Source of the DNA: Ruegeria sp. YS9
Lineage (GTDB): Bacteria > Pseudomonadota > Alphaproteobacteria > Rhodobacterales > Rhodobacteraceae
Direction of reading: 5' to 3'
DNA: 64,000 bases
Assembly (NCBI RefSeq): GCF_024628725.1
Contig: NZ_CP102409.1
Location: 253,501-317,500 of the forward strand
The position numbers were made by a program, and so were the translations under genes. Shown here in pieces: positions 1 to 64,000 of the stretch; within the stretch, counting starts at the first letter, position 1; every line of letters starts with the position of its first letter. Below the pieces are notes generated by a model that was not told the DNA's origin, ran no database searches, and saw nothing but the letters and a program-made list of their open reading frames with translations.

Positions 1-1109
1 CCGCCGCGTTTCCAGCAGTGGAACCGGCGGCTGCCGACCTTCAGGTGCCCGGGGCAATACACTGTGTTTCCGGGGCCTATCACGCCAGCCTCCAGCGCGG
101 CCAATGCAGTGACCATCTTGAACGTCGACCCCGGGGGATAAGTGCCTTGCACGGACTTGTTGGCCAGGGGGCGATACTTGTCCTGCGTCAACGCCCGATA
201 ATCAGCGACCGAGATACCGCGCACAAACAGATTTGGATCGAAACTGGGTGTAGAGCTGACGGCGCGCAGATCCCCGGTTTCGCAATCCAGAACAATGGCA
301 GCCGCGCTTTCACCTGCCAGCCGCGCTTGCGCGTATTGTTGCAGGTCGGCATCGATCGTCAATTGCAGGTCCGCACCCGGCTGACCTTCCTGCCGGTCCA
401 GTTCGCGCATGACGCGCCCGGTGGCGTTGACTTCGACACGCTTTGCGCCGGCTTTGCCACGCAAGGCAATTTCCTGTTTGGCCTCCAACCCGACCTTGCC
501 GATCTGGAACCGGGGAATCCGCAAAACCGGCTCGGGGTCTTCGAGCTTGCTGAGATCATAGTCGCTGACCGGGCCGACATAGCCGACGATATGGGCGAAA
601 TCCTCATAGCGTGGGTATTGTCGCGTCAGGCCGACCTCGGGCGTCACACCCGGCAGGGCCGGGGCATTGACCGCGACTTTCGAGATGTCTTCCCAAGTGA
701 CCTGATCCGCCAGAGTCACTGGCAGGAACGGCGCTGATCGGCGCATTTCGGTCCGGGCGCGCTCGATCTCATCATCGTTCAGCGGGATGAGTTCCGACAA
801 TTTGGCAATCACCTTGTCGACGTCACCTGCGTCTTCACGCACGATGACGATGCGATAGGATGGTGAGTTCTGACCGATGATCTGCCCGTTGCGGTCATAG
901 ATACGTCCACGGGTTGGCGGGATCAGTCGAATGTTGATGCGGTTTTCTTCGGCCAGCAGGCGATATTCGTCGGCCTGATCCACCTGCATGAAGCGCATCC
1001 GTGCGGCCAGCCCGCCGATAAAAGCCGCCTGCAAACCGCCCAGCAGCAGCGCCCGGCGTGGCAGGCGTTTATAGGCAAGGCCCGGCGACTTGGGTTTGCG
1101 TTGCTTCAT
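1..1109 (-). CDS. mrdA: Penicillin-binding protein 2, peptidoglycan D,D-transpeptidase (partial, 3' end outside window)
   Basis: Partial gene of about 369 codons, running off the left edge. It cross-links peptidoglycan of the lateral wall as part of the elongasome. The start MKQRKPKSPG is followed by one membrane segment (about residues 17-32), the PBP dimerisation region (motif NRINIRLIPPTRGRIYDRNG begins near residue 50) and the beginning of the transpeptidase domain. The catalytic SxxK motif is visible as GSTFK at 116-130; the SxN and KTG motifs lie outside the window. The ATG overlaps the mreD stop by four bases (ATGA), so it is translationally coupled to mreBCD. An intact PBP2 is about 650 residues, so roughly 40 percent is missing here only because of the window edge. 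Confidence 0.95.
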   Translation of the reverse strand, partial: MKQRKPKSPGLAYKRLPRRALLLGGLQAAFIGGLAARMRFMQVDQADEYRLLAEENRINIRLIPPTRGRIYDRNGQIIGQNSPSYRIVIVREDAGDVDKVIAKLSELIPLNDDEIERARTEMRRSAPFLPVTLADQVTWEDISKVAVNAPALPGVTPEVGLTRQYPRYEDFAHIVGYVGPVSDYDLSKLEDPEPVLRIPRFQIGKVGLEAKQEIALRGKAGAKRVEVNATGRVMRELDRQEGQPGADLQLTIDADLQQYAQARLAGESAAAIVLDCETGDLRAVSSTPSFDPNLFVRGISVADYRALTQDKYRPLANKSVQGTYPPGSTFKMVTALAALEAGVIGPGNTVYCPGHLKVGSRRFHCWKRG

Positions 1110-1645
1110 GCCCTGCCTCCTACGGCTCCGGCATCCGCAGCAGACAGGCGGTGGACGCCAAATACGCTTTGGGTCAGCAGCACGATGACCGGGTAGAAGG
1201 CGATTGTCAGCACAAGTTGAATCACCACTGGCCACAAGGCGGCCTGCTGCACCGACAAGATCGACAGAACGACTCGGTTCATCAAAAACACCATGGCAAT
1301 CACCACACCGACCGACACCCATTCTCCGACAAATCCAGTGTCCTTCATACCCGGAGCGGCGGCGCGCAGATAGGCTGCGCCAAACACCACCAAGGCGGCC
1401 AGAAGGCCGGGCGGGCGTTGCAGCAGCAGATCCGCCATCAGCATGACAAACGCGACCAACAGGGTGGGCACATAATCAGGCCGCCGCAACACCCAGGCAA
1501 AGGTCAGCGCAATCAGCACATCGGGAAAGGGCCAGCGATCCGGTTGCGCATCAAGCGGCAGCAAATGCAGGAACAGCACGACAAAAGCCAGTGCCGCGTA
1601 AAGGCTGCGCATGGCCCAGTTGTATGAGGCGGGCCTATCCATCAC
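1106..1645 (-). CDS. mreD: Rod shape-determining protein MreD
   Basis: A 179-residue, very hydrophobic protein with about five predicted membrane segments, which matches MreD. MreD is an inner-membrane partner of MreC, PBP2 and RodA in lateral wall synthesis. Sequence conservation in this family is low, so the call rests on hydrophobicity, length and position between mreC and mrdA. The first Met codons are at 1645 and 1642, overlapping the end of mreC by about ten bases; an internal Met at residue 12 is an alternative start. The stop codon overlaps the mrdA start (ATGA). Confidence 0.93.
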   Translation of the reverse strand: MMDRPASYNWAMRSLYAALAFVVLFLHLLPLDAQPDRWPFPDVLIALTFAWVLRRPDYVPTLLVAFVMLMADLLLQRPPGLLAALVVFGAAYLRAAAPGMKDTGFVGEWVSVGVVIAMVFLMNRVVLSILSVQQAALWPVVIQLVLTIAFYPVIVLLTQSVFGVHRLSAADAGAVGGRA

Positions 1646-2537
1646 TTACCTCATCCGGTACAAGCGCAGTTTCTGGTCGCGTTGGCCCGACGATCCCACC
1701 CGGATCCTGAATTGGTGGGGGCGAATGGAAGCGCAGAACACGAAGAAACTCGAGCCGTTCAAAATCCGCCGAAAGGCGAACGCGCAGGCGGCCGCCCGGA
1801 TCCGCGGCGATCTGGCCGATCAGCAGACCTGCCGGAAAAACGCCACCGTCGCCGGATGTGATCACTCGATCACCGGGACGGACCAGCTCTCGGTTTTCCA
1901 GGAACTCGACCACTGGGGCCGGGGTGTTATCTCCTTTGATCAGTGCGGTCTGGCCAGAAGGCTGGATCGTTGCCGGAATGGCGCTGGTCGCGTCCGTCAC
2001 CAGGATCACCCGAGCCGTGTCCGGCCCGACTCCGGAAATGCGGCCAACCAGCCCGATGCCATCCATCGTGGCCCAGCCATCAACGATCCCGTCGCGCTCC
2101 CCCACATTCAACAGGACGGACTGCCGGAAGGGTGACCCGCTGTCGGCCATCACGACACCCGTGATGTATGTCAGGCGCGGGTCGAGGCGGACATTGTTCA
2201 GATCCAACAGCCGTGCATTCTCCTGCTCCAATTGCAGTGCGGCCTCTTTCCAGGCACGCATCAGCCGCAGTTCGCTGCGCAGTTCGCGGTTCTGCTCGCT
2301 CAGGCGCTGGTAGCTTTGGAAATCGCGCACAAGGTTCACAGCGGCAGTTACGGGCACCATGGCCCAATCCATCGACGGTACGACCGCGTCCACCACCTGC
2401 GCGCGGAACCGCTCGACTCGGGGGCTGTCGATCCGCCAGACCAGAAAGATGCCCAGCAAGCACAGGATAACGATCCCCAGCAACAAGCGGCGCAGAGGGG
2501 TCGTGTAGTCATCGCGCTGTGATCGGTCTTTTGCCAC
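1635..2537 (-). CDS. mreC: Rod shape-determining protein MreC
   Basis: A 300-residue bitopic protein. It has a short cytoplasmic N-terminus (MAKDRSQRDD), one membrane helix (about 16-36), a coiled-coil segment rich in Glu, Gln and Leu (about 75-110), then the periplasmic beta-barrel domain. The conserved MreC stretch GWATMDGIGLVGRISGVG is readable in the middle. MreC links cytoplasmic MreB filaments to periplasmic PBP2. It lies 58 bases downstream of mreB and overlaps mreD, consistent with one operon. The final 25 residues are Pro-rich and probably disordered. Confidence 0.96.
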   Translation of the reverse strand: MAKDRSQRDDYTTPLRRLLLGIVILCLLGIFLVWRIDSPRVERFRAQVVDAVVPSMDWAMVPVTAAVNLVRDFQSYQRLSEQNRELRSELRLMRAWKEAALQLEQENARLLDLNNVRLDPRLTYITGVVMADSGSPFRQSVLLNVGERDGIVDGWATMDGIGLVGRISGVGPDTARVILVTDATSAIPATIQPSGQTALIKGDNTPAPVVEFLENRELVRPGDRVITSGDGGVFPAGLLIGQIAADPGGRLRVRLSADFERLEFLRVLRFHSPPPIQDPGGIVGPTRPETALVPDEVSDG

Positions 2538-2595
2538 AGGTTACCTTCCCGTGCTGCTCGTGCCGAATTAAGCCTGTCCCTAGAAGGTGCGCGCC

Positions 2596-3708
<1,113 letters not shown>

Positions 3709-3797
3709 TTATAGGGTGCCATCACGCCCGGTAAAAGGGCTGATTCCGCGACAATCAGCACCTTTCCGCCTTATTGAATGGGACTTTAGAAGGCAAA

Positions 3798-4583
3798 ATG
3801 CTCTCTTATCAACACATTTACCACGCCGGGAATCTGGCTGATGTCCAAAAGCACGCATTGCTGGCCTGGGTGCTGGATTATTTGACGCGCAAGGACAAGC
3901 CGCTCAGCTATATCGAAACGCATTCCGGACGGGGGCTGTACCAGTTGGACGCAGACGAATCCATGCGGACGGGCGAGGCAGCGGCAGGGATCGCGCGCGC
4001 GAAACGAGAAGGGTGGTTCGGACCCGGACATCCGATGGCGCGGGTTCTGGAAAACGTACAGGCCCGGCACGGTGACGCGGCCTATCCGGGATCGCCGATG
4101 ATTGCAGCACATCTGTTGAGGGATCAGGACAGTCTGCATTTTGCCGAGCTGCACCCCCAGGAACATGCCGCGCTGTCTTTGGCGATGTCGCCGTTCGGGG
4201 CGAGGGTGTATCAGCAGGACGGGTTTGAACTGGCGCAATCCCTGCTGCCTCCGACGCCGCGACGGGGAATGTTGCTGATTGACCCAAGCTATGAGGTGAA
4301 GACTGATTACGATCGACTGCCCGGCGTGATTGCCAAACTGCACCGGAAATGGAATGTCGGGGTGGTCGCGCTGTGGTACCCTGTTCTGACGGACAAACGC
4401 CACGCCCGGATGATCGCGACGCTTGAAGCGCAAAACTTCCCCAAGGCCATTTGTCATGAGGTGACATTCCCACCGGTGCGCGAGGGGCATCGGATGGTGG
4501 GATCAGGGATGTTCATTCTGAACGCACCATTCGGCATCGAGGAAGAAACGACACGTCTGTCGCAGCTATTCGCAGGTCTCTGA
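3798..4583 (+). CDS. rlmJ: 23S rRNA (adenine(2030)-N(6))-methyltransferase RlmJ
   Basis: A 261-residue protein starting MLSYQHIYHAGNLADVQKHA, the characteristic RlmJ N-terminus. The DPxY-type catalytic motif of N6-adenine methyltransferases is present as LIDPSYEVKTDY near residue 160. It methylates A2030 of 23S rRNA using S-adenosylmethionine. An in-frame upstream start at 3774 would add eight residues not expected in the family, so I chose 3798. Single gene, divergent from mreB and convergent with leuA; a long hairpin separates it from leuA. Confidence 0.95.
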   Translation: MLSYQHIYHAGNLADVQKHALLAWVLDYLTRKDKPLSYIETHSGRGLYQLDADESMRTGEAAAGIARAKREGWFGPGHPMARVLENVQARHGDAAYPGSPMIAAHLLRDQDSLHFAELHPQEHAALSLAMSPFGARVYQQDGFELAQSLLPPTPRRGMLLIDPSYEVKTDYDRLPGVIAKLHRKWNVGVVALWYPVLTDKRHARMIATLEAQNFPKAICHEVTFPPVREGHRMVGSGMFILNAPFGIEEETTRLSQLFAGL

Positions 4584-4652
4584 AGTCAGCCAAAAGAAAT
4601 GCAACCGATGCTCCCGCCCTGTTTGCCCGCATCAGAGATGCCGTCAAACTTG

Positions 4653-4693
4653 TTGAGCCCGGCAGCGCGCCGCAGGCGCGCTGCCGGGCTCAA
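4653..4693. terminator. Perfect 19-bp inverted repeat between convergent rlmJ and leuA
   Basis: Left arm 4653-4671 and right arm 4675-4693 are exact reverse complements with a three-base loop (GCA). The arm is about 80 percent GC. There is no clear T-run on either side, so it may be a bidirectional terminator of the convergent pair or a copy of a dispersed palindromic repeat. The rest of the 178-base gap shows no gene. Confidence 0.7.
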
Positions 4694-4761
4694 AGCTGCA
4701 AGGGTGCTCGGCGCAGCCGGGCAACCGCAGGTGCGGGAGCCCCTCGCCGCGCCAATTCGGA

Positions 4762-6330
4762 TCAGGTCAGGTCTTTGTAGCTGATTTCGCGGGAATCGGC
4801 GCCCGGGCCGGTCTTTTCCCGGCGCACGATCAGGCGGTTCAGCGCGTGGATATAGGCTTTGGCCGAAGCCACGACGGTATCCGTGTTCGCTGATTGACCC
4901 GTGGCGATGATACCATCTTCTTCCAACCTGACCGAAACCGTGGCCTGCGCATCGGTGCCTTCGGTCACCGCATGAACCTGATACAGCTGCAAGCGGGCCG
5001 TGTTGGGGTAAATCGCACGGATTGCCTTGAAGGTCGCGTCTACCGGCCCGTCACCGTGTTCAGTTGCGATGACGTCCTTGCCGTCGACTTCCAGCTCGAC
5101 CGTCGATTCCGCCTGCCCGCCGGTGCCGCAGGTGACTTTCATCGACACCAGTTGCAGATAGTCGTCCGCCTCATCCAGGGTCATCAGCGCAATGAGATCG
5201 TCGTCGAACACTTCTTTTTTGCGATCCGCCAAATCCTTGAACCGCACGAAGATGTCTTTGAGTTGATTGTCGCCAACTTCAAAGCCCAGCGTTTCCAGTT
5301 TGTCGCGCAGAGCCGCACGTCCCGAGTGTTTGCCCAGAGGCAGGGATGTGCCCGACAGGCCGATATCCTCGGGGCGCATGATCTCGAAATTGTCGCGGTT
5401 CTTGAGCATGCCGTCCTGATGGATGCCGCTTTCGTGGGCAAATGCGTTCTTGCCGACGATGGCCTTGTTGAACTGCACGTTGAAGCCCGACACCGTAGCG
5501 ACCCGGCGCGAGATATGCATGATCTTGGTCGTGTTGATCCCGGTGTGGAAGGGCATGATGTCATTGCGCGTGCGCATTGCCATCACGACCTCTTCCAGGG
5601 CGGTGTTGCCGGCGCGTTCGCCCAGGCCGTTGATGGTGCATTCGATCTGGCGCGCACCACCGATGACCGCCGCCAGCGAATTCGCGGTCGCCATGCCGAG
5701 GTCGTTATGACAATGGGTGGCAAAGATCACCTCATCTGCGCCCGGAACCGTTTCGATCAGGCGTTTGATCAGGTCCGCGGATTCCAGCGGCGCAGTATAC
5801 CCCACGGTGTCGGGGATGTTGATGGTGGTCGCCCCGGCCTTGATCGCGATTTCGATGACGCGGCACAGGTAATCCCATTCGGTCCGGGTCGCGTCCATCG
5901 GCGACCACTGCACGTTTTCGCACAGGTTGCGCGCGTGGCTGACCGTTTCGTGAATTTTGTCAGCCATCTCGTCCTGTGTCAGGTTCGGAATGGCGCGGTG
6001 CAGCGGAGAGGTGCCGATGAAGGTGTGAATGCGGTTCTGTTCCGCGTGTCTGACCGCCTCCCAGCAGCGATCGATATCGGCGAAATTGGCGCGGGCCAGA
6101 CCACAGATACGGGCGTTCTTGGCGTTCTTGGCGATCTCGGACACCGCTTTGAAGTCACCTTCGGATGCGATCGGAAAACCGGCTTCGATGATGTCGACGC
6201 CCATGTCATCCAGCAGCTCGGCAATCTCGAGCTTTTCGTCATGGGTCATGGTCGCGCCTGGGCTCTGCTCGCCGTCGCGCAAAGTGGTATCGAAGATCAA
6301 GACACGGTCTTGGTCGGTCACGTTGGTCAT
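4762..6330 (-). CDS. leuA: 2-isopropylmalate synthase
   Basis: A 522-residue LeuA of the long type (E. coli 523). It condenses acetyl-CoA with 2-oxoisovalerate, the first committed step of leucine synthesis. The TIM-barrel catalytic domain has the signature FDTTLRDGEQSPGATM near residue 15 and the metal motif ATHCHNDLGMATANS near 205. The C-terminal 120 residues match the leucine-binding regulatory domain, so feedback inhibition by leucine is expected. The start at 6330 has a weak AAAGAG site. A leader peptide and hairpin lie upstream, which suggests attenuation as a second control. Confidence 0.98.
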   Translation of the reverse strand: MTNVTDQDRVLIFDTTLRDGEQSPGATMTHDEKLEIAELLDDMGVDIIEAGFPIASEGDFKAVSEIAKNAKNARICGLARANFADIDRCWEAVRHAEQNRIHTFIGTSPLHRAIPNLTQDEMADKIHETVSHARNLCENVQWSPMDATRTEWDYLCRVIEIAIKAGATTINIPDTVGYTAPLESADLIKRLIETVPGADEVIFATHCHNDLGMATANSLAAVIGGARQIECTINGLGERAGNTALEEVVMAMRTRNDIMPFHTGINTTKIMHISRRVATVSGFNVQFNKAIVGKNAFAHESGIHQDGMLKNRDNFEIMRPEDIGLSGTSLPLGKHSGRAALRDKLETLGFEVGDNQLKDIFVRFKDLADRKKEVFDDDLIALMTLDEADDYLQLVSMKVTCGTGGQAESTVELEVDGKDVIATEHGDGPVDATFKAIRAIYPNTARLQLYQVHAVTEGTDAQATVSVRLEEDGIIATGQSANTDTVVASAKAYIHALNRLIVRREKTGPGADSREISYKDLT

Positions 6331-6380
6331 GGGAATCTCTTTCTTGTCTGTCCTAAAGCCTGTTGGCGCGCTGGCGTCCT

Positions 6381-6416
6381 CCTCTGAGCGGGCGCGCCGG
6401 ATGGCACGCTCAGAGG
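6381..6416 (-). promoter_or_regulatory. Hairpin in leuA leader, candidate attenuator
   Basis: Ten-base arms 6381-6390 and 6407-6416 (CCTCTGAGCG / CGCTCAGAGG) are exact inverted repeats with a 16-base loop. The 5' arm overlaps the stop codon of the small leader ORF just upstream. Further GC-rich segments (GGCGCGCC in the loop; GCGCGCC again near 6366-6373) could form a competing structure. There is no strong T-run, so the exact terminator/antiterminator pairing is inferred rather than seen. Confidence 0.6.
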
Positions 6417-6496
6417 CGGATTAGGATCAGTAGGCCACGCAGAACCGCGCCGCGAGGGGCGGCTTTGGCAAAAGGGATATCTGCGCAGTTGATCAT
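6410..6496 (-). CDS. leuA leader peptide (28 aa, Leu/Ile-rich C-terminus)
   Basis: A 28-codon ORF, MINCADIPFAKAAPRG followed by AVLRGLLILIRL and TGA. The last 11 sense codons contain five Leu and two Ile codons, with a Val-Leu pair just before them. It ends on the 5' arm of a hairpin and sits 79 bases before leuA. This is the architecture of an amino-acid biosynthetic attenuator, where ribosome stalling at Leu codons during leucine shortage lets transcription continue into leuA. Such leaders are known for leuA of other alphaproteobacteria. No clear Shine-Dalgarno is visible in front of the ATG. Confidence 0.72.
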   Translation of the reverse strand: MINCADIPFAKAAPRGAVLRGLLILIRL

Positions 6497-6618
6497 GGGT
6501 TTGAGGTTATACAGACGCCGCCGGGAATGAAAAGAACCAATTTTCGACAAGTTGCGGCGTAGGGGGGTCGAAATTCCCGTCCCTTGATTGATCCGTCCAT
6601 GCCGCTAGCTGGTCGCAG

Positions 6619-7284
6619 ATGGATACTGCTTTGATCATTGGTGCGTCCGGCGGGATCGGTGCGGCCGTACGCGAGCAATTGGAGGCACAGGGTGTTGCGG
6701 TGACGTGCCTTTCGCGCTCTGTCGAGGGGTTCGATCTGATGGAACCGGACCAAGCGAGTCGGATGCTTGATCGCCTTTCAGGCCCGTTCGATCTTGTTCT
6801 TGTCGCTTCCGGGGCGCTGGAAATTTCAGGCAATGGGCCCGAAAAGACCATTCGATCTGTTTCGGCAAGGGCAATGATGGACCAGTTTGCTCTGAATGCC
6901 GTTGGTCCGGCGCTGGTGCTAAGCCGGGCCCATCAGTTGTTGCCGCGACAGCGGCGTTCGGTGTTTGCTGTTTTGTCCGCGCGGGTCGGTTCAATAGGAG
7001 ATAACCGGATGGGCGGCTGGATCAGCTACCGCGCGGCCAAAGCAGCGGTCAATCAAATCGTCCATACTTCGGCGATAGAATTGGCCCGGACCCATAAACA
7101 GGCGATATGTGTTGCGCTGCATCCCGGCACGGTCAAAACAGAGTTTACTCGGAAATATCTGGGACGGCATCCCGCCGTTGAATCCGGTGAAGCCGCGCGC
7201 AATCTGTTGTCCGTGATCGGCGGGTTAAGCCCGGCAGATACCGGTGGGTTCTTTGACTGGGCCGGAAAACCAGTTCCCTGGTGA
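6619..7284 (+). CDS. Short-chain dehydrogenase/reductase (SDR) family oxidoreductase
   Basis: A 221-residue classical SDR. The Rossmann nucleotide motif IIGASGGIGAAV is at residues 6-17 (TGxxxGxG-type, with an initial Gly-Ala), the NAG-like position appears as VASGALE near 60, and the catalytic YxxxK as ISYRAAKAAVNQ near 137. It ends GGFFDWAGKPVPW, a C-terminus typical of C-factor/CsgA-like SDRs. The substrate cannot be deduced. It ends four bases from the convergent MORN-repeat gene and starts about 120 bases from the divergent leuA leader. Confidence 0.88.
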   Translation: MDTALIIGASGGIGAAVREQLEAQGVAVTCLSRSVEGFDLMEPDQASRMLDRLSGPFDLVLVASGALEISGNGPEKTIRSVSARAMMDQFALNAVGPALVLSRAHQLLPRQRRSVFAVLSARVGSIGDNRMGGWISYRAAKAAVNQIVHTSAIELARTHKQAICVALHPGTVKTEFTRKYLGRHPAVESGEAARNLLSVIGGLSPADTGGFFDWAGKPVPW

Positions 7285-7288
7285 GCGA

Positions 7289-8770
7289 TCATTCGCCAGA
7301 CGGATCTGGCTGTGCCGTCTCTGAGTCCGGGTCTGTCTGCTGTGCCGGAGTGTCTGCGCCGCCCTGTTGATCCGGGGTTTGATTCGGCAGCACACCGTTT
7401 TCCCAGATACCGGTTTCTTCTTGCCCGTTGGCGTAACGCATGGTCCCGCTGCCCTGCCTCTTGTTGTCGACAAAGTTGCCCTCATAGACGTCGCCGTTCG
7501 AGTAGGTCGCTATGCCTTCGCCGTTGATTTTGCCCTCGGACCAGTCGCCGACATACTTGAACCCGGCAGGGGTCACGATTTCTCCTTTGCCGTGACGTTT
7601 TCCGTTCATGAAATCTCCGGTGTAAACGGTGCCGTCAGAGTAGGTCGCCTTGCCTTTTCCCTGACGGACCCCGTTGACCCAATCCCCGTCATAGATCGAA
7701 CCGTCCGCGCGGGTCATCACACCCTTGCCGTGGCTTTGCGCGTTTTTGAACTGACCCTTGTAGATCATACCGGTGGCATAGGTCGCCGTACCCTGACCTT
7801 CGATGACGCCCGCGATCCACTCACCCTCGTAGGTGGAGCCGTCGGGATAGGTGATGAGGCCGTTTCCTTCCGCCAGATCGGCCACGAAATCGCCCACATA
7901 GACCGAGCCGTCGGGATAAGTCAGCTCTCCCAGGCCTTCTATCTGACCCTGGTTCCAGTCGCCGGTGTACACAAAACCATCGGTTCCGGTGAACGTGCCC
8001 TTGCCATGGCGGCGATCATCGACAAAGTCACCCTCGTAGACGTCCCCTGACGCGTGAGTTACTTTGCCCTTGCCCTGGCGGCGCCCTTCCACAAGCGCGC
8101 CTTCATACACATCGCCATTGGCATAGGTCAGACGACCTGTCCCGGTGATCTGGTCCTGTGTCCATTCGCCCTCGTATATCATTCCGTCAGGCATCGTCTG
8201 GGTGCCTGTGCCATCGCGCAAGCCGGCATTGACATTGCCTTCGTAGACGCTGCCATCGGCATAGGTGATCGTGGCCTTGCCTTGCCGCTGGCCGTCCACC
8301 CAATCGCCATCGTAGACATATCCGTCGGGAAAGGTCAGTTTGCCCTTGCCGTGCCGCTGTGCGTTCCTGAATTCACCCTCATAGCGCGAGCCATTGGCAA
8401 ATTCAGCGACGCCCGTGCCGTTGATGGATCCGTTGGACCACTCACCGTCATAGCTGCTGCCATTGGCATAGACGATCTTGCCGCGCCCTTCCGGCTGACC
8501 TTTGGCGAACGCACCTTCGTAAACCGATCCATCCGGGTACTTGGTGACGCCCTGACCCTGAATTTCGCCTTCCACCCACTGGCCGGTGTATTCGAACCCG
8601 TTGGGCAGCCGATACGTACCCGTCCCGTGGCGCAGGCCATTCTCATAAGTGCCCTCGTAGACGCCGCCCACTTCGTCATCCTTGACGATAACCGTACCGT
8701 CCTGCGCAAAAGCGGTCGCAGCTGCCAGGCCCATGGCCACAGCCCCAATTGAGTTTCGGATCACGTTCAT
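7289..8770 (-). CDS. Secreted protein with 19 tandem MORN repeats
   Basis: A 493-residue protein. A signal peptide (MNVIRNSIGAVAMGLAAATA, cleavage after AFA-Q) is followed by 18 complete and one partial MORN repeats, each exactly 23 residues (type GxVYEGxFxxGxRxGxGxxxYxD), covering about residues 35-455. A Gln/Asp/Pro-rich tail follows. MORN repeats form extended beta-hairpin arrays that bind lipids or proteins; the function here is unknown and the location should be periplasmic. I chose the Met at 8770 because it gives a clean signal peptide; reading further upstream only runs antisense through nadE. Repeats 1-9 and 10-18 correspond pairwise, suggesting block duplication. Confidence 0.9.
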   Translation of the reverse strand: MNVIRNSIGAVAMGLAAATAFAQDGTVIVKDDEVGGVYEGTYENGLRHGTGTYRLPNGFEYTGQWVEGEIQGQGVTKYPDGSVYEGAFAKGQPEGRGKIVYANGSSYDGEWSNGSINGTGVAEFANGSRYEGEFRNAQRHGKGKLTFPDGYVYDGDWVDGQRQGKATITYADGSVYEGNVNAGLRDGTGTQTMPDGMIYEGEWTQDQITGTGRLTYANGDVYEGALVEGRRQGKGKVTHASGDVYEGDFVDDRRHGKGTFTGTDGFVYTGDWNQGQIEGLGELTYPDGSVYVGDFVADLAEGNGLITYPDGSTYEGEWIAGVIEGQGTATYATGMIYKGQFKNAQSHGKGVMTRADGSIYDGDWVNGVRQGKGKATYSDGTVYTGDFMNGKRHGKGEIVTPAGFKYVGDWSEGKINGEGIATYSNGDVYEGNFVDNKRQGSGTMRYANGQEETGIWENGVLPNQTPDQQGGADTPAQQTDPDSETAQPDPSGE

Positions 8771-8923
8771 TTTGGTCCTGCCTGCCGGATCATCGTTGGT
8801 TGCATCCCTGGGCGCAAAACTAGGGTACCGTCGAGGGCAGGGCAACGGGTTTTGCCGCATTGGCCTTTTACTCGCGCGATGATCTGCTAAATGGCAATAG
8901 GACTGACGAGGCAAGAGGGCAGC

Positions 8924-10582
8924 ATGGCCGACCGTTTCCGCATCACTCTGGCGCAACTGAACCCGACCGTAGGGGACATCGACGGCAATGCGGCCAAGGT
9001 CGTTGCCGCGTGGGAACAGGGCAAGGCGGCGGGGGCCGATCTGGTGGCGTTCCCCGAGATGTTCATCACCGGATACAACACGCAGGATCTGGTGCTGAAG
9101 CCTGTGTTTCATCGCGCGGCCATGGATGCGGTCGAGACTCTGGCCGCGAAATGCGCCGATGGGCCCGCGATTGCCCTGGGTGGTCCGTGGGTCGATGATG
9201 GCAAGTTGTACAATGCCTATCTGATCCTGAAGGGGGGGCGGATCACCAGCAAGGTTCTGAAGCACCACCTGCCGAATGAAACTGTTTTCGACGAAGTGCG
9301 CCTGTATGATGCGGGTCCTCTGGGCGGTCCGTATTCGGTTGGCAACTTCCGGATCGGCAGCCCCATCTGCGAGGATGGCTGGCACCCGGATGTGGCGGAA
9401 ACCCTTGAGGAAACCGGGGCCGAGTTTCTACTGATCCCCAATGGGTCGCCCTATTTCCGGAACAAATACGATGTACGTCTGAACCATATGGTCGCGCGCG
9501 TGGTCGAAACGGGCCTGCCGCTGATCTACCTGAACATGGTCGGCGGGCAGGACGATCAGGTCTTTGACGGCGCCAGCTTCGGTCTCAACCCGGGCGGAGA
9601 GCTGGCCTTCCGGATGCCGGTATTCGACGAAGTGGTTTCTCAGGTGGATCTTGAGCGTGGCGATGATGGCTGGCGCATTGTGCCGGCAGAAATCGTGCCC
9701 CAGCCAGATGTGTGGGAGCAGGATTATCGCGCGATGGTGCAGTCCCTGCGGGACTATATGGGCAAGACCGGTTTCAAAAAGGCAGTTCTGGGACTTTCCG
9801 GAGGGATCGATTCCGCCTTGGTGGCGACCATCGCGGTGGATGCCATCGGGGCCGACAGTGTTCGCTGCGTGATGTTGCCGTCGGAATACACCAGCCAAGC
9901 GTCATTGGACGATGCCGAGGCCGTCGCCAAGGCGCTGGGTGTGCACTATGACCATGTGCCGATTTCGGAAAGCCGGGCTGCCGTCACCAACACGCTTGCT
10001 CCGCTATTTGCGGGGTTGGACGAAGGCTTGACCGAGGAGAACATTCAGTCGCGCCTGCGCGGGCTTTTGCTGATGGCGATTTCGAACAAGTTTGGTGAAA
10101 TGCTTTTGACCACCGGCAACAAGTCCGAGGTCGCGGTGGGCTATGCCACGATCTATGGCGACATGAATGGCGGCTACAACCCGATCAAGGATCTGTACAA
10201 GACCCGCGTGTTCGAAACCTGCCGCTGGCGCAACGCCAATCATCGAGACTGGATGATGGGGCCTGACGGAGAGGTCATTCGCCCGTCCGTCATCGACAAA
10301 CCCCCCAGCGCCGAACTGCGCGAAGATCAGAAGGACAGTGACAGCCTGCCGGACTATCCGGTACTGGATGGGATACTTGATATTCTGGTCGATCAGGACG
10401 GATCCATCGCGGATTGCGTCGCCGCCGGATTTGACGAGGCGGATGCGAGAAGGGTCGAACATCTGATCTATATCAGCGAGTACAAACGGTTCCAGTCCGC
10501 TCCGGGCACGCGCTTGAGCAAGCGGGCATTCTGGCTGGACCGGCGGTACCCGATCGTGAATCGCTGGCGCGAACGTCGCTGA
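8924..10582 (+). CDS. nadE: Glutamine-hydrolysing NAD+ synthetase
   Basis: A 552-residue two-domain NadE. The N-terminal nitrilase-type glutaminase domain (about 1-260) shows the catalytic triad: Glu in AFPEMFITGYN, Lys in KHHLPNE, and Cys in GSPICEDGWHPD. The C-terminal synthetase domain carries the PP-loop VLGLSGGIDSALVATIA near residue 290. It converts deamido-NAD, glutamine and ATP to NAD+. I chose 8924 because AGAGGGC lies just upstream and MADRFRITLAQLNPTVGDI is the family N-terminus; an in-frame ATG at 8891 would add 11 residues. Confidence 0.97.
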   Translation: MADRFRITLAQLNPTVGDIDGNAAKVVAAWEQGKAAGADLVAFPEMFITGYNTQDLVLKPVFHRAAMDAVETLAAKCADGPAIALGGPWVDDGKLYNAYLILKGGRITSKVLKHHLPNETVFDEVRLYDAGPLGGPYSVGNFRIGSPICEDGWHPDVAETLEETGAEFLLIPNGSPYFRNKYDVRLNHMVARVVETGLPLIYLNMVGGQDDQVFDGASFGLNPGGELAFRMPVFDEVVSQVDLERGDDGWRIVPAEIVPQPDVWEQDYRAMVQSLRDYMGKTGFKKAVLGLSGGIDSALVATIAVDAIGADSVRCVMLPSEYTSQASLDDAEAVAKALGVHYDHVPISESRAAVTNTLAPLFAGLDEGLTEENIQSRLRGLLLMAISNKFGEMLLTTGNKSEVAVGYATIYGDMNGGYNPIKDLYKTRVFETCRWRNANHRDWMMGPDGEVIRPSVIDKPPSAELREDQKDSDSLPDYPVLDGILDILVDQDGSIADCVAAGFDEADARRVEHLIYISEYKRFQSAPGTRLSKRAFWLDRRYPIVNRWRERR

Positions 10583-10844
10583 AATCGAAGCCAGTTCTGC
10601 AAGATCGGAAACAGTGACGTTTCCTTTGCGCGCTTTGTTCCCAGATCGGGGGGTGTTGCCTGTTAAATGGGGCAAAAAAGGCCACCCCAGACTTGTTTGG
10701 ATGACATTTTTCTGACACATTTTTGCTTGGAAGTTGCCCAATGTGGGGCGGATGCGACGTATTGTTTGTTGAAGTTGCAAAGCTGTTTTTGGTGAACGCG
10801 ACGTATCCGGGGTTGGATGTCTGAGTGAATGGTTTGGTGTTAAA

Positions 10845-11120
10845 ATGTACGAGGATTATGAAAGATCGCTTCATGCGCCTTTGAAATGGCGCACAATGGA
10901 ATCTCCGCCGCAAGAATTGGATGAAGAAAAGCTGGATGCAGCAATTGCCGATCTGTTGAATGAGCAGCGGCAGTCGGAAGATCAGAAAGCGGCCATGTTG
11001 CGGCCAGAGTTTCCGCAATTGCTTCCTCAGGAAGACGTATCCGCGCAAGCGGCGCTGAAGGAAAACCGGTTGTCCGCGATCTTGCGCCAGAAATGGGCGG
11101 AACTGTCCGGCGCAGCGTAA
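10845..11120 (+). CDS. Conserved-looking hypothetical protein, 91 aa
   Basis: A 91-residue, charged, probably helical protein (MYEDYERSLHAPLKW at the N-terminus) with no signal peptide or membrane segment and no motif I recognise. Codon use resembles its neighbours and there is no strong competing frame on this strand, which supports it as real. No strong ribosome binding site is visible. It stands alone between nadE (262 bases upstream, nothing else seen there) and the oxidoreductase gene downstream. Confidence 0.6.
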   Translation: MYEDYERSLHAPLKWRTMESPPQELDEEKLDAAIADLLNEQRQSEDQKAAMLRPEFPQLLPQEDVSAQAALKENRLSAILRQKWAELSGAA

Positions 11121-11257
11121 CCTTCGGCCCCGCGCATTTAACCTCAGGCGTCCGGGTCACAGATGCCGAAAATCGTATGTTGCGGTGGCAGTTTGTATTG
11201 CCCATGCTTTGTCTTTCGGTCTCCATGGCGGTCCAAGCGACAGAGTAAGGCCTATTG

Positions 11258-12589
11258 ATGACCGCGCCCAAACCGACTCCTGTAGAACCTGATCTTGCCC
11301 TGCCCAAAACCGTTGATGTCGTGGTCATCGGCGGCGGAATCATCGGCGTTTCAACCGCGTTGGAACTGGCAGAGCGGGGCGCTTCGGTTCTTTTGTGCGA
11401 AAAAGGGCAGATTGCAGCCGAACAAAGTTCTCGCAATTGGGGTTGGGTCCGTCTTGGGATGCGGGACCCAAGAGAGATACCCCTGATGCAGGAATCGTCG
11501 CGCATCTGGCAGACGCTCGATGACCGGCTGGACCGCAAGACAGGTTACACCCGATCCGGTATCCTTTTTGGCGCATCCGGCAGGCGGGATGCCGGCAACA
11601 TGGAACGTTGGCTGCACCATGTGGACGGATTGCAGACCGGCGCGCGGATGGTTTCGGGCGGTGAGTTGACAGACCTTTTGCACGGCAACCAATCAGGCTT
11701 TGAAACCGCTTTGTACATGCCGCAGGACGGTCGTGCCGAACCTCAATGGACAGCCCCCGCCATTGCCGAAGCTGCGCGGGCTCGGGGCGCGGTGATCATG
11801 ACGAATTGCGCCGTGCGCAGTGTGGACGTTCAGGCTGGACGTATCGCCGGTGTCTTCACCGAGCGCGGCAGAGTTGCCAGCGGCCGCGTCGTTCTGGCCG
11901 GAGGGGCGTGGTCGCGCCTGTTTGCAGGCAATGCGGGGATCGAACTGCCGCAGCTGAAGGTTCTGAATACGGTCCTGCGCACATCCCCCATCGCAGAGGG
12001 GCCCGAGGTGTCGTTGTGGTCGGATGACTTTGCGATCCGAAAACGGGCCGATGGCGGTTACACAATTGCCTCCGGTCATGAGAATACCGTGGACATCGTG
12101 CCGGACAGTTTTCGATTGGCGATGCAGTTCCTGCCGGCTTTTGTGCAGGAATGGAAATCTCTGCGCTTTCGCCTGTCCAAACGCTGGACGATCGAAGCAA
12201 AACAGGACCGGAGATGGCTGCCAACTGATGTGACACCATTCGAAAAGTGCCGGATCCTGGACCCTGAGCCGTCGCAAAAAACGTTGCGACGCGCCTGGGC
12301 CAGTGCATGCAAGGGATATCCCGCTGTGCAAACGGGCGAGATCGTACAAAGCTGGGCAGGTATGATCGATGTGACGCCGGATGCCATTCCCGTCATCTCG
12401 GGTGTGGATGACCTGCCGGGAATGTACATCGCCACCGGGTTTTCAGGCCATGGTTTTGGAATCGGACCCGGGGCGGGGCGGCTGATGGCTGATCTGGTTT
12501 CAGAAACAGTGCCTTGCGTGGACCCGGCTGCCTTTCGCCTGTCGCGGTTCAGCGACGGTTCAAAAGTGCGACCGGATCCGGGGTACTGA
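11258..12589 (+). CDS. FAD-dependent oxidoreductase, DadA/glycine oxidase-like
   Basis: A 443-residue flavoprotein of the DAO family. The FAD-binding Rossmann motif VVVIGGGIIGVSTALELAER is at about 18-37, followed by the family signature EQSSRNWGWVRLGMRDPRE. The C-terminus has the FAD-contacting GYIATGFSGHGFGIGPGAG-type segment (YIATGFSGHGFGIGPG). It probably oxidises a D-amino acid or secondary amine; the substrate is not deducible. The start is ATG 11258 (an adjacent TTG at 11255 is in frame). No partner gene is adjacent. Confidence 0.85.
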   Translation: MTAPKPTPVEPDLALPKTVDVVVIGGGIIGVSTALELAERGASVLLCEKGQIAAEQSSRNWGWVRLGMRDPREIPLMQESSRIWQTLDDRLDRKTGYTRSGILFGASGRRDAGNMERWLHHVDGLQTGARMVSGGELTDLLHGNQSGFETALYMPQDGRAEPQWTAPAIAEAARARGAVIMTNCAVRSVDVQAGRIAGVFTERGRVASGRVVLAGGAWSRLFAGNAGIELPQLKVLNTVLRTSPIAEGPEVSLWSDDFAIRKRADGGYTIASGHENTVDIVPDSFRLAMQFLPAFVQEWKSLRFRLSKRWTIEAKQDRRWLPTDVTPFEKCRILDPEPSQKTLRRAWASACKGYPAVQTGEIVQSWAGMIDVTPDAIPVISGVDDLPGMYIATGFSGHGFGIGPGAGRLMADLVSETVPCVDPAAFRLSRFSDGSKVRPDPGY

Positions 12590-12593
12590 CAGC

Positions 12594-13526
12594 CTAACCC
12601 ATCATCTGGTAGCTGACCGGGACAAAGCGGAAGCCTTCTCCGCGTGCCTCAACATAGCCTGCACCGGGGAAAGGCATGTGATAGCCGACCATGGGCACTT
12701 TGTCGGCAGCCAGCATGCCAAGGACATTGCGGCGCGCGGCAGTTGCTGCGGCCTTGTCCATGTCAAACCGGATTTCCCATTCGGGATGAGCGAAAGACCA
12801 GACATAATGGTTGGCCAGATCCGCCGTCAGCACCAGACGTTGCCCGTTGCTTTCCAGATGATAGACCGTGTGGCCTGGTGTATGGCCATAAGCGGCAACC
12901 GCGGTAATGCCCGAGGCGACCTCGCCCCCGTCTTCGACAAAGGTCATTTTCTCGGCCAGTGGTGTGACTTTTTCGGCGACCAGATCGCCCACGCGATTGC
13001 CTGCGTCCTGCGCAGCCCAGAAATCATATTCCGGAGAAGCCGTCACGTAGCGCGCATTGGCGAAGGTGGGCGCGCCTTCGGTCGTCATGCCACCGATATG
13101 GTCAGGGTGCATATGCGTTATCACGACCACATCGATCTGATCCGGGGTTACACCCGCATCTGCCAGCGCGGCCTGTATGCCACCTTGCCCCAGACCGGTA
13201 TCAAACAGAACCAGCTCTGAGCCTGTGTTGACCAGCGAGGGGGTAAAGAAAAACTGTGCGACGTCTGCGGGAATGAAGTTCTCAGCCGAAACCTTGGCGA
13301 ATTCTTCGTCCGTCGCTCCGCCCCCAAAAATCTCTTTGGCTCCGTCGCGTGGAAAGCTGCCATCCAGCAGGGTCGTGACCGTGAAGTCGCCAACATGAAA
13401 TGACTTGGCGATGGTCGAGTTTGCTTTGGTTTCCGGGCTTGCGGCCAGAACCGGTGCAGCTGCGGTTGCAAACGGCAAGGCGGCGGCAGTTCCCAAAGCG
13501 GCGCGGCGCGTGAGTTTCATTGTCAT
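12594..13526 (-). CDS. Tat-exported metallo-beta-lactamase-fold hydrolase
   Basis: A 310-residue MBL-fold enzyme. The N-terminus MTMKLTRRAALGTAAALPF is a twin-arginine signal ending around AAPVLA-A. Metal ligands are visible: HMHPDHIGG (HxHxDH) near residue 140, GHTPGHT near 225, and a C-terminal His in MVGYHMPFPG. The family includes lactonases and methyl parathion hydrolase-like enzymes; the substrate is unknown. I chose 13526 (or ATG 13520) because AGGGAG precedes it and it begins the Tat signal; the upstream in-frame start adds 24 residues with no signal character. Confidence 0.87.
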   Translation of the reverse strand: MTMKLTRRAALGTAAALPFATAAAPVLAASPETKANSTIAKSFHVGDFTVTTLLDGSFPRDGAKEIFGGGATDEEFAKVSAENFIPADVAQFFFTPSLVNTGSELVLFDTGLGQGGIQAALADAGVTPDQIDVVVITHMHPDHIGGMTTEGAPTFANARYVTASPEYDFWAAQDAGNRVGDLVAEKVTPLAEKMTFVEDGGEVASGITAVAAYGHTPGHTVYHLESNGQRLVLTADLANHYVWSFAHPEWEIRFDMDKAAATAARRNVLGMLAADKVPMVGYHMPFPGAGYVEARGEGFRFVPVSYQMMG

Positions 13527-13642
13527 CTTCGTTCTCCCTGTCAGGACATCATTGTTGCAGTTAGGGCGTCGAGAGTCTCTTGCCAGTTTATACGCCATTC
13601 AGATGGGGTGCATGGATGAATAATACGTGTTAATTTTTGTTC

Positions 13643-14077
13643 ATGGCGCGATCAGACAACAAGACAGTTCCGACAGATCAAAGCGTCGAGAATTTCCTGA
13701 GAACGGTTCAACCGGCGCGCCGTGCTGAAGACGCGCACCAGCTTGACAAATTGTTTCGCGCCACCACCGGGTTTAGCCCGGTCATGTGGGGCCCGTCGAT
13801 CGTCGGGTATGGCCGCTACCATTATCGCTACAAATCGGGTCGTGAAGGCGACTTTCTGGCAACCGGTTTTTCGCCGCGCAAATCAGCTTTGGTGATTTAC
13901 ATCATGCCGGGTTACGCAGGTTTTGCGGATCTCATGGCCAGATTGGGAAAACACAAACTGGGCAAGTCCTGTCTTTACGTCAACAAACTGGCGGATATCG
14001 ACACGGGCGTTTTGGGCGAACTCATTCGCGCCGGATTGGACGACCTCGACAGGGTGTGGCCGGTGAAACCATTCTGA
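13643..14077 (+). CDS. DUF1801 domain protein
   Basis: A 144-residue protein of the DUF1801 / YdhG-like fold. Diagnostic stretches are RATTGFSPVMWGPSIVGYG and GFSPRKSALVIYIMPGY, followed by a C-terminal conserved LGKHKLGKSCLYVNKLADID. The function of the family is unproven; it resembles a small alpha/beta protein. ATG 13643 is preferred over the in-frame TTG six bases upstream. It lies 75 bases before gltX, in the same direction, and is divergent from the MBL-fold gene. Confidence 0.85.
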   Translation: MARSDNKTVPTDQSVENFLRTVQPARRAEDAHQLDKLFRATTGFSPVMWGPSIVGYGRYHYRYKSGREGDFLATGFSPRKSALVIYIMPGYAGFADLMARLGKHKLGKSCLYVNKLADIDTGVLGELIRAGLDDLDRVWPVKPF

Positions 14078-14152
14078 ATCACCTGATGGATCAAGCGGCG
14101 GCTGGACAAAAACGCCCCCATGTGACAAGAGCCGCGCCAACAGGAGACACCC

Positions 14153-15478
14153 ATGACAACCACCCGTTTCGCCCCGTCGCCCACCGGTTACATCCATGTG
14201 GGCAACCTGCGCACCGCCCTGATGAACTATCTGATTGCCCGCAAGGCAGGCGGTACGTTCATCCTGCGCATCGATGATACCGACCCCGAACGGTCGAAAG
14301 AAGAATATGTCGATGCCATCAAGCAGGACCTGGAATGGCTGGGTTTGCATTGGGACCGGGTCGAGCGTCAGTCGGACCGTCTGGATCGCTATGCCGAAGC
14401 GGCCGACAAGCTGCGCGCGATGGGTCGTTTGTACGAGGCATTCGAAACGCCGACCGAACTGGATCTGAAACGCAAGAAGCAACTGAACATGGGCAAGCCG
14501 CCGGTCTATGACCGCGCTGCGCTGAACCTGTCGGAGGCCGAAAAAGAAGCCTTGCGCGCCGAACGTGGCAACGGCGTCTGGCGCTTCAAGCTGGATCATG
14601 AACGTATCGAATGGAATGACGGCATTCTTGGCGACATCTCGATTGATGCGGCTTCGGTTTCCGATCCGGTTCTGATCCGTGGCGATGGTCAGGTTCTCTA
14701 TACGATTGCGTCGGTTGTGGATGATACTGAAATGGGCGTAACTGATGTCGTACGGGGTTCGGACCATGTGACCAACACGGCGACGCAGATCCAGATCATC
14801 GAGGCGCTGGGCGGGCGTTGTCCGCGTTTTGCCCACCATTCTCTGCTGACTGGTCCGCAGGGCGAGGCATTGTCGAAACGGCTGGGCACGCTGGCTTTGC
14901 GCGATCTTCGCGAACAGGGTGTGCAACCGATGGCGTTGCTGAGCCTGATGGCGCGTCTGGGCTCGTCTGATCCGGTTGAGCTGCGCTCGGAAATGGCCGA
15001 GCTGATCGACGGATTTGATGTGAACCGGTTTGGTGCCGCGCCGACCAAGTTCGATGTACAGGACCTGTTCCCGCTGACCGCCAGGTATTTGCAATCGCTG
15101 CCGCTGTCCGATGTGGCCGGTGCCGTTGCGGATGCCGGTGTTCCCGATGAATTGGCAGAACCTTTCTGGGCCATGGCCCGTGAAAACATCACCACCCTGG
15201 CCGATCTCAAGGGCTGGTGGGAGCTGTGCCGTGACGGGGCCGATCCCCTGATCGCCGATGAAGATCAGGAATTCATTGCCCAGGCGATGGCTTTGCTGCC
15301 CGAAGGCCCGTTCGACGGCGAGACCTGGAACACCTGGACCAAAGCCGTGAAAGAGGCAACCGGTCGCAAGGGCAAAGGTCTGTTCATGCCGCTGCGCAAA
15401 GCGCTGACCGGCAAGGAGCGCGGCCCGGAAATGGCAGCGCTGATGCCGTTGCTACAGGTGATCCGCGCGCGCGGCTAA
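14153..15478 (+). CDS. gltX: Glutamyl-tRNA synthetase
   Basis: A 441-residue class I synthetase. The HIGH-type motif is in FAPSPTGYIHVGNLRTAL at residues 4-21, and the KMSKS-type motif appears as GEALSKRLGTLAL near 240. It charges tRNA-Glu and, as is common in alphaproteobacteria, may also have a paralog elsewhere charging tRNA-Gln; which one this is cannot be decided from the window. The start has AGGAGA eight bases upstream. A strong hairpin terminator follows. Confidence 0.97.
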   Translation: MTTTRFAPSPTGYIHVGNLRTALMNYLIARKAGGTFILRIDDTDPERSKEEYVDAIKQDLEWLGLHWDRVERQSDRLDRYAEAADKLRAMGRLYEAFETPTELDLKRKKQLNMGKPPVYDRAALNLSEAEKEALRAERGNGVWRFKLDHERIEWNDGILGDISIDAASVSDPVLIRGDGQVLYTIASVVDDTEMGVTDVVRGSDHVTNTATQIQIIEALGGRCPRFAHHSLLTGPQGEALSKRLGTLALRDLREQGVQPMALLSLMARLGSSDPVELRSEMAELIDGFDVNRFGAAPTKFDVQDLFPLTARYLQSLPLSDVAGAVADAGVPDELAEPFWAMARENITTLADLKGWWELCRDGADPLIADEDQEFIAQAMALLPEGPFDGETWNTWTKAVKEATGRKGKGLFMPLRKALTGKERGPEMAALMPLLQVIRARG

Positions 15479-15500
15479 CGTGGTGGCACATCAGAATTCT

Positions 15501-15529
15501 GGGCCACGTCTTCGGCGTGGCCCTTTTTT
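15501..15529 (+). terminator. Rho-independent terminator after gltX
   Basis: Arms 15501-15508 and 15516-15523 (GGGCCACG / CGTGGCCC) with a seven-base loop, followed by six T residues. It ends three bases before the convergent cyclotransferase gene and may serve only gltX. Confidence 0.9.
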
Positions 15530-15531
15530 GT

Positions 15532-16101
15532 TTACGCTGGTTGCACAAATCGAACCGACAAACTGGTCAGGCGGTCATCGACAAAATCACGTTCGACAGG
15601 TTTGAGTTGCTGGTGGCGTGGATAACGCGGTTCGGCGCGATCATTCAGGATCGGGGCATCCCATCCGGTTGTCGTCTCAAAGAATCGATCCGCGCCGTCC
15701 TCGCCGAATGCCCGCAAGTAACCTTGCACGACAACGTCGATATAGCTGAGCAGCAATGGATGGTGATTGCTGGGCTCGCTGTGCCGATCCTGAGGGACGG
15801 CGTAGACAGCTATTTCGACATCGTGCGTCAGGGGATGTGAAACCGACTGCGTTGCAGGAATTCGGTCATACGCCCATTCCCGTTCATCCAGCGCGGCCCA
15901 GTCATTTTTTGGAACATGCGCAATCATGCCTTCGATCTCTGACTCGGGGTCGGGCACGGCAGTCAGAAACGCCACGGGTCGCAGATCGGTATGCTGCCAG
16001 GCCCGCCGCCAACCTTTCAGTCGCGCGGGGCGCGGATCGGGGAAATCATGCGTCGCGAGGTTCACGAGGCTGCCATAGCCAAAGAAATAGGGGTCGGCCA
16101 T
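15532..16101 (-). CDS. Gamma-glutamylcyclotransferase-like protein
   Basis: A 189-residue protein with the GGCT substrate-binding motif YFFGYGSLVN at residues 5-14 (YGSL). A Glu that could serve as the catalytic acid lies in EREWAYDRI. The fold family converts gamma-glutamyl peptides to 5-oxoproline; substrate specificity is not evident. It is convergent with gltX and divergent from the Rrf2 regulator. Confidence 0.8.
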   Translation of the reverse strand: MADPYFFGYGSLVNLATHDFPDPRPARLKGWRRAWQHTDLRPVAFLTAVPDPESEIEGMIAHVPKNDWAALDEREWAYDRIPATQSVSHPLTHDVEIAVYAVPQDRHSEPSNHHPLLLSYIDVVVQGYLRAFGEDGADRFFETTTGWDAPILNDRAEPRYPRHQQLKPVERDFVDDRLTSLSVRFVQPA

Positions 16102-16153
16102 CCGAGAAGTGTCCTTTGGGTCGATTGATGTATGTCAAACCGCTTTTTTCCCG

Positions 16154-16176
16154 GACATGCAATAAGGTTGCATCTT
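16154..16176. promoter_or_regulatory. Palindromic operator candidate for NsrR-like regulator
   Basis: The inverted repeat ATGCAA (16157-16162), five bases, TTGCAT (16168-16173) lies 22 bases before the Rrf2 gene. The extended 23-base site ends GCATCTT, matching the right half of the known NsrR consensus; the left half is weaker. It lies between divergent genes, so it could be autoregulatory. Confidence 0.55.
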
Positions 16177-16194
16177 GATTTTAGGGAGGCCCTC

Positions 16195-16641
16195 ATGCGG
16201 ATTACCAAACGGACGAATATCGCTGTGCGCCTGTTGATGTATTGCGCAGCTCACCCGGACAGGCTGGTCACGAAATCCGAAATCGCCGAAGTGTGCAACA
16301 TTTCGGAAAACCATCTGGCGCAGGTGATCAATCAGCTGAGCCAGCTGAACTATCTGAGCACGCAGCGCGGTCGTAACGGTGGCATGTCGCTGGCGCGCCC
16401 CGCGGATCAGATCCGCATCGGTGCGGTGTTCCGGCATGTTGAAGGGGCTTTGCCTATTGCCGAGTGTTTCGCCGACGCTGACAACACGTGCCCGCTCACG
16501 GATGCCTGCCGGCTGAGGCTTGCGCTTCAGGACGCGGCAGAGGTGTTCTATGCGTCCCTGGACGATGTTACCCTGGATGCGCTGGTATGTGACAATGATC
16601 CGCTGCTGAGGCTCTTGCAGCCTGTGGCCTGCGTGCGCTGA
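16195..16641 (+). CDS. Rrf2 family transcriptional regulator, NsrR-like
   Basis: A 148-residue Rrf2 protein. An N-terminal winged helix (RITKRTNIAVRLLMYCA, then the helix SENHLAQVINQLSQL) is followed by three cysteines at about residues 91, 99 and 105, the position that holds the Fe-S cluster in NsrR and IscR. NsrR senses nitric oxide and represses NO-detoxification genes. No hmp or nor gene is adjacent, so the regulon lies elsewhere. Start 16195 has a strong TTAGGGAGG site; the longer in-frame start is not supported. Confidence 0.85.
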   Translation: MRITKRTNIAVRLLMYCAAHPDRLVTKSEIAEVCNISENHLAQVINQLSQLNYLSTQRGRNGGMSLARPADQIRIGAVFRHVEGALPIAECFADADNTCPLTDACRLRLALQDAAEVFYASLDDVTLDALVCDNDPLLRLLQPVACVR

Positions 16642-16643
16642 TT

Positions 16644-19172
16644 TCAATCGCTTGCGCGCAATATGCGCGCCGGACGCACCGAAAGTGGCCGCAGGGCAAA
16701 TACCAGCCCGGCACATAACGTGACGCCTATCCCGGCCAGAACGATGCCGAAGGCCGATGACCAGATGACCGTGAACTCTGTGTCGAAGATGTAGGTGGCA
16801 ACGGCCCAGCCGCCCAGGATACCAACGAACAGCGCGACGCAACCCGCGGCGGCCCCAAGCAGAACAGATCGCAGGCCAAAGCTGCGCAGGATATGGCTGC
16901 GGTCTGCACCCAGTGTCCTGAGGATTGCTGCTTCGTACCTGCGGGCAGGTTCGCCCGCCGCCGCTGCACCGATCAGCACCAGAAATCCGGTCAGCAGGGA
17001 TACTCCCGCGCCATACGAGGTTGCTGCGGCGATGCCTGCCAGCAGGCCCGAGACGCGATCAATGGCGTCGCGCACCCGGATGGCCGTGATATTGGGGAAC
17101 TGGCCTGCAAGATCCCGCAGGATGGCTGCCTCAGCCTGTTCGTCGGCATAGACCGTCGCGATAAAGCTGTGCGGCGCACCCGCCAGCGCAGAGGGGTTCA
17201 TCGACATGACAAAGCCCATTCCCGCGGTAGAGAAATCCACCTCGCGCAGGGACGTCAGTTCTGCCGTGATGTCACGCCCCAGGATATTGACGGTCAGTTG
17301 GTCGCCCAGGTTCAGGCCCATCTCTTCGGCTTCTTCTGCGGCAAAGCTGACCTGCGGTGCACCTGCGTAATCTTCGGCCCACCACTCCCCTGCGGTCAGG
17401 CGTGCGTTCGGCGGCGGTTGAACCGAATAGGTCACGCCGCGATCCCCTTCCAGAACCCAGTGATCTCCGGCCACGTCCCGAGCGGGCCGGCCATTGATCT
17501 GCGTGATGATCCCGCGCAACATCGGCGCGCTTTCAATGCGGCTGACCGCGGGGTCGCTTTGCAGGCGCTCGGTGAAGCCGGGCATTTGATCTTTCTGGAT
17601 GTCTACAAAGAAGTACGACGGCGCCACATCCGGCAGGTTGCCCGAAATGGCGTTGCGCAGGGTGCCGTCGATCTGCCCGACCGCTGCCAGCACCGACAGG
17701 CCCAGCCCCAGCGACAGAACCACAGACCCTGCGCCTTCGCGTGGGTCCGAGATGGCCGACAACGCCCATCTGACGGTGGGCCGCCCGCGGGCCAACGAAG
17801 CCCCAGCCCGGGCCAGTTTGCGAATGGCATAAGCGGCGAGGGCCAACAGCGCCAGTGCACCGACAAGCCCGCCACCGGTCCAGACAGTAAGCCGCGTCGA
17901 GCCACTGAACCATGACGCCAGGGCGATCAGCAACAACAGCCCGACACCCGTTGCCACGACGTAAATCAGACGCGGAAAGGGGCGGGCCGAGCTTAACGCG
18001 TCGCGAAACAACGTCGCGGCGCGCACATCCTCGGTGCGGGCCAGAGGCCAGAGGGTGAACAGGAACGCTGTGAGCAGACCGTATATTGCTGCCTCGATCA
18101 GCGGCTGTGGATACAGGGAAAACACTGCGGGAACCGGCAATTGGCTTTCCAGCAGCGGGGCCAGAACAAGCGGCGCCAACCCACCCAGCGTCAGGCCGAT
18201 CACGATCCCGAAGACGGACAGAACGCCAATTTGAATCATGTAGGTTTGAAAAATGGTGGCGCGATCGGCCCCCAAGGTGCGCAGCGTCGCAACGGTTTCC
18301 GTCTTCTGCGTCAGATAAGCACGCACGGCGGCAGACACGCCGATGCCGCCGACGGCAAGCCCCGACAGCCCGACAAGGACAAGAAAGGCACTCAGGCGAT
18401 TGACGAACTCGGATATCCCGGGGGCACCGTTGCGCGCGTCCGTCCAACGCATCCCGGTGCCTTCGAATGCTGCATCAGCTTTTGCGGATACATCCGAAAG
18501 ATCTGCGTTCCGGGGCAGGATCATCCTGTACTTTGTCGAAAACAGTGTTCCGGGTTCCAGCAGACCGGACGCCTGCAACGCCTCGGTTCGTACCAGAGTA
18601 CGCGGCCCAAGACCAAACCCATCCGCCGCACTGTCGGGCTCGTCCAGCAAGGCAGCCGTCAGGATGAACTCTTGCGTCCCAAGTGAAAACCGATCACCGA
18701 CGGACACCCCAAGCCGGTCCATCAGCACAGGTTCCATCACCGCCCCGGGCAAGCCGGAACTGCCGTTCAGGGCGTCTTCCAGCGGGATCTCGGGTTCCAG
18801 CCGTACCGAGCCGACAAGTGGGTACGCGGCGTCGACCGACTTGACCTGAGTCAGCGCTCGTTCCGGACCTGTCGCGCCGGGCACGACGGCCATCGAGCGG
18901 AAATCGACAATCTCGGAAACGCCCGCAGACGTCTGTTGCATCCACGCGCGTTCGGCCGGGTCGGCAAATCGATAGGTGAACTCAAGCTCGGCATCGCCCC
19001 CCAGCAGCGAGGCTCCTTCCTGAGCCAGTCCCGTCTGGATGGCTGTACGGACCGAACCGACGGCCGCGATGGCCGCGACCCCCAACGCCAAACAGGCCAG
19101 AAAGATCCGAAAACCACTCAGGCCTCCGCGTAGCTCGCGGCGGGCGAGCCGCCCGGCCATCCGCAGGCTCAT
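16644..19172 (-). CDS. ABC transporter permease, FtsX-like (YbbP-type)
   Basis: An 842-residue membrane protein with an N-terminal membrane helix, a large periplasmic domain and two FtsX-type membrane blocks (about residues 255-395 and 720-835), the layout of YbbP/MacB-like permeases. Conserved segments TLRTLGADRATIFQTY and AILRTLGADRSHILRSF are the two coupling regions for the ATPase. The start overlaps the end of the ATPase gene by four bases (ATGA). The E. coli ybbA-ybbP pair also lies divergent from tesA, as here. The cargo is not known. Confidence 0.9.
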   Translation of the reverse strand: MSLRMAGRLARRELRGGLSGFRIFLACLALGVAAIAAVGSVRTAIQTGLAQEGASLLGGDAELEFTYRFADPAERAWMQQTSAGVSEIVDFRSMAVVPGATGPERALTQVKSVDAAYPLVGSVRLEPEIPLEDALNGSSGLPGAVMEPVLMDRLGVSVGDRFSLGTQEFILTAALLDEPDSAADGFGLGPRTLVRTEALQASGLLEPGTLFSTKYRMILPRNADLSDVSAKADAAFEGTGMRWTDARNGAPGISEFVNRLSAFLVLVGLSGLAVGGIGVSAAVRAYLTQKTETVATLRTLGADRATIFQTYMIQIGVLSVFGIVIGLTLGGLAPLVLAPLLESQLPVPAVFSLYPQPLIEAAIYGLLTAFLFTLWPLARTEDVRAATLFRDALSSARPFPRLIYVVATGVGLLLLIALASWFSGSTRLTVWTGGGLVGALALLALAAYAIRKLARAGASLARGRPTVRWALSAISDPREGAGSVVLSLGLGLSVLAAVGQIDGTLRNAISGNLPDVAPSYFFVDIQKDQMPGFTERLQSDPAVSRIESAPMLRGIITQINGRPARDVAGDHWVLEGDRGVTYSVQPPPNARLTAGEWWAEDYAGAPQVSFAAEEAEEMGLNLGDQLTVNILGRDITAELTSLREVDFSTAGMGFVMSMNPSALAGAPHSFIATVYADEQAEAAILRDLAGQFPNITAIRVRDAIDRVSGLLAGIAAATSYGAGVSLLTGFLVLIGAAAAGEPARRYEAAILRTLGADRSHILRSFGLRSVLLGAAAGCVALFVGILGGWAVATYIFDTEFTVIWSSAFGIVLAGIGVTLCAGLVFALRPLSVRPARILRASD

Positions 19173-19864
19173 TCAGCGGCCTCCTGCCGGGTCTCTTCGG
19201 CGATCCTGCCGTCACGCAACCGAACGACCCGATCACATCTTTCGGCCAATGAATGGCTGTGTGTCACCAAAACCAGGGTTGCGTCGTATTTCCGACGCAG
19301 ACCAAACAGCAGATCAACAATTGCGGCCCCGTTGGTTTCGTCCAGGTTCCCGGTCGGTTCATCAGCCAACAGGATTTTGGGACGTGGCGCAGATGCTCGT
19401 GCCAGGGCAACACGTTGTTGTTCTCCGCCCGACAGTTGCGCCGGGTAATGGTCGCGACGGTGCGACAGGCCCACGGCGTCCAGCTCTTGCTCGGCCCGGT
19501 CGAACGCATCCTTGTGCCCCGCCAGTTCCAGTGGGGTCGCCACGTTTTCAAGCGCCGTCATTGTTGGGATCAGGTGGAAGTTCTGAAACACCACCCCCAT
19601 ACTGTCGCGCCGAAACCGGGCCAGTGCGTCCTCATCCATGTCGGTCAGGTCCTGACCCAGCGCCACGATTTGACCACGCGTGGCCTGTTCCAACCCGCCC
19701 ATCAACATCAGCAGCGAAGACTTGCCCGAGCCCGAAGGCCCGATAAGCCCCAGCGTCTCGCCCTTGTTCACGGTCAACGTAATGTCATGCAGAATATCGA
19801 CCCGCCCGGCATTGCCATCCAGTGACAAAGCGGCATTTTGGAGGGCGAGAACAGCAGTCGTCAT
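19169..19864 (-). CDS. ABC transporter ATP-binding protein, LolD/YbbA-type
   Basis: A 231-residue ABC ATPase. Walker A is [12 protein letters not shown] near 45, the signature LSGGEQQRVALARA near 140, and Walker B KILLADEPTGNLDE near 160. It powers the adjacent FtsX-type permease, probably extracting or transporting a lipid-linked substrate. The start at 19864 (MTTAVLALQNAALSL) is chosen because upstream in-frame sequence is antisense to tesA and lacks coding character. Its start codon is 27 bases from that of the divergent tesA-like gene. Confidence 0.93.
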   Translation of the reverse strand: MTTAVLALQNAALSLDGNAGRVDILHDITLTVNKGETLGLIGPSGSGKSSLLMLMGGLEQATRGQIVALGQDLTDMDEDALARFRRDSMGVVFQNFHLIPTMTALENVATPLELAGHKDAFDRAEQELDAVGLSHRRDHYPAQLSGGEQQRVALARASAPRPKILLADEPTGNLDETNGAAIVDLLFGLRRKYDATLVLVTHSHSLAERCDRVVRLRDGRIAEETRQEAAE

Positions 19865-19891
19865 GGGTCTACCCGAAAAAGGAGCGGTCTT

Positions 19892-20557
19892 TTGGGATAT
19901 GGAGCGATCACTACGTTGCGCAAGGCTTTGATGGCAGGCCTTTTCACGTGGTGCGGTTTTGCGGCCACAGCCGAACAAGTGGTGATTGCGGCTTTGGGAG
20001 ACTCGCTGACTCAGGGCTATGGGCTGGTGGAGGAGAACGGGTTTGTTCCGCAGCTTGACCGTTGGCTGCACGCGCAGGGGGCGGATGTCAGGGTAATCAA
20101 CGCCGGGGTTTCGGGCGATACCACGGCGGGCGGGGCCGCGCGCGTGGATTGGACCCTGACCCCGGATGTGGACGGGATGATCGTGGCCTTGGGTGGGAAC
20201 GATCTGTTGCGGGGGATCGATCCGGCCGTCTCAAAAGCCAATTTGCGCAAGATCCTGGACGTGGCGCGGGGCGCGAATGTACCGGTTCTGCTGATCGGCA
20301 TGCAGGCGCCGGGCAACTATGGGGCCGATTACAAGCAAGCTTTTGACGGGATGTACCCTGACCTGGCACAGGAGTTCGATGTCCTCTTCGCCGCCAGTTT
20401 CTTTGAAGGGCTTACGGCAGAGGGCGACCCCGGTGCGGTATCGCAGTTCATGCAGCCTGACGGAATACATCCAAACACGGACGGGGTGGCAAAGATCGTT
20501 GAATCACTGGGGCCGTCCGTTCTGAAGCTGGTTGATCAGGCAGATCGAGCGGAATAG
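19892..20557 (+). CDS. tesA: SGNH-hydrolase, arylesterase / lysophospholipase TesA-like
   Basis: A 221-residue periplasmic SGNH hydrolase. After a signal peptide (core LRKALMAGLFTWCGFAATA) come block I AALGDSLTQGYGL, block III GGNDLLRG, and block V DGIHPNTDG with the catalytic Asp and His. The family hydrolyses thioesters, arylesters and lysophospholipids. I chose a TTG start at 19892 because AAGGAG lies seven bases upstream and it gives a full signal peptide; ATG 19931 is an alternative that would leave too short a signal. Divergent from the ybbA-like gene, as in E. coli. Confidence 0.88.
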   Translation: MGYGAITTLRKALMAGLFTWCGFAATAEQVVIAALGDSLTQGYGLVEENGFVPQLDRWLHAQGADVRVINAGVSGDTTAGGAARVDWTLTPDVDGMIVALGGNDLLRGIDPAVSKANLRKILDVARGANVPVLLIGMQAPGNYGADYKQAFDGMYPDLAQEFDVLFAASFFEGLTAEGDPGAVSQFMQPDGIHPNTDGVAKIVESLGPSVLKLVDQADRAE

Positions 20558-20575
20558 GCGCCCATCCATGCGCAC

Positions 20576-21130
20576 TCAGACGACTGTAACGACAGTTCCG
20601 ATCGGGACCCGATTGTACAAATCGATCACATGCTCGTTCAGCATTCGTATGCAACCGTTGGACACTGCGCGACCGATGGTTTGCGGCTGTGTCGTGCCGT
20701 GGATACGGAAATAGGTATCGACACCGTTCTGGAACAGATACAGCGCCCGCGCGCCCAGCGGGTTGTCTCCGCCACCGGGTTGGACATAGTCATTGTCCTT
20801 GAATTTTGCGTAAGCGACGGGATCACGTTCGATCATCTCATCGGTCGGACGCCAGGTCGGCCATTCCTTTTTCACATCGATGGTGGCTGTGCCGGTAAAC
20901 TCCAGCCCCGCCTTGCCGACACCGCAGCCATAGCGGATCGCCTTGCGAGGTTCAGTGACGAAATAGAGATAGAACGACCGGGGCGCGACCAGCAGCTGAC
21001 CTGGTACAAACTGTTTTTTGATGCGCACGAATTGCGGTGTCGGATCATACTCGACCGCCTTTTTGGCGCTGGCGATGCCCGGCAACATGCTGGCCGCCGT
21101 TCCGGCCAGAAAAATACGGCGTGTAAACAT
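20576..21130 (-). CDS. L,D-transpeptidase (YkuD domain), exported
   Basis: A 184-residue protein with an N-terminal export signal (MFTRRIFLAGTAASMLPG, Tat-like) and a YkuD domain. The catalytic motif RIHGTTQPQTIGRAVSNGC holds the conserved His and Cys near residues 140-160. Such enzymes form 3-3 peptidoglycan cross-links or attach proteins to peptidoglycan. Start 21130 gives the signal peptide; the upstream in-frame extension is not plausible. Convergent with tesA, 18 bases away. Confidence 0.93.
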   Translation of the reverse strand: MFTRRIFLAGTAASMLPGIASAKKAVEYDPTPQFVRIKKQFVPGQLLVAPRSFYLYFVTEPRKAIRYGCGVGKAGLEFTGTATIDVKKEWPTWRPTDEMIERDPVAYAKFKDNDYVQPGGGDNPLGARALYLFQNGVDTYFRIHGTTQPQTIGRAVSNGCIRMLNEHVIDLYNRVPIGTVVTVV

Positions 21131-21294
21131 CGAAACCCTCGTCGAATGACCAATGAAACTGAAACCAATTTCATCATGATATGATATTTGGTCAATTCTA
21201 GGGCAGACATCACGTGGACGTGATGTGTTCTGCCTGCCACCGGAAGGTCGCGGCGGGAAAGGGGCGAGGGGGATCCCCTCACCCGATCTCAAGC

Positions 21295-21501
21295 TCAGGC
21301 CAGCTGGATGCTGTCGGCGCTTTCGCGGCCGTCACGGCCGGCACGCAGCTCGTACGTGACTTTCTGGTTGTCGGCCAGACCGGTCAGGCCCGAACGCTCG
21401 ACAGCCGAGATGTGTACGAATACATCTTTGCCGCCCTCTTCCGGTGCGATGAAGCCGAAGCCTTTGGTGGTATTGAACCATTTTACGGTGCCTGTAGGCA
21501 T
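21295..21501 (-). CDS. cspA: Cold shock protein, CspA family
   Basis: A 68-residue single cold-shock domain. RNP1 is KGFGFIAP and RNP2 is VFVHISAVE, both intact. It acts as an RNA chaperone. The start MPTGTVKWFNTTKG at 21501 is preceded on the minus strand by CAGGAGAC. About 100 bases of upstream sequence could be a structured 5' untranslated region as in other csp genes. It lies in the same direction as the desaturase and the L,D-transpeptidase. Confidence 0.95.
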   Translation of the reverse strand: MPTGTVKWFNTTKGFGFIAPEEGGKDVFVHISAVERSGLTGLADNQKVTYELRAGRDGRESADSIQLA

Positions 21502-21689
21502 ATCCGTGTCTCCTGTTTGAGTGCTGCCCACGGAGTTGCGGCAGCCTGGCGTCGTCGGTCTGTATCGATAGACTGACTGCCGATGAAGGAGACAGTAGGT
21601 CGAATAGATAAACGTAAGCTCTTTTCATATGGCATCGGGGCGGGGGTGTGACAAGAGATTTTGTTGGGTTTGTGCATGGGTATGAGCGA

Positions 21690-21875
21690 TTTCCGCCGTG
21701 CCTACATGCCCGGGGGCCGCGTATTCTTTCAAGGTGCCGCAGCCTTGCCCAGAATCGACGAACAGGTTGAACGGCTGCATTTGGTCATCACAGAAACCGT
21801 GCAGAGTGGTGTTCATGTCGGCAGATGGTCACGCGCCCTTTTCGCAGCCATGCAGGTCGCGATGGATGGAGAGAA
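21690..21875 (-). pseudogene. Decayed IS5-family transposase fragment
   Basis: The minus strand encodes MNTTLHGFCDDQMQPFNLFV at 21816 downwards, clearly related to MNTKLHAICDSQGRPLNLFV of the intact IS element at 54976. The DNA just upstream (GCGACCTGCATGGCTGCGAAAA) also resembles that element's frameshift region, with a deletion. After about 25 residues similarity is lost. No terminal inverted repeats are visible. The rest of 21502-21951 holds the cspA leader and no gene. Confidence 0.72.
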
Positions 21876-21951
21876 TCCCGCGCCACACGCCCCTGTCGTC
21901 GGCGCAAGGGACACGCTGCGATATCAGGAAACAAGCTGGCAGGCATGCCCG

Positions 21952-22986
21952 TTACTTGTAAAGTGCGCGGGCCTCGGCGAAGGACAGCAGACGACGGTTC
22001 TTCTCGTCCCACAGGTGAAGCCGCGCATTGGCAAGACTTTCCCGAATGGTCATCCGGTTGCTGTTCGCCAGTTCTTCATGATCGCGCAGCACTTCGGTCA
22101 GGCGGTAGAACGGAATGCGGCTGTAGAGGTGGTGTACATGGTGGATGCCGATATTGGCACTGAACCACTGCAACACCGAGGGCAGGATATAGTGTGAACT
22201 TCCGTGCAGCGCCGCCTCATGCAGTTGCCAGTCTGCATCGGCGTCCCAATGCGTGTTCTCGAACTGGTGTTGTACATAAAACAGCCACACTCCGGCCGTT
22301 GCGGCAATCAGTGTCGACGGCAGAAAGATCAGCAACATCGGCATCAGCCCGCCAAAATAGTAGATGGCCACCAGTGCAATCAGAATGGCAAGATTGGTCG
22401 CCATCGCGCTGACCCAGAACCTGACGCTGTCCGTCAGGCCCAGCGGAAGGCGGTTTTGAAACAAAAACAGATAGCCAGGGCCAAGTACGAACAAAGTGAT
22501 CGGGTTCCGGTACACGCGATACCAGAACCTGTTCAGTGGTGTTTTGGCCCGATATTCGGCCACGGTCAGGGTATGGATATCGCCCATCCCGCGCTTGTCC
22601 AGGTTGCCTGAACTGTTGTGATGTGCGGAGTGCGTGCGGCGCCAGACATCATATGGGGTCAGTGTCAGAACACCGATGCCGCGCCCGATCCAATCACTGA
22701 CGGTCCGATTCTTGAAGAACGCGCCATGCCCGCAATCATGCTGGATGGCAAACAAGCGCAGCAGAAAGGCCGCATTGAGGACGGAAAGCGCAAAGGCCAG
22801 CCAATAGCTGACCGACAGTGACATCCAGGACAAAGCCCACAGCGCGAAAAAGGGGATAATGCTTATGCCCAGCTCAAAAGAGCTGCGCATTTGGTCCGGT
22901 TCGCGATATCTGGCAAGCGTTGTTACCCAGTCACGTGCGGCGGTGGTCTCCGGCTTTACCCGGTGCGAGGGAGAGGGTTCAGTCAT
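21952..22986 (-). CDS. Membrane fatty-acid desaturase
   Basis: A 344-residue membrane desaturase. The three histidine boxes are HDCGH (about 92), HSAHH (about 128) and HHVHH (about 285), the pattern of the FA_desaturase family (DesA/omega-type acyl-lipid desaturases). Two pairs of membrane helices flank the boxes. It introduces a double bond in membrane acyl chains, consistent with a cold-adaptation role beside cspA. The start MTEPSPSHRVKPE at 22986 was chosen over an in-frame start 45 bases upstream. Confidence 0.92.
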   Translation of the reverse strand: MTEPSPSHRVKPETTAARDWVTTLARYREPDQMRSSFELGISIIPFFALWALSWMSLSVSYWLAFALSVLNAAFLLRLFAIQHDCGHGAFFKNRTVSDWIGRGIGVLTLTPYDVWRRTHSAHHNSSGNLDKRGMGDIHTLTVAEYRAKTPLNRFWYRVYRNPITLFVLGPGYLFLFQNRLPLGLTDSVRFWVSAMATNLAILIALVAIYYFGGLMPMLLIFLPSTLIAATAGVWLFYVQHQFENTHWDADADWQLHEAALHGSSHYILPSVLQWFSANIGIHHVHHLYSRIPFYRLTEVLRDHEELANSNRMTIRESLANARLHLWDEKNRRLLSFAEARALYK

Positions 22987-23295
22987 ACGCCTGCCAGTCA
23001 AGTGTTTGCAGGCCACCGGATAGACGACCACCCCGACATAGCAAGCAGTTTTTGTAAAAGTCGCTGCATTTTACGGTCACTTTTCGGTCAAGGGCCGGCA
23101 GAGGTGCCCTTTGCGTAACACTTGGCTCGGGTCCCCATGCCGGAACTTCAGGGCGCAGGGCAATCTACAGGCTTGTCAAGTGCGTTTATCGGGCCTATAC
23201 GCCTGCGGTGGCTTTCCGCCACGAGAATCAAAACCAAGAAATGCCGTGTTTGGCCCATCACGCTTCGGGGTCATATCCGGCTTAGGAGAAGCGAC
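22987..23295 (+). promoter_or_regulatory. Intergenic region with sigma-70-like promoter for rplO-secY-adk
   Basis: This 309-base gap separates the desaturase from rplO and holds no gene. A good promoter is visible: TTGTCA at 23173-23178, a 17-base spacer, TATACG at 23196-23201. A small hairpin (GTGGCTTTCCGCCAC) follows at about 23208-23222. In most bacteria rpmD lies directly here; instead rplO has its own promoter. Confidence 0.6.
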
Positions 23296-23769
23296 ATGAA
23301 ACTGAACGAATTGCGCGACAATCCCGGCGCCAGCCCGAAACGCACCCGCGTTGGCCGTGGTCCGGGTTCCGGCAAAGGTAAAATGGGTGGCCGTGGTATC
23401 AAAGGCCAGAAATCCCGTTCGGGTGTGGCCATCAATGGCTATGAAGGCGGTCAGATGCCATTGTACCAGCGTCTTCCCAAGCGTGGCTTCAACAAGCCGA
23501 ACCGCAAGGAATTCGCCGTTGTCAACCTGGGTCTGATCCAGAAATTCGTCGAAGCGGGCAAGCTGGACGCTTCGGCTGCGATCACCGAAGACGCTCTGGT
23601 TGCGTCCGGTCTGGTTCGCCGCAAGCTGGACGGTATCCGCGTTCTGGCCAAAGGCGAAATCAGCGCCAAGGTGAACCTGGAAGTGACCGGTGCTTCGAAA
23701 TCTGCCGTCGAGGCAGTCGAGAAAGCGGGCGGTTCACTGAAGGTCACAAAAGCTGCTGCGGCAGAGTAA
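23296..23769 (+). CDS. rplO: 50S ribosomal protein L15
   Basis: A 157-residue L15. The N-terminus [20 protein letters not shown] and the Gly-rich segment [20 protein letters not shown] are diagnostic. Late assembly protein of the 50S subunit. The start at 23296 has TAGGAGAAG upstream. It is the first gene of a plus-strand block rplO-secY-adk-rpsM-rpsK-rpoA-rplQ; the genes that normally precede it (rplE to rpmD) are 38 kb away on the other strand. Confidence 0.98.
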
Positions 23770-23778
23770 TCGCTTGTG

Positions 23779-23796
23779 AGCGGGCAAAGACCCGCT
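23779..23796 (+). terminator. Weak hairpin between rplO and secY
   Basis: AGCGGG / CCCGCT arms with a six-base loop and no T-run. It could be a partial attenuator or a processing site within the operon; evidence is limited to the inverted repeat. Confidence 0.3.
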
Positions 23797-23878
23797 TACA
23801 TAGACCTCAGAGTTTTCCAAGACGCCGTCCGAGCCGGAAAACGGTTCCGGGCGGCGTTTGCATAAGAGAGACCGATTT

Positions 23879-25243
23879 ATGGTATCAGCAGCAGAACAAA
23901 TGGCAGCCAACACAAGCTGGGCTGCTCTGGGCAAGGCCACCGATCTGCGCAACCGCATCCTGTTCACGCTGGGTTTGCTGATCGTCTATCGTCTGGGCAC
24001 ATTCATTCCGGTGCCGGGGATCGACGGGGCAGCTTTGCGCGAATTCATGGAGCAGGCGGGGCAGGGCATCGGCGGCATGATTTCGATGTTCACCGGCGGG
24101 GCGCTGGGGCGGATGGGTATCTTTGCCCTCGGCATCATGCCCTACATCTCGGCCTCGATCATCGTTCAGCTGCTGACATCGATGGTTCCCGCGCTCGAGC
24201 AACTCAAGAAAGAGGGCGAGCAAGGGCGCAAGAAGATCAACCAGTACACCCGGTTCGGCACCGTGGCTCTGGCCACCGTTCAGGCTTATGGCCTGGCCGT
24301 TTCGCTGGAATCGGGCGATCTGGCGACTGATCCGGGTCTCTATTTCCGGATGTCGACCATGATAACGCTGGTTGGCGGCACCATGTTCCTGATGTGGCTG
24401 GGTGAGCAAATCACCGCGCGCGGTATCGGCAACGGCATCTCTCTGATCATCTTTGTCGGCATCATTGCCGAGGTTCCGGCTGCTCTGGCGCAGTTCTTTG
24501 CAAGCGGCCGCAGCGGTGCAATCAGCCCTGCCGTCATCGTTGGCGTGATCGTCATGGTGATCGCGGTCATCACTTTCGTGGTGTTCATGGAACGTGCATT
24601 GCGCAAGATCCACATTCAGTATCCGCGCCGCCAGGCCGGTATGAAAATCTACGAAGGCGGCTCAAGCCACCTGCCGGTCAAGGTCAACCCCGCAGGTGTC
24701 ATTCCGGCGATCTTCGCCAGCTCGCTGCTGCTGTTGCCGGTCACGATCTCGACCTTCTCGTCAGGTGCCGCGAACGGGCCCGTCATGTCTTGGCTGCTGG
24801 CCAATTTCGGCCCCGGACAGCCGCTTTACCTGCTGTTCTTTGCCTCGATGATCGTGTTCTTTGCCTATTTCTATACGTTCAACGTGTCGTTCAAACCGGA
24901 CGATGTGGCGGACAACCTGAAAAAGCAGAACGGTTTCGTGCCCGGCATCCGCCCCGGCAAGAAAACCGCTGAATATCTGGAATACGTGGTCAACCGCGTG
25001 CTGGTGCTGGGTTCGGGCTATCTGGCGGCGGTCTGCCTGCTGCCCGAAATCCTGCGGGGCCAGTTTGCCATTCCGTTCTATTTCGGCGGCACCTCGGTTC
25101 TGATTATCGTCTCTGTGACCATGGACACGATCCAGCAGGTTCAGAGCCATCTGCTGGCGCATCAATATGAAGGGCTGATCGAAAAGTCCCAACTGCGTGG
25201 CAAAGGCAAGAAACGCGGCAGAAAGGGAGCTGCTCGTCGATGA
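23879..25243 (+). CDS. secY: Protein translocase subunit SecY
   Basis: A 454-residue SecY with ten membrane segments, forming the channel of the Sec translocon. Signature stretches are [15 protein letters not shown] (plug/TM1 region) and [20 protein letters not shown], and [24 protein letters not shown] residues appear as [19 protein letters not shown]. The start at 23879 ([14 protein letters not shown]) has AAGAGAG upstream; MAANTSW is an alternative start. It overlaps adk by four bases. Confidence 0.98.
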
Positions 25244-25884
25244 ACATCATTCTTCTGGGCCCCCCGGGGGCAGGCAAGGGAACGCAGGCGCGTCACCTGG
25301 TTGAAACCCGCGGTATGATCCAGCTGAGCACGGGTGACATGCTGCGCGAGGCGCGGACCAGCGGCACAGAGATGGGCAAGAAGGTTGCAGCGATCATGGA
25401 CGCGGGCAAGCTTGTCACCGATGAGATCGTGATCGGCCTTATCGAAGAGAAACTGACCACCGAAAAGGGCGCCGGTTTCATCTTTGACGGCTTCCCCCGC
25501 ACGCTGGCACAGGCCGACGCGCTGTCGGCTCTGCTGACCAAGCTGGGTCAGTCTCTGCACACCGTGATCGAGATGCGTGTGGATGATGATGCGCTGGTGG
25601 AACGGATTACCGCGCGGTCAACCTGCGGCGGATGTGGTGAGGTCTACAACGACAAGACCAAGCCGATCCCGGCTGATGGAAAGTGCACCAATTGCGGCAA
25701 GAAAAACGACTTCGTGCGTCGCGCTGACGACAACGAGGAAAGCCTTCGCACGCGTCTGATGGAATACTACAAGAAGACGTCGCCGCTGATTGGCTATTAC
25801 TACGCCAAGGGTGATCTGCGCCCGGTGAACGGGCTGGCGGACATCAAGGAAGTCACGGCGTCGATCGAAGCCATTCTCGGCTGA
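25240..25884 (+). CDS. adk: Adenylate kinase
   Basis: A 214-residue long-type adenylate kinase (AMP + ATP to 2 ADP). P-loop [11 protein letters not shown] at residues 7-17, and the LID region contains CGGCGEVYN and CTNCGKKND, a four-cysteine set that probably binds zinc, so the LID is of the zinc type. Its ATG overlaps the secY stop (ATGA), the usual secY-adk coupling. An imperfect hairpin (ATGGGCTT / AAAAGCCCAT) follows the stop. Confidence 0.98.
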
Positions 25885-26042
25885 GTTCAATATGGGCTTG
25901 ACGGCACCGCCAAAAGCCCATATCGACCCCCATCCCTAAAGGGAATCAAGATCGCGTGAGGGATTCGTCGCTTGCGCCCCGACCACCTCGAATAATACTG
26001 GACCCTCTGGCGTCACTGCCACGGTCAGGTGTTGTGAAAAAA

Positions 26043-26062
26043 GGTTCCGGAGTTACGGAACC
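26043..26062 (+). promoter_or_regulatory. Stem-loop directly upstream of rpsM
   Basis: GGTTCCG (26043-26049) and CGGAACC (26056-26062) are perfect inverted arms with a six-base loop, 22 bases before the GTG start of rpsM. In E. coli the corresponding leader of the alpha operon is the S4 target. Here rpsD is not in the operon, so any such role is inferred. A TAATAC box lies at about 25992-25997 and may be part of a promoter. Confidence 0.4.
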
Positions 26063-26084
26063 GCAACAAAAAGGAAAGTGACAC

Positions 26085-26453
26085 GTGGCACGTATTGCCG
26101 GCGTAAACATCCCGACTGCAAAGCGGGTACCTATCGCCCTCACATATATCACCGGTATCGGAAACACTTCGGCCAACGCAATTTGCGAAGCCGTAGGCAT
26201 CGACGCATCGCGTCGTGTCAACGAACTGTCCGACGCCGAAGTTCTGGCCATCCGCGAGCACATCGACGCAAACTTTACCGTCGAAGGTGACCTGCGTCGT
26301 GAAGTTCAGATGAACGTCAAGCGCCTGATGGACCTGGGCTGCTATCGCGGTCTGCGCCATCGCCGCAACCTGCCGGTTCGCGGTCAGCGTACCCACACCA
26401 ATGCTCGTACCCGCAAAGGCCCCGCAAAGGCCATCGCTGGTAAGAAGAAATAA
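26085..26453 (+). CDS. rpsM: 30S ribosomal protein S13
   Basis: A 122-residue S13, with N-terminus [20 protein letters not shown] and C-terminus [15 protein letters not shown]. It contacts tRNA in the P site and bridges to the 50S subunit. The start is GTG at 26085, with AAGGAAAG upstream; no ATG fits the family N-terminus. It leads the alpha-operon part of the block. Confidence 0.98.
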
Positions 26454-26468
26454 GGGAGGGTCTGACCG

Positions 26469-26858
26469 ATGGCACGTGACAAGACTCGCGTTAAGCGCAA
26501 AGAGCGCAAGAACATCGCATCGGGCGTTGCCCATGTGAATTCGACCTTCAACAACACCAAGATCCTGATTTCGGACGTGCAGGGCAACGCCATTGCATGG
26601 TCCTCTGCCGGGACCATGGGTTTCAAAGGGTCGCGTAAATCGACACCCTACGCCGCTCAGATGGCTGCCGAAGACGCAGGCAAGAAGGCGCAGGAACATG
26701 GCGTCAAGACGCTGGAAGTCGAAGTTCAGGGCCCCGGTTCGGGCCGTGAATCGGCACTGCGCGCGCTGGCTGCCGTGGGCTTCAACATCACGTCTATCCG
26801 CGACGTGACGCCGATTGCTCACAACGGCTGCCGACCGCCGAAGCGTCGTCGCGTCTAA
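26469..26858 (+). CDS. rpsK: 30S ribosomal protein S11
   Basis: A 129-residue S11 of usual length. The stretches [18 protein letters not shown] and the C-terminus [18 protein letters not shown] are typical. It forms part of the platform near the mRNA exit. It lies 15 bases after rpsM, with GGGAGGGT upstream of its start. Confidence 0.98.
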
Positions 26859-26972
26859 GCGATTTTGAATTGAGCTGGGGCTGTGTTTCTGCACGGCCCC
26901 AGCACGTCATTTTGAACCTCGGGCGTCTGCACCTTGTTGGTCATGGGGCGCGGACAGGAATGGAGGGATTAC

Positions 26973-27989
26973 ATGATCCACAAGAATTGGGCCGAATTGA
27001 TCAAGCCGACCCAGCTGGAAGCCAAGCCGGGCAATGATCCTGCACGTCAGGCCACCCTGGTTGCCGAACCGCTGGAGCGTGGCTTTGGTCTGACCCTGGG
27101 CAACGCCCTGCGCCGCGTTCTGATGAGCTCGCTGCAAGGCGCGGCCATCACCAGCGTCCAGATCGACAACGTCCTGCACGAGTTCAGCTCGGTCGCCGGC
27201 GTTCGTGAAGACGTCACCGACATCATCCTGAACCTCAAGCAGGTTGCCCTGCGCATGGAGGTCGAAGGCCCCAAGCGCCTGTCGATCAATGCCAAAGGCC
27301 CCGCAGTCGTCACCGCTGGCGACATCAGCGAAAGCGCCGGTATCGAGGTTCTGAACCGTGATCACGTCATCTGCCACCTGGACGATGGCGCAGACCTGTT
27401 CATGGAACTGACCGTCAACACTGGCAAGGGCTATGTCTCGGCCGAGAAGAACAAGCCCGAAGACGCACCCATCGGCCTGATCCCGATCGACGCGATCTAT
27501 TCGCCGGTCAAAAAGGTCGCCTATGACGTTCAGCCGACCCGTGAAGGTCAGGTTCTGGACTATGACAAACTGACCCTGAAGATCGAAACTGACGGTTCGA
27601 TCACGCCGGAAGACGCGCTGGCCTTTGCCGCTCGTATCCTTCAGGATCAGTTGTCGATCTTCGTCAATTTCGACGAGCCGGAATCGGCAAGCCGTCAGGA
27701 CGAGGACGATGGTCTGGAGTTCAACCCGCTGCTGCTGAAGAAGGTGGACGAGCTGGAACTGTCGGTCCGTTCGGCAAACTGCCTGAAGAACGACAACATC
27801 GTTTACATCGGCGACCTGATCCAGAAGACCGAAGCCGAGATGCTGCGCACCCCGAACTTCGGCCGCAAGTCGCTGAACGAGATCAAGGAAGTGCTGTCCG
27901 GCATGGGTCTGCACCTGGGCATGGATGTCGAGGACTGGCCGCCGGACAACATCGAAGATCTGGCGAAGAAATTCGAAGACGCGTTCTAA
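26973..27989 (+). CDS. rpoA: DNA-directed RNA polymerase subunit alpha
   Basis: A 338-residue alpha subunit. The N-terminal dimerisation domain includes [20 protein letters not shown] near residue 38. The C-terminal DNA- and activator-binding domain includes [19 protein letters not shown] and [13 protein letters not shown]. The start [16 protein letters not shown] at 26973 has GGAGGGATT just upstream, so the longer in-frame start at 26934 is rejected. Confidence 0.99.
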
Positions 27990-28107
27990 GCGCGTCTTCC
28001 CCAATGCCCGGGCTGCCGGGGACAAAATGGGCATATCCGCCCCAAGGAGAGCCGGTGACACGCATCGCCGGCCAGACAAAGCAAAACGCGAAAGAAGGAA
28101 CTAGAAA

Positions 28108-28530
28108 ATGCGTCACGCACGTGGTTACCGCCGCCTGAACCGTACTCATGAGCACCGCAAGGCGCTGTTTGCGAACATGGCCGGCTCGCTCATTGAACAT
28201 GAGCAGATCAAAACAACTCTGCCCAAGGCAAAAGAACTGCGCCCGATCGTTGAAAAACTGATCACTCTGGGCAAGCGCGGCGATCTGCACGCCCGCCGTC
28301 AGGCCGCATCGCAGCTGAAAGAAGACAAGGACGTCGCCAAGCTGTTCGAAGTTCTGGGCCCCCGCTACGCCGAGCGTCAGGGCGGTTACGTCCGCATCCT
28401 GAAAGCTGGCTTCCGCTATGGCGACATGGCTCCGATGGCGATCATCGAATTCGTTGACCGCGATCTGGACGCCAAAGGCGCGGCCGACAAAGCCCGCGTC
28501 GCCGCCGAAGAGGCAGCAGACGAAGAGTAA
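28108..28530 (+). CDS. rplQ: 50S ribosomal protein L17
   Basis: A 140-residue L17. [20 protein letters not shown] is the usual N-terminus. An acidic Ala/Glu tail follows the conserved core, as in other alphaproteobacteria. It is the last ribosomal gene of this block and is followed by a strong terminator. Confidence 0.98.
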
Positions 28531-28554
28531 GACCTGACCCAAGGTCACGATAGA

Positions 28555-28590
28555 ACCTCCGTTCGGGAAACCGGACGGAGGTTTTTTCGT
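28555..28590 (+). terminator. Rho-independent terminator after rplQ
   Basis: AACCTCCGT and ACGGAGGTT arms with further pairing (TCGG / CCGG) in the loop region and a following run of T residues. It closes the rplO-rplQ transcription unit. Confidence 0.9.
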
Positions 28591-28689
28591 TATGGCATGC
28601 CGGGCATGTTGCGGGGCATACCCGACCGCTGACTTGCAATTCAGATTTTGTGTCAGCATATCTGGGCCAATCACAAAAACGGAGCCACC

Positions 28690-30075
28690 ATGATCCGCGT
28701 AATGCTGACCCTTGTTGCCTTGACCTGCGCGACGCAAGGAATGGCCGAAACGAAAGTTCCGCAGTCACAGGCCGAGATTTCGTTGGGATTTGCCCCGGTC
28801 GTAAAACAAGCTGCGCCGGCGGTTGTGAACATCTATGCCAAGATCGTCCGGCAGGGCCGGGCTAGCCCGTTTTTCTCGGACCCGTTCTTTCAGGATTTCT
28901 TTGGCCGGGGATTTGGCGAACCCCGTCAGCGTGTACAAAACTCGCTGGGTTCCGGGGTTATTCTGTCTGACAATGGGTACGTCGTTTCCAACTATCACGT
29001 GGTCGGGTCCGCGACCGAGATCCGGGTTGTCACGACGGATCGGCGCGAGTTTTCGGCTGAGGTTGTGCTGGGTCACGAGGAAAGCGATATCGCGATCCTG
29101 CGGCTGAAAGAGGCCGAAGACCTGCCTTACCTGACCCTTCGCGATTCCGATCAGGTCGAAGTCGGAGAGCTGGCCCTGGCCATCGGAAACCCGTTCGGGG
29201 TGGGGCAGACGGTATCGTCCGGCATCATCTCGGGGCTGGCGCGCACGGGCACGGCAACCGGGAATGGCCGCGGATATTTCATCCAGACGGATGCGGCAAT
29301 CAACCCGGGCAACTCCGGCGGGGCGCTGATCGATGTGAATGGCCAGCTTATCGGGATCAATACCTCGATTCTGACCCGATCGGGTGGGTCAAACGGAATA
29401 GGCTTTGCCATCCCCGCCAATCTGGTGGCGCAATTCCTCAAGCAGGCGCAGCAGGGAAACGAAACCTTCGTCAGCCCGTGGGCAGGAATGTCGGGTCAAC
29501 ACATGAGCGCGGATATCGCGGAATCCCTTGGTCTGGCCATCCCGTTGGGCGTTGTGATCTCTGATCTGCATGAGCTCAGCCCTTTGCGCGACGCAGGGTT
29601 CAGAGTGGGAGACGTGGTAACCCATGTGGACGGGGATGAGGTCAATTCACCCGCCGAGATGAAGTTTCGGATGTCGGTTGCTGGAGTGGGCGGAACCTCG
29701 GTTCTGACCCGTCTGCGCGGCGACCAAAGTGAAGATGTTGAGGTGGCGCTTATCAAAGCCCCCGATGTTCCGGCCGCCGAAGACACGACGTTGAATGACA
29801 GAACCGTTCTTCCGGGGTTGGTGGTGTCCCGGGTCAATCCCGCGGTGATCACCAGGATGGGATTGTCGCTGTCGCAGACCGGTGTCGTCGTGGTGGATCC
29901 CGGCCCGTATGGCGGAAGGGCGGGTTTGCGAACCGGTGATATTCTTGAAAGCATCAATGCCGATGAGATCCAGCGCCCTCGGGACGTTGAGACCGCGCTG
30001 ACCGATCCGGGCCGTTACGTGCAGATAGGTCTGGTGCGCGGGGGGCGGTCCGTCTCTTTGCGGTTCCGGTTGTGA
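28690..30075 (+). CDS. Do-like (DegP/DegQ) periplasmic serine protease
   Basis: A 461-residue HtrA-family protease. A signal peptide (MIRVMLTLVALTCATQGMA) precedes the trypsin-like domain. The triad is visible: His in VSNYHVVGSA, Asp in HEESDIAILRL, Ser in NPGNSGGALIDVNG. Two PDZ domains follow (about 250-340 and 365-455). It degrades or refolds damaged periplasmic proteins. Start 28690 is chosen for the signal peptide and an ACGGAGCC site. The stop is three bases from the rarA start. Confidence 0.95.
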   Translation: MIRVMLTLVALTCATQGMAETKVPQSQAEISLGFAPVVKQAAPAVVNIYAKIVRQGRASPFFSDPFFQDFFGRGFGEPRQRVQNSLGSGVILSDNGYVVSNYHVVGSATEIRVVTTDRREFSAEVVLGHEESDIAILRLKEAEDLPYLTLRDSDQVEVGELALAIGNPFGVGQTVSSGIISGLARTGTATGNGRGYFIQTDAAINPGNSGGALIDVNGQLIGINTSILTRSGGSNGIGFAIPANLVAQFLKQAQQGNETFVSPWAGMSGQHMSADIAESLGLAIPLGVVISDLHELSPLRDAGFRVGDVVTHVDGDEVNSPAEMKFRMSVAGVGGTSVLTRLRGDQSEDVEVALIKAPDVPAAEDTTLNDRTVLPGLVVSRVNPAVITRMGLSLSQTGVVVVDPGPYGGRAGLRTGDILESINADEIQRPRDVETALTDPGRYVQIGLVRGGRSVSLRFRL

Positions 30076-30078
30076 CCT

Positions 30079-31389
30079 GTGAGTGATCTGTTCGATACCG
30101 GGGCGGCAGAACCTGCCGCTTCTCCTCACCGGCCTCTGGCTGACCGGTTGCGGCCTCGAACCCTGGCCGAGGTGATCGGGCAGGAACAAGTGCTGGGCCC
30201 CGAGGCCCCGCTGGGGGTCATGCTGGCGGCAGGTAGTTTGTCCAGCCTGATCTTCTGGGGTCCACCCGGAGTTGGAAAGACGACGATTGCACGGCTGTTG
30301 GCGCAGGAAACCGATCTGCATTTCGTTCAGATCAGTGCGATCTTTACCGGTGTGCCGGATCTGAAGAAAGTTTTCGAGGCCGCGAAAATACGCCGCCAGA
30401 ACGGGCAGGGCACCTTGTTGTTCGTGGACGAGATCCACCGTTTCAACAAGGCTCAGCAAGATGGGTTTCTGCCCCATATGGAAGACGGCACCATTCTGTT
30501 GGTCGGCGCAACGACCGAGAACCCGTCATTCGAGCTGAATGCCGCTGTGCTCAGCCGGTCGCAGGTGCTGGTGCTGGAACGGCTCAGCCTTGCCGATCTG
30601 GAGCGTCTGACCCAGCGGGCCGAAAAAGAGCTGAACCATGCGTTGCCATTGACGCCTGCCGCACGCGATGCGTTGCAGGAGATGGCCGATGGCGACGGTC
30701 GGGCTTTGCTGAACCTGATCGAACAGGTTTCGGCGTGGAAGGTGGATGCGCCGCTGGGCCCTGATGCGCTGTCGACGCGATTGATGCGGCGGGCCGCAAA
30801 ATACGACAAGTCCGGTGATGAGCATTACAACCTGATCTCGGCCCTGCACAAATCGGTGCGCGGCTCTGACCCGGATGCGGCTTTGTATTGGTTTGCGCGC
30901 ATGCTGACCGGGGGCGAGGACCCAAGGTATCTTGCACGCAGGATCACACGCATGGCGGTCGAGGATATAGGCTTGGCCGATCCACAGGCGCAGGCCATTT
31001 GCTTGCAATCGTGGGAAACCTACGAACGTCTGGGTTCCCCGGAAGGAGAGTTGGCGCTTGCTCAGGCGCTGGTCTATCTAGCGCTGGCGCCAAAATCCAA
31101 CGGCACCTATGTCGGCTACAAGGCGGCAATGCGATTGGCCAAGCAGTCGGGCAGCGAGCCACCGCCCAAGCATATCCTGAACGCGCCGACCTCTTTGATG
31201 AAGGATCAGGGTTACGGCGCGGGCTATGCCTATGACCATGATGCCGAGGACGGGTTTTCCGGTCAGGACTACTTCCCCGAGACGATGAAACGCCCGGTTC
31301 TGTATCAACCGGTCGAACGTGGGTTTGAGCGTGAGCTGAAGAAGCGCCTCGATTACTTTGCCAAGCTGCGGGCGCAGCGTAACAGTTAG
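30079..31389 (+). CDS. rarA: Replication-associated recombination protein A (RarA/MgsA)
   Basis: A 436-residue AAA+ ATPase acting at stalled replication forks. Walker A is GPPGVGKTTIARLLA near residue 58, Walker B LLFVDEIHRFNKAQQD near 114, sensor 1 GATTENPSFE. The C-terminal tetramerisation part contains SALHKSVRGSDPDAALYW and GNLIYPTSL-type text here as HILNAPTSLMKDQGYG. The start is GTG at 30079, three bases after the protease stop, so the two are probably cotranscribed. Confidence 0.95.
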   Translation: MSDLFDTGAAEPAASPHRPLADRLRPRTLAEVIGQEQVLGPEAPLGVMLAAGSLSSLIFWGPPGVGKTTIARLLAQETDLHFVQISAIFTGVPDLKKVFEAAKIRRQNGQGTLLFVDEIHRFNKAQQDGFLPHMEDGTILLVGATTENPSFELNAAVLSRSQVLVLERLSLADLERLTQRAEKELNHALPLTPAARDALQEMADGDGRALLNLIEQVSAWKVDAPLGPDALSTRLMRRAAKYDKSGDEHYNLISALHKSVRGSDPDAALYWFARMLTGGEDPRYLARRITRMAVEDIGLADPQAQAICLQSWETYERLGSPEGELALAQALVYLALAPKSNGTYVGYKAAMRLAKQSGSEPPPKHILNAPTSLMKDQGYGAGYAYDHDAEDGFSGQDYFPETMKRPVLYQPVERGFERELKKRLDYFAKLRAQRNS

Positions 31390-31487
31390 TTACGCAGGGT
31401 CAGTCGTGGGCGTTCCGCGGCGTCACAGGCGACAGGATTGAAATTGGACGCTTCCCTTGGGTCAACGCTTGCAGGGGAGGACTTGAT

Positions 31488-32294
31488 ATGTCGGTTTCAA
31501 TCGAAAAATCCGAAGATGTCTGGACCGTCGTTCACGACAGGCCGGATGCGCGGAACGCTGTTGATACGGAACATGCCGAGGCTTTGGCAGAGGCATTTCT
31601 GAGTTTTGAGGCCAGTTCGGCCAAGGCTGCGGTGTTTTGGGGCAAAGGTGGCAATTTCTGCGCAGGGTGGGATCTGAAACTTGCCGCATCGCTGGCCAAT
31701 CCGGAACGGCGTGAGGCTTACTTTGATAAACTTGCTTTTCCTATCGGGTCAGCCCCCTCAACGCTTGGGCCGATGGGACCGTCGCGGCTGGAGCTTTCGA
31801 AACCCGTCATTGCTGCGGTTGAAGGCGCGGCAGTGGCCGGAGGAATGGAGCTTGCCTTGTGGTGCGATATCCGGGTGATGGCGCAAACCGCTTACATGGG
31901 CGTTTTCTGCCGCCGCTGGGGGATCACCCTGATGGATGGTGGCTCGGTCAGGTTGCCGCGTCTGGTGGGGCAGGGCAAGGCGTTGGAAATCGCTCTGACT
32001 GGTCGCAACGTCGAAGCTGAAGAGTGTTACAGGATTGGGTTGGCGGAAAAGGTCGTCCCACAAGGCACAGCACGCAGTGCGGCTGAAGACATGGCTCATG
32101 AAATCGCCCGTTTCCCGCAAGAGGCCGTTCGGGCAGACCGCCGATCGATCATAGAAACGCGTGGAATGCCGGTACGTGACGCGCTCAAGGTCGAATGGGC
32201 CAACGGGTTGGACGCCATTCGCCGTGAAGGTACCGCTGGTGCGGCCCGTTTTCGGGATGGAGCGGGGCGGCACGGCGACTTCTCGAACATCTGA
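31488..32294 (+). CDS. Enoyl-CoA hydratase/isomerase (crotonase) family protein
   Basis: A 268-residue crotonase-fold protein. The first oxyanion-hole segment reads GKGGNFCAGWDLKLAA, the second EGAAVAGGMELALWCDIRV. The usual catalytic Glu after a Pro (P-E) is not evident: the region reads GVFCRRWGITLMDGGSVRL. It may therefore be a hydratase variant or another crotonase activity. AGGGGAGG stands before the ATG. It sits in a plus-strand run but has no evident pathway partner. Confidence 0.85.
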   Translation: MSVSIEKSEDVWTVVHDRPDARNAVDTEHAEALAEAFLSFEASSAKAAVFWGKGGNFCAGWDLKLAASLANPERREAYFDKLAFPIGSAPSTLGPMGPSRLELSKPVIAAVEGAAVAGGMELALWCDIRVMAQTAYMGVFCRRWGITLMDGGSVRLPRLVGQGKALEIALTGRNVEAEECYRIGLAEKVVPQGTARSAAEDMAHEIARFPQEAVRADRRSIIETRGMPVRDALKVEWANGLDAIRREGTAGAARFRDGAGRHGDFSNI

Positions 32295-32414
32295 GAACCA
32301 TAGCCAGATACCTTGACTCTTGCCGCGTTGCGCGCGACAGACGCCCATGATTTCTGGGACACGGGTAAACACGCAATCCGGGCGGATCACCCGCGCGGAA
32401 CAAGGGGTAATGGC

Positions 32415-33458
32415 ATGAGTGGCGTACAGATGATTACAGTCGCTGAAGGGGATGGGGACCAGCGCGTGGATCGTTGGCTGCGCCGCCTGTTTCCGCATGT
32501 CAGCCAGGGGCGCATTGAAAAGATGTGCCGCAAGGGGGAATTGCGTGTTGACGGAAGCCGCGCCAAGGCCTCGACCCGGTTGGAGGCAGGGCAGGTGGTT
32601 CGCGTGCCGCCCCTTCCGGATGCCGATCACAAACCGGCCGAGGTCAAGCATCGTATCTCGGATGCGGATGCCAAGATGATCCAGTCCTGCGTGATCTACC
32701 GCGACGATCACATTCTGGCCCTGAACAAGCCGCATGGCCTGCCGGTGCAAGGCGGCAGCGGGCAGACCCGGCATGTTGACAGCCTGTCCGAAGCATTGCG
32801 GTTCGGCTATGACGAGAACCCTCGGCTGGTCCATAGATTGGACAAGGACACGTCAGGTGTTCTGCTGCTGGCCCGCACGCGGGAGGCCGCCAAGGGTCTG
32901 ACGGCCGCCTTCCGTCATCGTGATACGCGCAAGATCTACTGGGCGCTGGTTGCCGGTGTTCCGACACCGTACCTGGGTGAGATCAAAACCGGCCTTGTCA
33001 AAGCGCCGGGTCATGGCAAGCACGGTGAGGGCGAAAAGATGATCCCCGTGCATATGAACGAAATTGACAGCACTCCGGGCGCGAAACGCGCGCATACGCA
33101 TTACGCAACCCTCTATCGGGTTGCCAGCCGCGCTGCATGGGTGGCGATGGAGCCGATCACCGGACGGACGCACCAATTGCGGGCTCATATGGCCGCAATC
33201 GGGCACCCGATCATCGGCGACGGAAAATACGGCGGTTCGGGTCAGGAAAACCTTGGCGACGGATGGGGCGCGCAACTGGGCGGAGTCATAAGCAAAAAGC
33301 TGCATTTGCACGCAAGGCGGCTGTCCTTCCTGCATCCGATGACGCGGAAACCGGTGACGGTGACGGCGCCCCTGCCCGAGCACATGAAACACAGCTGGGA
33401 CACGTTCGGATGGAGCGAGGATCTGGCGGCTGACGACCCGTTTGAGAAGCTGCAATGA
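32415..33458 (+). CDS. RluA-family rRNA pseudouridine synthase (RluC/D-like)
   Basis: A 347-residue protein. The N-terminal S4 RNA-binding domain is about residues 13-75. The catalytic domain has the RluA signature VHRLDKDTSGVLLLAR near 140 with the catalytic Asp, and ALVAGVPTP and GRTHQLRAHMAAIGHPI further on. It converts uridines in 23S rRNA to pseudouridine; which sites cannot be said. Start 32415 has AAGGGG upstream. The stop overlaps the next gene by four bases. Confidence 0.92.
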   Translation: MSGVQMITVAEGDGDQRVDRWLRRLFPHVSQGRIEKMCRKGELRVDGSRAKASTRLEAGQVVRVPPLPDADHKPAEVKHRISDADAKMIQSCVIYRDDHILALNKPHGLPVQGGSGQTRHVDSLSEALRFGYDENPRLVHRLDKDTSGVLLLARTREAAKGLTAAFRHRDTRKIYWALVAGVPTPYLGEIKTGLVKAPGHGKHGEGEKMIPVHMNEIDSTPGAKRAHTHYATLYRVASRAAWVAMEPITGRTHQLRAHMAAIGHPIIGDGKYGGSGQENLGDGWGAQLGGVISKKLHLHARRLSFLHPMTRKPVTVTAPLPEHMKHSWDTFGWSEDLAADDPFEKLQ

Positions 33459-34126
33459 GCGCACCCTTGCGGCTGGTCCTGTTCGACGTCGATGGTACCC
33501 TGGTCGACAGTCAGGGCAGCATCGTTCATTCCATGACCGCCAGCTTTCAGGCCGCTTCCGTGCCGGTTCCGACGCGAAAGGCGATCCTGTCCATTGTCGG
33601 CTTGTCGCTACCGCACGCCATCGCACGGTTGGCGCCGGAACAGCCCGTCTCGGTCCAGAACGATCTGGTTGAAGGGTATAAAGAGGCCTTTCACGCCCAT
33701 CGTCTTGAATTGGGCGCGGCAAGTTCGCCGCTGTACCCCGGTGCGCGCGAGGCGATTGAAGCGTTGCATGCCGTGCCCGAAGTGCTTCTTGGCGTGGCAA
33801 CCGGCAAGTCGCAGCGCGGGTTGGACGCATTGATCGAAGCCCACGGGCTGGAACCGTATTTCGTGACCCGACAGGTCGCGGATCACCACCCGTCAAAGCC
33901 GCATCCGTCCATGGTGCAGACCGCATTGGCGGAAACCGGGGTCGATCCGGCCTGTGCAGTGATGATCGGCGACACGAGCTTTGACATGGATATGGCCGCG
34001 GCCGCCGGCGTTCGCGGCATCGGCGTCACCTGGGGCTATCACGACCGATCGGCTCTGACGGCAGCTTCTTGTATTGTCGAAACCTTTGACCAGTTGCCCA
34101 ATGCGCTGGCTGGGATGTGGAATTGA
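33455..34126 (+). CDS. HAD-superfamily hydrolase (phosphoglycolate phosphatase-like)
   Basis: A 223-residue HAD subfamily I phosphatase. Motif I is LFDVDGTLVDSQG at residues 8-20, motif II the Thr in GVATGKSQRG, motifs III and IV the Lys in HPSKPHPSM and MIGDTSFDMDMAAAAG. The helical cap lies between motifs I and II. The substrate is not certain. The ATG overlaps the pseudouridine synthase stop, and the atp12 gene starts three bases after this stop. Confidence 0.9.
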   Translation: MSAPLRLVLFDVDGTLVDSQGSIVHSMTASFQAASVPVPTRKAILSIVGLSLPHAIARLAPEQPVSVQNDLVEGYKEAFHAHRLELGAASSPLYPGAREAIEALHAVPEVLLGVATGKSQRGLDALIEAHGLEPYFVTRQVADHHPSKPHPSMVQTALAETGVDPACAVMIGDTSFDMDMAAAAGVRGIGVTWGYHDRSALTAASCIVETFDQLPNALAGMWN

Positions 34127-34129
34127 AAG

Positions 34130-34837
34130 ATGAGTGACTGGAAACCGAAACGCTTCTGGAAGGACAGCACCGTTGTCGCGGTTGATGGCGGCTTCACCGT
34201 CGAACTGGATGGCCGCAGGGTCAAAACACCCGCCAAGGCAGACCTGATCCTGCCAACCCGCCCCATGGCCGAAGCGGTGGCAGGGGAATGGGACGCCCAG
34301 GAAAAAGAGGTTGATCCTGCCGCGATGCCTTTCACCCGTTCTGCAAATGCAGCGATTGACAAAGTCCGCATCCAGCACGGCGAAGTTGCCGACATGCTGG
34401 CCGATTATGGCGATTCTGATTTGTTGTGCTATCGCGCAACCCACCCGCAGGAGTTGCATGATCGTCAGAGCGCCGAATGGGATCCCGCCCTGGATTGGGC
34501 CGAGACCGCACTGTCCGCCCGTCTGGTTCCGGTTGCCGGGGTTCTGCATCAACCGCAGTCGGAATCCGCCCTGGCGACATTGCGATCTCGGGTGCACGGG
34601 CTGGATGCGTTCCAACTGGCCGCTTTTCACGATCTGGTCAGCCTGTCGGGGTCATTGATTCTTGGCTTTGCGGCCGCCATGAATTGGCGCAATCCGGACG
34701 AAATATGGCGCATTTCAAGATTGGATGAAACCTGGCAGATTGAACAATGGGGCCATGACGAAGAAGCCCATCAGGTTGCCGAGACCAAGAAAGCGGCATT
34801 CATGCATGCCAAACGCTTCTTTGACATATCGGTTTGA
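34130..34837 (+). CDS. ATP12 family chaperone (F1-ATPase alpha assembly)
   Basis: A 235-residue ATP12-family protein, found in alphaproteobacteria and mitochondria, which helps assemble F1-ATPase alpha. Diagnostic stretches are PKRFWKDSTVVAVDGGFTV and LDGRRVKTPAKADLILPT, with MPFTRSANAAID further on. It is the end of a tight rluA-HAD-atp12 cluster. An imperfect hairpin at about 34876-34912 (GGGCCTGATCCATCG / CGATGATCCGGCCC) follows and may terminate this unit. Confidence 0.92.
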   Translation: MSDWKPKRFWKDSTVVAVDGGFTVELDGRRVKTPAKADLILPTRPMAEAVAGEWDAQEKEVDPAAMPFTRSANAAIDKVRIQHGEVADMLADYGDSDLLCYRATHPQELHDRQSAEWDPALDWAETALSARLVPVAGVLHQPQSESALATLRSRVHGLDAFQLAAFHDLVSLSGSLILGFAAAMNWRNPDEIWRISRLDETWQIEQWGHDEEAHQVAETKKAAFMHAKRFFDISV

Positions 34838-35042
34838 TCCTAAATTCCGGTTTTTTGAGCAAATCTGTAAACAGCTTGGGGCCTGATCCATCGTTTTCGA
34901 TGATCCGGCCCTTGACGTTTGTTTATGAATACGCCCAAACTCGGTGCCACTAAAGGGGAGACACCTTTGGGGTAACCTATCCGGCATCCACTTGCCGGGC
35001 AGAGCCGTCTCGGACGGGGCGGAAAATCAGGAAGAGGTAAAA

Positions 35043-36059
35043 ATGAAAAAATCCGTATTCTTGGGCGCGGCAACGATTGCCGGTCTTGCTGCTGGCGCAG
35101 CCATGGCAGGGACCGTTGACGACGTTAAAGCACGCGGCAAGCTGAATTGTGGTGTGACCACCGGTCTGGTTGGTTTTGCTGCGCCCGACGCCAATGGCGA
35201 ATGGCAGGGCTTTGACGTATCGCTGTGCCGCGCCGTTGCTGCTGCCGTTCTGGGCGACGCCAACGCCGTTGAATTCGTTCCGACCACCGGTAAGACACGC
35301 TTTACCGCTCTGGCCTCTGGCGAGATCGACATGCTGGCACGGAACACCACCTGGACCTTCAGCCGCGACGTCGACCTGAAGTTCGAATTCACCGGCGTGA
35401 ACTATTATGACGGTCAGGGCTTCATGGTTCCCAAGGCGCTGGGCGTCAGCTCGGCCAAGGAACTGGACGGCGCCCGTGTCTGCATCCAGACCGGTACCAC
35501 CACCGAGCTGAACCTGGCCGATTTCTTCCGTGCCAACAACATCAGCTACGAGCCGGTTCCGATCGAAACCAACGCCGAAGCGCAGCAGCAGTACCTGGCT
35601 GGTGCATGTGACGTTTACACCACCGACGCATCGGGTCTGGCTGCAACCCGCGCCACCTTCGAAGCGCCGGACGAGCACATCCTGCTGCCCGAAATCATCT
35701 CGAAAGAGCCGCTGGGCCCGCTGGTCCGTCATGGCGACCACGAGTGGGGCGACGTCGTGCGCTGGACTCTGAACGCACTGATTTCGGCTGAAGAGCTGGG
35801 CGTGACATCGGCAAACATCGACGAACTGAGCGCCGGCACCGACAACCCGGAAATCAACCGCCTGCTGGGTACAGAAGGCACTCTGGGTGAAATGCTGGGT
35901 CTGGACGCCGACTGGGCTGCCAAAGCGATCAAAGCTGGCGGCAACTATGGTGAAATCTTCGCCAAGAACATCGGTGAAGAAACACCGATCGGTCTGGCGC
36001 GCGGCCTGAACGCACAGTGGACCGAAGGTGGTCTGCTGTACTCGCCGCCGTTCCGTTAA
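35043..36059 (+). CDS. bztA: Glutamate/glutamine/aspartate/asparagine ABC transporter, periplasmic binding protein
   Basis: A 338-residue type 3 solute-binding protein. A signal peptide (MKKSVFLGAATIAGLAAGAAMA) is followed by CGVTTGLVGFAAPDANGEW and GFDVSLCRAVAAAVLGD, typical of BztA/AapJ. It captures acidic amino acids and amides for BztBCD. Start 35043 (AGGAAGAGG upstream) gives the signal peptide. A hairpin terminator lies between bztA and bztB, which would make the binding protein more abundant than the permease. Confidence 0.97.
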   Translation: MKKSVFLGAATIAGLAAGAAMAGTVDDVKARGKLNCGVTTGLVGFAAPDANGEWQGFDVSLCRAVAAAVLGDANAVEFVPTTGKTRFTALASGEIDMLARNTTWTFSRDVDLKFEFTGVNYYDGQGFMVPKALGVSSAKELDGARVCIQTGTTTELNLADFFRANNISYEPVPIETNAEAQQQYLAGACDVYTTDASGLAATRATFEAPDEHILLPEIISKEPLGPLVRHGDHEWGDVVRWTLNALISAEELGVTSANIDELSAGTDNPEINRLLGTEGTLGEMLGLDADWAAKAIKAGGNYGEIFAKNIGEETPIGLARGLNAQWTEGGLLYSPPFR

Positions 36060-36074
36060 GGCATAAATGGAGGA

Positions 36075-36102
36075 GGGCGCAGGGCAACCTGCGCCCTTTT
36101 CT
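36075..36102 (+). terminator. Attenuating terminator between bztA and bztB
   Basis: Perfect 9-bp arms GGGCGCAGG (36075-36083) and CCTGCGCCC (36088-36096) with a GCAA loop, followed by TTTTCT. Its position inside the bzt operon implies partial termination after bztA. Confidence 0.85.
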
Positions 36103-36185
36103 ACAATAAATTGCTGCGGGCAGATGCAGAGCGGGGAAAACCTCGCCGATATTTAACAGCTCGCAAGCCACGGGGATCCCAAAAT

Positions 36186-37418
36186 ATGTCGACTATGACT
36201 GACCCACCGAAAGCTGATTTTCGGTTGTCTATGCTCATAAACGATACCCGCTATCGCTCTCTTACATTTCAGGTGATTGCGGCCATCGTCATTGCGCTTT
36301 CGATCTGGTATCTGGGCAACAACCTGATCCAGAACCTCAGGGCCGCAGGGCTCAATATTTCCTATTCTTTCCTCGGCGATTCCGCCGGGTATGACATCAA
36401 CCAGCGTCTTGTAGAATATGACAGTCAGTCATCACATGCACGCGCGGCACTTGTAGGTTTGCTGAACACATTGCTCGTGGCCTTTCTGGCCTGTATCACT
36501 GCAACTGTTTTCGGTGTGATCGCGGGTGTTCTGAGACTGTCGAACAACTGGCTCGTATCGAAGCTGATGGCAGTATATGTCGAGATCTTCCGGAACATAC
36601 CGGTGCTGATCTGGATCATCATCATCTTCACGATCATGACGGCCGTGCTGCCGCCGCCAAGCGCGTTCCGAGGGGAAAACCCGACGTCATCGATGCTGTT
36701 TGGGTCCTTTGCCTTTACCAATCGGGGCATCTATTTCCCGCGTCCTGAATTCGCCAATGGCTTGTTTGCATCGGCAGCCCTGAACTGGTTGCTGGTCATC
36801 GCCGTCCTGATCGGATCGTGGTTCGTCAGCGGCGAAGTCGAAAAGCGCGCAACCAAGAAGCAGGAAGAAACCGGCGAGCGTCCCGCGACGCTGTTGCCGA
36901 AACTGGCAATCTGGCTGGTGCCTTTTGTGCTGTTGATGATCATCATGGGCTTGACCTGGGATGTCCCCGAACTGAAGCGCTTTAACTTCAGCGGCGGACT
37001 GAATGCCGGCGGTCCTCTGATTGCACTGTGGTTCGCCCTGTCGATCTATACCGGTGCCTTTATCGCGGAAAACGTGCGTGCGGGTATTCAGGCGATCAGC
37101 AAAGGTCAGACCGAGGCCGCAGCCGCACTGGGCCTGCGTCAGGGACGGATCATGAAACTGGTCATCCTGCCCCAGGCATTGCGTGTCATCATCCCGCCGC
37201 TGATCTCGCAGTATCTGAACATCACCAAGAACTCGTCTCTTGCGATTGCCGTGGGCTATGCGGATATCACCGCAACACTGGGTGGTATTACCCTGAACCA
37301 GACCGGCCGGGCGATTGAATGCGTTCTGCTGCTGATGTTGTTCTACCTCACGGCCTCGCTGCTGATTTCGACCGGGATGAACATCTACAACGCTTCCGTC
37401 AAGCTGAAGGAGCGCTGA
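36186..37418 (+). CDS. bztB: Amino acid ABC transporter permease BztB
   Basis: A 410-residue membrane protein of the HisM/AapQ type. It has an N-terminal helix (about 28-48), a long periplasmic insert, and the two halves of the permease domain separated by an insert (about 195-280). The EAA-type coupling loop AISKGQTEAAAALGLRQGRIM is near residue 315, with conserved Gly. Start 36186 follows weak upstream signals; the in-frame upstream start is less likely. BztC starts three bases after the stop. Confidence 0.96.
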   Translation: MSTMTDPPKADFRLSMLINDTRYRSLTFQVIAAIVIALSIWYLGNNLIQNLRAAGLNISYSFLGDSAGYDINQRLVEYDSQSSHARAALVGLLNTLLVAFLACITATVFGVIAGVLRLSNNWLVSKLMAVYVEIFRNIPVLIWIIIIFTIMTAVLPPPSAFRGENPTSSMLFGSFAFTNRGIYFPRPEFANGLFASAALNWLLVIAVLIGSWFVSGEVEKRATKKQEETGERPATLLPKLAIWLVPFVLLMIIMGLTWDVPELKRFNFSGGLNAGGPLIALWFALSIYTGAFIAENVRAGIQAISKGQTEAAAALGLRQGRIMKLVILPQALRVIIPPLISQYLNITKNSSLAIAVGYADITATLGGITLNQTGRAIECVLLLMLFYLTASLLISTGMNIYNASVKLKER

Positions 37419-37421
37419 GCC

Positions 37422-38720
37422 ATGAGTGATCAAGCAACAAACCCGATCGCCTTCGTGGCCGAAGGCACCATCCCGCCCTCACCGCCGCCGGCGAATGAGA
37501 CCGGCGTCATCAAATGGCTGCGCGAGAATCTGTTTTCCGGGGTCGTCAATTCGATCCTGACAGTTCTGTCGCTGATCCTGATCTACATTCTTCTCAAGAA
37601 TACCCTGCCATGGATTCTGAACGGAGTGTGGAATGCCAACTCGCTGGCGGAATGCCGCGAAATTCTGGGGGACAAGACCGGAGCCTGTTTCGCGGTTCTG
37701 ACGGAACGCTGGCCGCAGCTGATCTATGGGTTCAAATACCCCGTCGATGCCTATTGGCGGCCGAACCTGGCCTTTGTGCTGATGCTGGTGGCGATTGCGC
37801 CGGTGCTGTTCTTTGACCTGCCCCGCAAGATGCTGTTGTTCACGGCGGTCTATCCCTTCCTGGCTTTCTGGCTGATCTGGGGTGGCACGATCCTTGTGCC
37901 TCTGGTTGCACTTGTTGGCTGCATAGCCGCCGGTGGTGTCTTCCAGAAGCTGGGCAACAACAGCTTTGCCGCCGGGTTCTTCGGAGCAATCGTGACCGCG
38001 CTGGTCATCTGGAACGTCGGAGGGGCCCTGATCCCGGAAGGCGCATCAGAAAACGCGTGGCTGTCGGCCGTTCCCAGCCGTGACCTGGGTGGCTTCATGC
38101 TGAACATGATGCTGGGCGTGACCTGTGTGTCGCTGTCGGTACCACTCGGGATCGCATTGGCCTTGGGGCGACAGTCGAACATGCCGCTGATCAAGTGGGT
38201 CTGTGTCATCTTCATCGAGTTCATCCGCGGCGTGCCTCTGATCACGCTGCTGTTCGTGGCTTCGGTGATGCTGGCCTATTTCTTCCCGCCTGACAGCACG
38301 GTCGACCTGTTCCTGCGCGTTGTGATCATGATCACCATGTTCTCGTCCGCCTATATCGCCGAGGTGATCCGCGGCGGTCTGGCAGCGCTTCCGCGTGGGC
38401 AGTACGAGGCCGCAGACAGTCTTGGGCTGGATTATCCGCAGGCGATGCGGCTTATCATCCTGCCACAGGCGCTGAAGATCTCGATCCCCGGGATCGTGAA
38501 CGTGGCCGTGGGCCTGTTCAAGGATACGACACTGGTTTCGGTCATTTCGATGTTCGATCTGGTGGGCATGATCCGTGGTCCCATCCTGGCGTCGACCGAA
38601 TGGAACGGCGTCTACTGGGAGCTTCTGGGCTTTGCCGCGCTTCTGTTCTTCGTCGTCTGTTACGGCATCTCTCAATATTCTCAGTGGCTCGAGCGTCGCC
38701 TTGCCACAGATCATCGTTAA
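37422..38720 (+). CDS. bztC: Amino acid ABC transporter permease BztC
   Basis: A 432-residue permease pairing with BztB. Membrane segments lie at about 35-60, 125-190 and 225-415. The EAA loop is GLAALPRGQYEAADSLGLDY near 325. Usual length for BztC/AapM. AAGGAGCG lies before the start. It forms the membrane channel of the acidic amino acid importer with BztB. Confidence 0.97.
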   Translation: MSDQATNPIAFVAEGTIPPSPPPANETGVIKWLRENLFSGVVNSILTVLSLILIYILLKNTLPWILNGVWNANSLAECREILGDKTGACFAVLTERWPQLIYGFKYPVDAYWRPNLAFVLMLVAIAPVLFFDLPRKMLLFTAVYPFLAFWLIWGGTILVPLVALVGCIAAGGVFQKLGNNSFAAGFFGAIVTALVIWNVGGALIPEGASENAWLSAVPSRDLGGFMLNMMLGVTCVSLSVPLGIALALGRQSNMPLIKWVCVIFIEFIRGVPLITLLFVASVMLAYFFPPDSTVDLFLRVVIMITMFSSAYIAEVIRGGLAALPRGQYEAADSLGLDYPQAMRLIILPQALKISIPGIVNVAVGLFKDTTLVSVISMFDLVGMIRGPILASTEWNGVYWELLGFAALLFFVVCYGISQYSQWLERRLATDHR

Positions 38721-38732
38721 GGAGTTCAACAC

Positions 38733-39524
38733 ATGTCTGAACTTGCAATCGACCGCGAAATCGACCGCTCCAAGATGCAGGTGAGCGACGAGGTCGCCAT
38801 CGAAATCAACCAAATGAACAAGTGGTACGGGTCCTTCCACGTGCTGCGCGACATCAATCTGACCGTCAATCAGGGCGAGCGGATCGTGATCGCGGGCCCG
38901 TCGGGATCGGGCAAATCCACGCTGATCCGCTGTCTGAACGCGCTGGAGGAACACCAGCAGGGCACGATCGTGGTGGACGGGATCGAGCTGTCGAATGACC
39001 TGAAGAACATCGACAAGATCCGCTCCGAGGTTGGGATGGTGTTCCAGCACTTCAACCTGTTCCCGCATCTGACCATTCTGGAAAACTGTACGCTGGCCCC
39101 GATCTGGGTGCGCAAGACGCCCAAGAAAGAGGCCGAAGAGCGCGCGATGCACTTCCTGGAAAAGGTGAAAATTCCCGAACAGGCCGACAAGTATCCCGGT
39201 CAGCTTTCGGGTGGTCAGCAGCAGCGTGTGGCGATTGCCCGCTCGCTCTGCATGATGCCGCGGATCATGTTGTTCGATGAACCGACATCGGCGCTGGACC
39301 CCGAGATGATCAAAGAGGTGCTCGACACCATGATCGAACTGGCCGAGGAAGGCATGACCATGCTGTGCGTGACGCACGAGATGGGTTTTGCCCGTCAGGT
39401 CGCCAACCGCGTGATCTTCATGGATGCCGGGCAGATCGTGGAACAGAACGAACCCGAAGAGTTCTTCAACAACCCGCAAAGCGAGCGGACCAAACTGTTC
39501 CTGAGCCAGATTCTGGGTCACTGA
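38733..39524 (+). CDS. bztD: Amino acid ABC transporter ATP-binding protein BztD
   Basis: A 263-residue ATPase of the GlnQ/AapP type. Walker A is [17 protein letters not shown], the signature [16 protein letters not shown], and Walker [17 protein letters not shown]. It energises BztABC uptake. TAAGGAG stands ten bases before the ATG. A strong terminator follows. Confidence 0.97.
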
Positions 39525-39548
39525 CCCGCACAAAGGCGGAAAGAATGA

Positions 39549-39575
39549 AGGCGGGGTATAGCCCCGCCTTTTTTT
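39549..39575 (+). terminator. Rho-independent terminator after bztD
   Basis: AGGCGGGG (39549-39556), loop TATAG, CCCCGCCT (39562-39569) and a T-run. It reaches the end of the convergent SixA-like gene. Confidence 0.9.
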
Positions 39576-40071
39576 ATTCGATCAACTCACGCGGGATGGT
39601 GAACCCCAACACTGTCCCGGTTTGCCATCGGACCTCGGCCCAGCTGTTGATGTCGAATGACATGACCGTTGTTGCACAGGTTGGATAATCGAAAAAGCGT
39701 GCATGATCTGGCGGTTGTCGCACCAGACGGTTGGCGAAATCGGCGATCCCGGGATTGTGACCCAGCATCAATACAGCCGGTTCCGTAGCGCCCGAAAGCT
39801 CTCGCAGCATGACCTTTGAATCAGCGTGGTAGAGCGCGCTGAGAAAACTGATTTTTTTGGCCTGCAAACCCATGCGATCCCATGTCTCGCGGGTGCGGGT
39901 TGATGTGGAGCTGAGAACTTCATCCGGTAGCCAGCCGTGGTGACGCAACCAAGCAGCGATGGCCGGGGCTGACTTTCGTCCACGCTTGTTCAGCGGGCGG
40001 TCATGATCACCAAGACCCGGGCTATCCCAGCTTGATTTCGCATGACGTGTCAGGATCAGAATTCGGGTCAT
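39574..40071 (-). CDS. Histidine phosphatase, SixA-like
   Basis: A 165-residue phosphoglycerate-mutase-fold phosphatase. The RHG-type active site reads ILTRHAKSSW at residues 6-15, and the second His is in LMLGHNPGI. SixA dephosphorylates phosphohistidine in histidine-containing phosphotransfer proteins in E. coli; the target here is unknown. The start at 40071 overlaps the end of the 4Fe-4S gene by four bases. Confidence 0.88.
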   Translation of the reverse strand: MTRILILTRHAKSSWDSPGLGDHDRPLNKRGRKSAPAIAAWLRHHGWLPDEVLSSTSTRTRETWDRMGLQAKKISFLSALYHADSKVMLRELSGATEPAVLMLGHNPGIADFANRLVRQPPDHARFFDYPTCATTVMSFDINSWAEVRWQTGTVLGFTIPRELIE

Positions 40072-40754
40072 GACGGATGAAAGGCTTTCATGTGATGGGC
40101 CGATTGTTCGGGGTCGCGTCCTGCGCCCGCGCTCAGGGGGCAGGCAAGGCGGGCCAGACACCCACCAGACATGCAGGTCTGACCTTCAGCGGTGCCAAGA
40201 TGGTCGTGGCATGCAGCGACGTCATAGAAATCCTGCGCGTTCAGCGCGCTGACCGGACAGGTCGTCGTGCAAGGCGCGGCGCAGGTTTCGCAAGGCGACA
40301 CGCCGGCAGGGGCTGGGATGGCGAACTCTTCGGCAAAATGCAGTGCGCCCCGATAGGAAATCATCATGCCAACGGTATCATGCACCAATGCCCCGACCGG
40401 GCTGCTGAACGTCCGTCCAGATTTGAGCGCCCAGTCGATGAATGGCGTGTAAGGGGGGCCGCTAAACGGAAAATACGCCCGGGCGCCGAGCGCCTTGGCC
40501 ATCTGACTGACCACCCTTTTCGACCATCGGTCAACGGGGTCGGCCTGGTGCCATTCTGGTGAGGCTTTCAGTGCGGGCCAGAAGTCCGGCCCAGCCCCCA
40601 ACAGGATCAGCGTACCGGTGTCGAGGTCTTGGGCTGCAACGTGGCGAGGATGCAGTGCGCCCATGACCAACAAACCAGCATGACGGGCGGCGTTTTCAAC
40701 CTGTTCATAAGGCGTCGCGTCACGATCAGAGGAAGGCTGTGCAAGATGTGTCAT
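40068..40754 (-). CDS. 4Fe-4S binding (ferredoxin-like) protein
   Basis: A 228-residue protein with two cysteine clusters near the C-terminus: CETCAAPCTTTCP (about 153-165) and CMSGGCLARLACP (about 190-206). These could hold two 4Fe-4S clusters, resembling the end of QueG-type epoxyqueuosine reductases but lacking the cobalamin-binding body, so I do not call it QueG. GGAGAC lies directly before the start. It is translationally coupled to the SixA-like phosphatase. Confidence 0.78.
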   Translation of the reverse strand: MTHLAQPSSDRDATPYEQVENAARHAGLLVMGALHPRHVAAQDLDTGTLILLGAGPDFWPALKASPEWHQADPVDRWSKRVVSQMAKALGARAYFPFSGPPYTPFIDWALKSGRTFSSPVGALVHDTVGMMISYRGALHFAEEFAIPAPAGVSPCETCAAPCTTTCPVSALNAQDFYDVAACHDHLGTAEGQTCMSGGCLARLACPLSAGAGRDPEQSAHHMKAFHPS

Positions 40755-40776
40755 GTCTCCTCCTCTCGTGCGGGGG

Positions 40777-41640
40777 TCAGTCCGGGCGTATCAGTGACCC
40801 GGCCCCGTGTTCGGTGAACAGCTCCAGCAGCACGGCATTCGGTGCACGCCCGTCCAATATGACAACCGCCCGCACGCCGCTGTGCAGGGCGTCCAGCGCG
40901 GTTTCCGTCTTGGGTATCATGCCGCCTGCAATGGTGCCTTCGCGGGTCATTTCCCTTATCTGACCGGCCTTGAGTTCGGTCACGACATCACCCGCCGCGT
41001 TCTTGACACCGGAAACATCCGTCAGCAGCAACAGACGGTCTGCCTTGAGCGCAGATGCGATTGCCCCGGCTGCCGTGTCACCATTGACGTTGAATGTCTC
41101 ACCGTCGCGGCCTGCACCAAGCGGCGCAATGACCGGGATTACGTCATGGGAAAACAGATCGTGCAGGATCTTCGGATTCATCTCGGCCGGAGTGCCGACA
41201 AAGCCCAGCGACGCATCTGTCTGATCGCAGACCATCAGGCTTGCGTCCTTGCCAGACAAGCCCACGGCCGACCCGCCCTGATCATTGATCGCCTGTACGA
41301 TGCGTTTGTTCACGAGGCCGGACAGAACCATTTCGACCACTTCAACCGTGGCCTTGTCGGTCACTCGCTTGCCGTTCACGAAATCGGATTGAATGTCCAG
41401 CTTGCCCAGCATTGCATTGATCATCGGACCACCGCCGTGGACGACCACCGGGTTCACACCCACCTGGCGCATCAGAACCACGTCCCGGGCAAAGCTTTCC
41501 ATCGCCTCGTCGCTGCCCATGGCGTGCCCGCCAAGTTTGATGACGACAATGGCTCCATCATAGCGCTGCAAATAGGGCAGGGCGCTGTTGAGTGTGGCTG
41601 CGGTGGCGATCCAGTCCCGGTTCATATCTCGTGTCTTCAT
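40777..41640 (-). CDS. argB: Acetylglutamate kinase
   Basis: A 287-residue Arg[11 protein letters not shown] (phosphate site) near residue 32, [13 protein letters not shown] near 70, and [20 protein letters not shown] near 195 are conserved. It phosphorylates N-acetylglutamate in arginine synthesis. An N-terminal helix typical of arginine-inhibited forms is present. It follows engB by 60 bases, in the same direction. Confidence 0.97.
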
Positions 41641-41700
41641 AGATAAAGTCCTTCTGGAAAACCGTGTTAGGACCTTTGCCCCACGCTGCCAAGGGCGAAG

Positions 41701-42354
41701 CTATTCCAGATGCGCAATGATGGACCGCAGGGTCGCGATGCCATCACCCTTTTCGGAAGACGTGAGCACAATCTCCGGAAAAGCTGCGGGATGTTTGGAC
41801 AACGCAGCCCGGGTTTGTTCCAACACCTTCTCGCGTTCGTTGGCTTTGACCTTGTCTGCCTTGGTCAGTACGCATTGAAACGTCACGGCGCTGGTGTCCA
41901 GCAACTTCATGATTTCGTCATCGACCGGTTTTACCCCGTGGCGCGAGTCTATCAGGACAAAGGCACGGCGCAACGTCTGGCGCCCGCTGAGATATTGTTT
42001 CAGCAGCTTCTGCCACTTCTCGACCACTTTCACCGGGGCGTTTGCATAGCCATAGCCCGGCAGGTCCACGAGATAGAGTTCCGGGCCTTGGGTGAAAAAG
42101 TTGATCTCTTGCGTGCGGCCGGGTGTGTTGGATGCGCGGGCCAGACCCTTCGTGCCGGTCAAGGCATTGATCAGGCTGGACTTGCCCACGTTCGAACGCC
42201 CCGCAAAACAGACTTCCAACCGGTCCGGGGCAGGCAGACCGTTCATGGCGACAACGCCTTTGACGAACTCGGACGGGCCTGCAAACAGTTTGCGGCCTCG
42301 TTCCAGGGCGAATTCATCCGGGTCTTCGGCCAGGGGGAAGGGAAGCGTGGTCAT
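41701..42354 (-). CDS. engB: Ribosome biogenesis GTP-binding protein EngB (YsxC/YihA)
   Basis: A 217-residue small GTPase required for 50S assembly. G1 CFAGRSNVGKSSLINAL near residue 48, G3 LVDLPGYGYA, G4 LTKADK, G5 TSSEKGDG are all visible. Its start overlaps the stop of the MOSC gene (ATGA). Part of the yidC-MOSC-engB-argB unit common in Rhodobacteraceae. Confidence 0.96.
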   Translation of the reverse strand: MTTLPFPLAEDPDEFALERGRKLFAGPSEFVKGVVAMNGLPAPDRLEVCFAGRSNVGKSSLINALTGTKGLARASNTPGRTQEINFFTQGPELYLVDLPGYGYANAPVKVVEKWQKLLKQYLSGRQTLRRAFVLIDSRHGVKPVDDEIMKLLDTSAVTFQCVLTKADKVKANEREKVLEQTRAALSKHPAAFPEIVLTSSEKGDGIATLRSIIAHLE

Positions 42355-43088
42355 AGCACCTGCACCTCATCGTTGACGCGGATTTCGCCGCCCTGAAGGA
42401 CCTCGGCGTAAACGCCGAAATCCTGATGATCCCATCTGTTCAGGGCGCGCAGCGTGTCCGCGTCCCTCTCACCGGTTTCGGGATTGGCAGTGGTGGCCAT
42501 ACACCGCGTGATCCGCTCGCGTACGCGAAGCACGGCCTCGCCTATGCGCACGTCACGGCCCAGCCAGTCAAACTCATCCCATAACGGCAGACCTTCGAAC
42601 CAGATATTGCCGCGCCACCGAACAATGGACAGAGTCTGGCCCAGCTTCTGTTCGACTGCGCGATGCGATGCCATGTTGCACAGGCTGATCGACGGAAAAT
42701 CGCTGTCGGTCATGCCGCGCCCGGGAACCCGAACGATCCGGGCTGATGCAGCGCGATCCGCAGGCATAAGCGGCTTTACCCAGTCCAGAAAGACTTCCTG
42801 TTCCGTATCAGGTTCAAAAGTCAATTCCGGTCGCTGCGGGTGGCGCAGTGTAACCCGTTCGCCCTGCAATTCGGCCGAAATGGCCATCAACTGAGGCGCT
42901 TTTGAACCGCGGCTGAAATTGAAACAGGGGGCCCATTCAGAACCATCGGTTTTGGCGGCCTCATGAGCGACCGCCCAAACGCGATCCCCGGGCATGGTCT
43001 GCCCGGGGATGAGTGTGACTTGGCTCAGGGCTTCACGCCCGTGGCTTTTGATCGGGTGGCGCCAAAGGCCTGAAACCGTTCCGCTCAT
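42351..43088 (-). CDS. MOSC domain protein (YcbX/mARC-like)
   Basis: A 245-residue protein. An N-terminal beta-barrel segment begins MSGTVSGLWRHPIKSHGRE, and a conserved Cys that may bind molybdenum cofactor sulfur is in ERITRCMATTANPETGER. MOSC proteins take part in molybdenum-cofactor-dependent reductions. It overlaps yidC upstream and engB downstream by four bases each. The longer in-frame start lies inside yidC and is rejected. Confidence 0.9.
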   Translation of the reverse strand: MSGTVSGLWRHPIKSHGREALSQVTLIPGQTMPGDRVWAVAHEAAKTDGSEWAPCFNFSRGSKAPQLMAISAELQGERVTLRHPQRPELTFEPDTEQEVFLDWVKPLMPADRAASARIVRVPGRGMTDSDFPSISLCNMASHRAVEQKLGQTLSIVRWRGNIWFEGLPLWDEFDWLGRDVRIGEAVLRVRERITRCMATTANPETGERDADTLRALNRWDHQDFGVYAEVLQGGEIRVNDEVQVL

Positions 43089-44914
43089 TTGTTGTCCGTA
43101 TTTGGCGTCCGCTTGAAACCGGACTTGATGTTTCCGAACACGTCCGGCTTGTAGCCTTGGCTGCGCATGATCAGATATTGCTGTGTGAACGTGATCGTGT
43201 TGTTCGCGATCCAGTATACGACCAGGCCACTGGCGAAACCACCCAGCATGAACATGAAGACCCAAGGCATCCAGGCAAAGATCATTGCCTGCGTCGGATC
43301 GGTTGGTGCCGGGTTCAGTTTCTGCTGCAACCACATCGAAATACCCAGCAGCAGCGGCAGAATGCCGATGAAGATCAACGCCATCAGGCTGTCAGGCTGC
43401 GGGCCGGCCCAAGGCAGCAAGCCAAAGAGATTCATGATCGAAGTCGGATCCGGCGCGCTCAGGTCCTGGAACGGGCCGAACCAAGGGGCCTGACGCAGTT
43501 CGATCGTCACGAAAATAACCTTGTACAGCGAGAAGAAGATTGGAATCTGCAACAGAATGGGCAGACAACCCGCGGCAGGGTTTACCTTTTCCTTTTTGTA
43601 CAGCTCCATCATGCCCTGCTGCATCTTCTGACGGTCGTCGCCGGCGGCTTCTTTCAGGGCTTCCATCTGCGGCTGCAATTCCTTCATCTTCGCCATCGAG
43701 ACGTAGGATTTGAAGGCCAGCGGGAACAGGATAGCCTTGATGATCAGCGTCAGTCCGATGATCGACCAGCCCATGTTTCCGATCAGGGCATTGATGTTGT
43801 GCAGCAGCCAGAAGATCGGCTTGGTCAGGAAGTAGAACCACCCCCAGTCGATGCTGTCGATGAACTTCTGAACACCTTCCGCCTGATACTCTCGGATGGT
43901 TTCCCATTCCTTGGCGCCGGCGAAAAGCCTGGTTGTGACCTCTTCCGTGGCGCCGGGCGCGACTGTAAGGGTCGGCAGAACCGTTTCCGTCTGGTAAATC
44001 TTGCGACGTGAATCGTATTTGGCAGCGGCCTTGAACGCTGAACCCTCGGCCGGGATCAGGGTGGTCATCCAGTAGTGATCCGTGAACCCGATCCAGCCGC
44101 CTTCTTTGACCTGATAGACCTCGGCCTGCGCGCGTTCATTGGGGTCGATATCGAAATCGCGCACATCGCCATAGTCGATCTCATCCAGAACGCCGTCAGC
44201 CATGACCATGACGCCTTCGTGCAGAATGAAGAAGTTCTTCAGGCCGGGCAGGTCACCGTCTTCGCCCATGCCGTGGCGTGCCAGAATGCCGTAGGGGGCC
44301 ATGCCGACCTCGGCGTCCGTGGTGTTCTCGACCGACTGGGTGACCGAGAACATGTAGTTTTCATCCACGGCAATGGTGCGGCGGAAGGTGAGGCCGTTTC
44401 CATTGTCCCAGGCCAGCGTGATCGGAGTATCAACACCCAGAGTTTCGCCCTGCTCAAGCGTCCAAAGAGTGTTCGGGCCGGGAACGTCCGTGACCGACAG
44501 GCCCGCGCCGGGGGCCCAGCCGTAAAGGGCATAATAGGCCGAGTCACTTCCAACCGGGGACAGAAGTTCGACGATCGGAGAATCCTCGTCCAGTGAAACC
44601 TTGTAATCCTTCAGCGACAGCTCATCAATTCGGCCACCGGCAAGCGACAGGCTACCCGTCAGGCGGGGCGTGTCGATGCTGACGCGGGGCGCCTCGGTTT
44701 CGGCTTCGGCTTCGGTGGCGGTTGCAGTTGCTTCGCCGACCGTACCGGTGTCGGCGGCGCTGGGCGTCTGAACCTCATTCCCTTCGATGCTGGCGATTTC
44801 AGCCTGTTCCGTGGTTGGCGTCGGTTCCGGAGGAGGGAACAGCACGAACCAGACCAGGATCACGAGAAAGCTGAGCGCGGTTGCGAGGATGAGATTCTTG
44901 TTCTGATCGTCCAT
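43085..44914 (-). CDS. yidC: Membrane protein insertase YidC
   Basis: A 609-residue YidC. An N-terminal membrane helix (about 7-25) is followed by a low-complexity Thr/Glu/Ala stretch (about 28-80), the periplasmic P1 domain, and five C-terminal helices that include AGCLPILLQIPIFFSLYKVI. It inserts inner-membrane proteins alone or with SecYEG. Start 44914 (MDDQNKNLILATALSF) fits the family. yidD, usually adjacent, is 4.3 kb upstream, with three genes between. Confidence 0.97.
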   Translation of the reverse strand: MDDQNKNLILATALSFLVILVWFVLFPPPEPTPTTEQAEIASIEGNEVQTPSAADTGTVGEATATATEAEAETEAPRVSIDTPRLTGSLSLAGGRIDELSLKDYKVSLDEDSPIVELLSPVGSDSAYYALYGWAPGAGLSVTDVPGPNTLWTLEQGETLGVDTPITLAWDNGNGLTFRRTIAVDENYMFSVTQSVENTTDAEVGMAPYGILARHGMGEDGDLPGLKNFFILHEGVMVMADGVLDEIDYGDVRDFDIDPNERAQAEVYQVKEGGWIGFTDHYWMTTLIPAEGSAFKAAAKYDSRRKIYQTETVLPTLTVAPGATEEVTTRLFAGAKEWETIREYQAEGVQKFIDSIDWGWFYFLTKPIFWLLHNINALIGNMGWSIIGLTLIIKAILFPLAFKSYVSMAKMKELQPQMEALKEAAGDDRQKMQQGMMELYKKEKVNPAAGCLPILLQIPIFFSLYKVIFVTIELRQAPWFGPFQDLSAPDPTSIMNLFGLLPWAGPQPDSLMALIFIGILPLLLGISMWLQQKLNPAPTDPTQAMIFAWMPWVFMFMLGGFASGLVVYWIANNTITFTQQYLIMRSQGYKPDVFGNIKSGFKRTPNTDNK

Positions 44915-45040
44915 CTGGGACAGCCACCTTGAGCAGTGAAAGACACCCGCAGGGTTCAACAGAGTGCAGGCCCAAAGGTCAAGCGGAATCGCTCGTCATT
45001 TCGACACGGATTGGTCTTCTGTGGTGCAGTTTCCGGTTCT

Positions 45041-46573
45041 TCAGCCCGTTTGCCGCCCGATTTTGGGCGTTCCGTCGATCTTGTTGCGATGAGACGTGAT
45101 CCAGCCCTCGGTTTTTTCGAAAGGCATGGGCTTGCCGATGCCAAACCCCTGAACATGGTCACATCCCAATTGCGCCATCAAGGCGTGTTCCCCGGGCGTC
45201 TCGACCCCTTCAGCAAGCGTTTCCAGATTCAGCCGTTCTGCCATGGTCAGAATTGCGCTGGCCAACTGCTGCTGGCTTGGGTCCTGGTCCGCCTTTGTCA
45301 CGAAAGAGCGGTCGATTTTGATCCGGGACACGTTGAACCGCTTGATTGACGCGATCGAGGCATGCCCGGTGCCGAAATCGTCCAGATCGATACAGCACCC
45401 CATTGCGGCCAAGCCCGTGACATTGCGGGTGATTACGTCATCCGGCCCTCTGGAAAACACGGTCTCCAATACTTCGACCGCCAATCTGTCCGGCGTCAGG
45501 TCGAATTGATCCAATTCCCATTTCAGGCGATCGATCAGTCCCGGGTCGCGCAATTCGTCCGACGAGAAGTTGATGCCGATGCGCGGTACAGTCAGACCGG
45601 CGCGATCCCATTCGCGCATTGCGCAAAAGGCGTGATGCCGCATCGCCTGTCCCAGTTTGCCCATCAACTCTGCTTGTTCGGCAAAGGGTAGAAAGACATT
45701 GGGGCCCAGCACTCCTTTTTTCGGGTGTTCCCAGCGGGCCAGAGCCTCGAACCCGGACACGCGGCCGGTATCCGTCGAGATCTGCGGTTGAAACCATGGT
45801 CGAATCTCACCGCTTTCTAGCGCCGCATCAAATTCCTTGCGCAGATTGGTTCTGACCTGAGCCCGGCGACGTGTTTCGGACGAAAAGGCACGAATCGTCG
45901 ACGGCCCGTTTTGCTGTGCTTCTTGCAGCGCGTTGTTTGCAGCATTGTACCAGTCTGTCGCGGTGCCGTCGGGGACATTGCTGCTGAGGCAGAAACCGAT
46001 GGAGCAGGACATGTAAACTCCGGTTCCGTTCAGCATTATGGGGTCTTCGACTGCGGATTGCATTCGCCCCGACATCTGAATGCAGGTTTCCAGATCAAGC
46101 TGTTGCGCCGGGTGCAGAACAACCATCATCTTGTTTCCATCGATTCGGGTTGCGGAATCATTGGCGCGGATCATGGATATGACACGAGAGCAGAATTGCT
46201 GTGCCACATGGTTCGCTGCTGCTTGGCCATGCAGATCGAGCATTTGCAGATAGTCGTCCAGGATCACAGCGAAACAGGCTGATGTTTCACCCCTGCGACG
46301 GCTATCCGAGAGCACCTCTGCCAGAACGGTTTCGAACCGGTCATTCGGCAGCAGACCACCCTGTTGCCGTTTCCTGTTTGCCGGGTTGGGGGTCATTGCC
46401 TCTATGCCGGCAATCATCAGGGGCAAACCCAGGGCCACTGCGATCAACGCGGGTTCACCGCCAAGCCAGAACGCCCCCAGGCTTGTTGCCGGAACAAAGG
46501 CAAGAACGGCTGGGCCGTATGCCACGTTTCTCAAAGCTTCAATAATACGGTCGATGAAAGGATGATTCCGCAT
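45041..46573 (-). CDS. EAL-domain phosphodiesterase with degenerate GGDEF domain
   Basis: A 510-residue protein. Two N-terminal membrane segments (about 12-60) are followed by a GGDEF-like domain (about 85-225) in which the active-site motif is TRIDGNKMMVVL, so GGDEF is lost and cyclase activity is unlikely. The EAL domain (about 245-495) keeps FEALARW, NFSSDEL, VEVLETVF, DLDDFGTGHAS, IKIDRSFV and LAEGVET, so c-di-GMP hydrolysis is plausible. The degenerate domain may bind GTP as a regulator. Single gene. Confidence 0.9.
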   Translation of the reverse strand: MRNHPFIDRIIEALRNVAYGPAVLAFVPATSLGAFWLGGEPALIAVALGLPLMIAGIEAMTPNPANRKRQQGGLLPNDRFETVLAEVLSDSRRRGETSACFAVILDDYLQMLDLHGQAAANHVAQQFCSRVISMIRANDSATRIDGNKMMVVLHPAQQLDLETCIQMSGRMQSAVEDPIMLNGTGVYMSCSIGFCLSSNVPDGTATDWYNAANNALQEAQQNGPSTIRAFSSETRRRAQVRTNLRKEFDAALESGEIRPWFQPQISTDTGRVSGFEALARWEHPKKGVLGPNVFLPFAEQAELMGKLGQAMRHHAFCAMREWDRAGLTVPRIGINFSSDELRDPGLIDRLKWELDQFDLTPDRLAVEVLETVFSRGPDDVITRNVTGLAAMGCCIDLDDFGTGHASIASIKRFNVSRIKIDRSFVTKADQDPSQQQLASAILTMAERLNLETLAEGVETPGEHALMAQLGCDHVQGFGIGKPMPFEKTEGWITSHRNKIDGTPKIGRQTG

Positions 46574-46634
46574 CGGGTCCTGACCTTGGGCATGAATTGT
46601 ATGCCGAGCCTAGGAAACCAGTCTGAGTCAGTCG

Positions 46635-47528
46635 TTAACGCAGCAGCGGTATTTCTTCCAAATTTTCCGTTTTTTCGCCAGAGTTTACGGAAAGGTTAAT
46701 AAAATCAAAGAGTTTCGCATCCAGAAGGTGCGACGGGCGCGCATTTGTTAACGCGCGGAACATAACCTGACGCCGACCTGGGCTGTTCTTTTCCCACTGA
46801 TCGAGAATCTGTTTGACCTGCTGCCGTTGCAGCCCGTCCTGACTGCCGCACAAATCGCAGGGGATGATCGGATACTGCATTGCCCTGGCGAATTTTTCGC
46901 AATCAGCTTCAGCGACGTGGGCAAGTGGGCGGAAGACAAAAAGATCGCCCTCTTCATTCACCAGTTTCGGTGGCATAGTGGCCAGACGGCCTCCGTGGAA
47001 GAGGTTCATGAAAAACGTCTCGAGAATATCGTCGCGGTGATGACCCAGCACGACGGCGGAACAGCCTTCTTCCCTGGCAATGCGATACAGGTTGCCGCGG
47101 CGCAGCCGCGAACACAGGGCGCAATAGGTTCGGCCCTGCGGAACCTTGTCCATCACTACAGAATAAGTGTCCTGATACTCGATCCTGTGTGGCACACCCA
47201 TGCGGTCCAGAAACTCTGGCAGGACCGTGGCCGGAAATCCGGGTTGCCCCTGATCCAGATTGCAAGCCAGAAGATCGACAGGCAGCAATCCGCGCCATTT
47301 GAGTTCGTAGAGGACGGCCAGCAGCGTATAACTGTCCTTGCCGCCCGAAAGGCAGACAAGCCAGCGTGGCGGTTTGCCGTCCTTGTCGTGGGCGGACGGG
47401 TCCACCATCCCGTATTGCTCGATCGCTTCGCGGGTCTGGCGCACGATGCGTTTGCGCAGTTTCTTGAACTCGGTGGTCGAGGGCGCGCCGGCAAAGAGCG
47501 GGTGGATATCATCTGCATCATCAAACAT
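46635..47528 (-). CDS. ttcA: tRNA 2-thiocytidine biosynthesis protein TtcA
   Basis: A 297-residue TtcA. PP-loop [17 protein letters not shown] near residue 58, first CxxC in [14 protein letters not shown] near 135 and second in [15 protein letters not shown] near 222, which together bind the 4Fe-4S cluster. It thiolates C32 of certain tRNAs. Codon use and length are usual for the family. Confidence 0.95.
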
Positions 47529-47571
47529 GCGCAGCCCCTACAGCAGATGGCGCAACCGGGCAAGTGGCGGG

Positions 47572-49188
47572 TCAGCCAAGCCGCGCCAGCAGGGCGTCGG
47601 TATCCAACCCGGCCACCGAACCGGGAATGCGGCCGCCATCGCCGGAAAGACGTGTGGCAACAAAGCCGTCAGCCACAGCGCCCGGCGCGTGACGCAGCAG
47701 TTGCGAGGCCGTCAGCAGCAGTGCCGTGCGTTCGGCGTACCAGCGCGCTTCGGCCTCGGGCGGCAGACCGGGCCAGCGGCTGCGATGCGCGGTCAGAGCT
47801 GTGTCATACCTTCTGTCCGTGCCTCTCACCGTATCCAACTCGGCCCCCAGAACCTCGGCGGCCAGCGGCTCACGGGCCAGAGTGCGCAGGATATCGAGGC
47901 AGATCACATTGCCTGACCCCTCCCAGATGCTGTTCAGGGGCGCTTCACGATAGATCAGGGGCAGGGGCGTGTCTTCGACATACCCCATGCCGCCCAGTAT
48001 TTCCATCGCTTCGACGACGACGACCGGGCAGTGCTTGTTGTTCAGGAACTTGGCCAATGCGACGCTGATCCGGGCGAAGGCATTGTCTTCGGGTGTTTGT
48101 CCGTCAAATGACTGCGCGACACGCATTCCCAGGGTCACTGCGCCTTCCCAGTCCAGAACAAGGTCGGACAGGACCGCTCGCATCAGCGGTTGATCAATCA
48201 ATCGGCGCTGAAATGCGCTGCGGTGTTCCACCCAATGATGCGCTTCGCTGAGTGCGGCACGCATCAGCCCGGCCGGCGCCATGGCTGTATCAAGCCGCGT
48301 GTGGTGCACCATTTCCAGTATGGTGCGCACGCCCGCGCCTTCTTCACCCAACTGATAGGCCAGCGCGTCATGATACTCGATTTCCGAGGATGCGTTGGAT
48401 TTGTTGCCCAGCTTGTCTTTCAGGCGCATCAGGTGGATCGCATTGCGCTCGCCCTCCAGCCAGCGGGGCACCAGAAAGCAGGTCAACCCACCGGGCGCCT
48501 GCGCCAGCGTCAGGAACCCATCCGACATTGGCGCAGAGCAGAACCACTTGTGCCCAAGCAGGCGCCAGTGATCCCCGTCGCGTGCGGCAACGGTTGTATT
48601 GGCACGTATGTCCGAGCCGCCCTGTTTCTCGGTCATGGCCATCCCCAGCGTCGCGCTGGTCTTTTGACCGATCGGTTCCTCCGAAGGATCATAGTGCCGG
48701 GCCATGAGTTTTGGCTGCCAGAGTGAGGCAATGTGTTCATTGGCGGCCAGGGCAGGGATTGCTGCATAGGTCATGGTCATCGGACAGCAATGCCCGGGCT
48801 CGACCTGCCCGGCCAAGTAAACCATCGCCGCATGGGTTGCATGTCCGCCGGGCTGTCCATCCCAGGCCAGTGCGGCATAGCCGGCCGATTGGCTGATCTG
48901 CATCATCTGATGATAGGCCGGATGAAAGCGCACCTCGTCCAGACGTCTGCCACCCGGGTCGAACAGACGCAACTCTGGCGGATGCCGGTTGGCGTCCCGT
49001 CCCAGCTCCCGGGTTTCTTCGGTTCCGAGCCTCTTGCCATATGCCGCCAGTTCCAAAGCGCGCGCGCCCGCTGTTCTTGCTGCGTCTTGCAGGACCGGAT
49101 CGGACAGCCAGAGATCGGTGTCGCCGCGCACGGGCGGTTGGTTCAGGACATCGTGGGTCGGCAGGGTGTCACGCGCTGGGGATTTCAT
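47572..49188 (-). CDS. Acyl-CoA dehydrogenase family protein, AidB-like
   Basis: A 538-residue flavoprotein. The AidB signature MAMTEKQGGSDIRANTTVAA lies near residue 185, and GGMGYVEDTPLPLIYREAPL near 405. E. coli AidB is an alkylation-stress protein with FAD and DNA binding; the in vivo substrate is unclear. A C-terminal domain longer than in plain acyl-CoA dehydrogenases fits AidB. The start at 49188 is preceded by CGAGGTCCCG. Confidence 0.9.
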   Translation of the reverse strand: MKSPARDTLPTHDVLNQPPVRGDTDLWLSDPVLQDAARTAGARALELAAYGKRLGTEETRELGRDANRHPPELRLFDPGGRRLDEVRFHPAYHQMMQISQSAGYAALAWDGQPGGHATHAAMVYLAGQVEPGHCCPMTMTYAAIPALAANEHIASLWQPKLMARHYDPSEEPIGQKTSATLGMAMTEKQGGSDIRANTTVAARDGDHWRLLGHKWFCSAPMSDGFLTLAQAPGGLTCFLVPRWLEGERNAIHLMRLKDKLGNKSNASSEIEYHDALAYQLGEEGAGVRTILEMVHHTRLDTAMAPAGLMRAALSEAHHWVEHRSAFQRRLIDQPLMRAVLSDLVLDWEGAVTLGMRVAQSFDGQTPEDNAFARISVALAKFLNNKHCPVVVVEAMEILGGMGYVEDTPLPLIYREAPLNSIWEGSGNVICLDILRTLAREPLAAEVLGAELDTVRGTDRRYDTALTAHRSRWPGLPPEAEARWYAERTALLLTASQLLRHAPGAVADGFVATRLSGDGGRIPGSVAGLDTDALLARLG

Positions 49189-49255
49189 CGGGACCTCGGG
49201 TTGGACTGGTCCAACTGTTCAGGCGCTGCGTATACCGGTCAAGTCTGACGGGGGG

Positions 49256-49501
49256 TCAGGACGAAGGGTCGTTATGCTTGTCATCGGGCACCGGATCATA
49301 TCCGTCGCCGCCCCAAGGGTGGCAACGGCAGATCCGATGAGCAGCCAGGTAGGAGCCTTTGACTGCCCCGTGTTTCTCCAGCGCCTCAAGCGCATAGGCG
49401 GAACACGTGGGTTGGTAGCGACAGTTGAAACCGACCCATGGGCTGAAGATCAGCCGATACGCCCGAACAGGCAGGGCGACGATATGGGACAGGAAGGTCA
49501 T
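49256..49501 (-). CDS. yidD: Membrane protein insertion efficiency factor YidD
   Basis: An 81-residue protein with the YidD core [20 protein letters not shown] followed by [18 protein letters not shown]. It aids YidC-dependent insertion at the inner membrane surface. Its ATG overlaps the rnpA stop by four bases, the classic rpmH-rnpA-yidD arrangement. Confidence 0.95.
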
Positions 49502-49929
49502 TTTTCGGCCGCATGCACCTTGCGGAGCGCATAGCGCAGGTCGTCCAACAGTGCGTCATAGGGGCGGTTGGCGGTGACTTCGGCACGGCCGATCAACACG
49601 TAATCCCACCCGTCGCGGCCGGCTTCGGGCAACACGGCCCGTGCGGCTTCGCGCAGACGGCGCTTTGCGCGGTTGCGGGCCACGGCATTGCCCACTTTCT
49701 TCGAGCAGGTGAATCCCACGCGAATCCCGTTGCCCTCGCCGGGGGCACGCTTGCGGGCCTGTACCATCATCGAGGACGTGCCTTGTCGGCGGGCACGCGC
49801 GGCTTTCAGAAAGTCGGACCGTTTCCTGAGAACGGTCAGGGGGGCAGGCGCACAAACGGACGCCGCCGGGGGCGTATTCCCGGGGTGGTTCCTACCAACC
49901 TCAGGGGCCTCCGGCGGCGTCATGTTCAT
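49498..49929 (-). CDS. rnpA: Ribonuclease P protein component
   Basis: A 143-residue RnpA, with the RNR motif in [20 protein letters not shown] and [10 protein letters not shown]. It binds RNase P RNA for tRNA 5' processing. The N-terminus carries about 30 extra Pro-rich residues; a shorter start within the first 55 residues is possible. It follows rpmH by about 20 bases and overlaps yidD. Confidence 0.94.
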
Positions 49930-49948
49930 AACCTGATCGGTGAGCGGT

Positions 49949-50083
49949 TTACGCGCTCAGCGATTTGCGGCCGCGTGCGCGACGTGCATTCAGGATCTTG
50001 CGGCCGGCCTTTGTGGCCATGCGCGCGCGGAAACCGTGGCGGCGTTTGCGAACCAGGTTCGAAGGCTGATAGGTGCGTTTCAT
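49949..50083 (-). CDS. rpmH: 50S ribosomal protein L34
   Basis: A 44-residue L34, [20 protein letters not shown] at the N-terminus and [12 protein letters not shown] at the end. The gene is preceded on the minus strand by CGGAGACGGAGCG. It heads the rpmH-rnpA-yidD unit. Confidence 0.98.
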
Positions 50084-50151
50084 CGCTCCGTCTCCAATCT
50101 ATGCGGTCGGGTGCGGCGCGGATTCGCCTGCCCGTGGTGTTCGAAGCCCGT

Positions 50152-50180
50152 CCTCTACTGCCAAGCGGTGAGTAAGTCAA
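50152..50180 (-). promoter_or_regulatory. Promoter candidate for rpmH-rnpA-yidD
   Basis: On the minus strand TTGACT (50180-50175), a 17-base spacer and TAGAGG (50157-50152) lie about 70 bases before rpmH. The -35 is good, the -10 moderate. The remaining 50181-50378 shows no gene. Confidence 0.5.
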
Positions 50181-50378
50181 ACCCCAACAGCCAAGTTTTC
50201 GCGGCTTTTGCAACAATTCTGTAACCGGCAACGGCAAAAGGTTTCAAAATGCCCGTTTATCACCGAAATCCCTCACATTCGGTGCCACAAAGATCAAGGC
50301 CCCGTGATCCCCCTGTTGCTGGCCCGCCAAGCAGCGCATCTTGGGCACAAGATGAAGCAGAATGAACCGGAAAACCTG

Positions 50379-51110
50379 ATGTCCGACACAAGCCATGCGC
50401 CGCGCAACGGTTTCGCGCGCCACATTCCGCTACTTGTAATCCTGAGCGTTGCCGTTGTCGGCTTTTTCACACTTGGGGATTACCTGACTTTCGAGACCTT
50501 GCGGGACAATCGCGAGGCGCTTCTGGCGTGGCGGGACGGTCACTATTGGATCATGGCTGCCGCTTTTGTGGCCATTTACATCGCCATAGTGGCCTTTTCC
50601 CTGCCGGGTGCTGCGGTGGCTTCGATGACGGGCGGCTTTCTTTTCGGTCTTTTTGCGGGAACCGTTTTCAATGTCGTGTCTGCCACCATCGGCGCGTCGG
50701 CGATCTTTCTGGCGGCGCGCTGGGGCTTGGGCGAAGCCCTGACGTCGCGGCTGGAATCTTCAGAAGGGACGGTCAAGAGGCTGAAAGACGGTCTGCGGGA
50801 AAACGAAATCTCGGTGTTGTTTCTGCTGCGTCTGGTGCCGGTCGTGCCGTTCTTTGTTGCCAATCTCGTGCCGGCTTTGGTCGGTGTAAAGTTCCGCAGT
50901 TTCCTTTTGACGACCGCGCTGGGCATCATCCCCGGAGGTATCGTGTACACGTGGATCGGAGTCGGTTTGGGTGGTGTGTTCGACCGCGGGGAAACGCCTG
51001 ATGTTTCATTGCTGTGGGAACCGTTCGTGATCGGGCCGATTATCGGGTTGTGTGTATTGGCCGCCTTGCCCATCGTTTTCAAAGCGCTGCGCGCGAAAAG
51101 GGGCACCTGA
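50379..51110 (+). CDS. TVP38/TMEM64 (DedA-like) membrane protein
   Basis: A 243-residue protein with five to six membrane segments. SNARE-associated/VTT motifs are visible as FSLPGAAVASMTGGFLFG near 75 and FLLRLVPVVPFFVANLVPAL near 145. The family includes lipid scramblase-like and transport proteins. It is followed three bases later by a flavin reductase, a pairing that recurs in bacteria. ATG 50379 is preferred over 50352 because GGAA precedes it at a suitable distance. Confidence 0.87.
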   Translation: MSDTSHAPRNGFARHIPLLVILSVAVVGFFTLGDYLTFETLRDNREALLAWRDGHYWIMAAAFVAIYIAIVAFSLPGAAVASMTGGFLFGLFAGTVFNVVSATIGASAIFLAARWGLGEALTSRLESSEGTVKRLKDGLRENEISVLFLLRLVPVVPFFVANLVPALVGVKFRSFLLTTALGIIPGGIVYTWIGVGLGGVFDRGETPDVSLLWEPFVIGPIIGLCVLAALPIVFKALRAKRGT

Positions 51111-51113
51111 GCC

Positions 51114-52532
51114 ATGAAAGAGCTGAAAACCGATCTCCTGGTCATTGGTGCCGGGTCCGGAGGATTGTCTGTCGCCGCAGGTGCCAGCCAGATGGGTGCG
51201 GATGTAGTCCTGCTGGAAGGGCACAAGATGGGCGGAGACTGTCTGAACTTCGGCTGCGTCCCGTCGAAGGCCCTGATTGCCAGCGGCAAGGTGGCCTATG
51301 GTCAGGCGCATTCTGCACTTTTTGGCGTCGCGAATACCAGCCCGCAGGTCGACTATGCCGCCGTAAAGGATCATGTTCATGATGTGATCGCTCAGATCGA
51401 ACCGATGGACAGCCAGGAGCGGTTCGAAGGCTTTGGCGTGAAGGTCATTCGCGAATACGGCGCGTTCATATCCCCAGAAAAGGTGCAGGCCGGGGATCAT
51501 GTCATCTCTGCGCGTCGCATCGTCATTGCGACCGGTTCGTCGCCGCTGGTGCCGCCGATTCCGGGGTTGGACACGGTGCCCTATTATACGAACGAAACCA
51601 TCTTTGACTTGAAAGAGCGGCCAGATCACCTGCTGATCATCGGGGGCGGTCCGATCGGGATGGAGATGGCGCAGGCCCATATACGCCTCGGCAGCAAGGT
51701 GACGGTTGTCGAAGGGCTCAAAGCCTTGGGCAAAGACGACCCCGAGGCGGCGTCCGTGGTGCTGGATACCCTGCGCAGTGAAGGTGTGGATATCCAGGAA
51801 AACGCCTTGGTCGCGCAGGTTCGCGGAACAGAAGGTGCTGTGAAAGTCGTTGCCGAAAACGGTGATATTCATCGTGGCTCCCACCTTTTGATCGCTGCCG
51901 GACGCAAAGCCAATATTGAGCGTCTGAACTTGGACGTGGCCGGAATTGAGCGCACGAGAACCGGCCTCAGGACGGATGACGCGCTGCGCACGACCAATCG
52001 CCGCGTCTATGCGATCGGAGATGTGGCAGGTGGCCTGCAATTCACCCATGTTGCCGGTTATCATGCGGGCGTCATCATTCGTTCGGCCCTGTTCGGTCTG
52101 CCGTCCAGGGCGAAAACGGCACATATCCCTTGGGCCACCTATACGGACCCGGAGCTGGCCCAGGTCGGACTGACCGAAGTTCAGGCGCGCAAAGCGCATG
52201 GAGAAAAGCTCGAAATCGCCCGCTTTGACTATCACCACAATGACCGGGCGATTGCCGAGCGCAAAACCGAAGGTTTCGTCAAGGTCATGGTCGTGAAAGG
52301 CCGACCCGTCGGCGCCACAATCGTCGGGCATCAGGCAGGCGAGTTGATCAACTTGTGGTCGTTGGCTTTGGCCAATAACCTGAAGATGGGGCAGATCGCC
52401 GCCATGGTTTCACCCTATCCGACGATCGGAGAGCTTAACAAACGTGTGGCGGGTGCCTATTTCTCGCCAAGGCTGTTTGAGAATCAGACAGTTAAACGAG
52501 TGGTCAGGTTCGTCCAGCGCTGGATTCCCTGA
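51114..52532 (+). CDS. FAD-dependent pyridine nucleotide-disulfide oxidoreductase, mercuric reductase-like
   Basis: A 472-residue class I flavoprotein. FAD motif VIGAGSGGLSVAAGASQMGA, redox disulfide GGDCLNFGCVPSKAL, NAD(P) motif IIGGGPIGMEMAQAHIRLGS. The C-terminal interface reads VSPYPTIGELNKR, so the catalytic His of dihydrolipoamide dehydrogenases (HPTxxE) is replaced by Tyr and no C-terminal Cys pair exists. A plain lipoamide or mercury role is therefore unlikely; substrate unknown. Probably cotranscribed with the TVP38-like gene. Confidence 0.9.
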   Translation: MKELKTDLLVIGAGSGGLSVAAGASQMGADVVLLEGHKMGGDCLNFGCVPSKALIASGKVAYGQAHSALFGVANTSPQVDYAAVKDHVHDVIAQIEPMDSQERFEGFGVKVIREYGAFISPEKVQAGDHVISARRIVIATGSSPLVPPIPGLDTVPYYTNETIFDLKERPDHLLIIGGGPIGMEMAQAHIRLGSKVTVVEGLKALGKDDPEAASVVLDTLRSEGVDIQENALVAQVRGTEGAVKVVAENGDIHRGSHLLIAAGRKANIERLNLDVAGIERTRTGLRTDDALRTTNRRVYAIGDVAGGLQFTHVAGYHAGVIIRSALFGLPSRAKTAHIPWATYTDPELAQVGLTEVQARKAHGEKLEIARFDYHHNDRAIAERKTEGFVKVMVVKGRPVGATIVGHQAGELINLWSLALANNLKMGQIAAMVSPYPTIGELNKRVAGAYFSPRLFENQTVKRVVRFVQRWIP

Positions 52533-52550
52533 CCTGAGGAGGGGCGCAAA

Positions 52551-53933
52551 TTGAACTCGCTGTCGGGCCGATTTCTGATCCTGACGACGGTCTTCGTCAT
52601 GTTGGCCGAAGTCCTGATCTTTGTCCCGTCGATCGCCCGGTTCCGCGAGGATTTTCTGCTGAACAGGCTCGAACGTGCGCAGATCGCCTCGCTGGCTTTG
52701 CTGGCGGACGATATGCTGGCGGAAGATCTTGAGGCGGAACTGCTGGCAAACGCAGGCGTCTATAACGTCGTATTGCGACGGGATGAGGTTCGGCAACTGA
52801 TGTTGTCGTCGCCTATTCCGGGCCCAGTCGCCGACACGTTCGATTTGCGGGATGCAAGCCCCTGGGTTCTGATCCGGGATGCGATCAGCCGTTTTTTCAA
52901 GCCCGAAAACGAAGTCATCCGGGTCATCGGAGAACCGGTCAAGGGGGCAGGCCTTCTGATCGAAGTCACCACGGACAGCATGCCCTTGCGAACGGCGATG
53001 GTTGATTATGGGTTGCGTATTCTCGGTCTGTCCTTCGTCATTTCCATCATCACGGCGTTTTTTCTGTTTCTCGCCGTGCGCGTCGTACTTGTGCGCCCCA
53101 TCAAAAGTGTTGTCGGCTACATGCAGCGCTATGCCAGTGCGCCAGAGGACGCGCGTGGCGTAATCACACCGAATTCGAAGGTGACGGAGCTGCGCGAGGC
53201 CGAGGAGGCGCTGAAGATGCTGCAAACGGACCTGACCCAGGCGCTCAAACAGCGCGAAAGGCTGGCGCAGCTTGGGGGGGCTGTTGCCAAAGTCAGCCAT
53301 GACCTGCGCAATATCCTGACATCGGCGCAGCTGTTTACCGACCGGATCGAGGCCAGCGACGATCCGCTGGTGCGGCGGATGGCACCAAAACTGGTGAATT
53401 CCATCACACGGGCTGTGTCCCTTTGTGAAAGCACATTGGCGTTTGGCCGCGCGGAAGAGCCCGCGCCCACTCTGACAATGGTTCCGATACGCGCAATCGC
53501 AGCGGATGTCGCGGCCAGCGAACAACTCGCCGTCGCCGATGCTTGCGTCGAGATCGTGAACGAAGTGCCGGACGCGCTTGTGGCCCGCGCCGATCCCGAA
53601 CAATTGTACCGCGTCATCATGAACCTCGTGCGCAACGCAAGACAGGCTCTGGTTGCTTCCGGAAAACCTGGCCGGGTTACCATTGCCGGGTGTGAATACG
53701 ACGACACGTGGTGCATCGAAATCCGCGACACGGGGCCGGGCCTTCCCCCCAAAGCACGCGAAAACCTGTTCACGCCATTCCAGGGGGGTGTCCGAAAGGG
53801 CGGCTCTGGTCTGGGGCTGGCAATCTCGCAGGAGCTGGTGCGCGGCCATGGCGGGGATCTGATCTTGAAAGAGACGGGCCCCGAGGGAACTGTCTTTGAA
53901 ATCAGCCTTCCGCGTGGGGACATGACTTTTTGA
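52551..53933 (+). CDS. Membrane sensor histidine kinase
   Basis: A 460-residue kinase. Two membrane helices (about 8-28 and 160-182) flank a periplasmic sensor region of about 130 residues, followed by a HAMP-like linker, the dimerisation helix AKVSHDLRNILTSAQLF with the phospho-His near 247, and the ATPase domain (N-box NLVRNARQAL, G1 RDTGPGLPP, G2 GSGLGLAIS). The start is TTG at 52551, supported by GAGGAGGGG upstream. No response regulator is next to it, so it is an orphan here. Confidence 0.9.
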   Translation: MNSLSGRFLILTTVFVMLAEVLIFVPSIARFREDFLLNRLERAQIASLALLADDMLAEDLEAELLANAGVYNVVLRRDEVRQLMLSSPIPGPVADTFDLRDASPWVLIRDAISRFFKPENEVIRVIGEPVKGAGLLIEVTTDSMPLRTAMVDYGLRILGLSFVISIITAFFLFLAVRVVLVRPIKSVVGYMQRYASAPEDARGVITPNSKVTELREAEEALKMLQTDLTQALKQRERLAQLGGAVAKVSHDLRNILTSAQLFTDRIEASDDPLVRRMAPKLVNSITRAVSLCESTLAFGRAEEPAPTLTMVPIRAIAADVAASEQLAVADACVEIVNEVPDALVARADPEQLYRVIMNLVRNARQALVASGKPGRVTIAGCEYDDTWCIEIRDTGPGLPPKARENLFTPFQGGVRKGGSGLGLAISQELVRGHGGDLILKETGPEGTVFEISLPRGDMTF

Positions 53934-53997
53934 TTTTTTTTTGAAGAATCGGCTTGCACGTCTCGGGCGGCAGGTCTAAACAGCGCCTCACCAACGC

Positions 53998-54074
53998 GGA
54001 CCGATAGCTCAGCTGGATAGAGTACTTGACTACGAATCAAGGGGTCGGGGGTTCGAATCCTCCTCGGTCCGCCA
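53998..54074 (+). tRNA. tRNA-Arg (ACG anticodon)
   Basis: A complete cloverleaf of 77 bases with encoded CCA. Acceptor GGACCGA (53998-54004) pairs with TCGGTCC (54064-54070), followed by discriminator G and CCA. Anticodon stem CTTGA / TCAAG with loop CTACGAA, giving anticodon ACG. T-stem GGGGG / CCTCC with TTCGAAT loop. It lies just upstream of the IS- and HEPN-containing stretch, a typical integration-prone position, although no repeat of its 3' end was seen. Confidence 0.95.
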
Positions 54075-54541
54075 CTGGTTTCCTGTTGAACGTCACACGA
54101 ACCTGACCCAACCGTCACAGTTGGACCAGAAATGCAGTGAACGTTCGACATCAGAAGGCGCCCCCAACGTTGGACATCAGTTGAATTTGACCTTTGCGTC
54201 ATCAACTAACACGCCGCCCCCATTTCATACTCCCGCAGACAGTTTGGTTTGATCTGACTTCCCTTTCGGAAAATCAGAGCTGATTTGTAGGTCAGACAGC
54301 GAAGCTGCCTGTTCCTGCTAATCTGCCACGTGGCGAACGCGGGAGGGGGCGAGGCAATGCTATTCGACAGAGGTGGTGCGGCCCGCAGGCACAGCCGAGG
54401 ACACGGCCCTGTCTAATAGGGTTGCCCGAGGGGGAGGGCCGCGCCCTCACCCTGACGGCCAGGGGCGTTTGGCCTGTCCAAATCCCGCTGACCCACGAAA
54501 GGAGTGCGGCGTGAAGGATGATAGCCACCATTGACGATCAT
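54075..54541. other. Intergenic stretch between tRNA-Arg and the insertion sequence
   Basis: I find no convincing gene here. Two near-copies of ACGTTSGACATCAG occur at about 54142-54155 and 54166-54179. A plus-strand frame open from 54322 to 54531 (53 codons from the first GTG) encodes a Gly/Arg/Pro-rich sequence ending KECGVKDDSHH, but it lacks an ATG and clear translation signals. The segment may be leftover mobile DNA, interrupted by the IS at 54542. Confidence 0.4.
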
Positions 54542-54543
54542 TA

Positions 54544-55375
54544 GGGTCAGGACGCATTGATTTCCCGCGCATGACGTGATTCACGGCCCCAAAAACGGAG
54601 CGGTGATATGAGCGACCTTTACTGGCTGAGCGATGAGCAGATGGCCAAGCTTACCCCTTTTTTCCCGAAGTCGCACGGCAAGCCACGTGTCGATGACAAG
54701 CGCGTCCTGAGTGGGATTATCTTCATCAATCGCAATGGTTTGCGCTGGCGTGACGCTCCTGCCGCCTATGGTCCGCACAAGACGCTCTACAGCCGCTGGA
54801 AGCGCTGGAGCGAGAAAGGCATCTTTGCGCGGATGATGGCGGGTCTGGCCGCCGAACACGGCGAACAGAAGACCGTGATGATCGACGCGACCTACCTCAA
54901 GGCCCATCGAACAGCGACCAGTCTGGCCGCGAAAAAGGGGGGCGTGGGCGCCTGATCGGTCGAACCAAAGGCGGCATGAACACCAAACTGCACGCCATCT
55001 GCGATAGCCAAGGCCGCCCACTCAACCTGTTCGTCACCGCCGGTCAGGTCAGCGACTACATCGGTGCGCGGGCGTTGCTCAGCAGCCTGCCAAAGGTCGA
55101 CTGGCTGCTCGGGGATCGCGGTTACGATGCCGATTGGTTCCGGGAAGCGTTGCAAGACAAAGGGATACGCGCCTGCATCCCTGGACGAAAGCAGCGCAAG
55201 AAAGCCGTCAGATACGATAAGCGTCGATACAAACGCCGAAACCGGATCGAGATCATGTTCGGCAGGCTGAAGGATTGGCGGCGCGTGGCAACCCGCTACG
55301 ACCGTTGCCCAAAGGTCTTCCTCTCTGCCATCGCTCTGGCCGCGCTCGTCATCTACTGGTTATGAATCCTGACCC
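54544..55375 (+). mobile_element. IS5-family (IS427-type) insertion sequence, apparently complete
   Basis: An 832-bp element. The ends GGGTCAGGA (54544-54552) and TCCTGACCC (55367-55375) are perfect inverted repeats, extended imperfectly inward. Each end is flanked by TA (54542-54543, 55376-55377), a plausible target duplication. Inside is a transposase in two overlapping frames, as in IS427-group elements of this length. No other IS copy in the window is complete. Confidence 0.85.
54608..55365 (+). CDS. IS5-family transposase in two frames (probable programmed frameshift)
   Basis: Frame A, 54608-54955 (115 aa), starts MSDLYWLSDEQMAKLTPFFP and holds the DDE segment VMIDATYLKAHRTATSL. Frame B, 54976-55365 (129 aa), starts MNTKLHAICDSQGRPLNL and holds DRGYDADWFRE and the terminal RNRIEIMFGRLKDWRRVA. 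The slippery run GCGAAAAAGGGGGG near 54929-54942 sits before the frame A stop, and frame B is open upstream of its Met. A -1 shift would fuse them, the known mode of this IS group, so it is probably functional rather than broken. Confidence 0.85.
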
Positions 55376-55382
55376 TAGGACG

Positions 55383-56171
55383 TTAGCTGCGAAGAATTAC
55401 AGCTCCCATTCTGAATAGGGTTCGCAGCTCGAATTTCTCTGATGCGAGTTGGTCGAAGCGAAATACCAGCCCGTCCATTGTGTAACTAGCTCGCCTTAGC
55501 CAAGTGTCGGTTATCTGAATTCTGCTGGTTTCAGAAACGTTTAGAGGAAGCTCAATTTCTTTAGTTCTGGCAAGGAATAGATCGTTTACCACACAATCGT
55601 TGTGAGCAATCAAATTCCGCACTTCGGATGCTACGACTACTGTTTCAAAGGCCTCTTCGCTCGGAAATATATCGATGCCGGTTCGAGTTTTTATGAACTT
55701 TCTTAGCTCGCGGAGTGATTTGTAGGAGAGTTCGTGAACTTTCCGCTCTACAATCTGCCAGATGACATCTTCGTAGCTCCCAGATTCGATGATTGCGGCG
55801 ATATCAATTGTTCCCTCTGATTTCAGCATTTCTGGGCGTGACAAGAATATGTCACGAAGAACTGTTGTAAGATACAGGTCAAAGGACTCGGTTGCTCTAG
55901 AGAGCATGATTTGGTTCACCAACTGGCGATGCTTGGAATAGTTGTATTCGAAGAGCTTTAGCTCCTCCGTACCAGCTCGTTCCCTGACCGAAACCGGCAT
56001 TGCTTCGCCAATCTTGTGTGAAGTTTTTACGAAACTAAAGTAAAAAGAGACAAATTCTCGCAGCTCCATAATTCGAGCCATGTACGTCAAGCACGGTTCC
56101 GTTACATAGTCTGGTGGTTCCCCAAAGCCTTCAGCGATCGGGTCAACTTCATCAGGTGTTTCGTCATTCAT
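55383..56171 (-). CDS. Hypothetical protein with HEPN-like RxxxxH motif
   Basis: A 262-residue soluble protein rich in Glu, Leu and Ile. Near residue 187 it carries ASEVRNLIAHNDCVVND, matching the R-x4-H active site of HEPN RNases and its typical following residues. The gene is distinctly AT-richer than its neighbours, with AT-rich codons, indicating transfer. It ends six bases from the IS end. No antitoxin is adjacent, so a toxin or abortive-infection role is only a guess. ATG 56171 is chosen over an in-frame TTG at 56186. Confidence 0.7.
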   Translation of the reverse strand: MNDETPDEVDPIAEGFGEPPDYVTEPCLTYMARIMELREFVSFYFSFVKTSHKIGEAMPVSVRERAGTEELKLFEYNYSKHRQLVNQIMLSRATESFDLYLTTVLRDIFLSRPEMLKSEGTIDIAAIIESGSYEDVIWQIVERKVHELSYKSLRELRKFIKTRTGIDIFPSEEAFETVVVASEVRNLIAHNDCVVNDLFLARTKEIELPLNVSETSRIQITDTWLRRASYTMDGLVFRFDQLASEKFELRTLFRMGAVILRS

Positions 56172-56325
56172 AAAAGAAGTTCTCAAACTCTGGCTTAAAC
56201 TCGAAGTGTCAATCAGCTTCTCGTCGCAATACTCGCCTTTGTCGCCGTCAGTATCAAATCCATTTACCCCTTGCCAAACCCCCTCAACCCCACTACTACG
56301 CGCGAGTTCTCCATAAGAACATCAA

Positions 56326-56347
56326 GGCGGGGTGATTCCCGCCTTTT
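56326..56347 (+). terminator. Terminator-like hairpin upstream of rpsJ
   Basis: GGCGGG (56326-56331) and CCCGCC (56338-56343) followed by TTTT. It precedes rpsJ by 70 bases. It may be the terminator of a gene that once lay upstream, such as tuf, which usually precedes rpsJ but is absent here. The rest of 56172-56419 shows no gene. Confidence 0.6.
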
Positions 56348-56419
56348 GGGTTCGATGAGGGTTGGCGATGCGCGTCTGTCCTCCTCTCAACTCCAACGCC
56401 TGAATAAAAGGCTGTTAAT

Positions 56420-56734
56420 ATGCAAAGCCAAAACATCCGTATTCGGCTGAAGGCATTTGACTATCGCGTTCTGGATGCCAGCACGCAAGAGATCGTCAAC
56501 ACTGCCAAGCGGACCGGCGCGAACGTGCGCGGCCCGATCCCGCTGCCGAACAAGATTGAGAAGTTCACGGTTCTCCGTGGCCCTCACGTTGACAAGAAAT
56601 CCCGCGACCAGTTCGAGATCCGCACGCACAAGCGTCTGCTCGACATCGTTGATCCGACCCCCCAGACCGTTGACGCGCTGATGAAGCTCGACCTCGCTGC
56701 TGGTGTGGACGTCGAGATCAAGTTGCAGTCGTAA
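56420..56734 (+). CDS. rpsJ: 30S ribosomal protein S10
   Basis: A 104-residue S10, starting [40 protein letters not shown] is the conserved loop. It belongs to the 30S head and to the Nus antitermination complex. It leads the S10 operon; the usual upstream tuf/fusA is replaced by the HEPN gene and IS. Confidence 0.98.
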
Positions 56735-56749
56735 TCGGAGGGTATGAGA

Positions 56750-57475
56750 ATGCGCTCTGGTATTATCGCAAAAAAAGTTGGCATGACCCGCCTGTTCATG
56801 GAAGACGGCAAGCAGATCCCTGTGACCGTTCTTCACTTGGACAACCTGCAGGTCGTTGCACAGCGCACCGCTGACAAAGACGGCTACACCGCCGTTCAGC
56901 TGGGTGCCGGTGCCGCCAAGGCAAAACGCACCTCGAAGGCCATGCGCGGCCACTATGCCGCTGCCAAGGTCGAGCCCAAGCGCAAGCTGGCCGAGTTCCG
57001 CGTCTCCGAAGATGGCCTGATCGAAGTGGGTGCCGAGATTTCGGCAGAACACTTCCTGGAAGGTCAGAAGGTTGACGTATCGGGCACATCGATCGGTAAA
57101 GGCTTTGCCGGTGCGATGAAGCGCCACAACTTCGGTGGCCTGCGCGCCTCGCACGGTGTCTCGATCTCGCACCGTTCGCACGGTTCGACCGGTCAGTGTC
57201 AGGACCCGGGCAAGGTTTTCAAAGGCAAGAAGATGGCCGGTCACATGGGTGCTGCCCGTGTCACCACCCAGAACCTGGAAGTCGTCAAAACCGACGCCGA
57301 GCGTGGTCTGGTCTTCATCAAAGGCGCCGTTCCCGGACCAAAATCGGGCTGGGTCACCGTCAAGGACGCCGTGAAGAAGAAAGCACCGGAAGGCCTGCCT
57401 TTCCCGGCTGCTGTGAAATCGGCTGCATCTGATGCACCTGCGGAAGAAGCTCCCGCGGAAGGTGGTGAAGCATGA
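56750..57475 (+). CDS. rplC: 50S ribosomal protein L3
   Basis: A 241-residue L3. [20 protein letters not shown] at the start and [20 protein letters not shown] in the middle are typical. It nucleates 50S assembly. I chose ATG 56750 because GGAGG is at the right distance; the ATG at 56744 would be one base from it. The C-terminal Ala/Glu extension is common in this group. It overlaps rplD (ATGA). Confidence 0.98.
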
Positions 57476-58089
57476 AACTTGATGTAATCAAACTGGACGG
57501 CGGCAAAGCCGGCGACATCGAGCTGAACGCCGATCTGTTCGGTCTCGAGCCTCGTGCGGACATCCTGCACCGTGTGGTCCGTTGGCAGCGCAACAACGCG
57601 CAGGCCGGCACCCACAAGGTCAAGACCCGCTCGGAAACCAGCTACTCGACCAAGAAGATCTATCGCCAGAAGGGCACCGGTGGCGCACGCCATGGTGACC
57701 GCAACGCGCCGATCTTCCGCAAGGGTGGTATCTACAAGGGCCCGACCCCTCGTTCGCACGGCCACGACCTGCCGAAAAAGTTCCGCAAGCTTGGCCTGCG
57801 CCACGCTCTGTCGGCCAAAGCCAAGGCAGGTGAACTGGTCGTGATCGAGAACGCCGAAGCCGAAGGCAAGACCGCCGCTCTGGCCAAACAGGTTGCAAAC
57901 CTGGGCTGGAAACGTGCTCTGGTCATCGACGGCGCGACCGTGAACGAAGGTTTCCTGAAGGCGTCGCGCAACATCGAAGGTCTGGATATCCTGCCGTCGA
58001 TGGGTGCAAACGTTTATGACATCCTCAAGCGTGACACTCTGGTGCTCACCAAAGCGGCTGTCGAAGCACTGGAGGCTCGACTGAAATGA
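57472..58089 (+). CDS. rplD: 50S ribosomal protein L4
   Basis: A 205-residue L4. [20 protein letters not shown] and [20 protein letters not shown] are conserved. It lines the exit tunnel and in some bacteria represses the S10 operon. It overlaps rplC and rplW by four bases each. Confidence 0.98.
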
Positions 58090-58382
58090 GCGCGAAGGCA
58101 GAACACTACGACGTGATCCGCAAGCCGATCATCACCGAAAAGTCGACCATGGCGTCCGAAAACGGCGCGGTTGTCTTCGAAGTGGCGATCGACAGCAACA
58201 AGCCACAGATCAAAGAGGCCGTTGAGGCACTGTTTGGTGTGAAGGTCAAAGCGGTGAACACCACCGTGACCAAAGGCAAGGTCAAGCGGTTCCGCGGCCA
58301 GTTGGGCAAGCGGAAAGACGTCAAGAAGGCCTATGTGACCCTGGAAGAGGGTAACACCATCGACGTGTCCACCGGTCTCTGA
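58086..58382 (+). CDS. rplW: 50S ribosomal protein L23
   Basis: A 98-residue L23. [20 protein letters not shown] and [20 protein letters not shown] are diagnostic. It sits at the exit tunnel and is the docking site for trigger factor and SRP. It is the last intact ribosomal gene of this piece; rplB, normally next, is only a fragment. Confidence 0.98.
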
Positions 58383-58411
58383 TCGGAACGGTCTTTGGAG
58401 AGAGATAAAGG

Positions 58412-58435
58412 CCCCCGCGAAAGCGGGGGTTTTTT
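58412..58435 (+). terminator. Rho-independent terminator after rplW
   Basis: CCCCCGC (58412-58418), GAAA loop, GCGGGGG (58423-58429) and six T residues. It ends the rpsJ-rplW transcript before the rplB fragment. Confidence 0.92.
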
Positions 58436-58854
58436 GTTGTGACGCTCGAATCTAGGAGCGGTGTTCTTTCCGTTCTGTGTTTTCAAAGGCTCGCCATAGC
58501 ATCGGGTGTATTGTCACTTTCACCTAGCAATACGGTCTTTGCCGTGTTGCAATGGAAGCATTCCACCCCGAGCAGAAAAGGGCAAGCAAGGTTAGCGCTT
58601 TAGTATAGTCAAAAATGATGTTAAAAAGATGTACTTCTGGGGTATGTTTTTCGAGCTGCACCTAACGCCAAAAATATCTATAGACACCCACCCCCAACCC
58701 TGTTTCACGCACCCAGTCTTACGGCCTCGGATTCGTTCCGGGGCCTTAGATATTTTGAACCGGGGACCTTCGGGGCCCTATACCCTTGGCACCTACGGGG
58801 GCCTCACACATAGCGGGGAAACTCCCTGCACTTGCTAAACGGAAGACAGAAAGC
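58436..58854 (+). other. Leader-like sequence before the rplB fragment
   Basis: No gene here. The first half is AT-rich (AGTATAGTCAAAAATGATG near 58602) and could hold a promoter; the second half, about 58738-58805, contains four similar GC-rich blocks of the form CGGGGNCCT. It ends with GGAAGACAGAAAGC directly before an ATG. This looks like the 5' leader that would precede an independently transcribed rplB. Confidence 0.45.
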
Positions 58855-58875
58855 ATGGCACTCAAGTCGTATAAG
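58855..58875 (+). pseudogene. rplB: 5' fragment of rplB (first seven codons)
   Basis: The start reads MALKSYK, identical to the N-terminus of ribosomal protein L2 in this group, and it sits exactly where rplB should follow rplW. From codon 8 the reading becomes RDFFDRRKDGW, unlike L2 (expected Pro-Thr-Thr/Ser-Pro-Gly-Gln), and no L2 domain follows. The fragment is short, so chance cannot be excluded by itself; position and the leader make it convincing. Confidence 0.72.
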
Positions 58876-59167
58876 CGCGATTTTTTTGATCGCCGCAAAG
58901 ACGGCTGGACGTCAGGTGCAGTTCTGGAAAAGAGCAATGAAATCGATTTGAGCACCGGTTTTTGACCCAACATGAGCGGCTGATCACGGCCCGGCGGTTT
59001 ACCATGTACGGTCGTGTCACGAGCTTTGAGATGGCGCCATAGGTCCCCCTTGACATCCAGCAGGGGGCATAGGCCCGATATTAGCGTCATACAGTAGGGG
59101 TTACGCTCTTCTGCAGCGAGGGGCGCTCTGGCGATCTATGGGCGTTCTGCGGGCTTCTCTCGGAAAC
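58876..59167. other. Unassigned sequence beyond the rplB break
   Basis: Between the rplB fragment and the DUF1127 gene's terminator I see no credible gene. Both strands contain frames of up to about 110 codons but no recognisable domain or start. Composition is near average. It may be mobile-element debris brought in at the break; I could not identify it. Confidence 0.4.
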
Positions 59168-59172
59168 AGAAA

Positions 59173-59190
59173 AGGCGCCGTTTGGCGCCT
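59173..59190 (-). terminator. Terminator of the DUF1127 gene
   Basis: AGGCGCC / GGCGCCT arms with a four-base loop, followed on the minus strand by TTTTCTG. It lies 28 bases after the DUF1127 stop. Confidence 0.8.
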
Positions 59191-59217
59191 TTGTATCTTG
59201 CTGCGGATCGTCCGCGA

Positions 59218-59430
59218 TTATGAGCAGTAAACGTGCTTATGCGCGATATCTGCGATGTCGCAGCGGCGGATGCCGATATCGTCCAACTCACGGTTGCTCA
59301 GGCGCTGCAACTCGGAATAGGTGCGCTGATACTCAGCGGCACGGGCGCGCGCCGTTTTGATCCGTTCGATCATGTCCTTGATCCGGGGGCCGAAGTTGAA
59401 GCCGGTATGTGTCAGTGTAGCGGTTGTCAT
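59218..59430 (-). CDS. DUF1127 domain small protein (YjiS-like)
   Basis: A 70-residue basic protein. The C-terminal core ELQRLSNRELDDIGIRRCDI is the DUF1127 signature. Such proteins are linked to small-RNA turnover and stress or phosphate responses in alphaproteobacteria. A clear ribosome binding site (GGAACACAG) and terminator support expression. The stretch 59431-59609 shows no gene. Confidence 0.88.
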   Translation of the reverse strand: MTTATLTHTGFNFGPRIKDMIERIKTARARAAEYQRTYSELQRLSNRELDDIGIRRCDIADIAHKHVYCS

Positions 59431-59609
59431 TTCTGTGTTCCTTTCTCAAATCAGGGCGAATTCCCTGACGTTTCCTTGTGTGTTCCTTGTTTGGACAAGG
59501 CTGAGATAGGTGTGTTTGGTACCGCTAACAACGGAACTTTTGGTCTAGCCGATATGCATCTATTGAATGGCTGTACATTTCGCTGACCCATTGCAGTCAA
59601 ATGCTGCTT

Positions 59610-60059
59610 TCACGTCTTGCGCGCATTTCTTTTGCGTGCCGTCATTGCCCGGCCGTCACGAATGCTCAGCCCCATCAGTATCAGATTGGTTGCGCCTGCA
59701 ATCAGTTCGATGACCTGCACAGCATAGAAACTGGCGTCAAAGGATCCCGCGTTTGCTTTTACGCTGAGGTAGATGGCGGCGGGAACGAGGATAAGAAGCC
59801 CGTTCATCGCTATGATTGGCATCCGCTTCTTCTTTGCAAGCGCCGGGGCATCTTTGCGGCGACGTCCAAGAGACATGCCGGACGCGCCGACAATCACCAT
59901 CGCCGGCACCAGAACAAAGAGACCACTGACGATCATGGATTTTACTGCGGTGACGGTCGCATGGGTCGCAAACAACTCGCTGTACAAGGTGGATGTCCAG
60001 AACACGAGGATTGTAAGAAATCCGATGAGTCCGGCGATGGGGTGTATGGCTCTTACCAT
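59610..60059 (-). CDS. Four-helix integral membrane protein of unknown function
   Basis: A 149-residue protein with four hydrophobic segments (about 5-23, 42-62, 82-102, 115-134). The His in AIHPIAGLIG and Thr/Glu near the second helix suggest a conserved family, but I cannot name it. It lies 21 bases downstream of the ABM-domain gene in the same direction and may be cotranscribed with it. Confidence 0.65.
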   Translation of the reverse strand: MVRAIHPIAGLIGFLTILVFWTSTLYSELFATHATVTAVKSMIVSGLFVLVPAMVIVGASGMSLGRRRKDAPALAKKKRMPIIAMNGLLILVPAAIYLSVKANAGSFDASFYAVQVIELIAGATNLILMGLSIRDGRAMTARKRNARKT

Positions 60060-60080
60060 GGGGCTGCTCCGGTTTTAGTT

Positions 60081-60449
60081 TCAGGCGACGCAGTGGTTTT
60101 CGACTGCGAGTTTTCTAAGAAGATGTGGCCGGGCCACTGCGCTTTCCGGGTAGTCGGCAATCCGACGTTGGAACTCAGGATGGGTGAACGCGTCGCGAAA
60201 GCTTTTGACGTCCTGCCAGATCGCGTAGTTCACAAAGGTTGAACTGCCCGCGATGCCCTGATGGAGCTGGGTGGAGATGTATCCTGGCTGGGCTTTCATG
60301 AAATCTGCATCATGTGACCATGCCTCAAGCAGTGCTTTTTCGTCTTCCGCGTCCACCGTGAACAGGTTGATCAGAACCACCGGCCCTTCTTCGTTCTGCA
60401 TTTGGTCCGCCAGTGAGACGGTCTTGTCCAACTCTTCGATACGAGCCAT
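60081..60449 (-). CDS. Antibiotic biosynthesis monooxygenase (ABM) domain protein
   Basis: A 122-residue dimeric alpha+beta barrel type protein. The stretch PVVLINLFTVDAEDEKALLE and the later GYISTQLHQGI with FVNYAIWQD match the ABM fold, which handles quinone or polyketide oxidation. Start 60449 has AGGGAAG upstream; the in-frame upstream start would overlap the operator. It is divergent from marR, with two palindromes between, so it is the likely target of that regulator. Confidence 0.84.
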   Translation of the reverse strand: MARIEELDKTVSLADQMQNEEGPVVLINLFTVDAEDEKALLEAWSHDADFMKAQPGYISTQLHQGIAGSSTFVNYAIWQDVKSFRDAFTHPEFQRRIADYPESAVARPHLLRKLAVENHCVA

Positions 60450-60473
60450 TTCGCTTCCCTTTGATTCTATAAC

Positions 60474-60507
60474 ATAGCAAGCTATATAAAATTGCATAGC
60501 GTGCTAT
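60474..60507. promoter_or_regulatory. Two MarR-type operators in the divergent promoter
   Basis: ATAGCAAGCTAT (60474-60485) and ATAGCGTGCTAT (60496-60507) are two perfect palindromes with the same half-site (ATAGC), centred 22 bases apart, about two helical turns. They lie between the ABM gene and the MarR gene. Confidence 0.7.
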
Positions 60508-60526
60508 TCAAGTGTAAATCTGAGAC

Positions 60527-60958
60527 ATGGACTTTGAAAAAGAGAACTCGGCCGGATACCTGGTCAATCACATGGCGCGATTGTTTGCGAAAAAATTGCA
60601 GCAGCGCATTGCGCCGTTAGGTATCGTTGTCGGGCAATTCCCGATCTTGCTGGAGCTTTGGGTCAAAGACGGAGTGACGCAAAAAGATCTTCTTGGAAAA
60701 ATCGATGTCGAACAGGCGACCCTAGCCAACACGCTCAATCGTATGGAGCGCGACGGATTGATCAAAAGAACAAAGAATCCCTCTGATGCCAGAGCTCAAT
60801 TGATCTGGCTGACCCGGAAGGCAGCCGCGCTTCGTGACAGCGCCTACGAGGCCGCTATGAGCGTGAATGCTGATGCCCTACAGGTTTTGAACGAAGCTGA
60901 GCGCGCGCAATTCATGAATGCCATGAGATTGATAATCAAAAACATGCGTTCGGTTTGA
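60527..60958 (+). CDS. MarR family transcriptional regulator
   Basis: A 143-residue winged-helix regulator. The recognition region KDLLGKIDVEQATLANTLNR and the wing RDGLIKRTKNPSDARAQLIW (truncated here) are typical. It probably represses the divergent ABM gene and itself until a phenolic or quinone ligand binds. The start ATG at 60527 lies 20 bases from the second operator. It is convergent with the rpmD block. Confidence 0.9.
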   Translation: MDFEKENSAGYLVNHMARLFAKKLQQRIAPLGIVVGQFPILLELWVKDGVTQKDLLGKIDVEQATLANTLNRMERDGLIKRTKNPSDARAQLIWLTRKAAALRDSAYEAAMSVNADALQVLNEAERAQFMNAMRLIIKNMRSV

Positions 60959-61024
60959 GTGAACCCAAAGCAGCCTGACCCTGATCAAAACGATAGGTCA
61001 GATGCAGTTAACCACAAGAAAAAA

Positions 61025-61049
61025 CGCCCCCGCATTGATCGGAGGCGTT
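61025..61049 (-). terminator. Rho-independent terminator after rpmD
   Basis: On the minus strand ACGCCTCC, a loop and GGGGGCGT (one G-U pair) are followed by a T-run. It means that rpmD ends a transcript here, instead of leading into rplO. Confidence 0.85.
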
Positions 61050-61073
61050 TCATGTTCTTCGAAGGTATTGCGC

Positions 61074-61262
61074 TTAGCCGCGCTCTTCGACGATCTCTAC
61101 CAGATGCGGGATCTTGTTGATCATACCGCGGACCGAAGGGGTATCTTCCAGTTCGCGGGTTTTGTGCATCTTGTTCAGGCCCAGGCCGATCAGGGTTGCG
61201 CGCTGTTCGGCGGGGCGGCGGATCGGGGAACCGATCTGCTTGACGACGATGGTTTTTGCCAT
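61074..61262 (-). CDS. rpmD: 50S ribosomal protein L30
   Basis: A 62-residue L30. [20 protein letters not shown] and [20 protein letters not shown] are typical. It is the last gene of the inverted block. In the usual order it precedes rplO, which here is 38 kb away on the other strand. Confidence 0.97.
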
Positions 61263-61274
61263 GGGTCGCTCTCC

Positions 61275-61841
61275 TTACGCTTCGGCTTCAGCAGCCGGTG
61301 CTTCGTCCCGCTTGGGCAGGATGTCGGCAACTTTTTTACCACGACGTGCGGCAACCGAACGCGGGCTCTGCTCTTTTTGCAGGCCGTTGATGGTGGCGCG
61401 GATCATGTTGTACGGGTTCTGCGAGCCCAGCGACTTGGATACCACGTCCTTGACGCCCAGCATTTCGAACACGGCACGCATCGGACCACCGGCGATGATA
61501 CCGGTACCTTCAGGTGCGGTGCGCATAACCACTTTACCGGCGCCGTGACGGCCTTCGATATCGTGGTGCAGGGTCCGACCTTCGCGCAGTTGCACGCGGA
61601 TCATCTGACGCTTGGCTTGTTCGGTCGCCTTGCGGATGGCTTCAGGTACTTCTTTCGCTTTACCCTTGCCAAAGCCCACGCGGCCTTTCTGATCGCCGAC
61701 AACCACCAGAGCGGCGAAGCCAAAGCGCTTACCACCTTTTACGGTTTTCGACACACGGTTGATCGCAACCAGGCGATCTGCGAATTCCGGAGTTTCGTCG
61801 CGGTCACGACCACGGCCCCGGCGGTTATCACGTTCTGCCAT
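61275..61841 (-). CDS. rpsE: 30S ribosomal protein S5
   Basis: A 188-residue S5. Core [20 protein letters not shown] and the loop [20 protein letters not shown] are conserved. It contributes to decoding accuracy. A 173-base gap with a palindromic repeat separates it from rplR, unusual within this operon. Confidence 0.98.
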
Positions 61842-61964
61842 TTGGCATCCCTTTTCTCATATGGCGCTCTCGGCACCGTTTCTTCAATCCAAGTGAGCCC
61901 CGACTGTTGCCGAGGCCCCCGGATCATCGGGGCGGATCGAAACCCGCCCGCAATCTTTGGCATT

Positions 61965-62008
61965 GCGCATCTTGACCCGAAAACCGGTTCCCACTTTTCG
62001 GGATGCGC
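61965..62008. repeat. Palindromic repeat in the rplR-rpsE gap
   Basis: Outer arms GCGCAT (61965-61970) and ATGCGC (62003-62008) and inner arms CCCGAAAA and TTTTCGGG enclose CCGGTTCCCAC. The core (AAAACCGGTTCCCACTTTTC) resembles a dispersed intergenic palindrome that I recall from many alphaproteobacteria. It lies directly after the rplR stop (62015). Confidence 0.7.
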
Positions 62009-62014
62009 TTGGTC

Positions 62015-62374
62015 TTAGATCTTCAGACCACCTTCACGCGCAGCGTCGGCCAGTGCCTTCACCTTGCCGTGGAACAGGAAGCCACCACGATCGAAATAGG
62101 CCTCTTCGACGCCTGCCTTCTTGGCACGCTCTGCGATGGCCGCGCCGACTTTGGTCGCCGCATCGATGTTGTTTTTGCCAACAACGCCCAGATCCTTTTC
62201 CAGGGTCGAGGCCGAGGCCAGGGTCACGCCACGCACGTCGTCGATCAGCTGAACAGAAATGTTCTTGTTCGACCGGTGCACGGACAGACGCGGACGACCC
62301 GCGTTGACCTTGCGAAGTTTGTTCCGAACGCGCAGGCGGCGCTTCAGAAACAGGGTTCTTTTGCTGTTTGCCAT
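62015..62374 (-). CDS. rplR: 50S ribosomal protein L18
   Basis: A 119-residue L18. Start [40 protein letters not shown] and the C-terminus [20 protein letters not shown] are diagnostic. It binds 5S rRNA. The start at 62374 was chosen over an in-frame start lying inside rplF. Confidence 0.98.
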
Positions 62375-62385
62375 TGTGTTCGTCC

Positions 62386-62919
62386 TTACTTCTTCTTGCC
62401 TTCCTTGCGGAAGATGAACTCGCCCTTGTAGCGGATGCCTTTGCCTTTGTAAGGCTCGGGGCGGCGCCACTCGCGGATTTTGGCCGCGGTTTCGCCCACC
62501 AGCTGCTGGTCGATACCTTCCACAACGATCTCGGTCTGCTTCGGCGCGGTGATGGTGACACCTTCCGGAGCAGTGAAATCAACATCGTGGCTGTAGCCCA
62601 GGTTCAGCTTCAGGGTGTTGCCCTGCATCTGAGCCCGGTAACCAACACCCTGGATCTCCAGCTCTTTTTTGAAGCCGGTCGTCACACCGGTTACCAGGTT
62701 GGCAACCATGGTGCGGCTCATGCCCCACTGCTGGCGAGCACGTTTGGACATGCCGCGGGGGTCGATCTTAACCACGTTGTCTTCAACCGACAGCGTTACG
62801 TCGTCGGTGGCGGTAAAGCTGCGGGTGCCTTTCGGACCTTTCACTTCGATGGTCTGACCCGACACAGTGGCGGAAACGCCGCTGGGCAGCTCGACCGGCT
62901 TTTTACCAATACGAGACAT
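62386..62919 (-). CDS. rplF: 50S ribosomal protein L6
   Basis: A 177-residue L6. [20 protein letters not shown] and the C-terminus [20 protein letters not shown] are typical. It binds near the sarcin-ricin loop. It lies 11 bases before rplR. The longer in-frame start overlaps rpsH and is rejected. Confidence 0.98.
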
Positions 62920-62932
62920 TGCAGACCTCCCT

Positions 62933-63325
62933 CTAGAAGACGGTGCAGAGCACTTCGCCGCCAACATTGTTGGAGCGAGCGTTTGCGTCCGACATCACAC
63001 CTTTCGGAGTGCTGACAATCGACACACCCAGACCCTGACGGACCTGTGGGATGTCATTGACGCCCATGTATACGCGACGGCCGGGCTTCGAGACCCGCTT
63101 CAGTTCACGAATAACAGGGGTGCCTTCGTAGTATTTCAGGCTGATTTCGATGGCCGGATGACCGTTTTCACCGGTCGTCTTTTCATAGCCACGGATGTAG
63201 CCTTCGTCCGCCAGCACGTCCAGAACCCAGCCGCGCAGCTTGGAAGCCGGGGTGGAAACGGTGGACTTGCCGCGCATTTGCGCGTTGCGGATACGGGTGA
63301 GCATATCGCCGATAGGATCATTCAT
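62933..63325 (-). CDS. rpsH: 30S ribosomal protein S8
   Basis: A 130-residue S8. [20 protein letters not shown] and the C-terminus [20 protein letters not shown] are typical. It binds the central domain of 16S rRNA and in E. coli represses the spc operon at the rplE site. Spacing to neighbours is 13 bases on each side. Confidence 0.98.
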
Positions 63326-63338
63326 ATCTATGTCTCCC

Positions 63339-63644
63339 TTACCAGCTCGATTTCACCATGCCGGGGATCTGACCAGCAGAACCCAGCTCGCGCAGCGCGA
63401 TACGGCTGACCTTCAGCTTACGGTAGTAAGCGTGGGGACGACCGGTCAGCTGACAACGGTTGTGCAGACGGGTAGCCGAGCTGTTGCGCGGCAGTTTCGC
63501 CAGTTTCAGACGCGCCTTGAAGCGCTCTTCCATCGGCTTGCTCTCGTCATTCGCGATTTCTTTCAGCTCGGCACGCTTCGCGGCATATTTGGCCACCAGG
63601 CGTTCGCGCTTCTTTTCGCGTTCGATCATTGCTTTTTTAGCCAT
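63339..63644 (-). CDS. rpsN: 30S ribosomal protein S14 (zinc-free, long form)
   Basis: A 101-residue S14 without the CxxC zinc motif, so the long zinc-independent form. [20 protein letters not shown] and IPGMVKSSW at the end are diagnostic. It lies between rplE and rpsH as in other proteobacteria. Confidence 0.97.
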
Positions 63645-63663
63645 GTCTCAATCCTCCCGGCGC

Positions 63664-64000
63664 TTATGCGTTGAACGGCATGTTGAAAGCTTTCAACAGT
63701 GCCTTTGCTTCAGCGTCGGTTTTCGCTGTGGTGGCAATTACGATATCCATGCCCCAGACTTCGTCGACCTTGTCGAAATCGATTTCCGGGAACACGATGT
63801 GCTCTTTCATGCCCATGGCAAAGTTGCCCTGACCATCGAAAGCAGGCTTTACACCGCGGAAGTCACGAACGCGCGGCAGCGCGATGGTGATCAGACGATC
63901 CAGGAATTCGTACATCCGGTCACCGCGCAGGGTCACTTTCGCGCCCAGCGGCATGTCTTCACGGACGCGGAAGCCCGCGATCGACTTCTTCGCCTTGGTT
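63664..64000 (-). CDS. rplE: 50S ribosomal protein L5 (partial, 5' end outside window)
   Basis: About the last 112 residues of L5 (normally about 187). [16 protein letters not shown], then [15 protein letters not shown], then FGMKEH-type text as [15 protein letters not shown]. It contacts 5S rRNA and P-site tRNA. The internal Met at 63954 is not the start; the frame is open to the window edge. rplX and the upstream genes should lie beyond 64000. Confidence 0.97.

What the first reader, a model, noticed from the sequence alone, without database searches (positions are those of the whole stretch)
23296..64000. S10-spc-alpha ribosomal superoperon present in three dispersed pieces, one inverted
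rpsJ-rplC-rplD-rplW (56.4-58.4 kb, plus), rplE to rpmD (64.0-61.1 kb, minus) and rplO-secY-adk-rpsM-rpsK-rpoA-rplQ (23.3-28.5 kb, plus) form one conserved run in nearly all bacteria. Here they lie as separate blocks, the middle one inverted, and each has its own punctuation: a terminator after rplW, a terminator after rpmD, a promoter before rplO. At least two rearrangements are needed to explain it. This affects stoichiometric control of translation genes and would be a strong clade marker.
Basis: partly seen in the sequence, partly recalled or inferred. Interest (0 to 1): 0.8.

Follow-up and report, generated by a model that had tools for sequence, protein, structure and literature searches.

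The report
Ribosomal superoperon split, flipped and cassette-loaded
In this Ruegeria bacterium the normally unbroken run of ribosomal-protein genes lies in three separate pieces with its 16-gene middle part flipped against the direction of DNA copying, and related species suggest why: accessory genes collect at fixed joints of the run, several of them followed directly by a duplicated tail end of the ribosomal gene rplW.

Summary
A (rpsJ-rplW) and C (rplO-rplQ) lie on +, B (rplB-rpmD, 16 genes, running past the window) on -. A general misassembly is excluded: the A|inverted-B and desaturase|rplO arrangements recur in four other Ruegeria genomes; junctions private to this genome are untested by reads. 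In the genus the superoperon is cut at fixed joints between units with conserved leaders; joints hold variable genes; at least 10 of 41 genomes are rearranged further. GC skew puts B head-on to replication in all five inverted genomes. The inverted state is scattered on three gene trees (one clade not rejected), so it is a poor clade marker. This genome then moved the region across the origin and swapped C with A-B at a tRNA-Arg end, where an IS5-like element lies. Unexpected: 26 of 40 genomes carry, at the rplW|rplB joint or its displaced remains, extra copies of the rplW 3' end; in collinear joints 27 of 34 copies lie within 17 nt of the stop of an open frame (1.7 expected). Copies decay as non-coding DNA; 16 of 41 keep a terminator-like hairpin. 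Of 27 cluster genes, only rplW (27 of 110 loci) shows this repeatedly, rplP once. How cassettes form is unknown.

The parts
23173..23201 (+). putative rplO promoter TTGTCA-N17-TATACG
   Evidence: core conserved in an alignment of 5 inverted and 4 collinear genomes; position counted by hand from that sequence
23296..28530 (+). block C: rplO, secY, adk, rpsM, rpsK, rpoA, rplQ
   Evidence: ORFs; tblastn map
21952..23031 (-). fatty acid desaturase gene, in many relatives a cassette between rplW and rplB; here reversed next to rplO as in the four other inverted genomes
   Evidence: ORF; placement; Pfam PF00487 on the homologue L129
53998..54074 (+). tRNA-Arg(ACG); synteny of C plus downstream genes with G029 and G001 ends at its 3' end
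54542..55378 (+). IS5-like element in the gap between the C region and block A; identical copies elsewhere in the chromosome
   Evidence: Pfam; copies in L265 and L288; plasmid homologues annotated IS5 family
56420..58382 (+). block A: rpsJ, rplC, rplD, rplW
   Evidence: ORFs; tblastn
58412..58435 (+). rplW terminator hairpin and T-run
   Evidence: sequence; consensus in genus
58787..58852 (+). orphan L2 ribosomal leader RNA (RF03142), second copy of the rplB leader
   Evidence: 63.5 bits, gathering 37.8; 200-bp inverted repeat, 91%, with the native copy; two copies in the genome apart from a 27-bp match on C2
58855..58875 (+). first seven codons of rplB, truncated
   Evidence: sequence; repeat ends at 58876
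58924..58999 (+). weak relic of the rplW 3' end downstream of the truncated rplB
   Evidence: 76% over 80 columns to rplW 3' ends of L204 and L130; nhmmer 22 bits, E 9e-5
59218..59430 (-). DUF1127 gene, part of the rpmD|rplO joint in collinear relatives; the inverted segment ends just past it
   Evidence: Pfam; placement
60081..60958 (.). ABM monooxygenase (-) and MarR regulator (+), cargo of the rpmD|rplO joint
   Evidence: Pfam; same pair at this joint in several relatives
61021..61051 (-). terminator-like hairpin after rpmD
61074..64000 (-). window part of block B: rpmD, rpsE, rplR, rplF, rpsH, rpsN, rplE (continues to rplB at window-frame 70192)

Best explanation
In Ruegeria the S10-spc-alpha superoperon is no longer one run but a chain of units: A (rpsJ-rplW), B1 (rplB-rplP), B2 (rpmC-rpmD) and C (rplO onward), with a conserved leader in front of each and conserved hairpin-like ends behind rplW, rplP and rpmD. 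Shown: unrelated genes collect at the joints. Inferred: because breaking a joint then costs little, inversions and moves of whole units survive. Here an inversion arrangement shared with four other genomes turned desaturase+B+DUF1127 round, so that B is transcribed head-on to replication; later events private to this genome moved the region across the origin and exchanged the order of C and A-B, breaking at a tRNA-Arg end, upstream of the rpsJ leader and upstream of the L2 leader. At the rplW|rplB joint several cargo genes come as cassettes [gene + copy of the rplW 3' end and the DNA behind it]. Inferred: founding insertions duplicated the rplW end, some cargo keeps the copied terminator, and the short direct repeats help cassettes to be exchanged, added and lost by recombination. 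The molecular step that forms a cassette is not known.
For: Same arrangement in G001, G026, G027, G029. Leaders and gene ends conserved while the sequence between varies; RF03142 at rplB and an L2 r-leader in print for rplB, rpsS, rplV, rpsC of Alphaproteobacteria (PMC7247131, Table 1 passage). RT-PCR in R. pomeroyi gave no product between the rpmD|rplO insert and either rpmD or rplO, with a terminator predicted after rpmD (PMC3305630 passages). Head-on: local GC-skew sign in all five inverted genomes (one 20-kb stretch each for G026 and G027), dnaA at C1:361. Cross-origin move: rpoB at 2.58 Mb and EF-G-type genes at 2.567 and 2.602 Mb here, but rpoB 18 kb from rplW in G001. Extra rplW ends in 26 of 40 genomes; 27 of 34 copies in collinear joints within -3 to 17 nt of the stop of a same-strand open frame of at least 70 codons, 1.73 expected, 0 of 2000 simulations; codon-position signal lost (.215/.170/.205 against .027/.020/.103); of 27 cluster genes only rplW (27 of 110 loci) shows copies repeatedly, rplP in 1 of 117.
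Against: The copied terminator decays too: compared with real rplW genes that have their own terminator, copies fall from .877 to .791 in the 3' part and from .951 to .808 in the coding part; a terminator-like hairpin with T-run is found in 16 of 41 copies, 34 of 40 real rplW ends and 230 of 1880 random windows. Genomes without detectable copies also carry cargo at this joint (for example G012), and cargo at rpmD|rplO comes without such copies (no same-strand downstream copy in 89 loci), so duplication is not needed for insertion. Copies of one cargo type are not independent, so overstates the evidence; six cargo types in the genus and one or two outside carry the pattern. Not all joint cargo is on the operon strand: 65 of 106 cluster representatives are, 41 are not. 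BLAST and HMM differ by up to about 30 nt in where a copy starts. No fitness data support 'breaks cost little'. Fourfold-site skew in B does not differ between inverted and other genomes.
Confidence: 0.65

Rival explanations
1. Assembly artefact: repeats (IS copies, tuf) led to wrong joins.
For: An IS5-like element with identical copies elsewhere lies in the private gap 54076-56264.
Against: A|inverted-B and desaturase|rplO arrangements recur in four other genomes; the chromosome is a single 3.24-Mb contig with a broadly coherent GC-skew pattern in 26 sampled stretches.
Confidence: 0.05
2. SNAP model: a segment carrying the ribosomal genes was duplicated under selection, then copies were lost unevenly; the orphan L2 leader with seven rplB codons is a remnant of a lost rplB copy.
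For: Orphan L2 leaders downstream of rplW in G000 and G025 and a partial extra one in L170; the model was proposed for this operon cluster (PMC8046335 section 19).
Against: Self-comparison of the collinear genus joints shows only rplW-end direct repeats and two short inverted ones, no longer duplicated stretch. The G000 orphan is slightly closer to other species (94.4%) than to its own native leader (92.4%), which fits import as well.
Confidence: 0.2
3. A site-specific recombinase acting in trans, or a lost element, targets the rplW 3' end, as some mobile elements target 3' ends of ribosomal-protein genes (recalled).
For: Specific to rplW among the 27 genes tested (rpsM, rpsK, rpoA and rplQ were testable in 2-6 loci only); the four commonest rplW|rplB cargo types are all on the operon strand (20/20, 13/13, 6/6, 5/5 loci, including species present twice); fusion points lie in a narrow stretch of rplW.
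Against: No tyrosine recombinase among the 25 Pfam families shown of 58 matched by 84 of 106 joint-protein representatives (the other 33 families were not shown; one IS1595 transposase was); fusion points differ by cargo type, whereas a recombinase would cut at one place.
Confidence: 0.2
4. Independent inversions at the same joints in up to three lineages rather than one inversion that spread or was partly reversed.
For: Scattered on three trees; A-side sequence differs between G000 and the other four; BLAST of the short link between desaturase and rplO leader finds it in G026 and G029 but not in G001 or G027.
Against: In all four relatives one alignment runs through the desaturase-rplO junction and by eye the spacer upstream of the rplO promoter is alignable in all five (weakest in G027) but not in four collinear genomes; the other end lies just past the DUF1127 unit in all five; one clade is not rejected.
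Confidence: 0.3

Closest known systems
[quoted passage not shown]
   Same: genes first invade, then units separate; 77 of 115 events there trace to insertions (section 19)
   Different: the title names Gammaproteobacteria and Bacilli, its first group is 115 Proteobacteria and Acidobacteria, the word Alphaproteobacteria has 0 hits (passages and one section read); here breaks lie inside the S10 and spc runs at fixed joints, a 16-gene block is inverted, and some insertions carry duplicated rplW ends
Variable genes inserted in conserved Roseobacter operons (Christie-Oleza 2012, PMC3305630)
   Same: the rpmD|rplO insert in R. pomeroyi and its variability among roseobacters are in print, with RT-PCR; inserts in suc and sdh operons too (passages)
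   Different: the passages seen do not mention inversion, dispersal or rplW-end copies
L2-Alphaproteobacteria ribosomal leader, RF03142 (PMC7247131)
   Same: both G000 copies pass the gathering score
   Different: one copy is an orphan downstream of rplW with a truncated rplB
Integron gene cassettes (recalled)
   Same: one gene plus a repeated element right behind its stop codon, shuffled order
   Different: the repeat is the tail of a ribosomal gene; no integrase or attC was found, nor searched for exhaustively

Membership tests
S10-spc-alpha superoperon | gene content rpsJ to rplQ | tested here: met
   27 cluster genes read from G000; rpsD and rpmJ not looked for
S10-spc-alpha superoperon | one collinear run | tested here: not met
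   C at 23-28.5 kb, A at 56-58 kb, B inverted from 61 kb
L2-Alphaproteobacteria leader RF03142 | score over gathering threshold | tested here: met
   63.5 and 60.8 bits against 37.8
SNAP-type rearrangement | remnants of a segmental duplication | tested here: inconclusive
   only short duplicated ends: rplW end, L2 leader, rplP end
integron | integrase gene and attC sites | tested here: inconclusive
   none among the 25 of 58 Pfam families shown for 84 joint proteins; genome-wide search and attC search not done
reversible (phase-variable) inversion | flanking inverted repeats used within a strain | not testable with these tools
   a 200-bp inverted repeat exists in G000 but no reads or strain series were available

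The most novel reading that the evidence does not exclude
The 3' end of rplW is the seed of a cassette array: a dedicated or strongly biased process loads single genes between rplW and rplB, each time leaving a copy of the rplW tail and terminator behind the new gene, so that a core ribosomal operon serves as a cargo dock that also picks up phage-defence genes, and this loading is what dismantled the superoperon and allowed its middle to be flipped head-on.
Probability: 0.3. Interest if true: 0.8.

Novelty: new variant of a known kind. Interest (0 to 1): 0.6.

Why it matters
The order of this gene run is among the most conserved in bacteria, and how it gets broken is open: the authors of the closest study write that the precise mechanisms cannot be determined (PMC8046335 section 19). 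Ruegeria offers many breaks with scars at their edges (duplicated rplW ends, orphan L2 leaders), and natural genomes with a 16-gene ribosomal block head-on to replication, which could be used to measure the cost of such collisions and of splitting the run.

Tried and rejected
Misassembly as a general explanation: rejected by the arrangements shared with four genomes. rplB interrupted after rplW: rejected, the intact gene is outside the window and the fragment is a leader copy. Clade marker: not supported by three trees. Compositional age of the inversion from fourfold sites: no difference. Tandem duplication of the whole rplW-rplB joint: self-comparisons of collinear joints show no direct repeat beyond the rplW end, so not favoured, though the truncated rplB near a rplW-end relic in G000 would fit it. 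Repeat-driven origin of the inversion: the native/orphan L2 leader pair was found in G000 alone among the inverted genomes, so it did not cause the shared inversion. My first reading that the copied terminators are conserved as well as the real ones was wrong: real rplW genes without their own terminator had diluted the comparison. Rearrangement counts leave out G014, G028 and G034 for want of contig, and the B|C joint of G061-G064, whose stretches did not reach rplO. Papers: searches listed nothing recognisable on rplW-end cassettes or an inverted ribosomal block in Ruegeria; they cover the held open-access library only, and apart from PMC8046335, PMC7247131 and PMC3305630 I saw listings alone.
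Full report
1. What is there. The three blocks are as described. Block B continues past the window to an intact rplB, so it has 16 ribosomal genes. The window lies at C1:253501-317500 of a 4.30-Mb genome in 6 contigs.

2. The genus pattern. Four domain searches over 61 genomes (37 of the genus including G000, 24 of other families of the class) and tblastn maps of the fetched loci show blocks A | B1 | B2 | C. Where rplW and rplB are collinear on one contig in the genus they lie about 1.1-6.2 kb apart; outside the genus they are adjacent in 21 of 21 class genomes with both. Inserts are also common at rplP|rpmC and rpmD|rplO. Compact clusters exist in the family (for example L165, L175). Beyond inserts: G000, G001, G026, G027, G029 have B inverted against A; in G025 rplB and rpsJ are divergent and B2-C lie on another contig; in G036 A and C are 4 kb apart and B is 147 kb away; in G031 A lies on C4 with more than 200 kb of contig behind rplW while B lies near the end of C2; in G002 and G005 rplO lies mid-contig on another contig than rpmD. 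That is at least 10 of 41 genus genomes examined (37 plus G061-G064); G014, G028 and G034 could not be judged for want of contig, and the B|C joint of G061-G064 was not fetched. Among the 80 named loci, L126 (same species as G026) is inverted and in L200 block B2 is inverted.

3. The shared inversion. In the five inverted genomes a desaturase gene that elsewhere sits between rplW and rplB lies reversed beside rplO, and a DUF1127 gene from the rpmD|rplO joint lies on the rplW side. One alignment of about 1.35 kb runs through the desaturase-rplO junction in each of the four relatives; by eye the spacer upstream of the rplO promoter is alignable in all five, weakest in G027, and not in four collinear genomes; BLAST of the short link alone finds it in G026 and G029 only. 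On trees of A+C genes, B genes and rpoB the state needs 3, 2 and 3 changes; one clade is not rejected (AU p 0.257, 0.055, 0.116). One origin with spread by recombination, or one gain with reversals, fits best; independent hits at the same joints are not excluded. GC skew around the locus has, in each of the five, the sign that puts A and C on the leading strand and B head-on. Fourfold-site skew in B does not differ.

4. The private events. G029 1-14127 matches window 56357-70362 (A and inverted B) and G029 16094-50043 matches window 21952-54076 (desaturase, C and downstream genes): the order is exchanged. Synteny ends at the 3' end of tRNA-Arg; the gap before rpsJ holds an IS5-like element and an ORF without Pfam match. 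In G001 rpoB is 18 kb from rplW; in G000 rpoB is at 2.58 Mb and EF-G-type genes at 2.567 and 2.602 Mb, so the region crossed the origin; the two places are roughly symmetric about the skew switch near 3.0 Mb (arithmetic mine).

5. The orphan leader. RF03142 hits rplB's leader and a second place after rplW, followed by seven rplB codons and a weak rplW-end relic. Apart from a 27-bp match on C2 there are two copies in the genome. G025 has a decayed orphan after its rplW, followed by sequence that I read as the end of tuf in reverse (the tuf reading is mine).

6. The rplW-end cassettes. A profile of the last 120 nt of rplW plus 58 nt found 41 extra copies in 26 of 40 genus genomes with rplW (five of the weakest score 22-29 bits) and, outside the genus, copies in L149, L163 and L196. 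BLAST over 41 whole genomes found them only at this joint or its displaced remains, apart from one 31-bp match on another contig of G028. In collinear joints 27 of 34 copies start -3 to 17 nt from the stop of a same-strand open frame of at least 70 codons; 1.73 expected, 0 of 2000 simulations (copies of one cargo type are not independent, and a few of these frames may not be genes). Cargo types: aldose epimerase, fatty acid desaturase, YceI, sulfatase, an 86-aa and a 210-aa ORF without Pfam match, and outside the genus a lipid A acyltransferase. By BLAST the fusion point in rplW (297 nt) is nt 193-194 in 3 of 4 epimerase copies (204 in the other), 200-208 in 5 of 10 desaturase copies (221-246 in the rest), 208 in the ten copies behind the 86-aa ORF, 215-218 in 3 YceI copies (229 in one, not measurable in one), 210 for the sulfatase and 223 in the best preserved copy behind the 210-aa ORF (233-256 in four others). 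On a tree of 84 ends, labels (real rplW and cargo types) are clustered overall (23 changes, shuffled mean 39.9, as low in 0 of 200), clearly for epimerase, 86-aa, 210-aa and desaturase, not for YceI (5 changes for 5 rows); few branches are well supported. Mismatches by codon position are .215/.170/.205 in copies and .027/.020/.103 in real rplW. Against the 32 real rplW genes that keep their own terminator, copies fall from .951 to .808 in the coding part and from .877 to .791 in the 3' part; a hairpin with T-run is seen in 16 of 41 copies, 34 of 40 real ends and 230 of 1880 random windows. So the copies are relics; some keep a terminator. The self-search with 27 genes found rplW in 27 of 110 loci (23 same-strand downstream), rplP in 1 of 117 (G020, right after a cargo stop), short 44-56-nt matches at rplR in 2 of 93 and rpmD in 1 of 89, and nothing for the other 23; genes of block C were testable in few loci (61 down to 2).

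7. How it works. Shown: separate conserved leaders and ends, and for rpmD|rplO in R. pomeroyi no RT-PCR product across the joint (PMC3305630, passages). Inferred: once units are self-contained, cargo can settle between them and whole units can be inverted or moved; duplicated rplW ends may give cargo a terminator and give recombination a foothold. The founding step of a cassette is unknown; site-specific insertion, template switching back into rplW, and capture by homologous recombination all fit parts of the data.

8. What is known. Gene invasion followed by separation of operon pairs is described (PMC8046335, passages and section 19); variable inserts in roseobacter operons including rpmD|rplO are in print (PMC3305630); the L2 leader is in print (PMC7247131, Table 1 passage). 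I found no account of the rplW-end copies or of the inverted block in searches.

Noticed in passing
rplW|rplB joint of L130 (8147-9832), L200 (8253-9809), L205 (12412-13461): The joint also carries single phage-defence-like genes: AbiU, an AbiP2-type reverse transcriptase and TIR-TM; among 84 joint proteins PADLOC also lists SoFic, capP and mad3 matches (25 of 61 families shown) and Pfam lists AIPR in two (members not identified).
   Followed up: partly
rplP|rpmC joint; L003 2792-3412 (-) in this genome: A 2OG-Fe(II) oxygenase gene (PF13759 in G000) has relatives at this joint in 73 fetched loci, 58 in the operon's orientation and 15 opposite, in several with a cold-shock gene.
   Followed up: partly
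window 21295-21531 (-) and L003 2329-2535 (-): Two cold-shock genes, 81% alike over 298 bp, one beside the displaced desaturase and one in the rplP|rpmC joint.
   Followed up: no
window 54542-55378: The IS5-like element reads as two frames (DUF4096 and DDE parts), perhaps by frameshift; identical copies lie within C1:357401-377400 and 2900001-2920000.
   Followed up: partly
L230 (G025) 10436-11755: rplW is followed by an orphan L2 leader and then what reads as the reversed end of tuf, as if block A had been inverted in place between tuf and rplB.
   Followed up: partly
window 55383-56186 (-): A 267-aa ORF without Pfam match between the IS element and rpsJ; the listed BLAST rows showed no similar DNA in relatives' loci (22 of 59 rows shown).
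   Followed up: partly
L124 3248-3880 and relatives: In several genomes a 210-aa ORF of unknown family starts at the rplW stop codon with no terminator between, so it is probably co-transcribed with rplW.
   Followed up: partly
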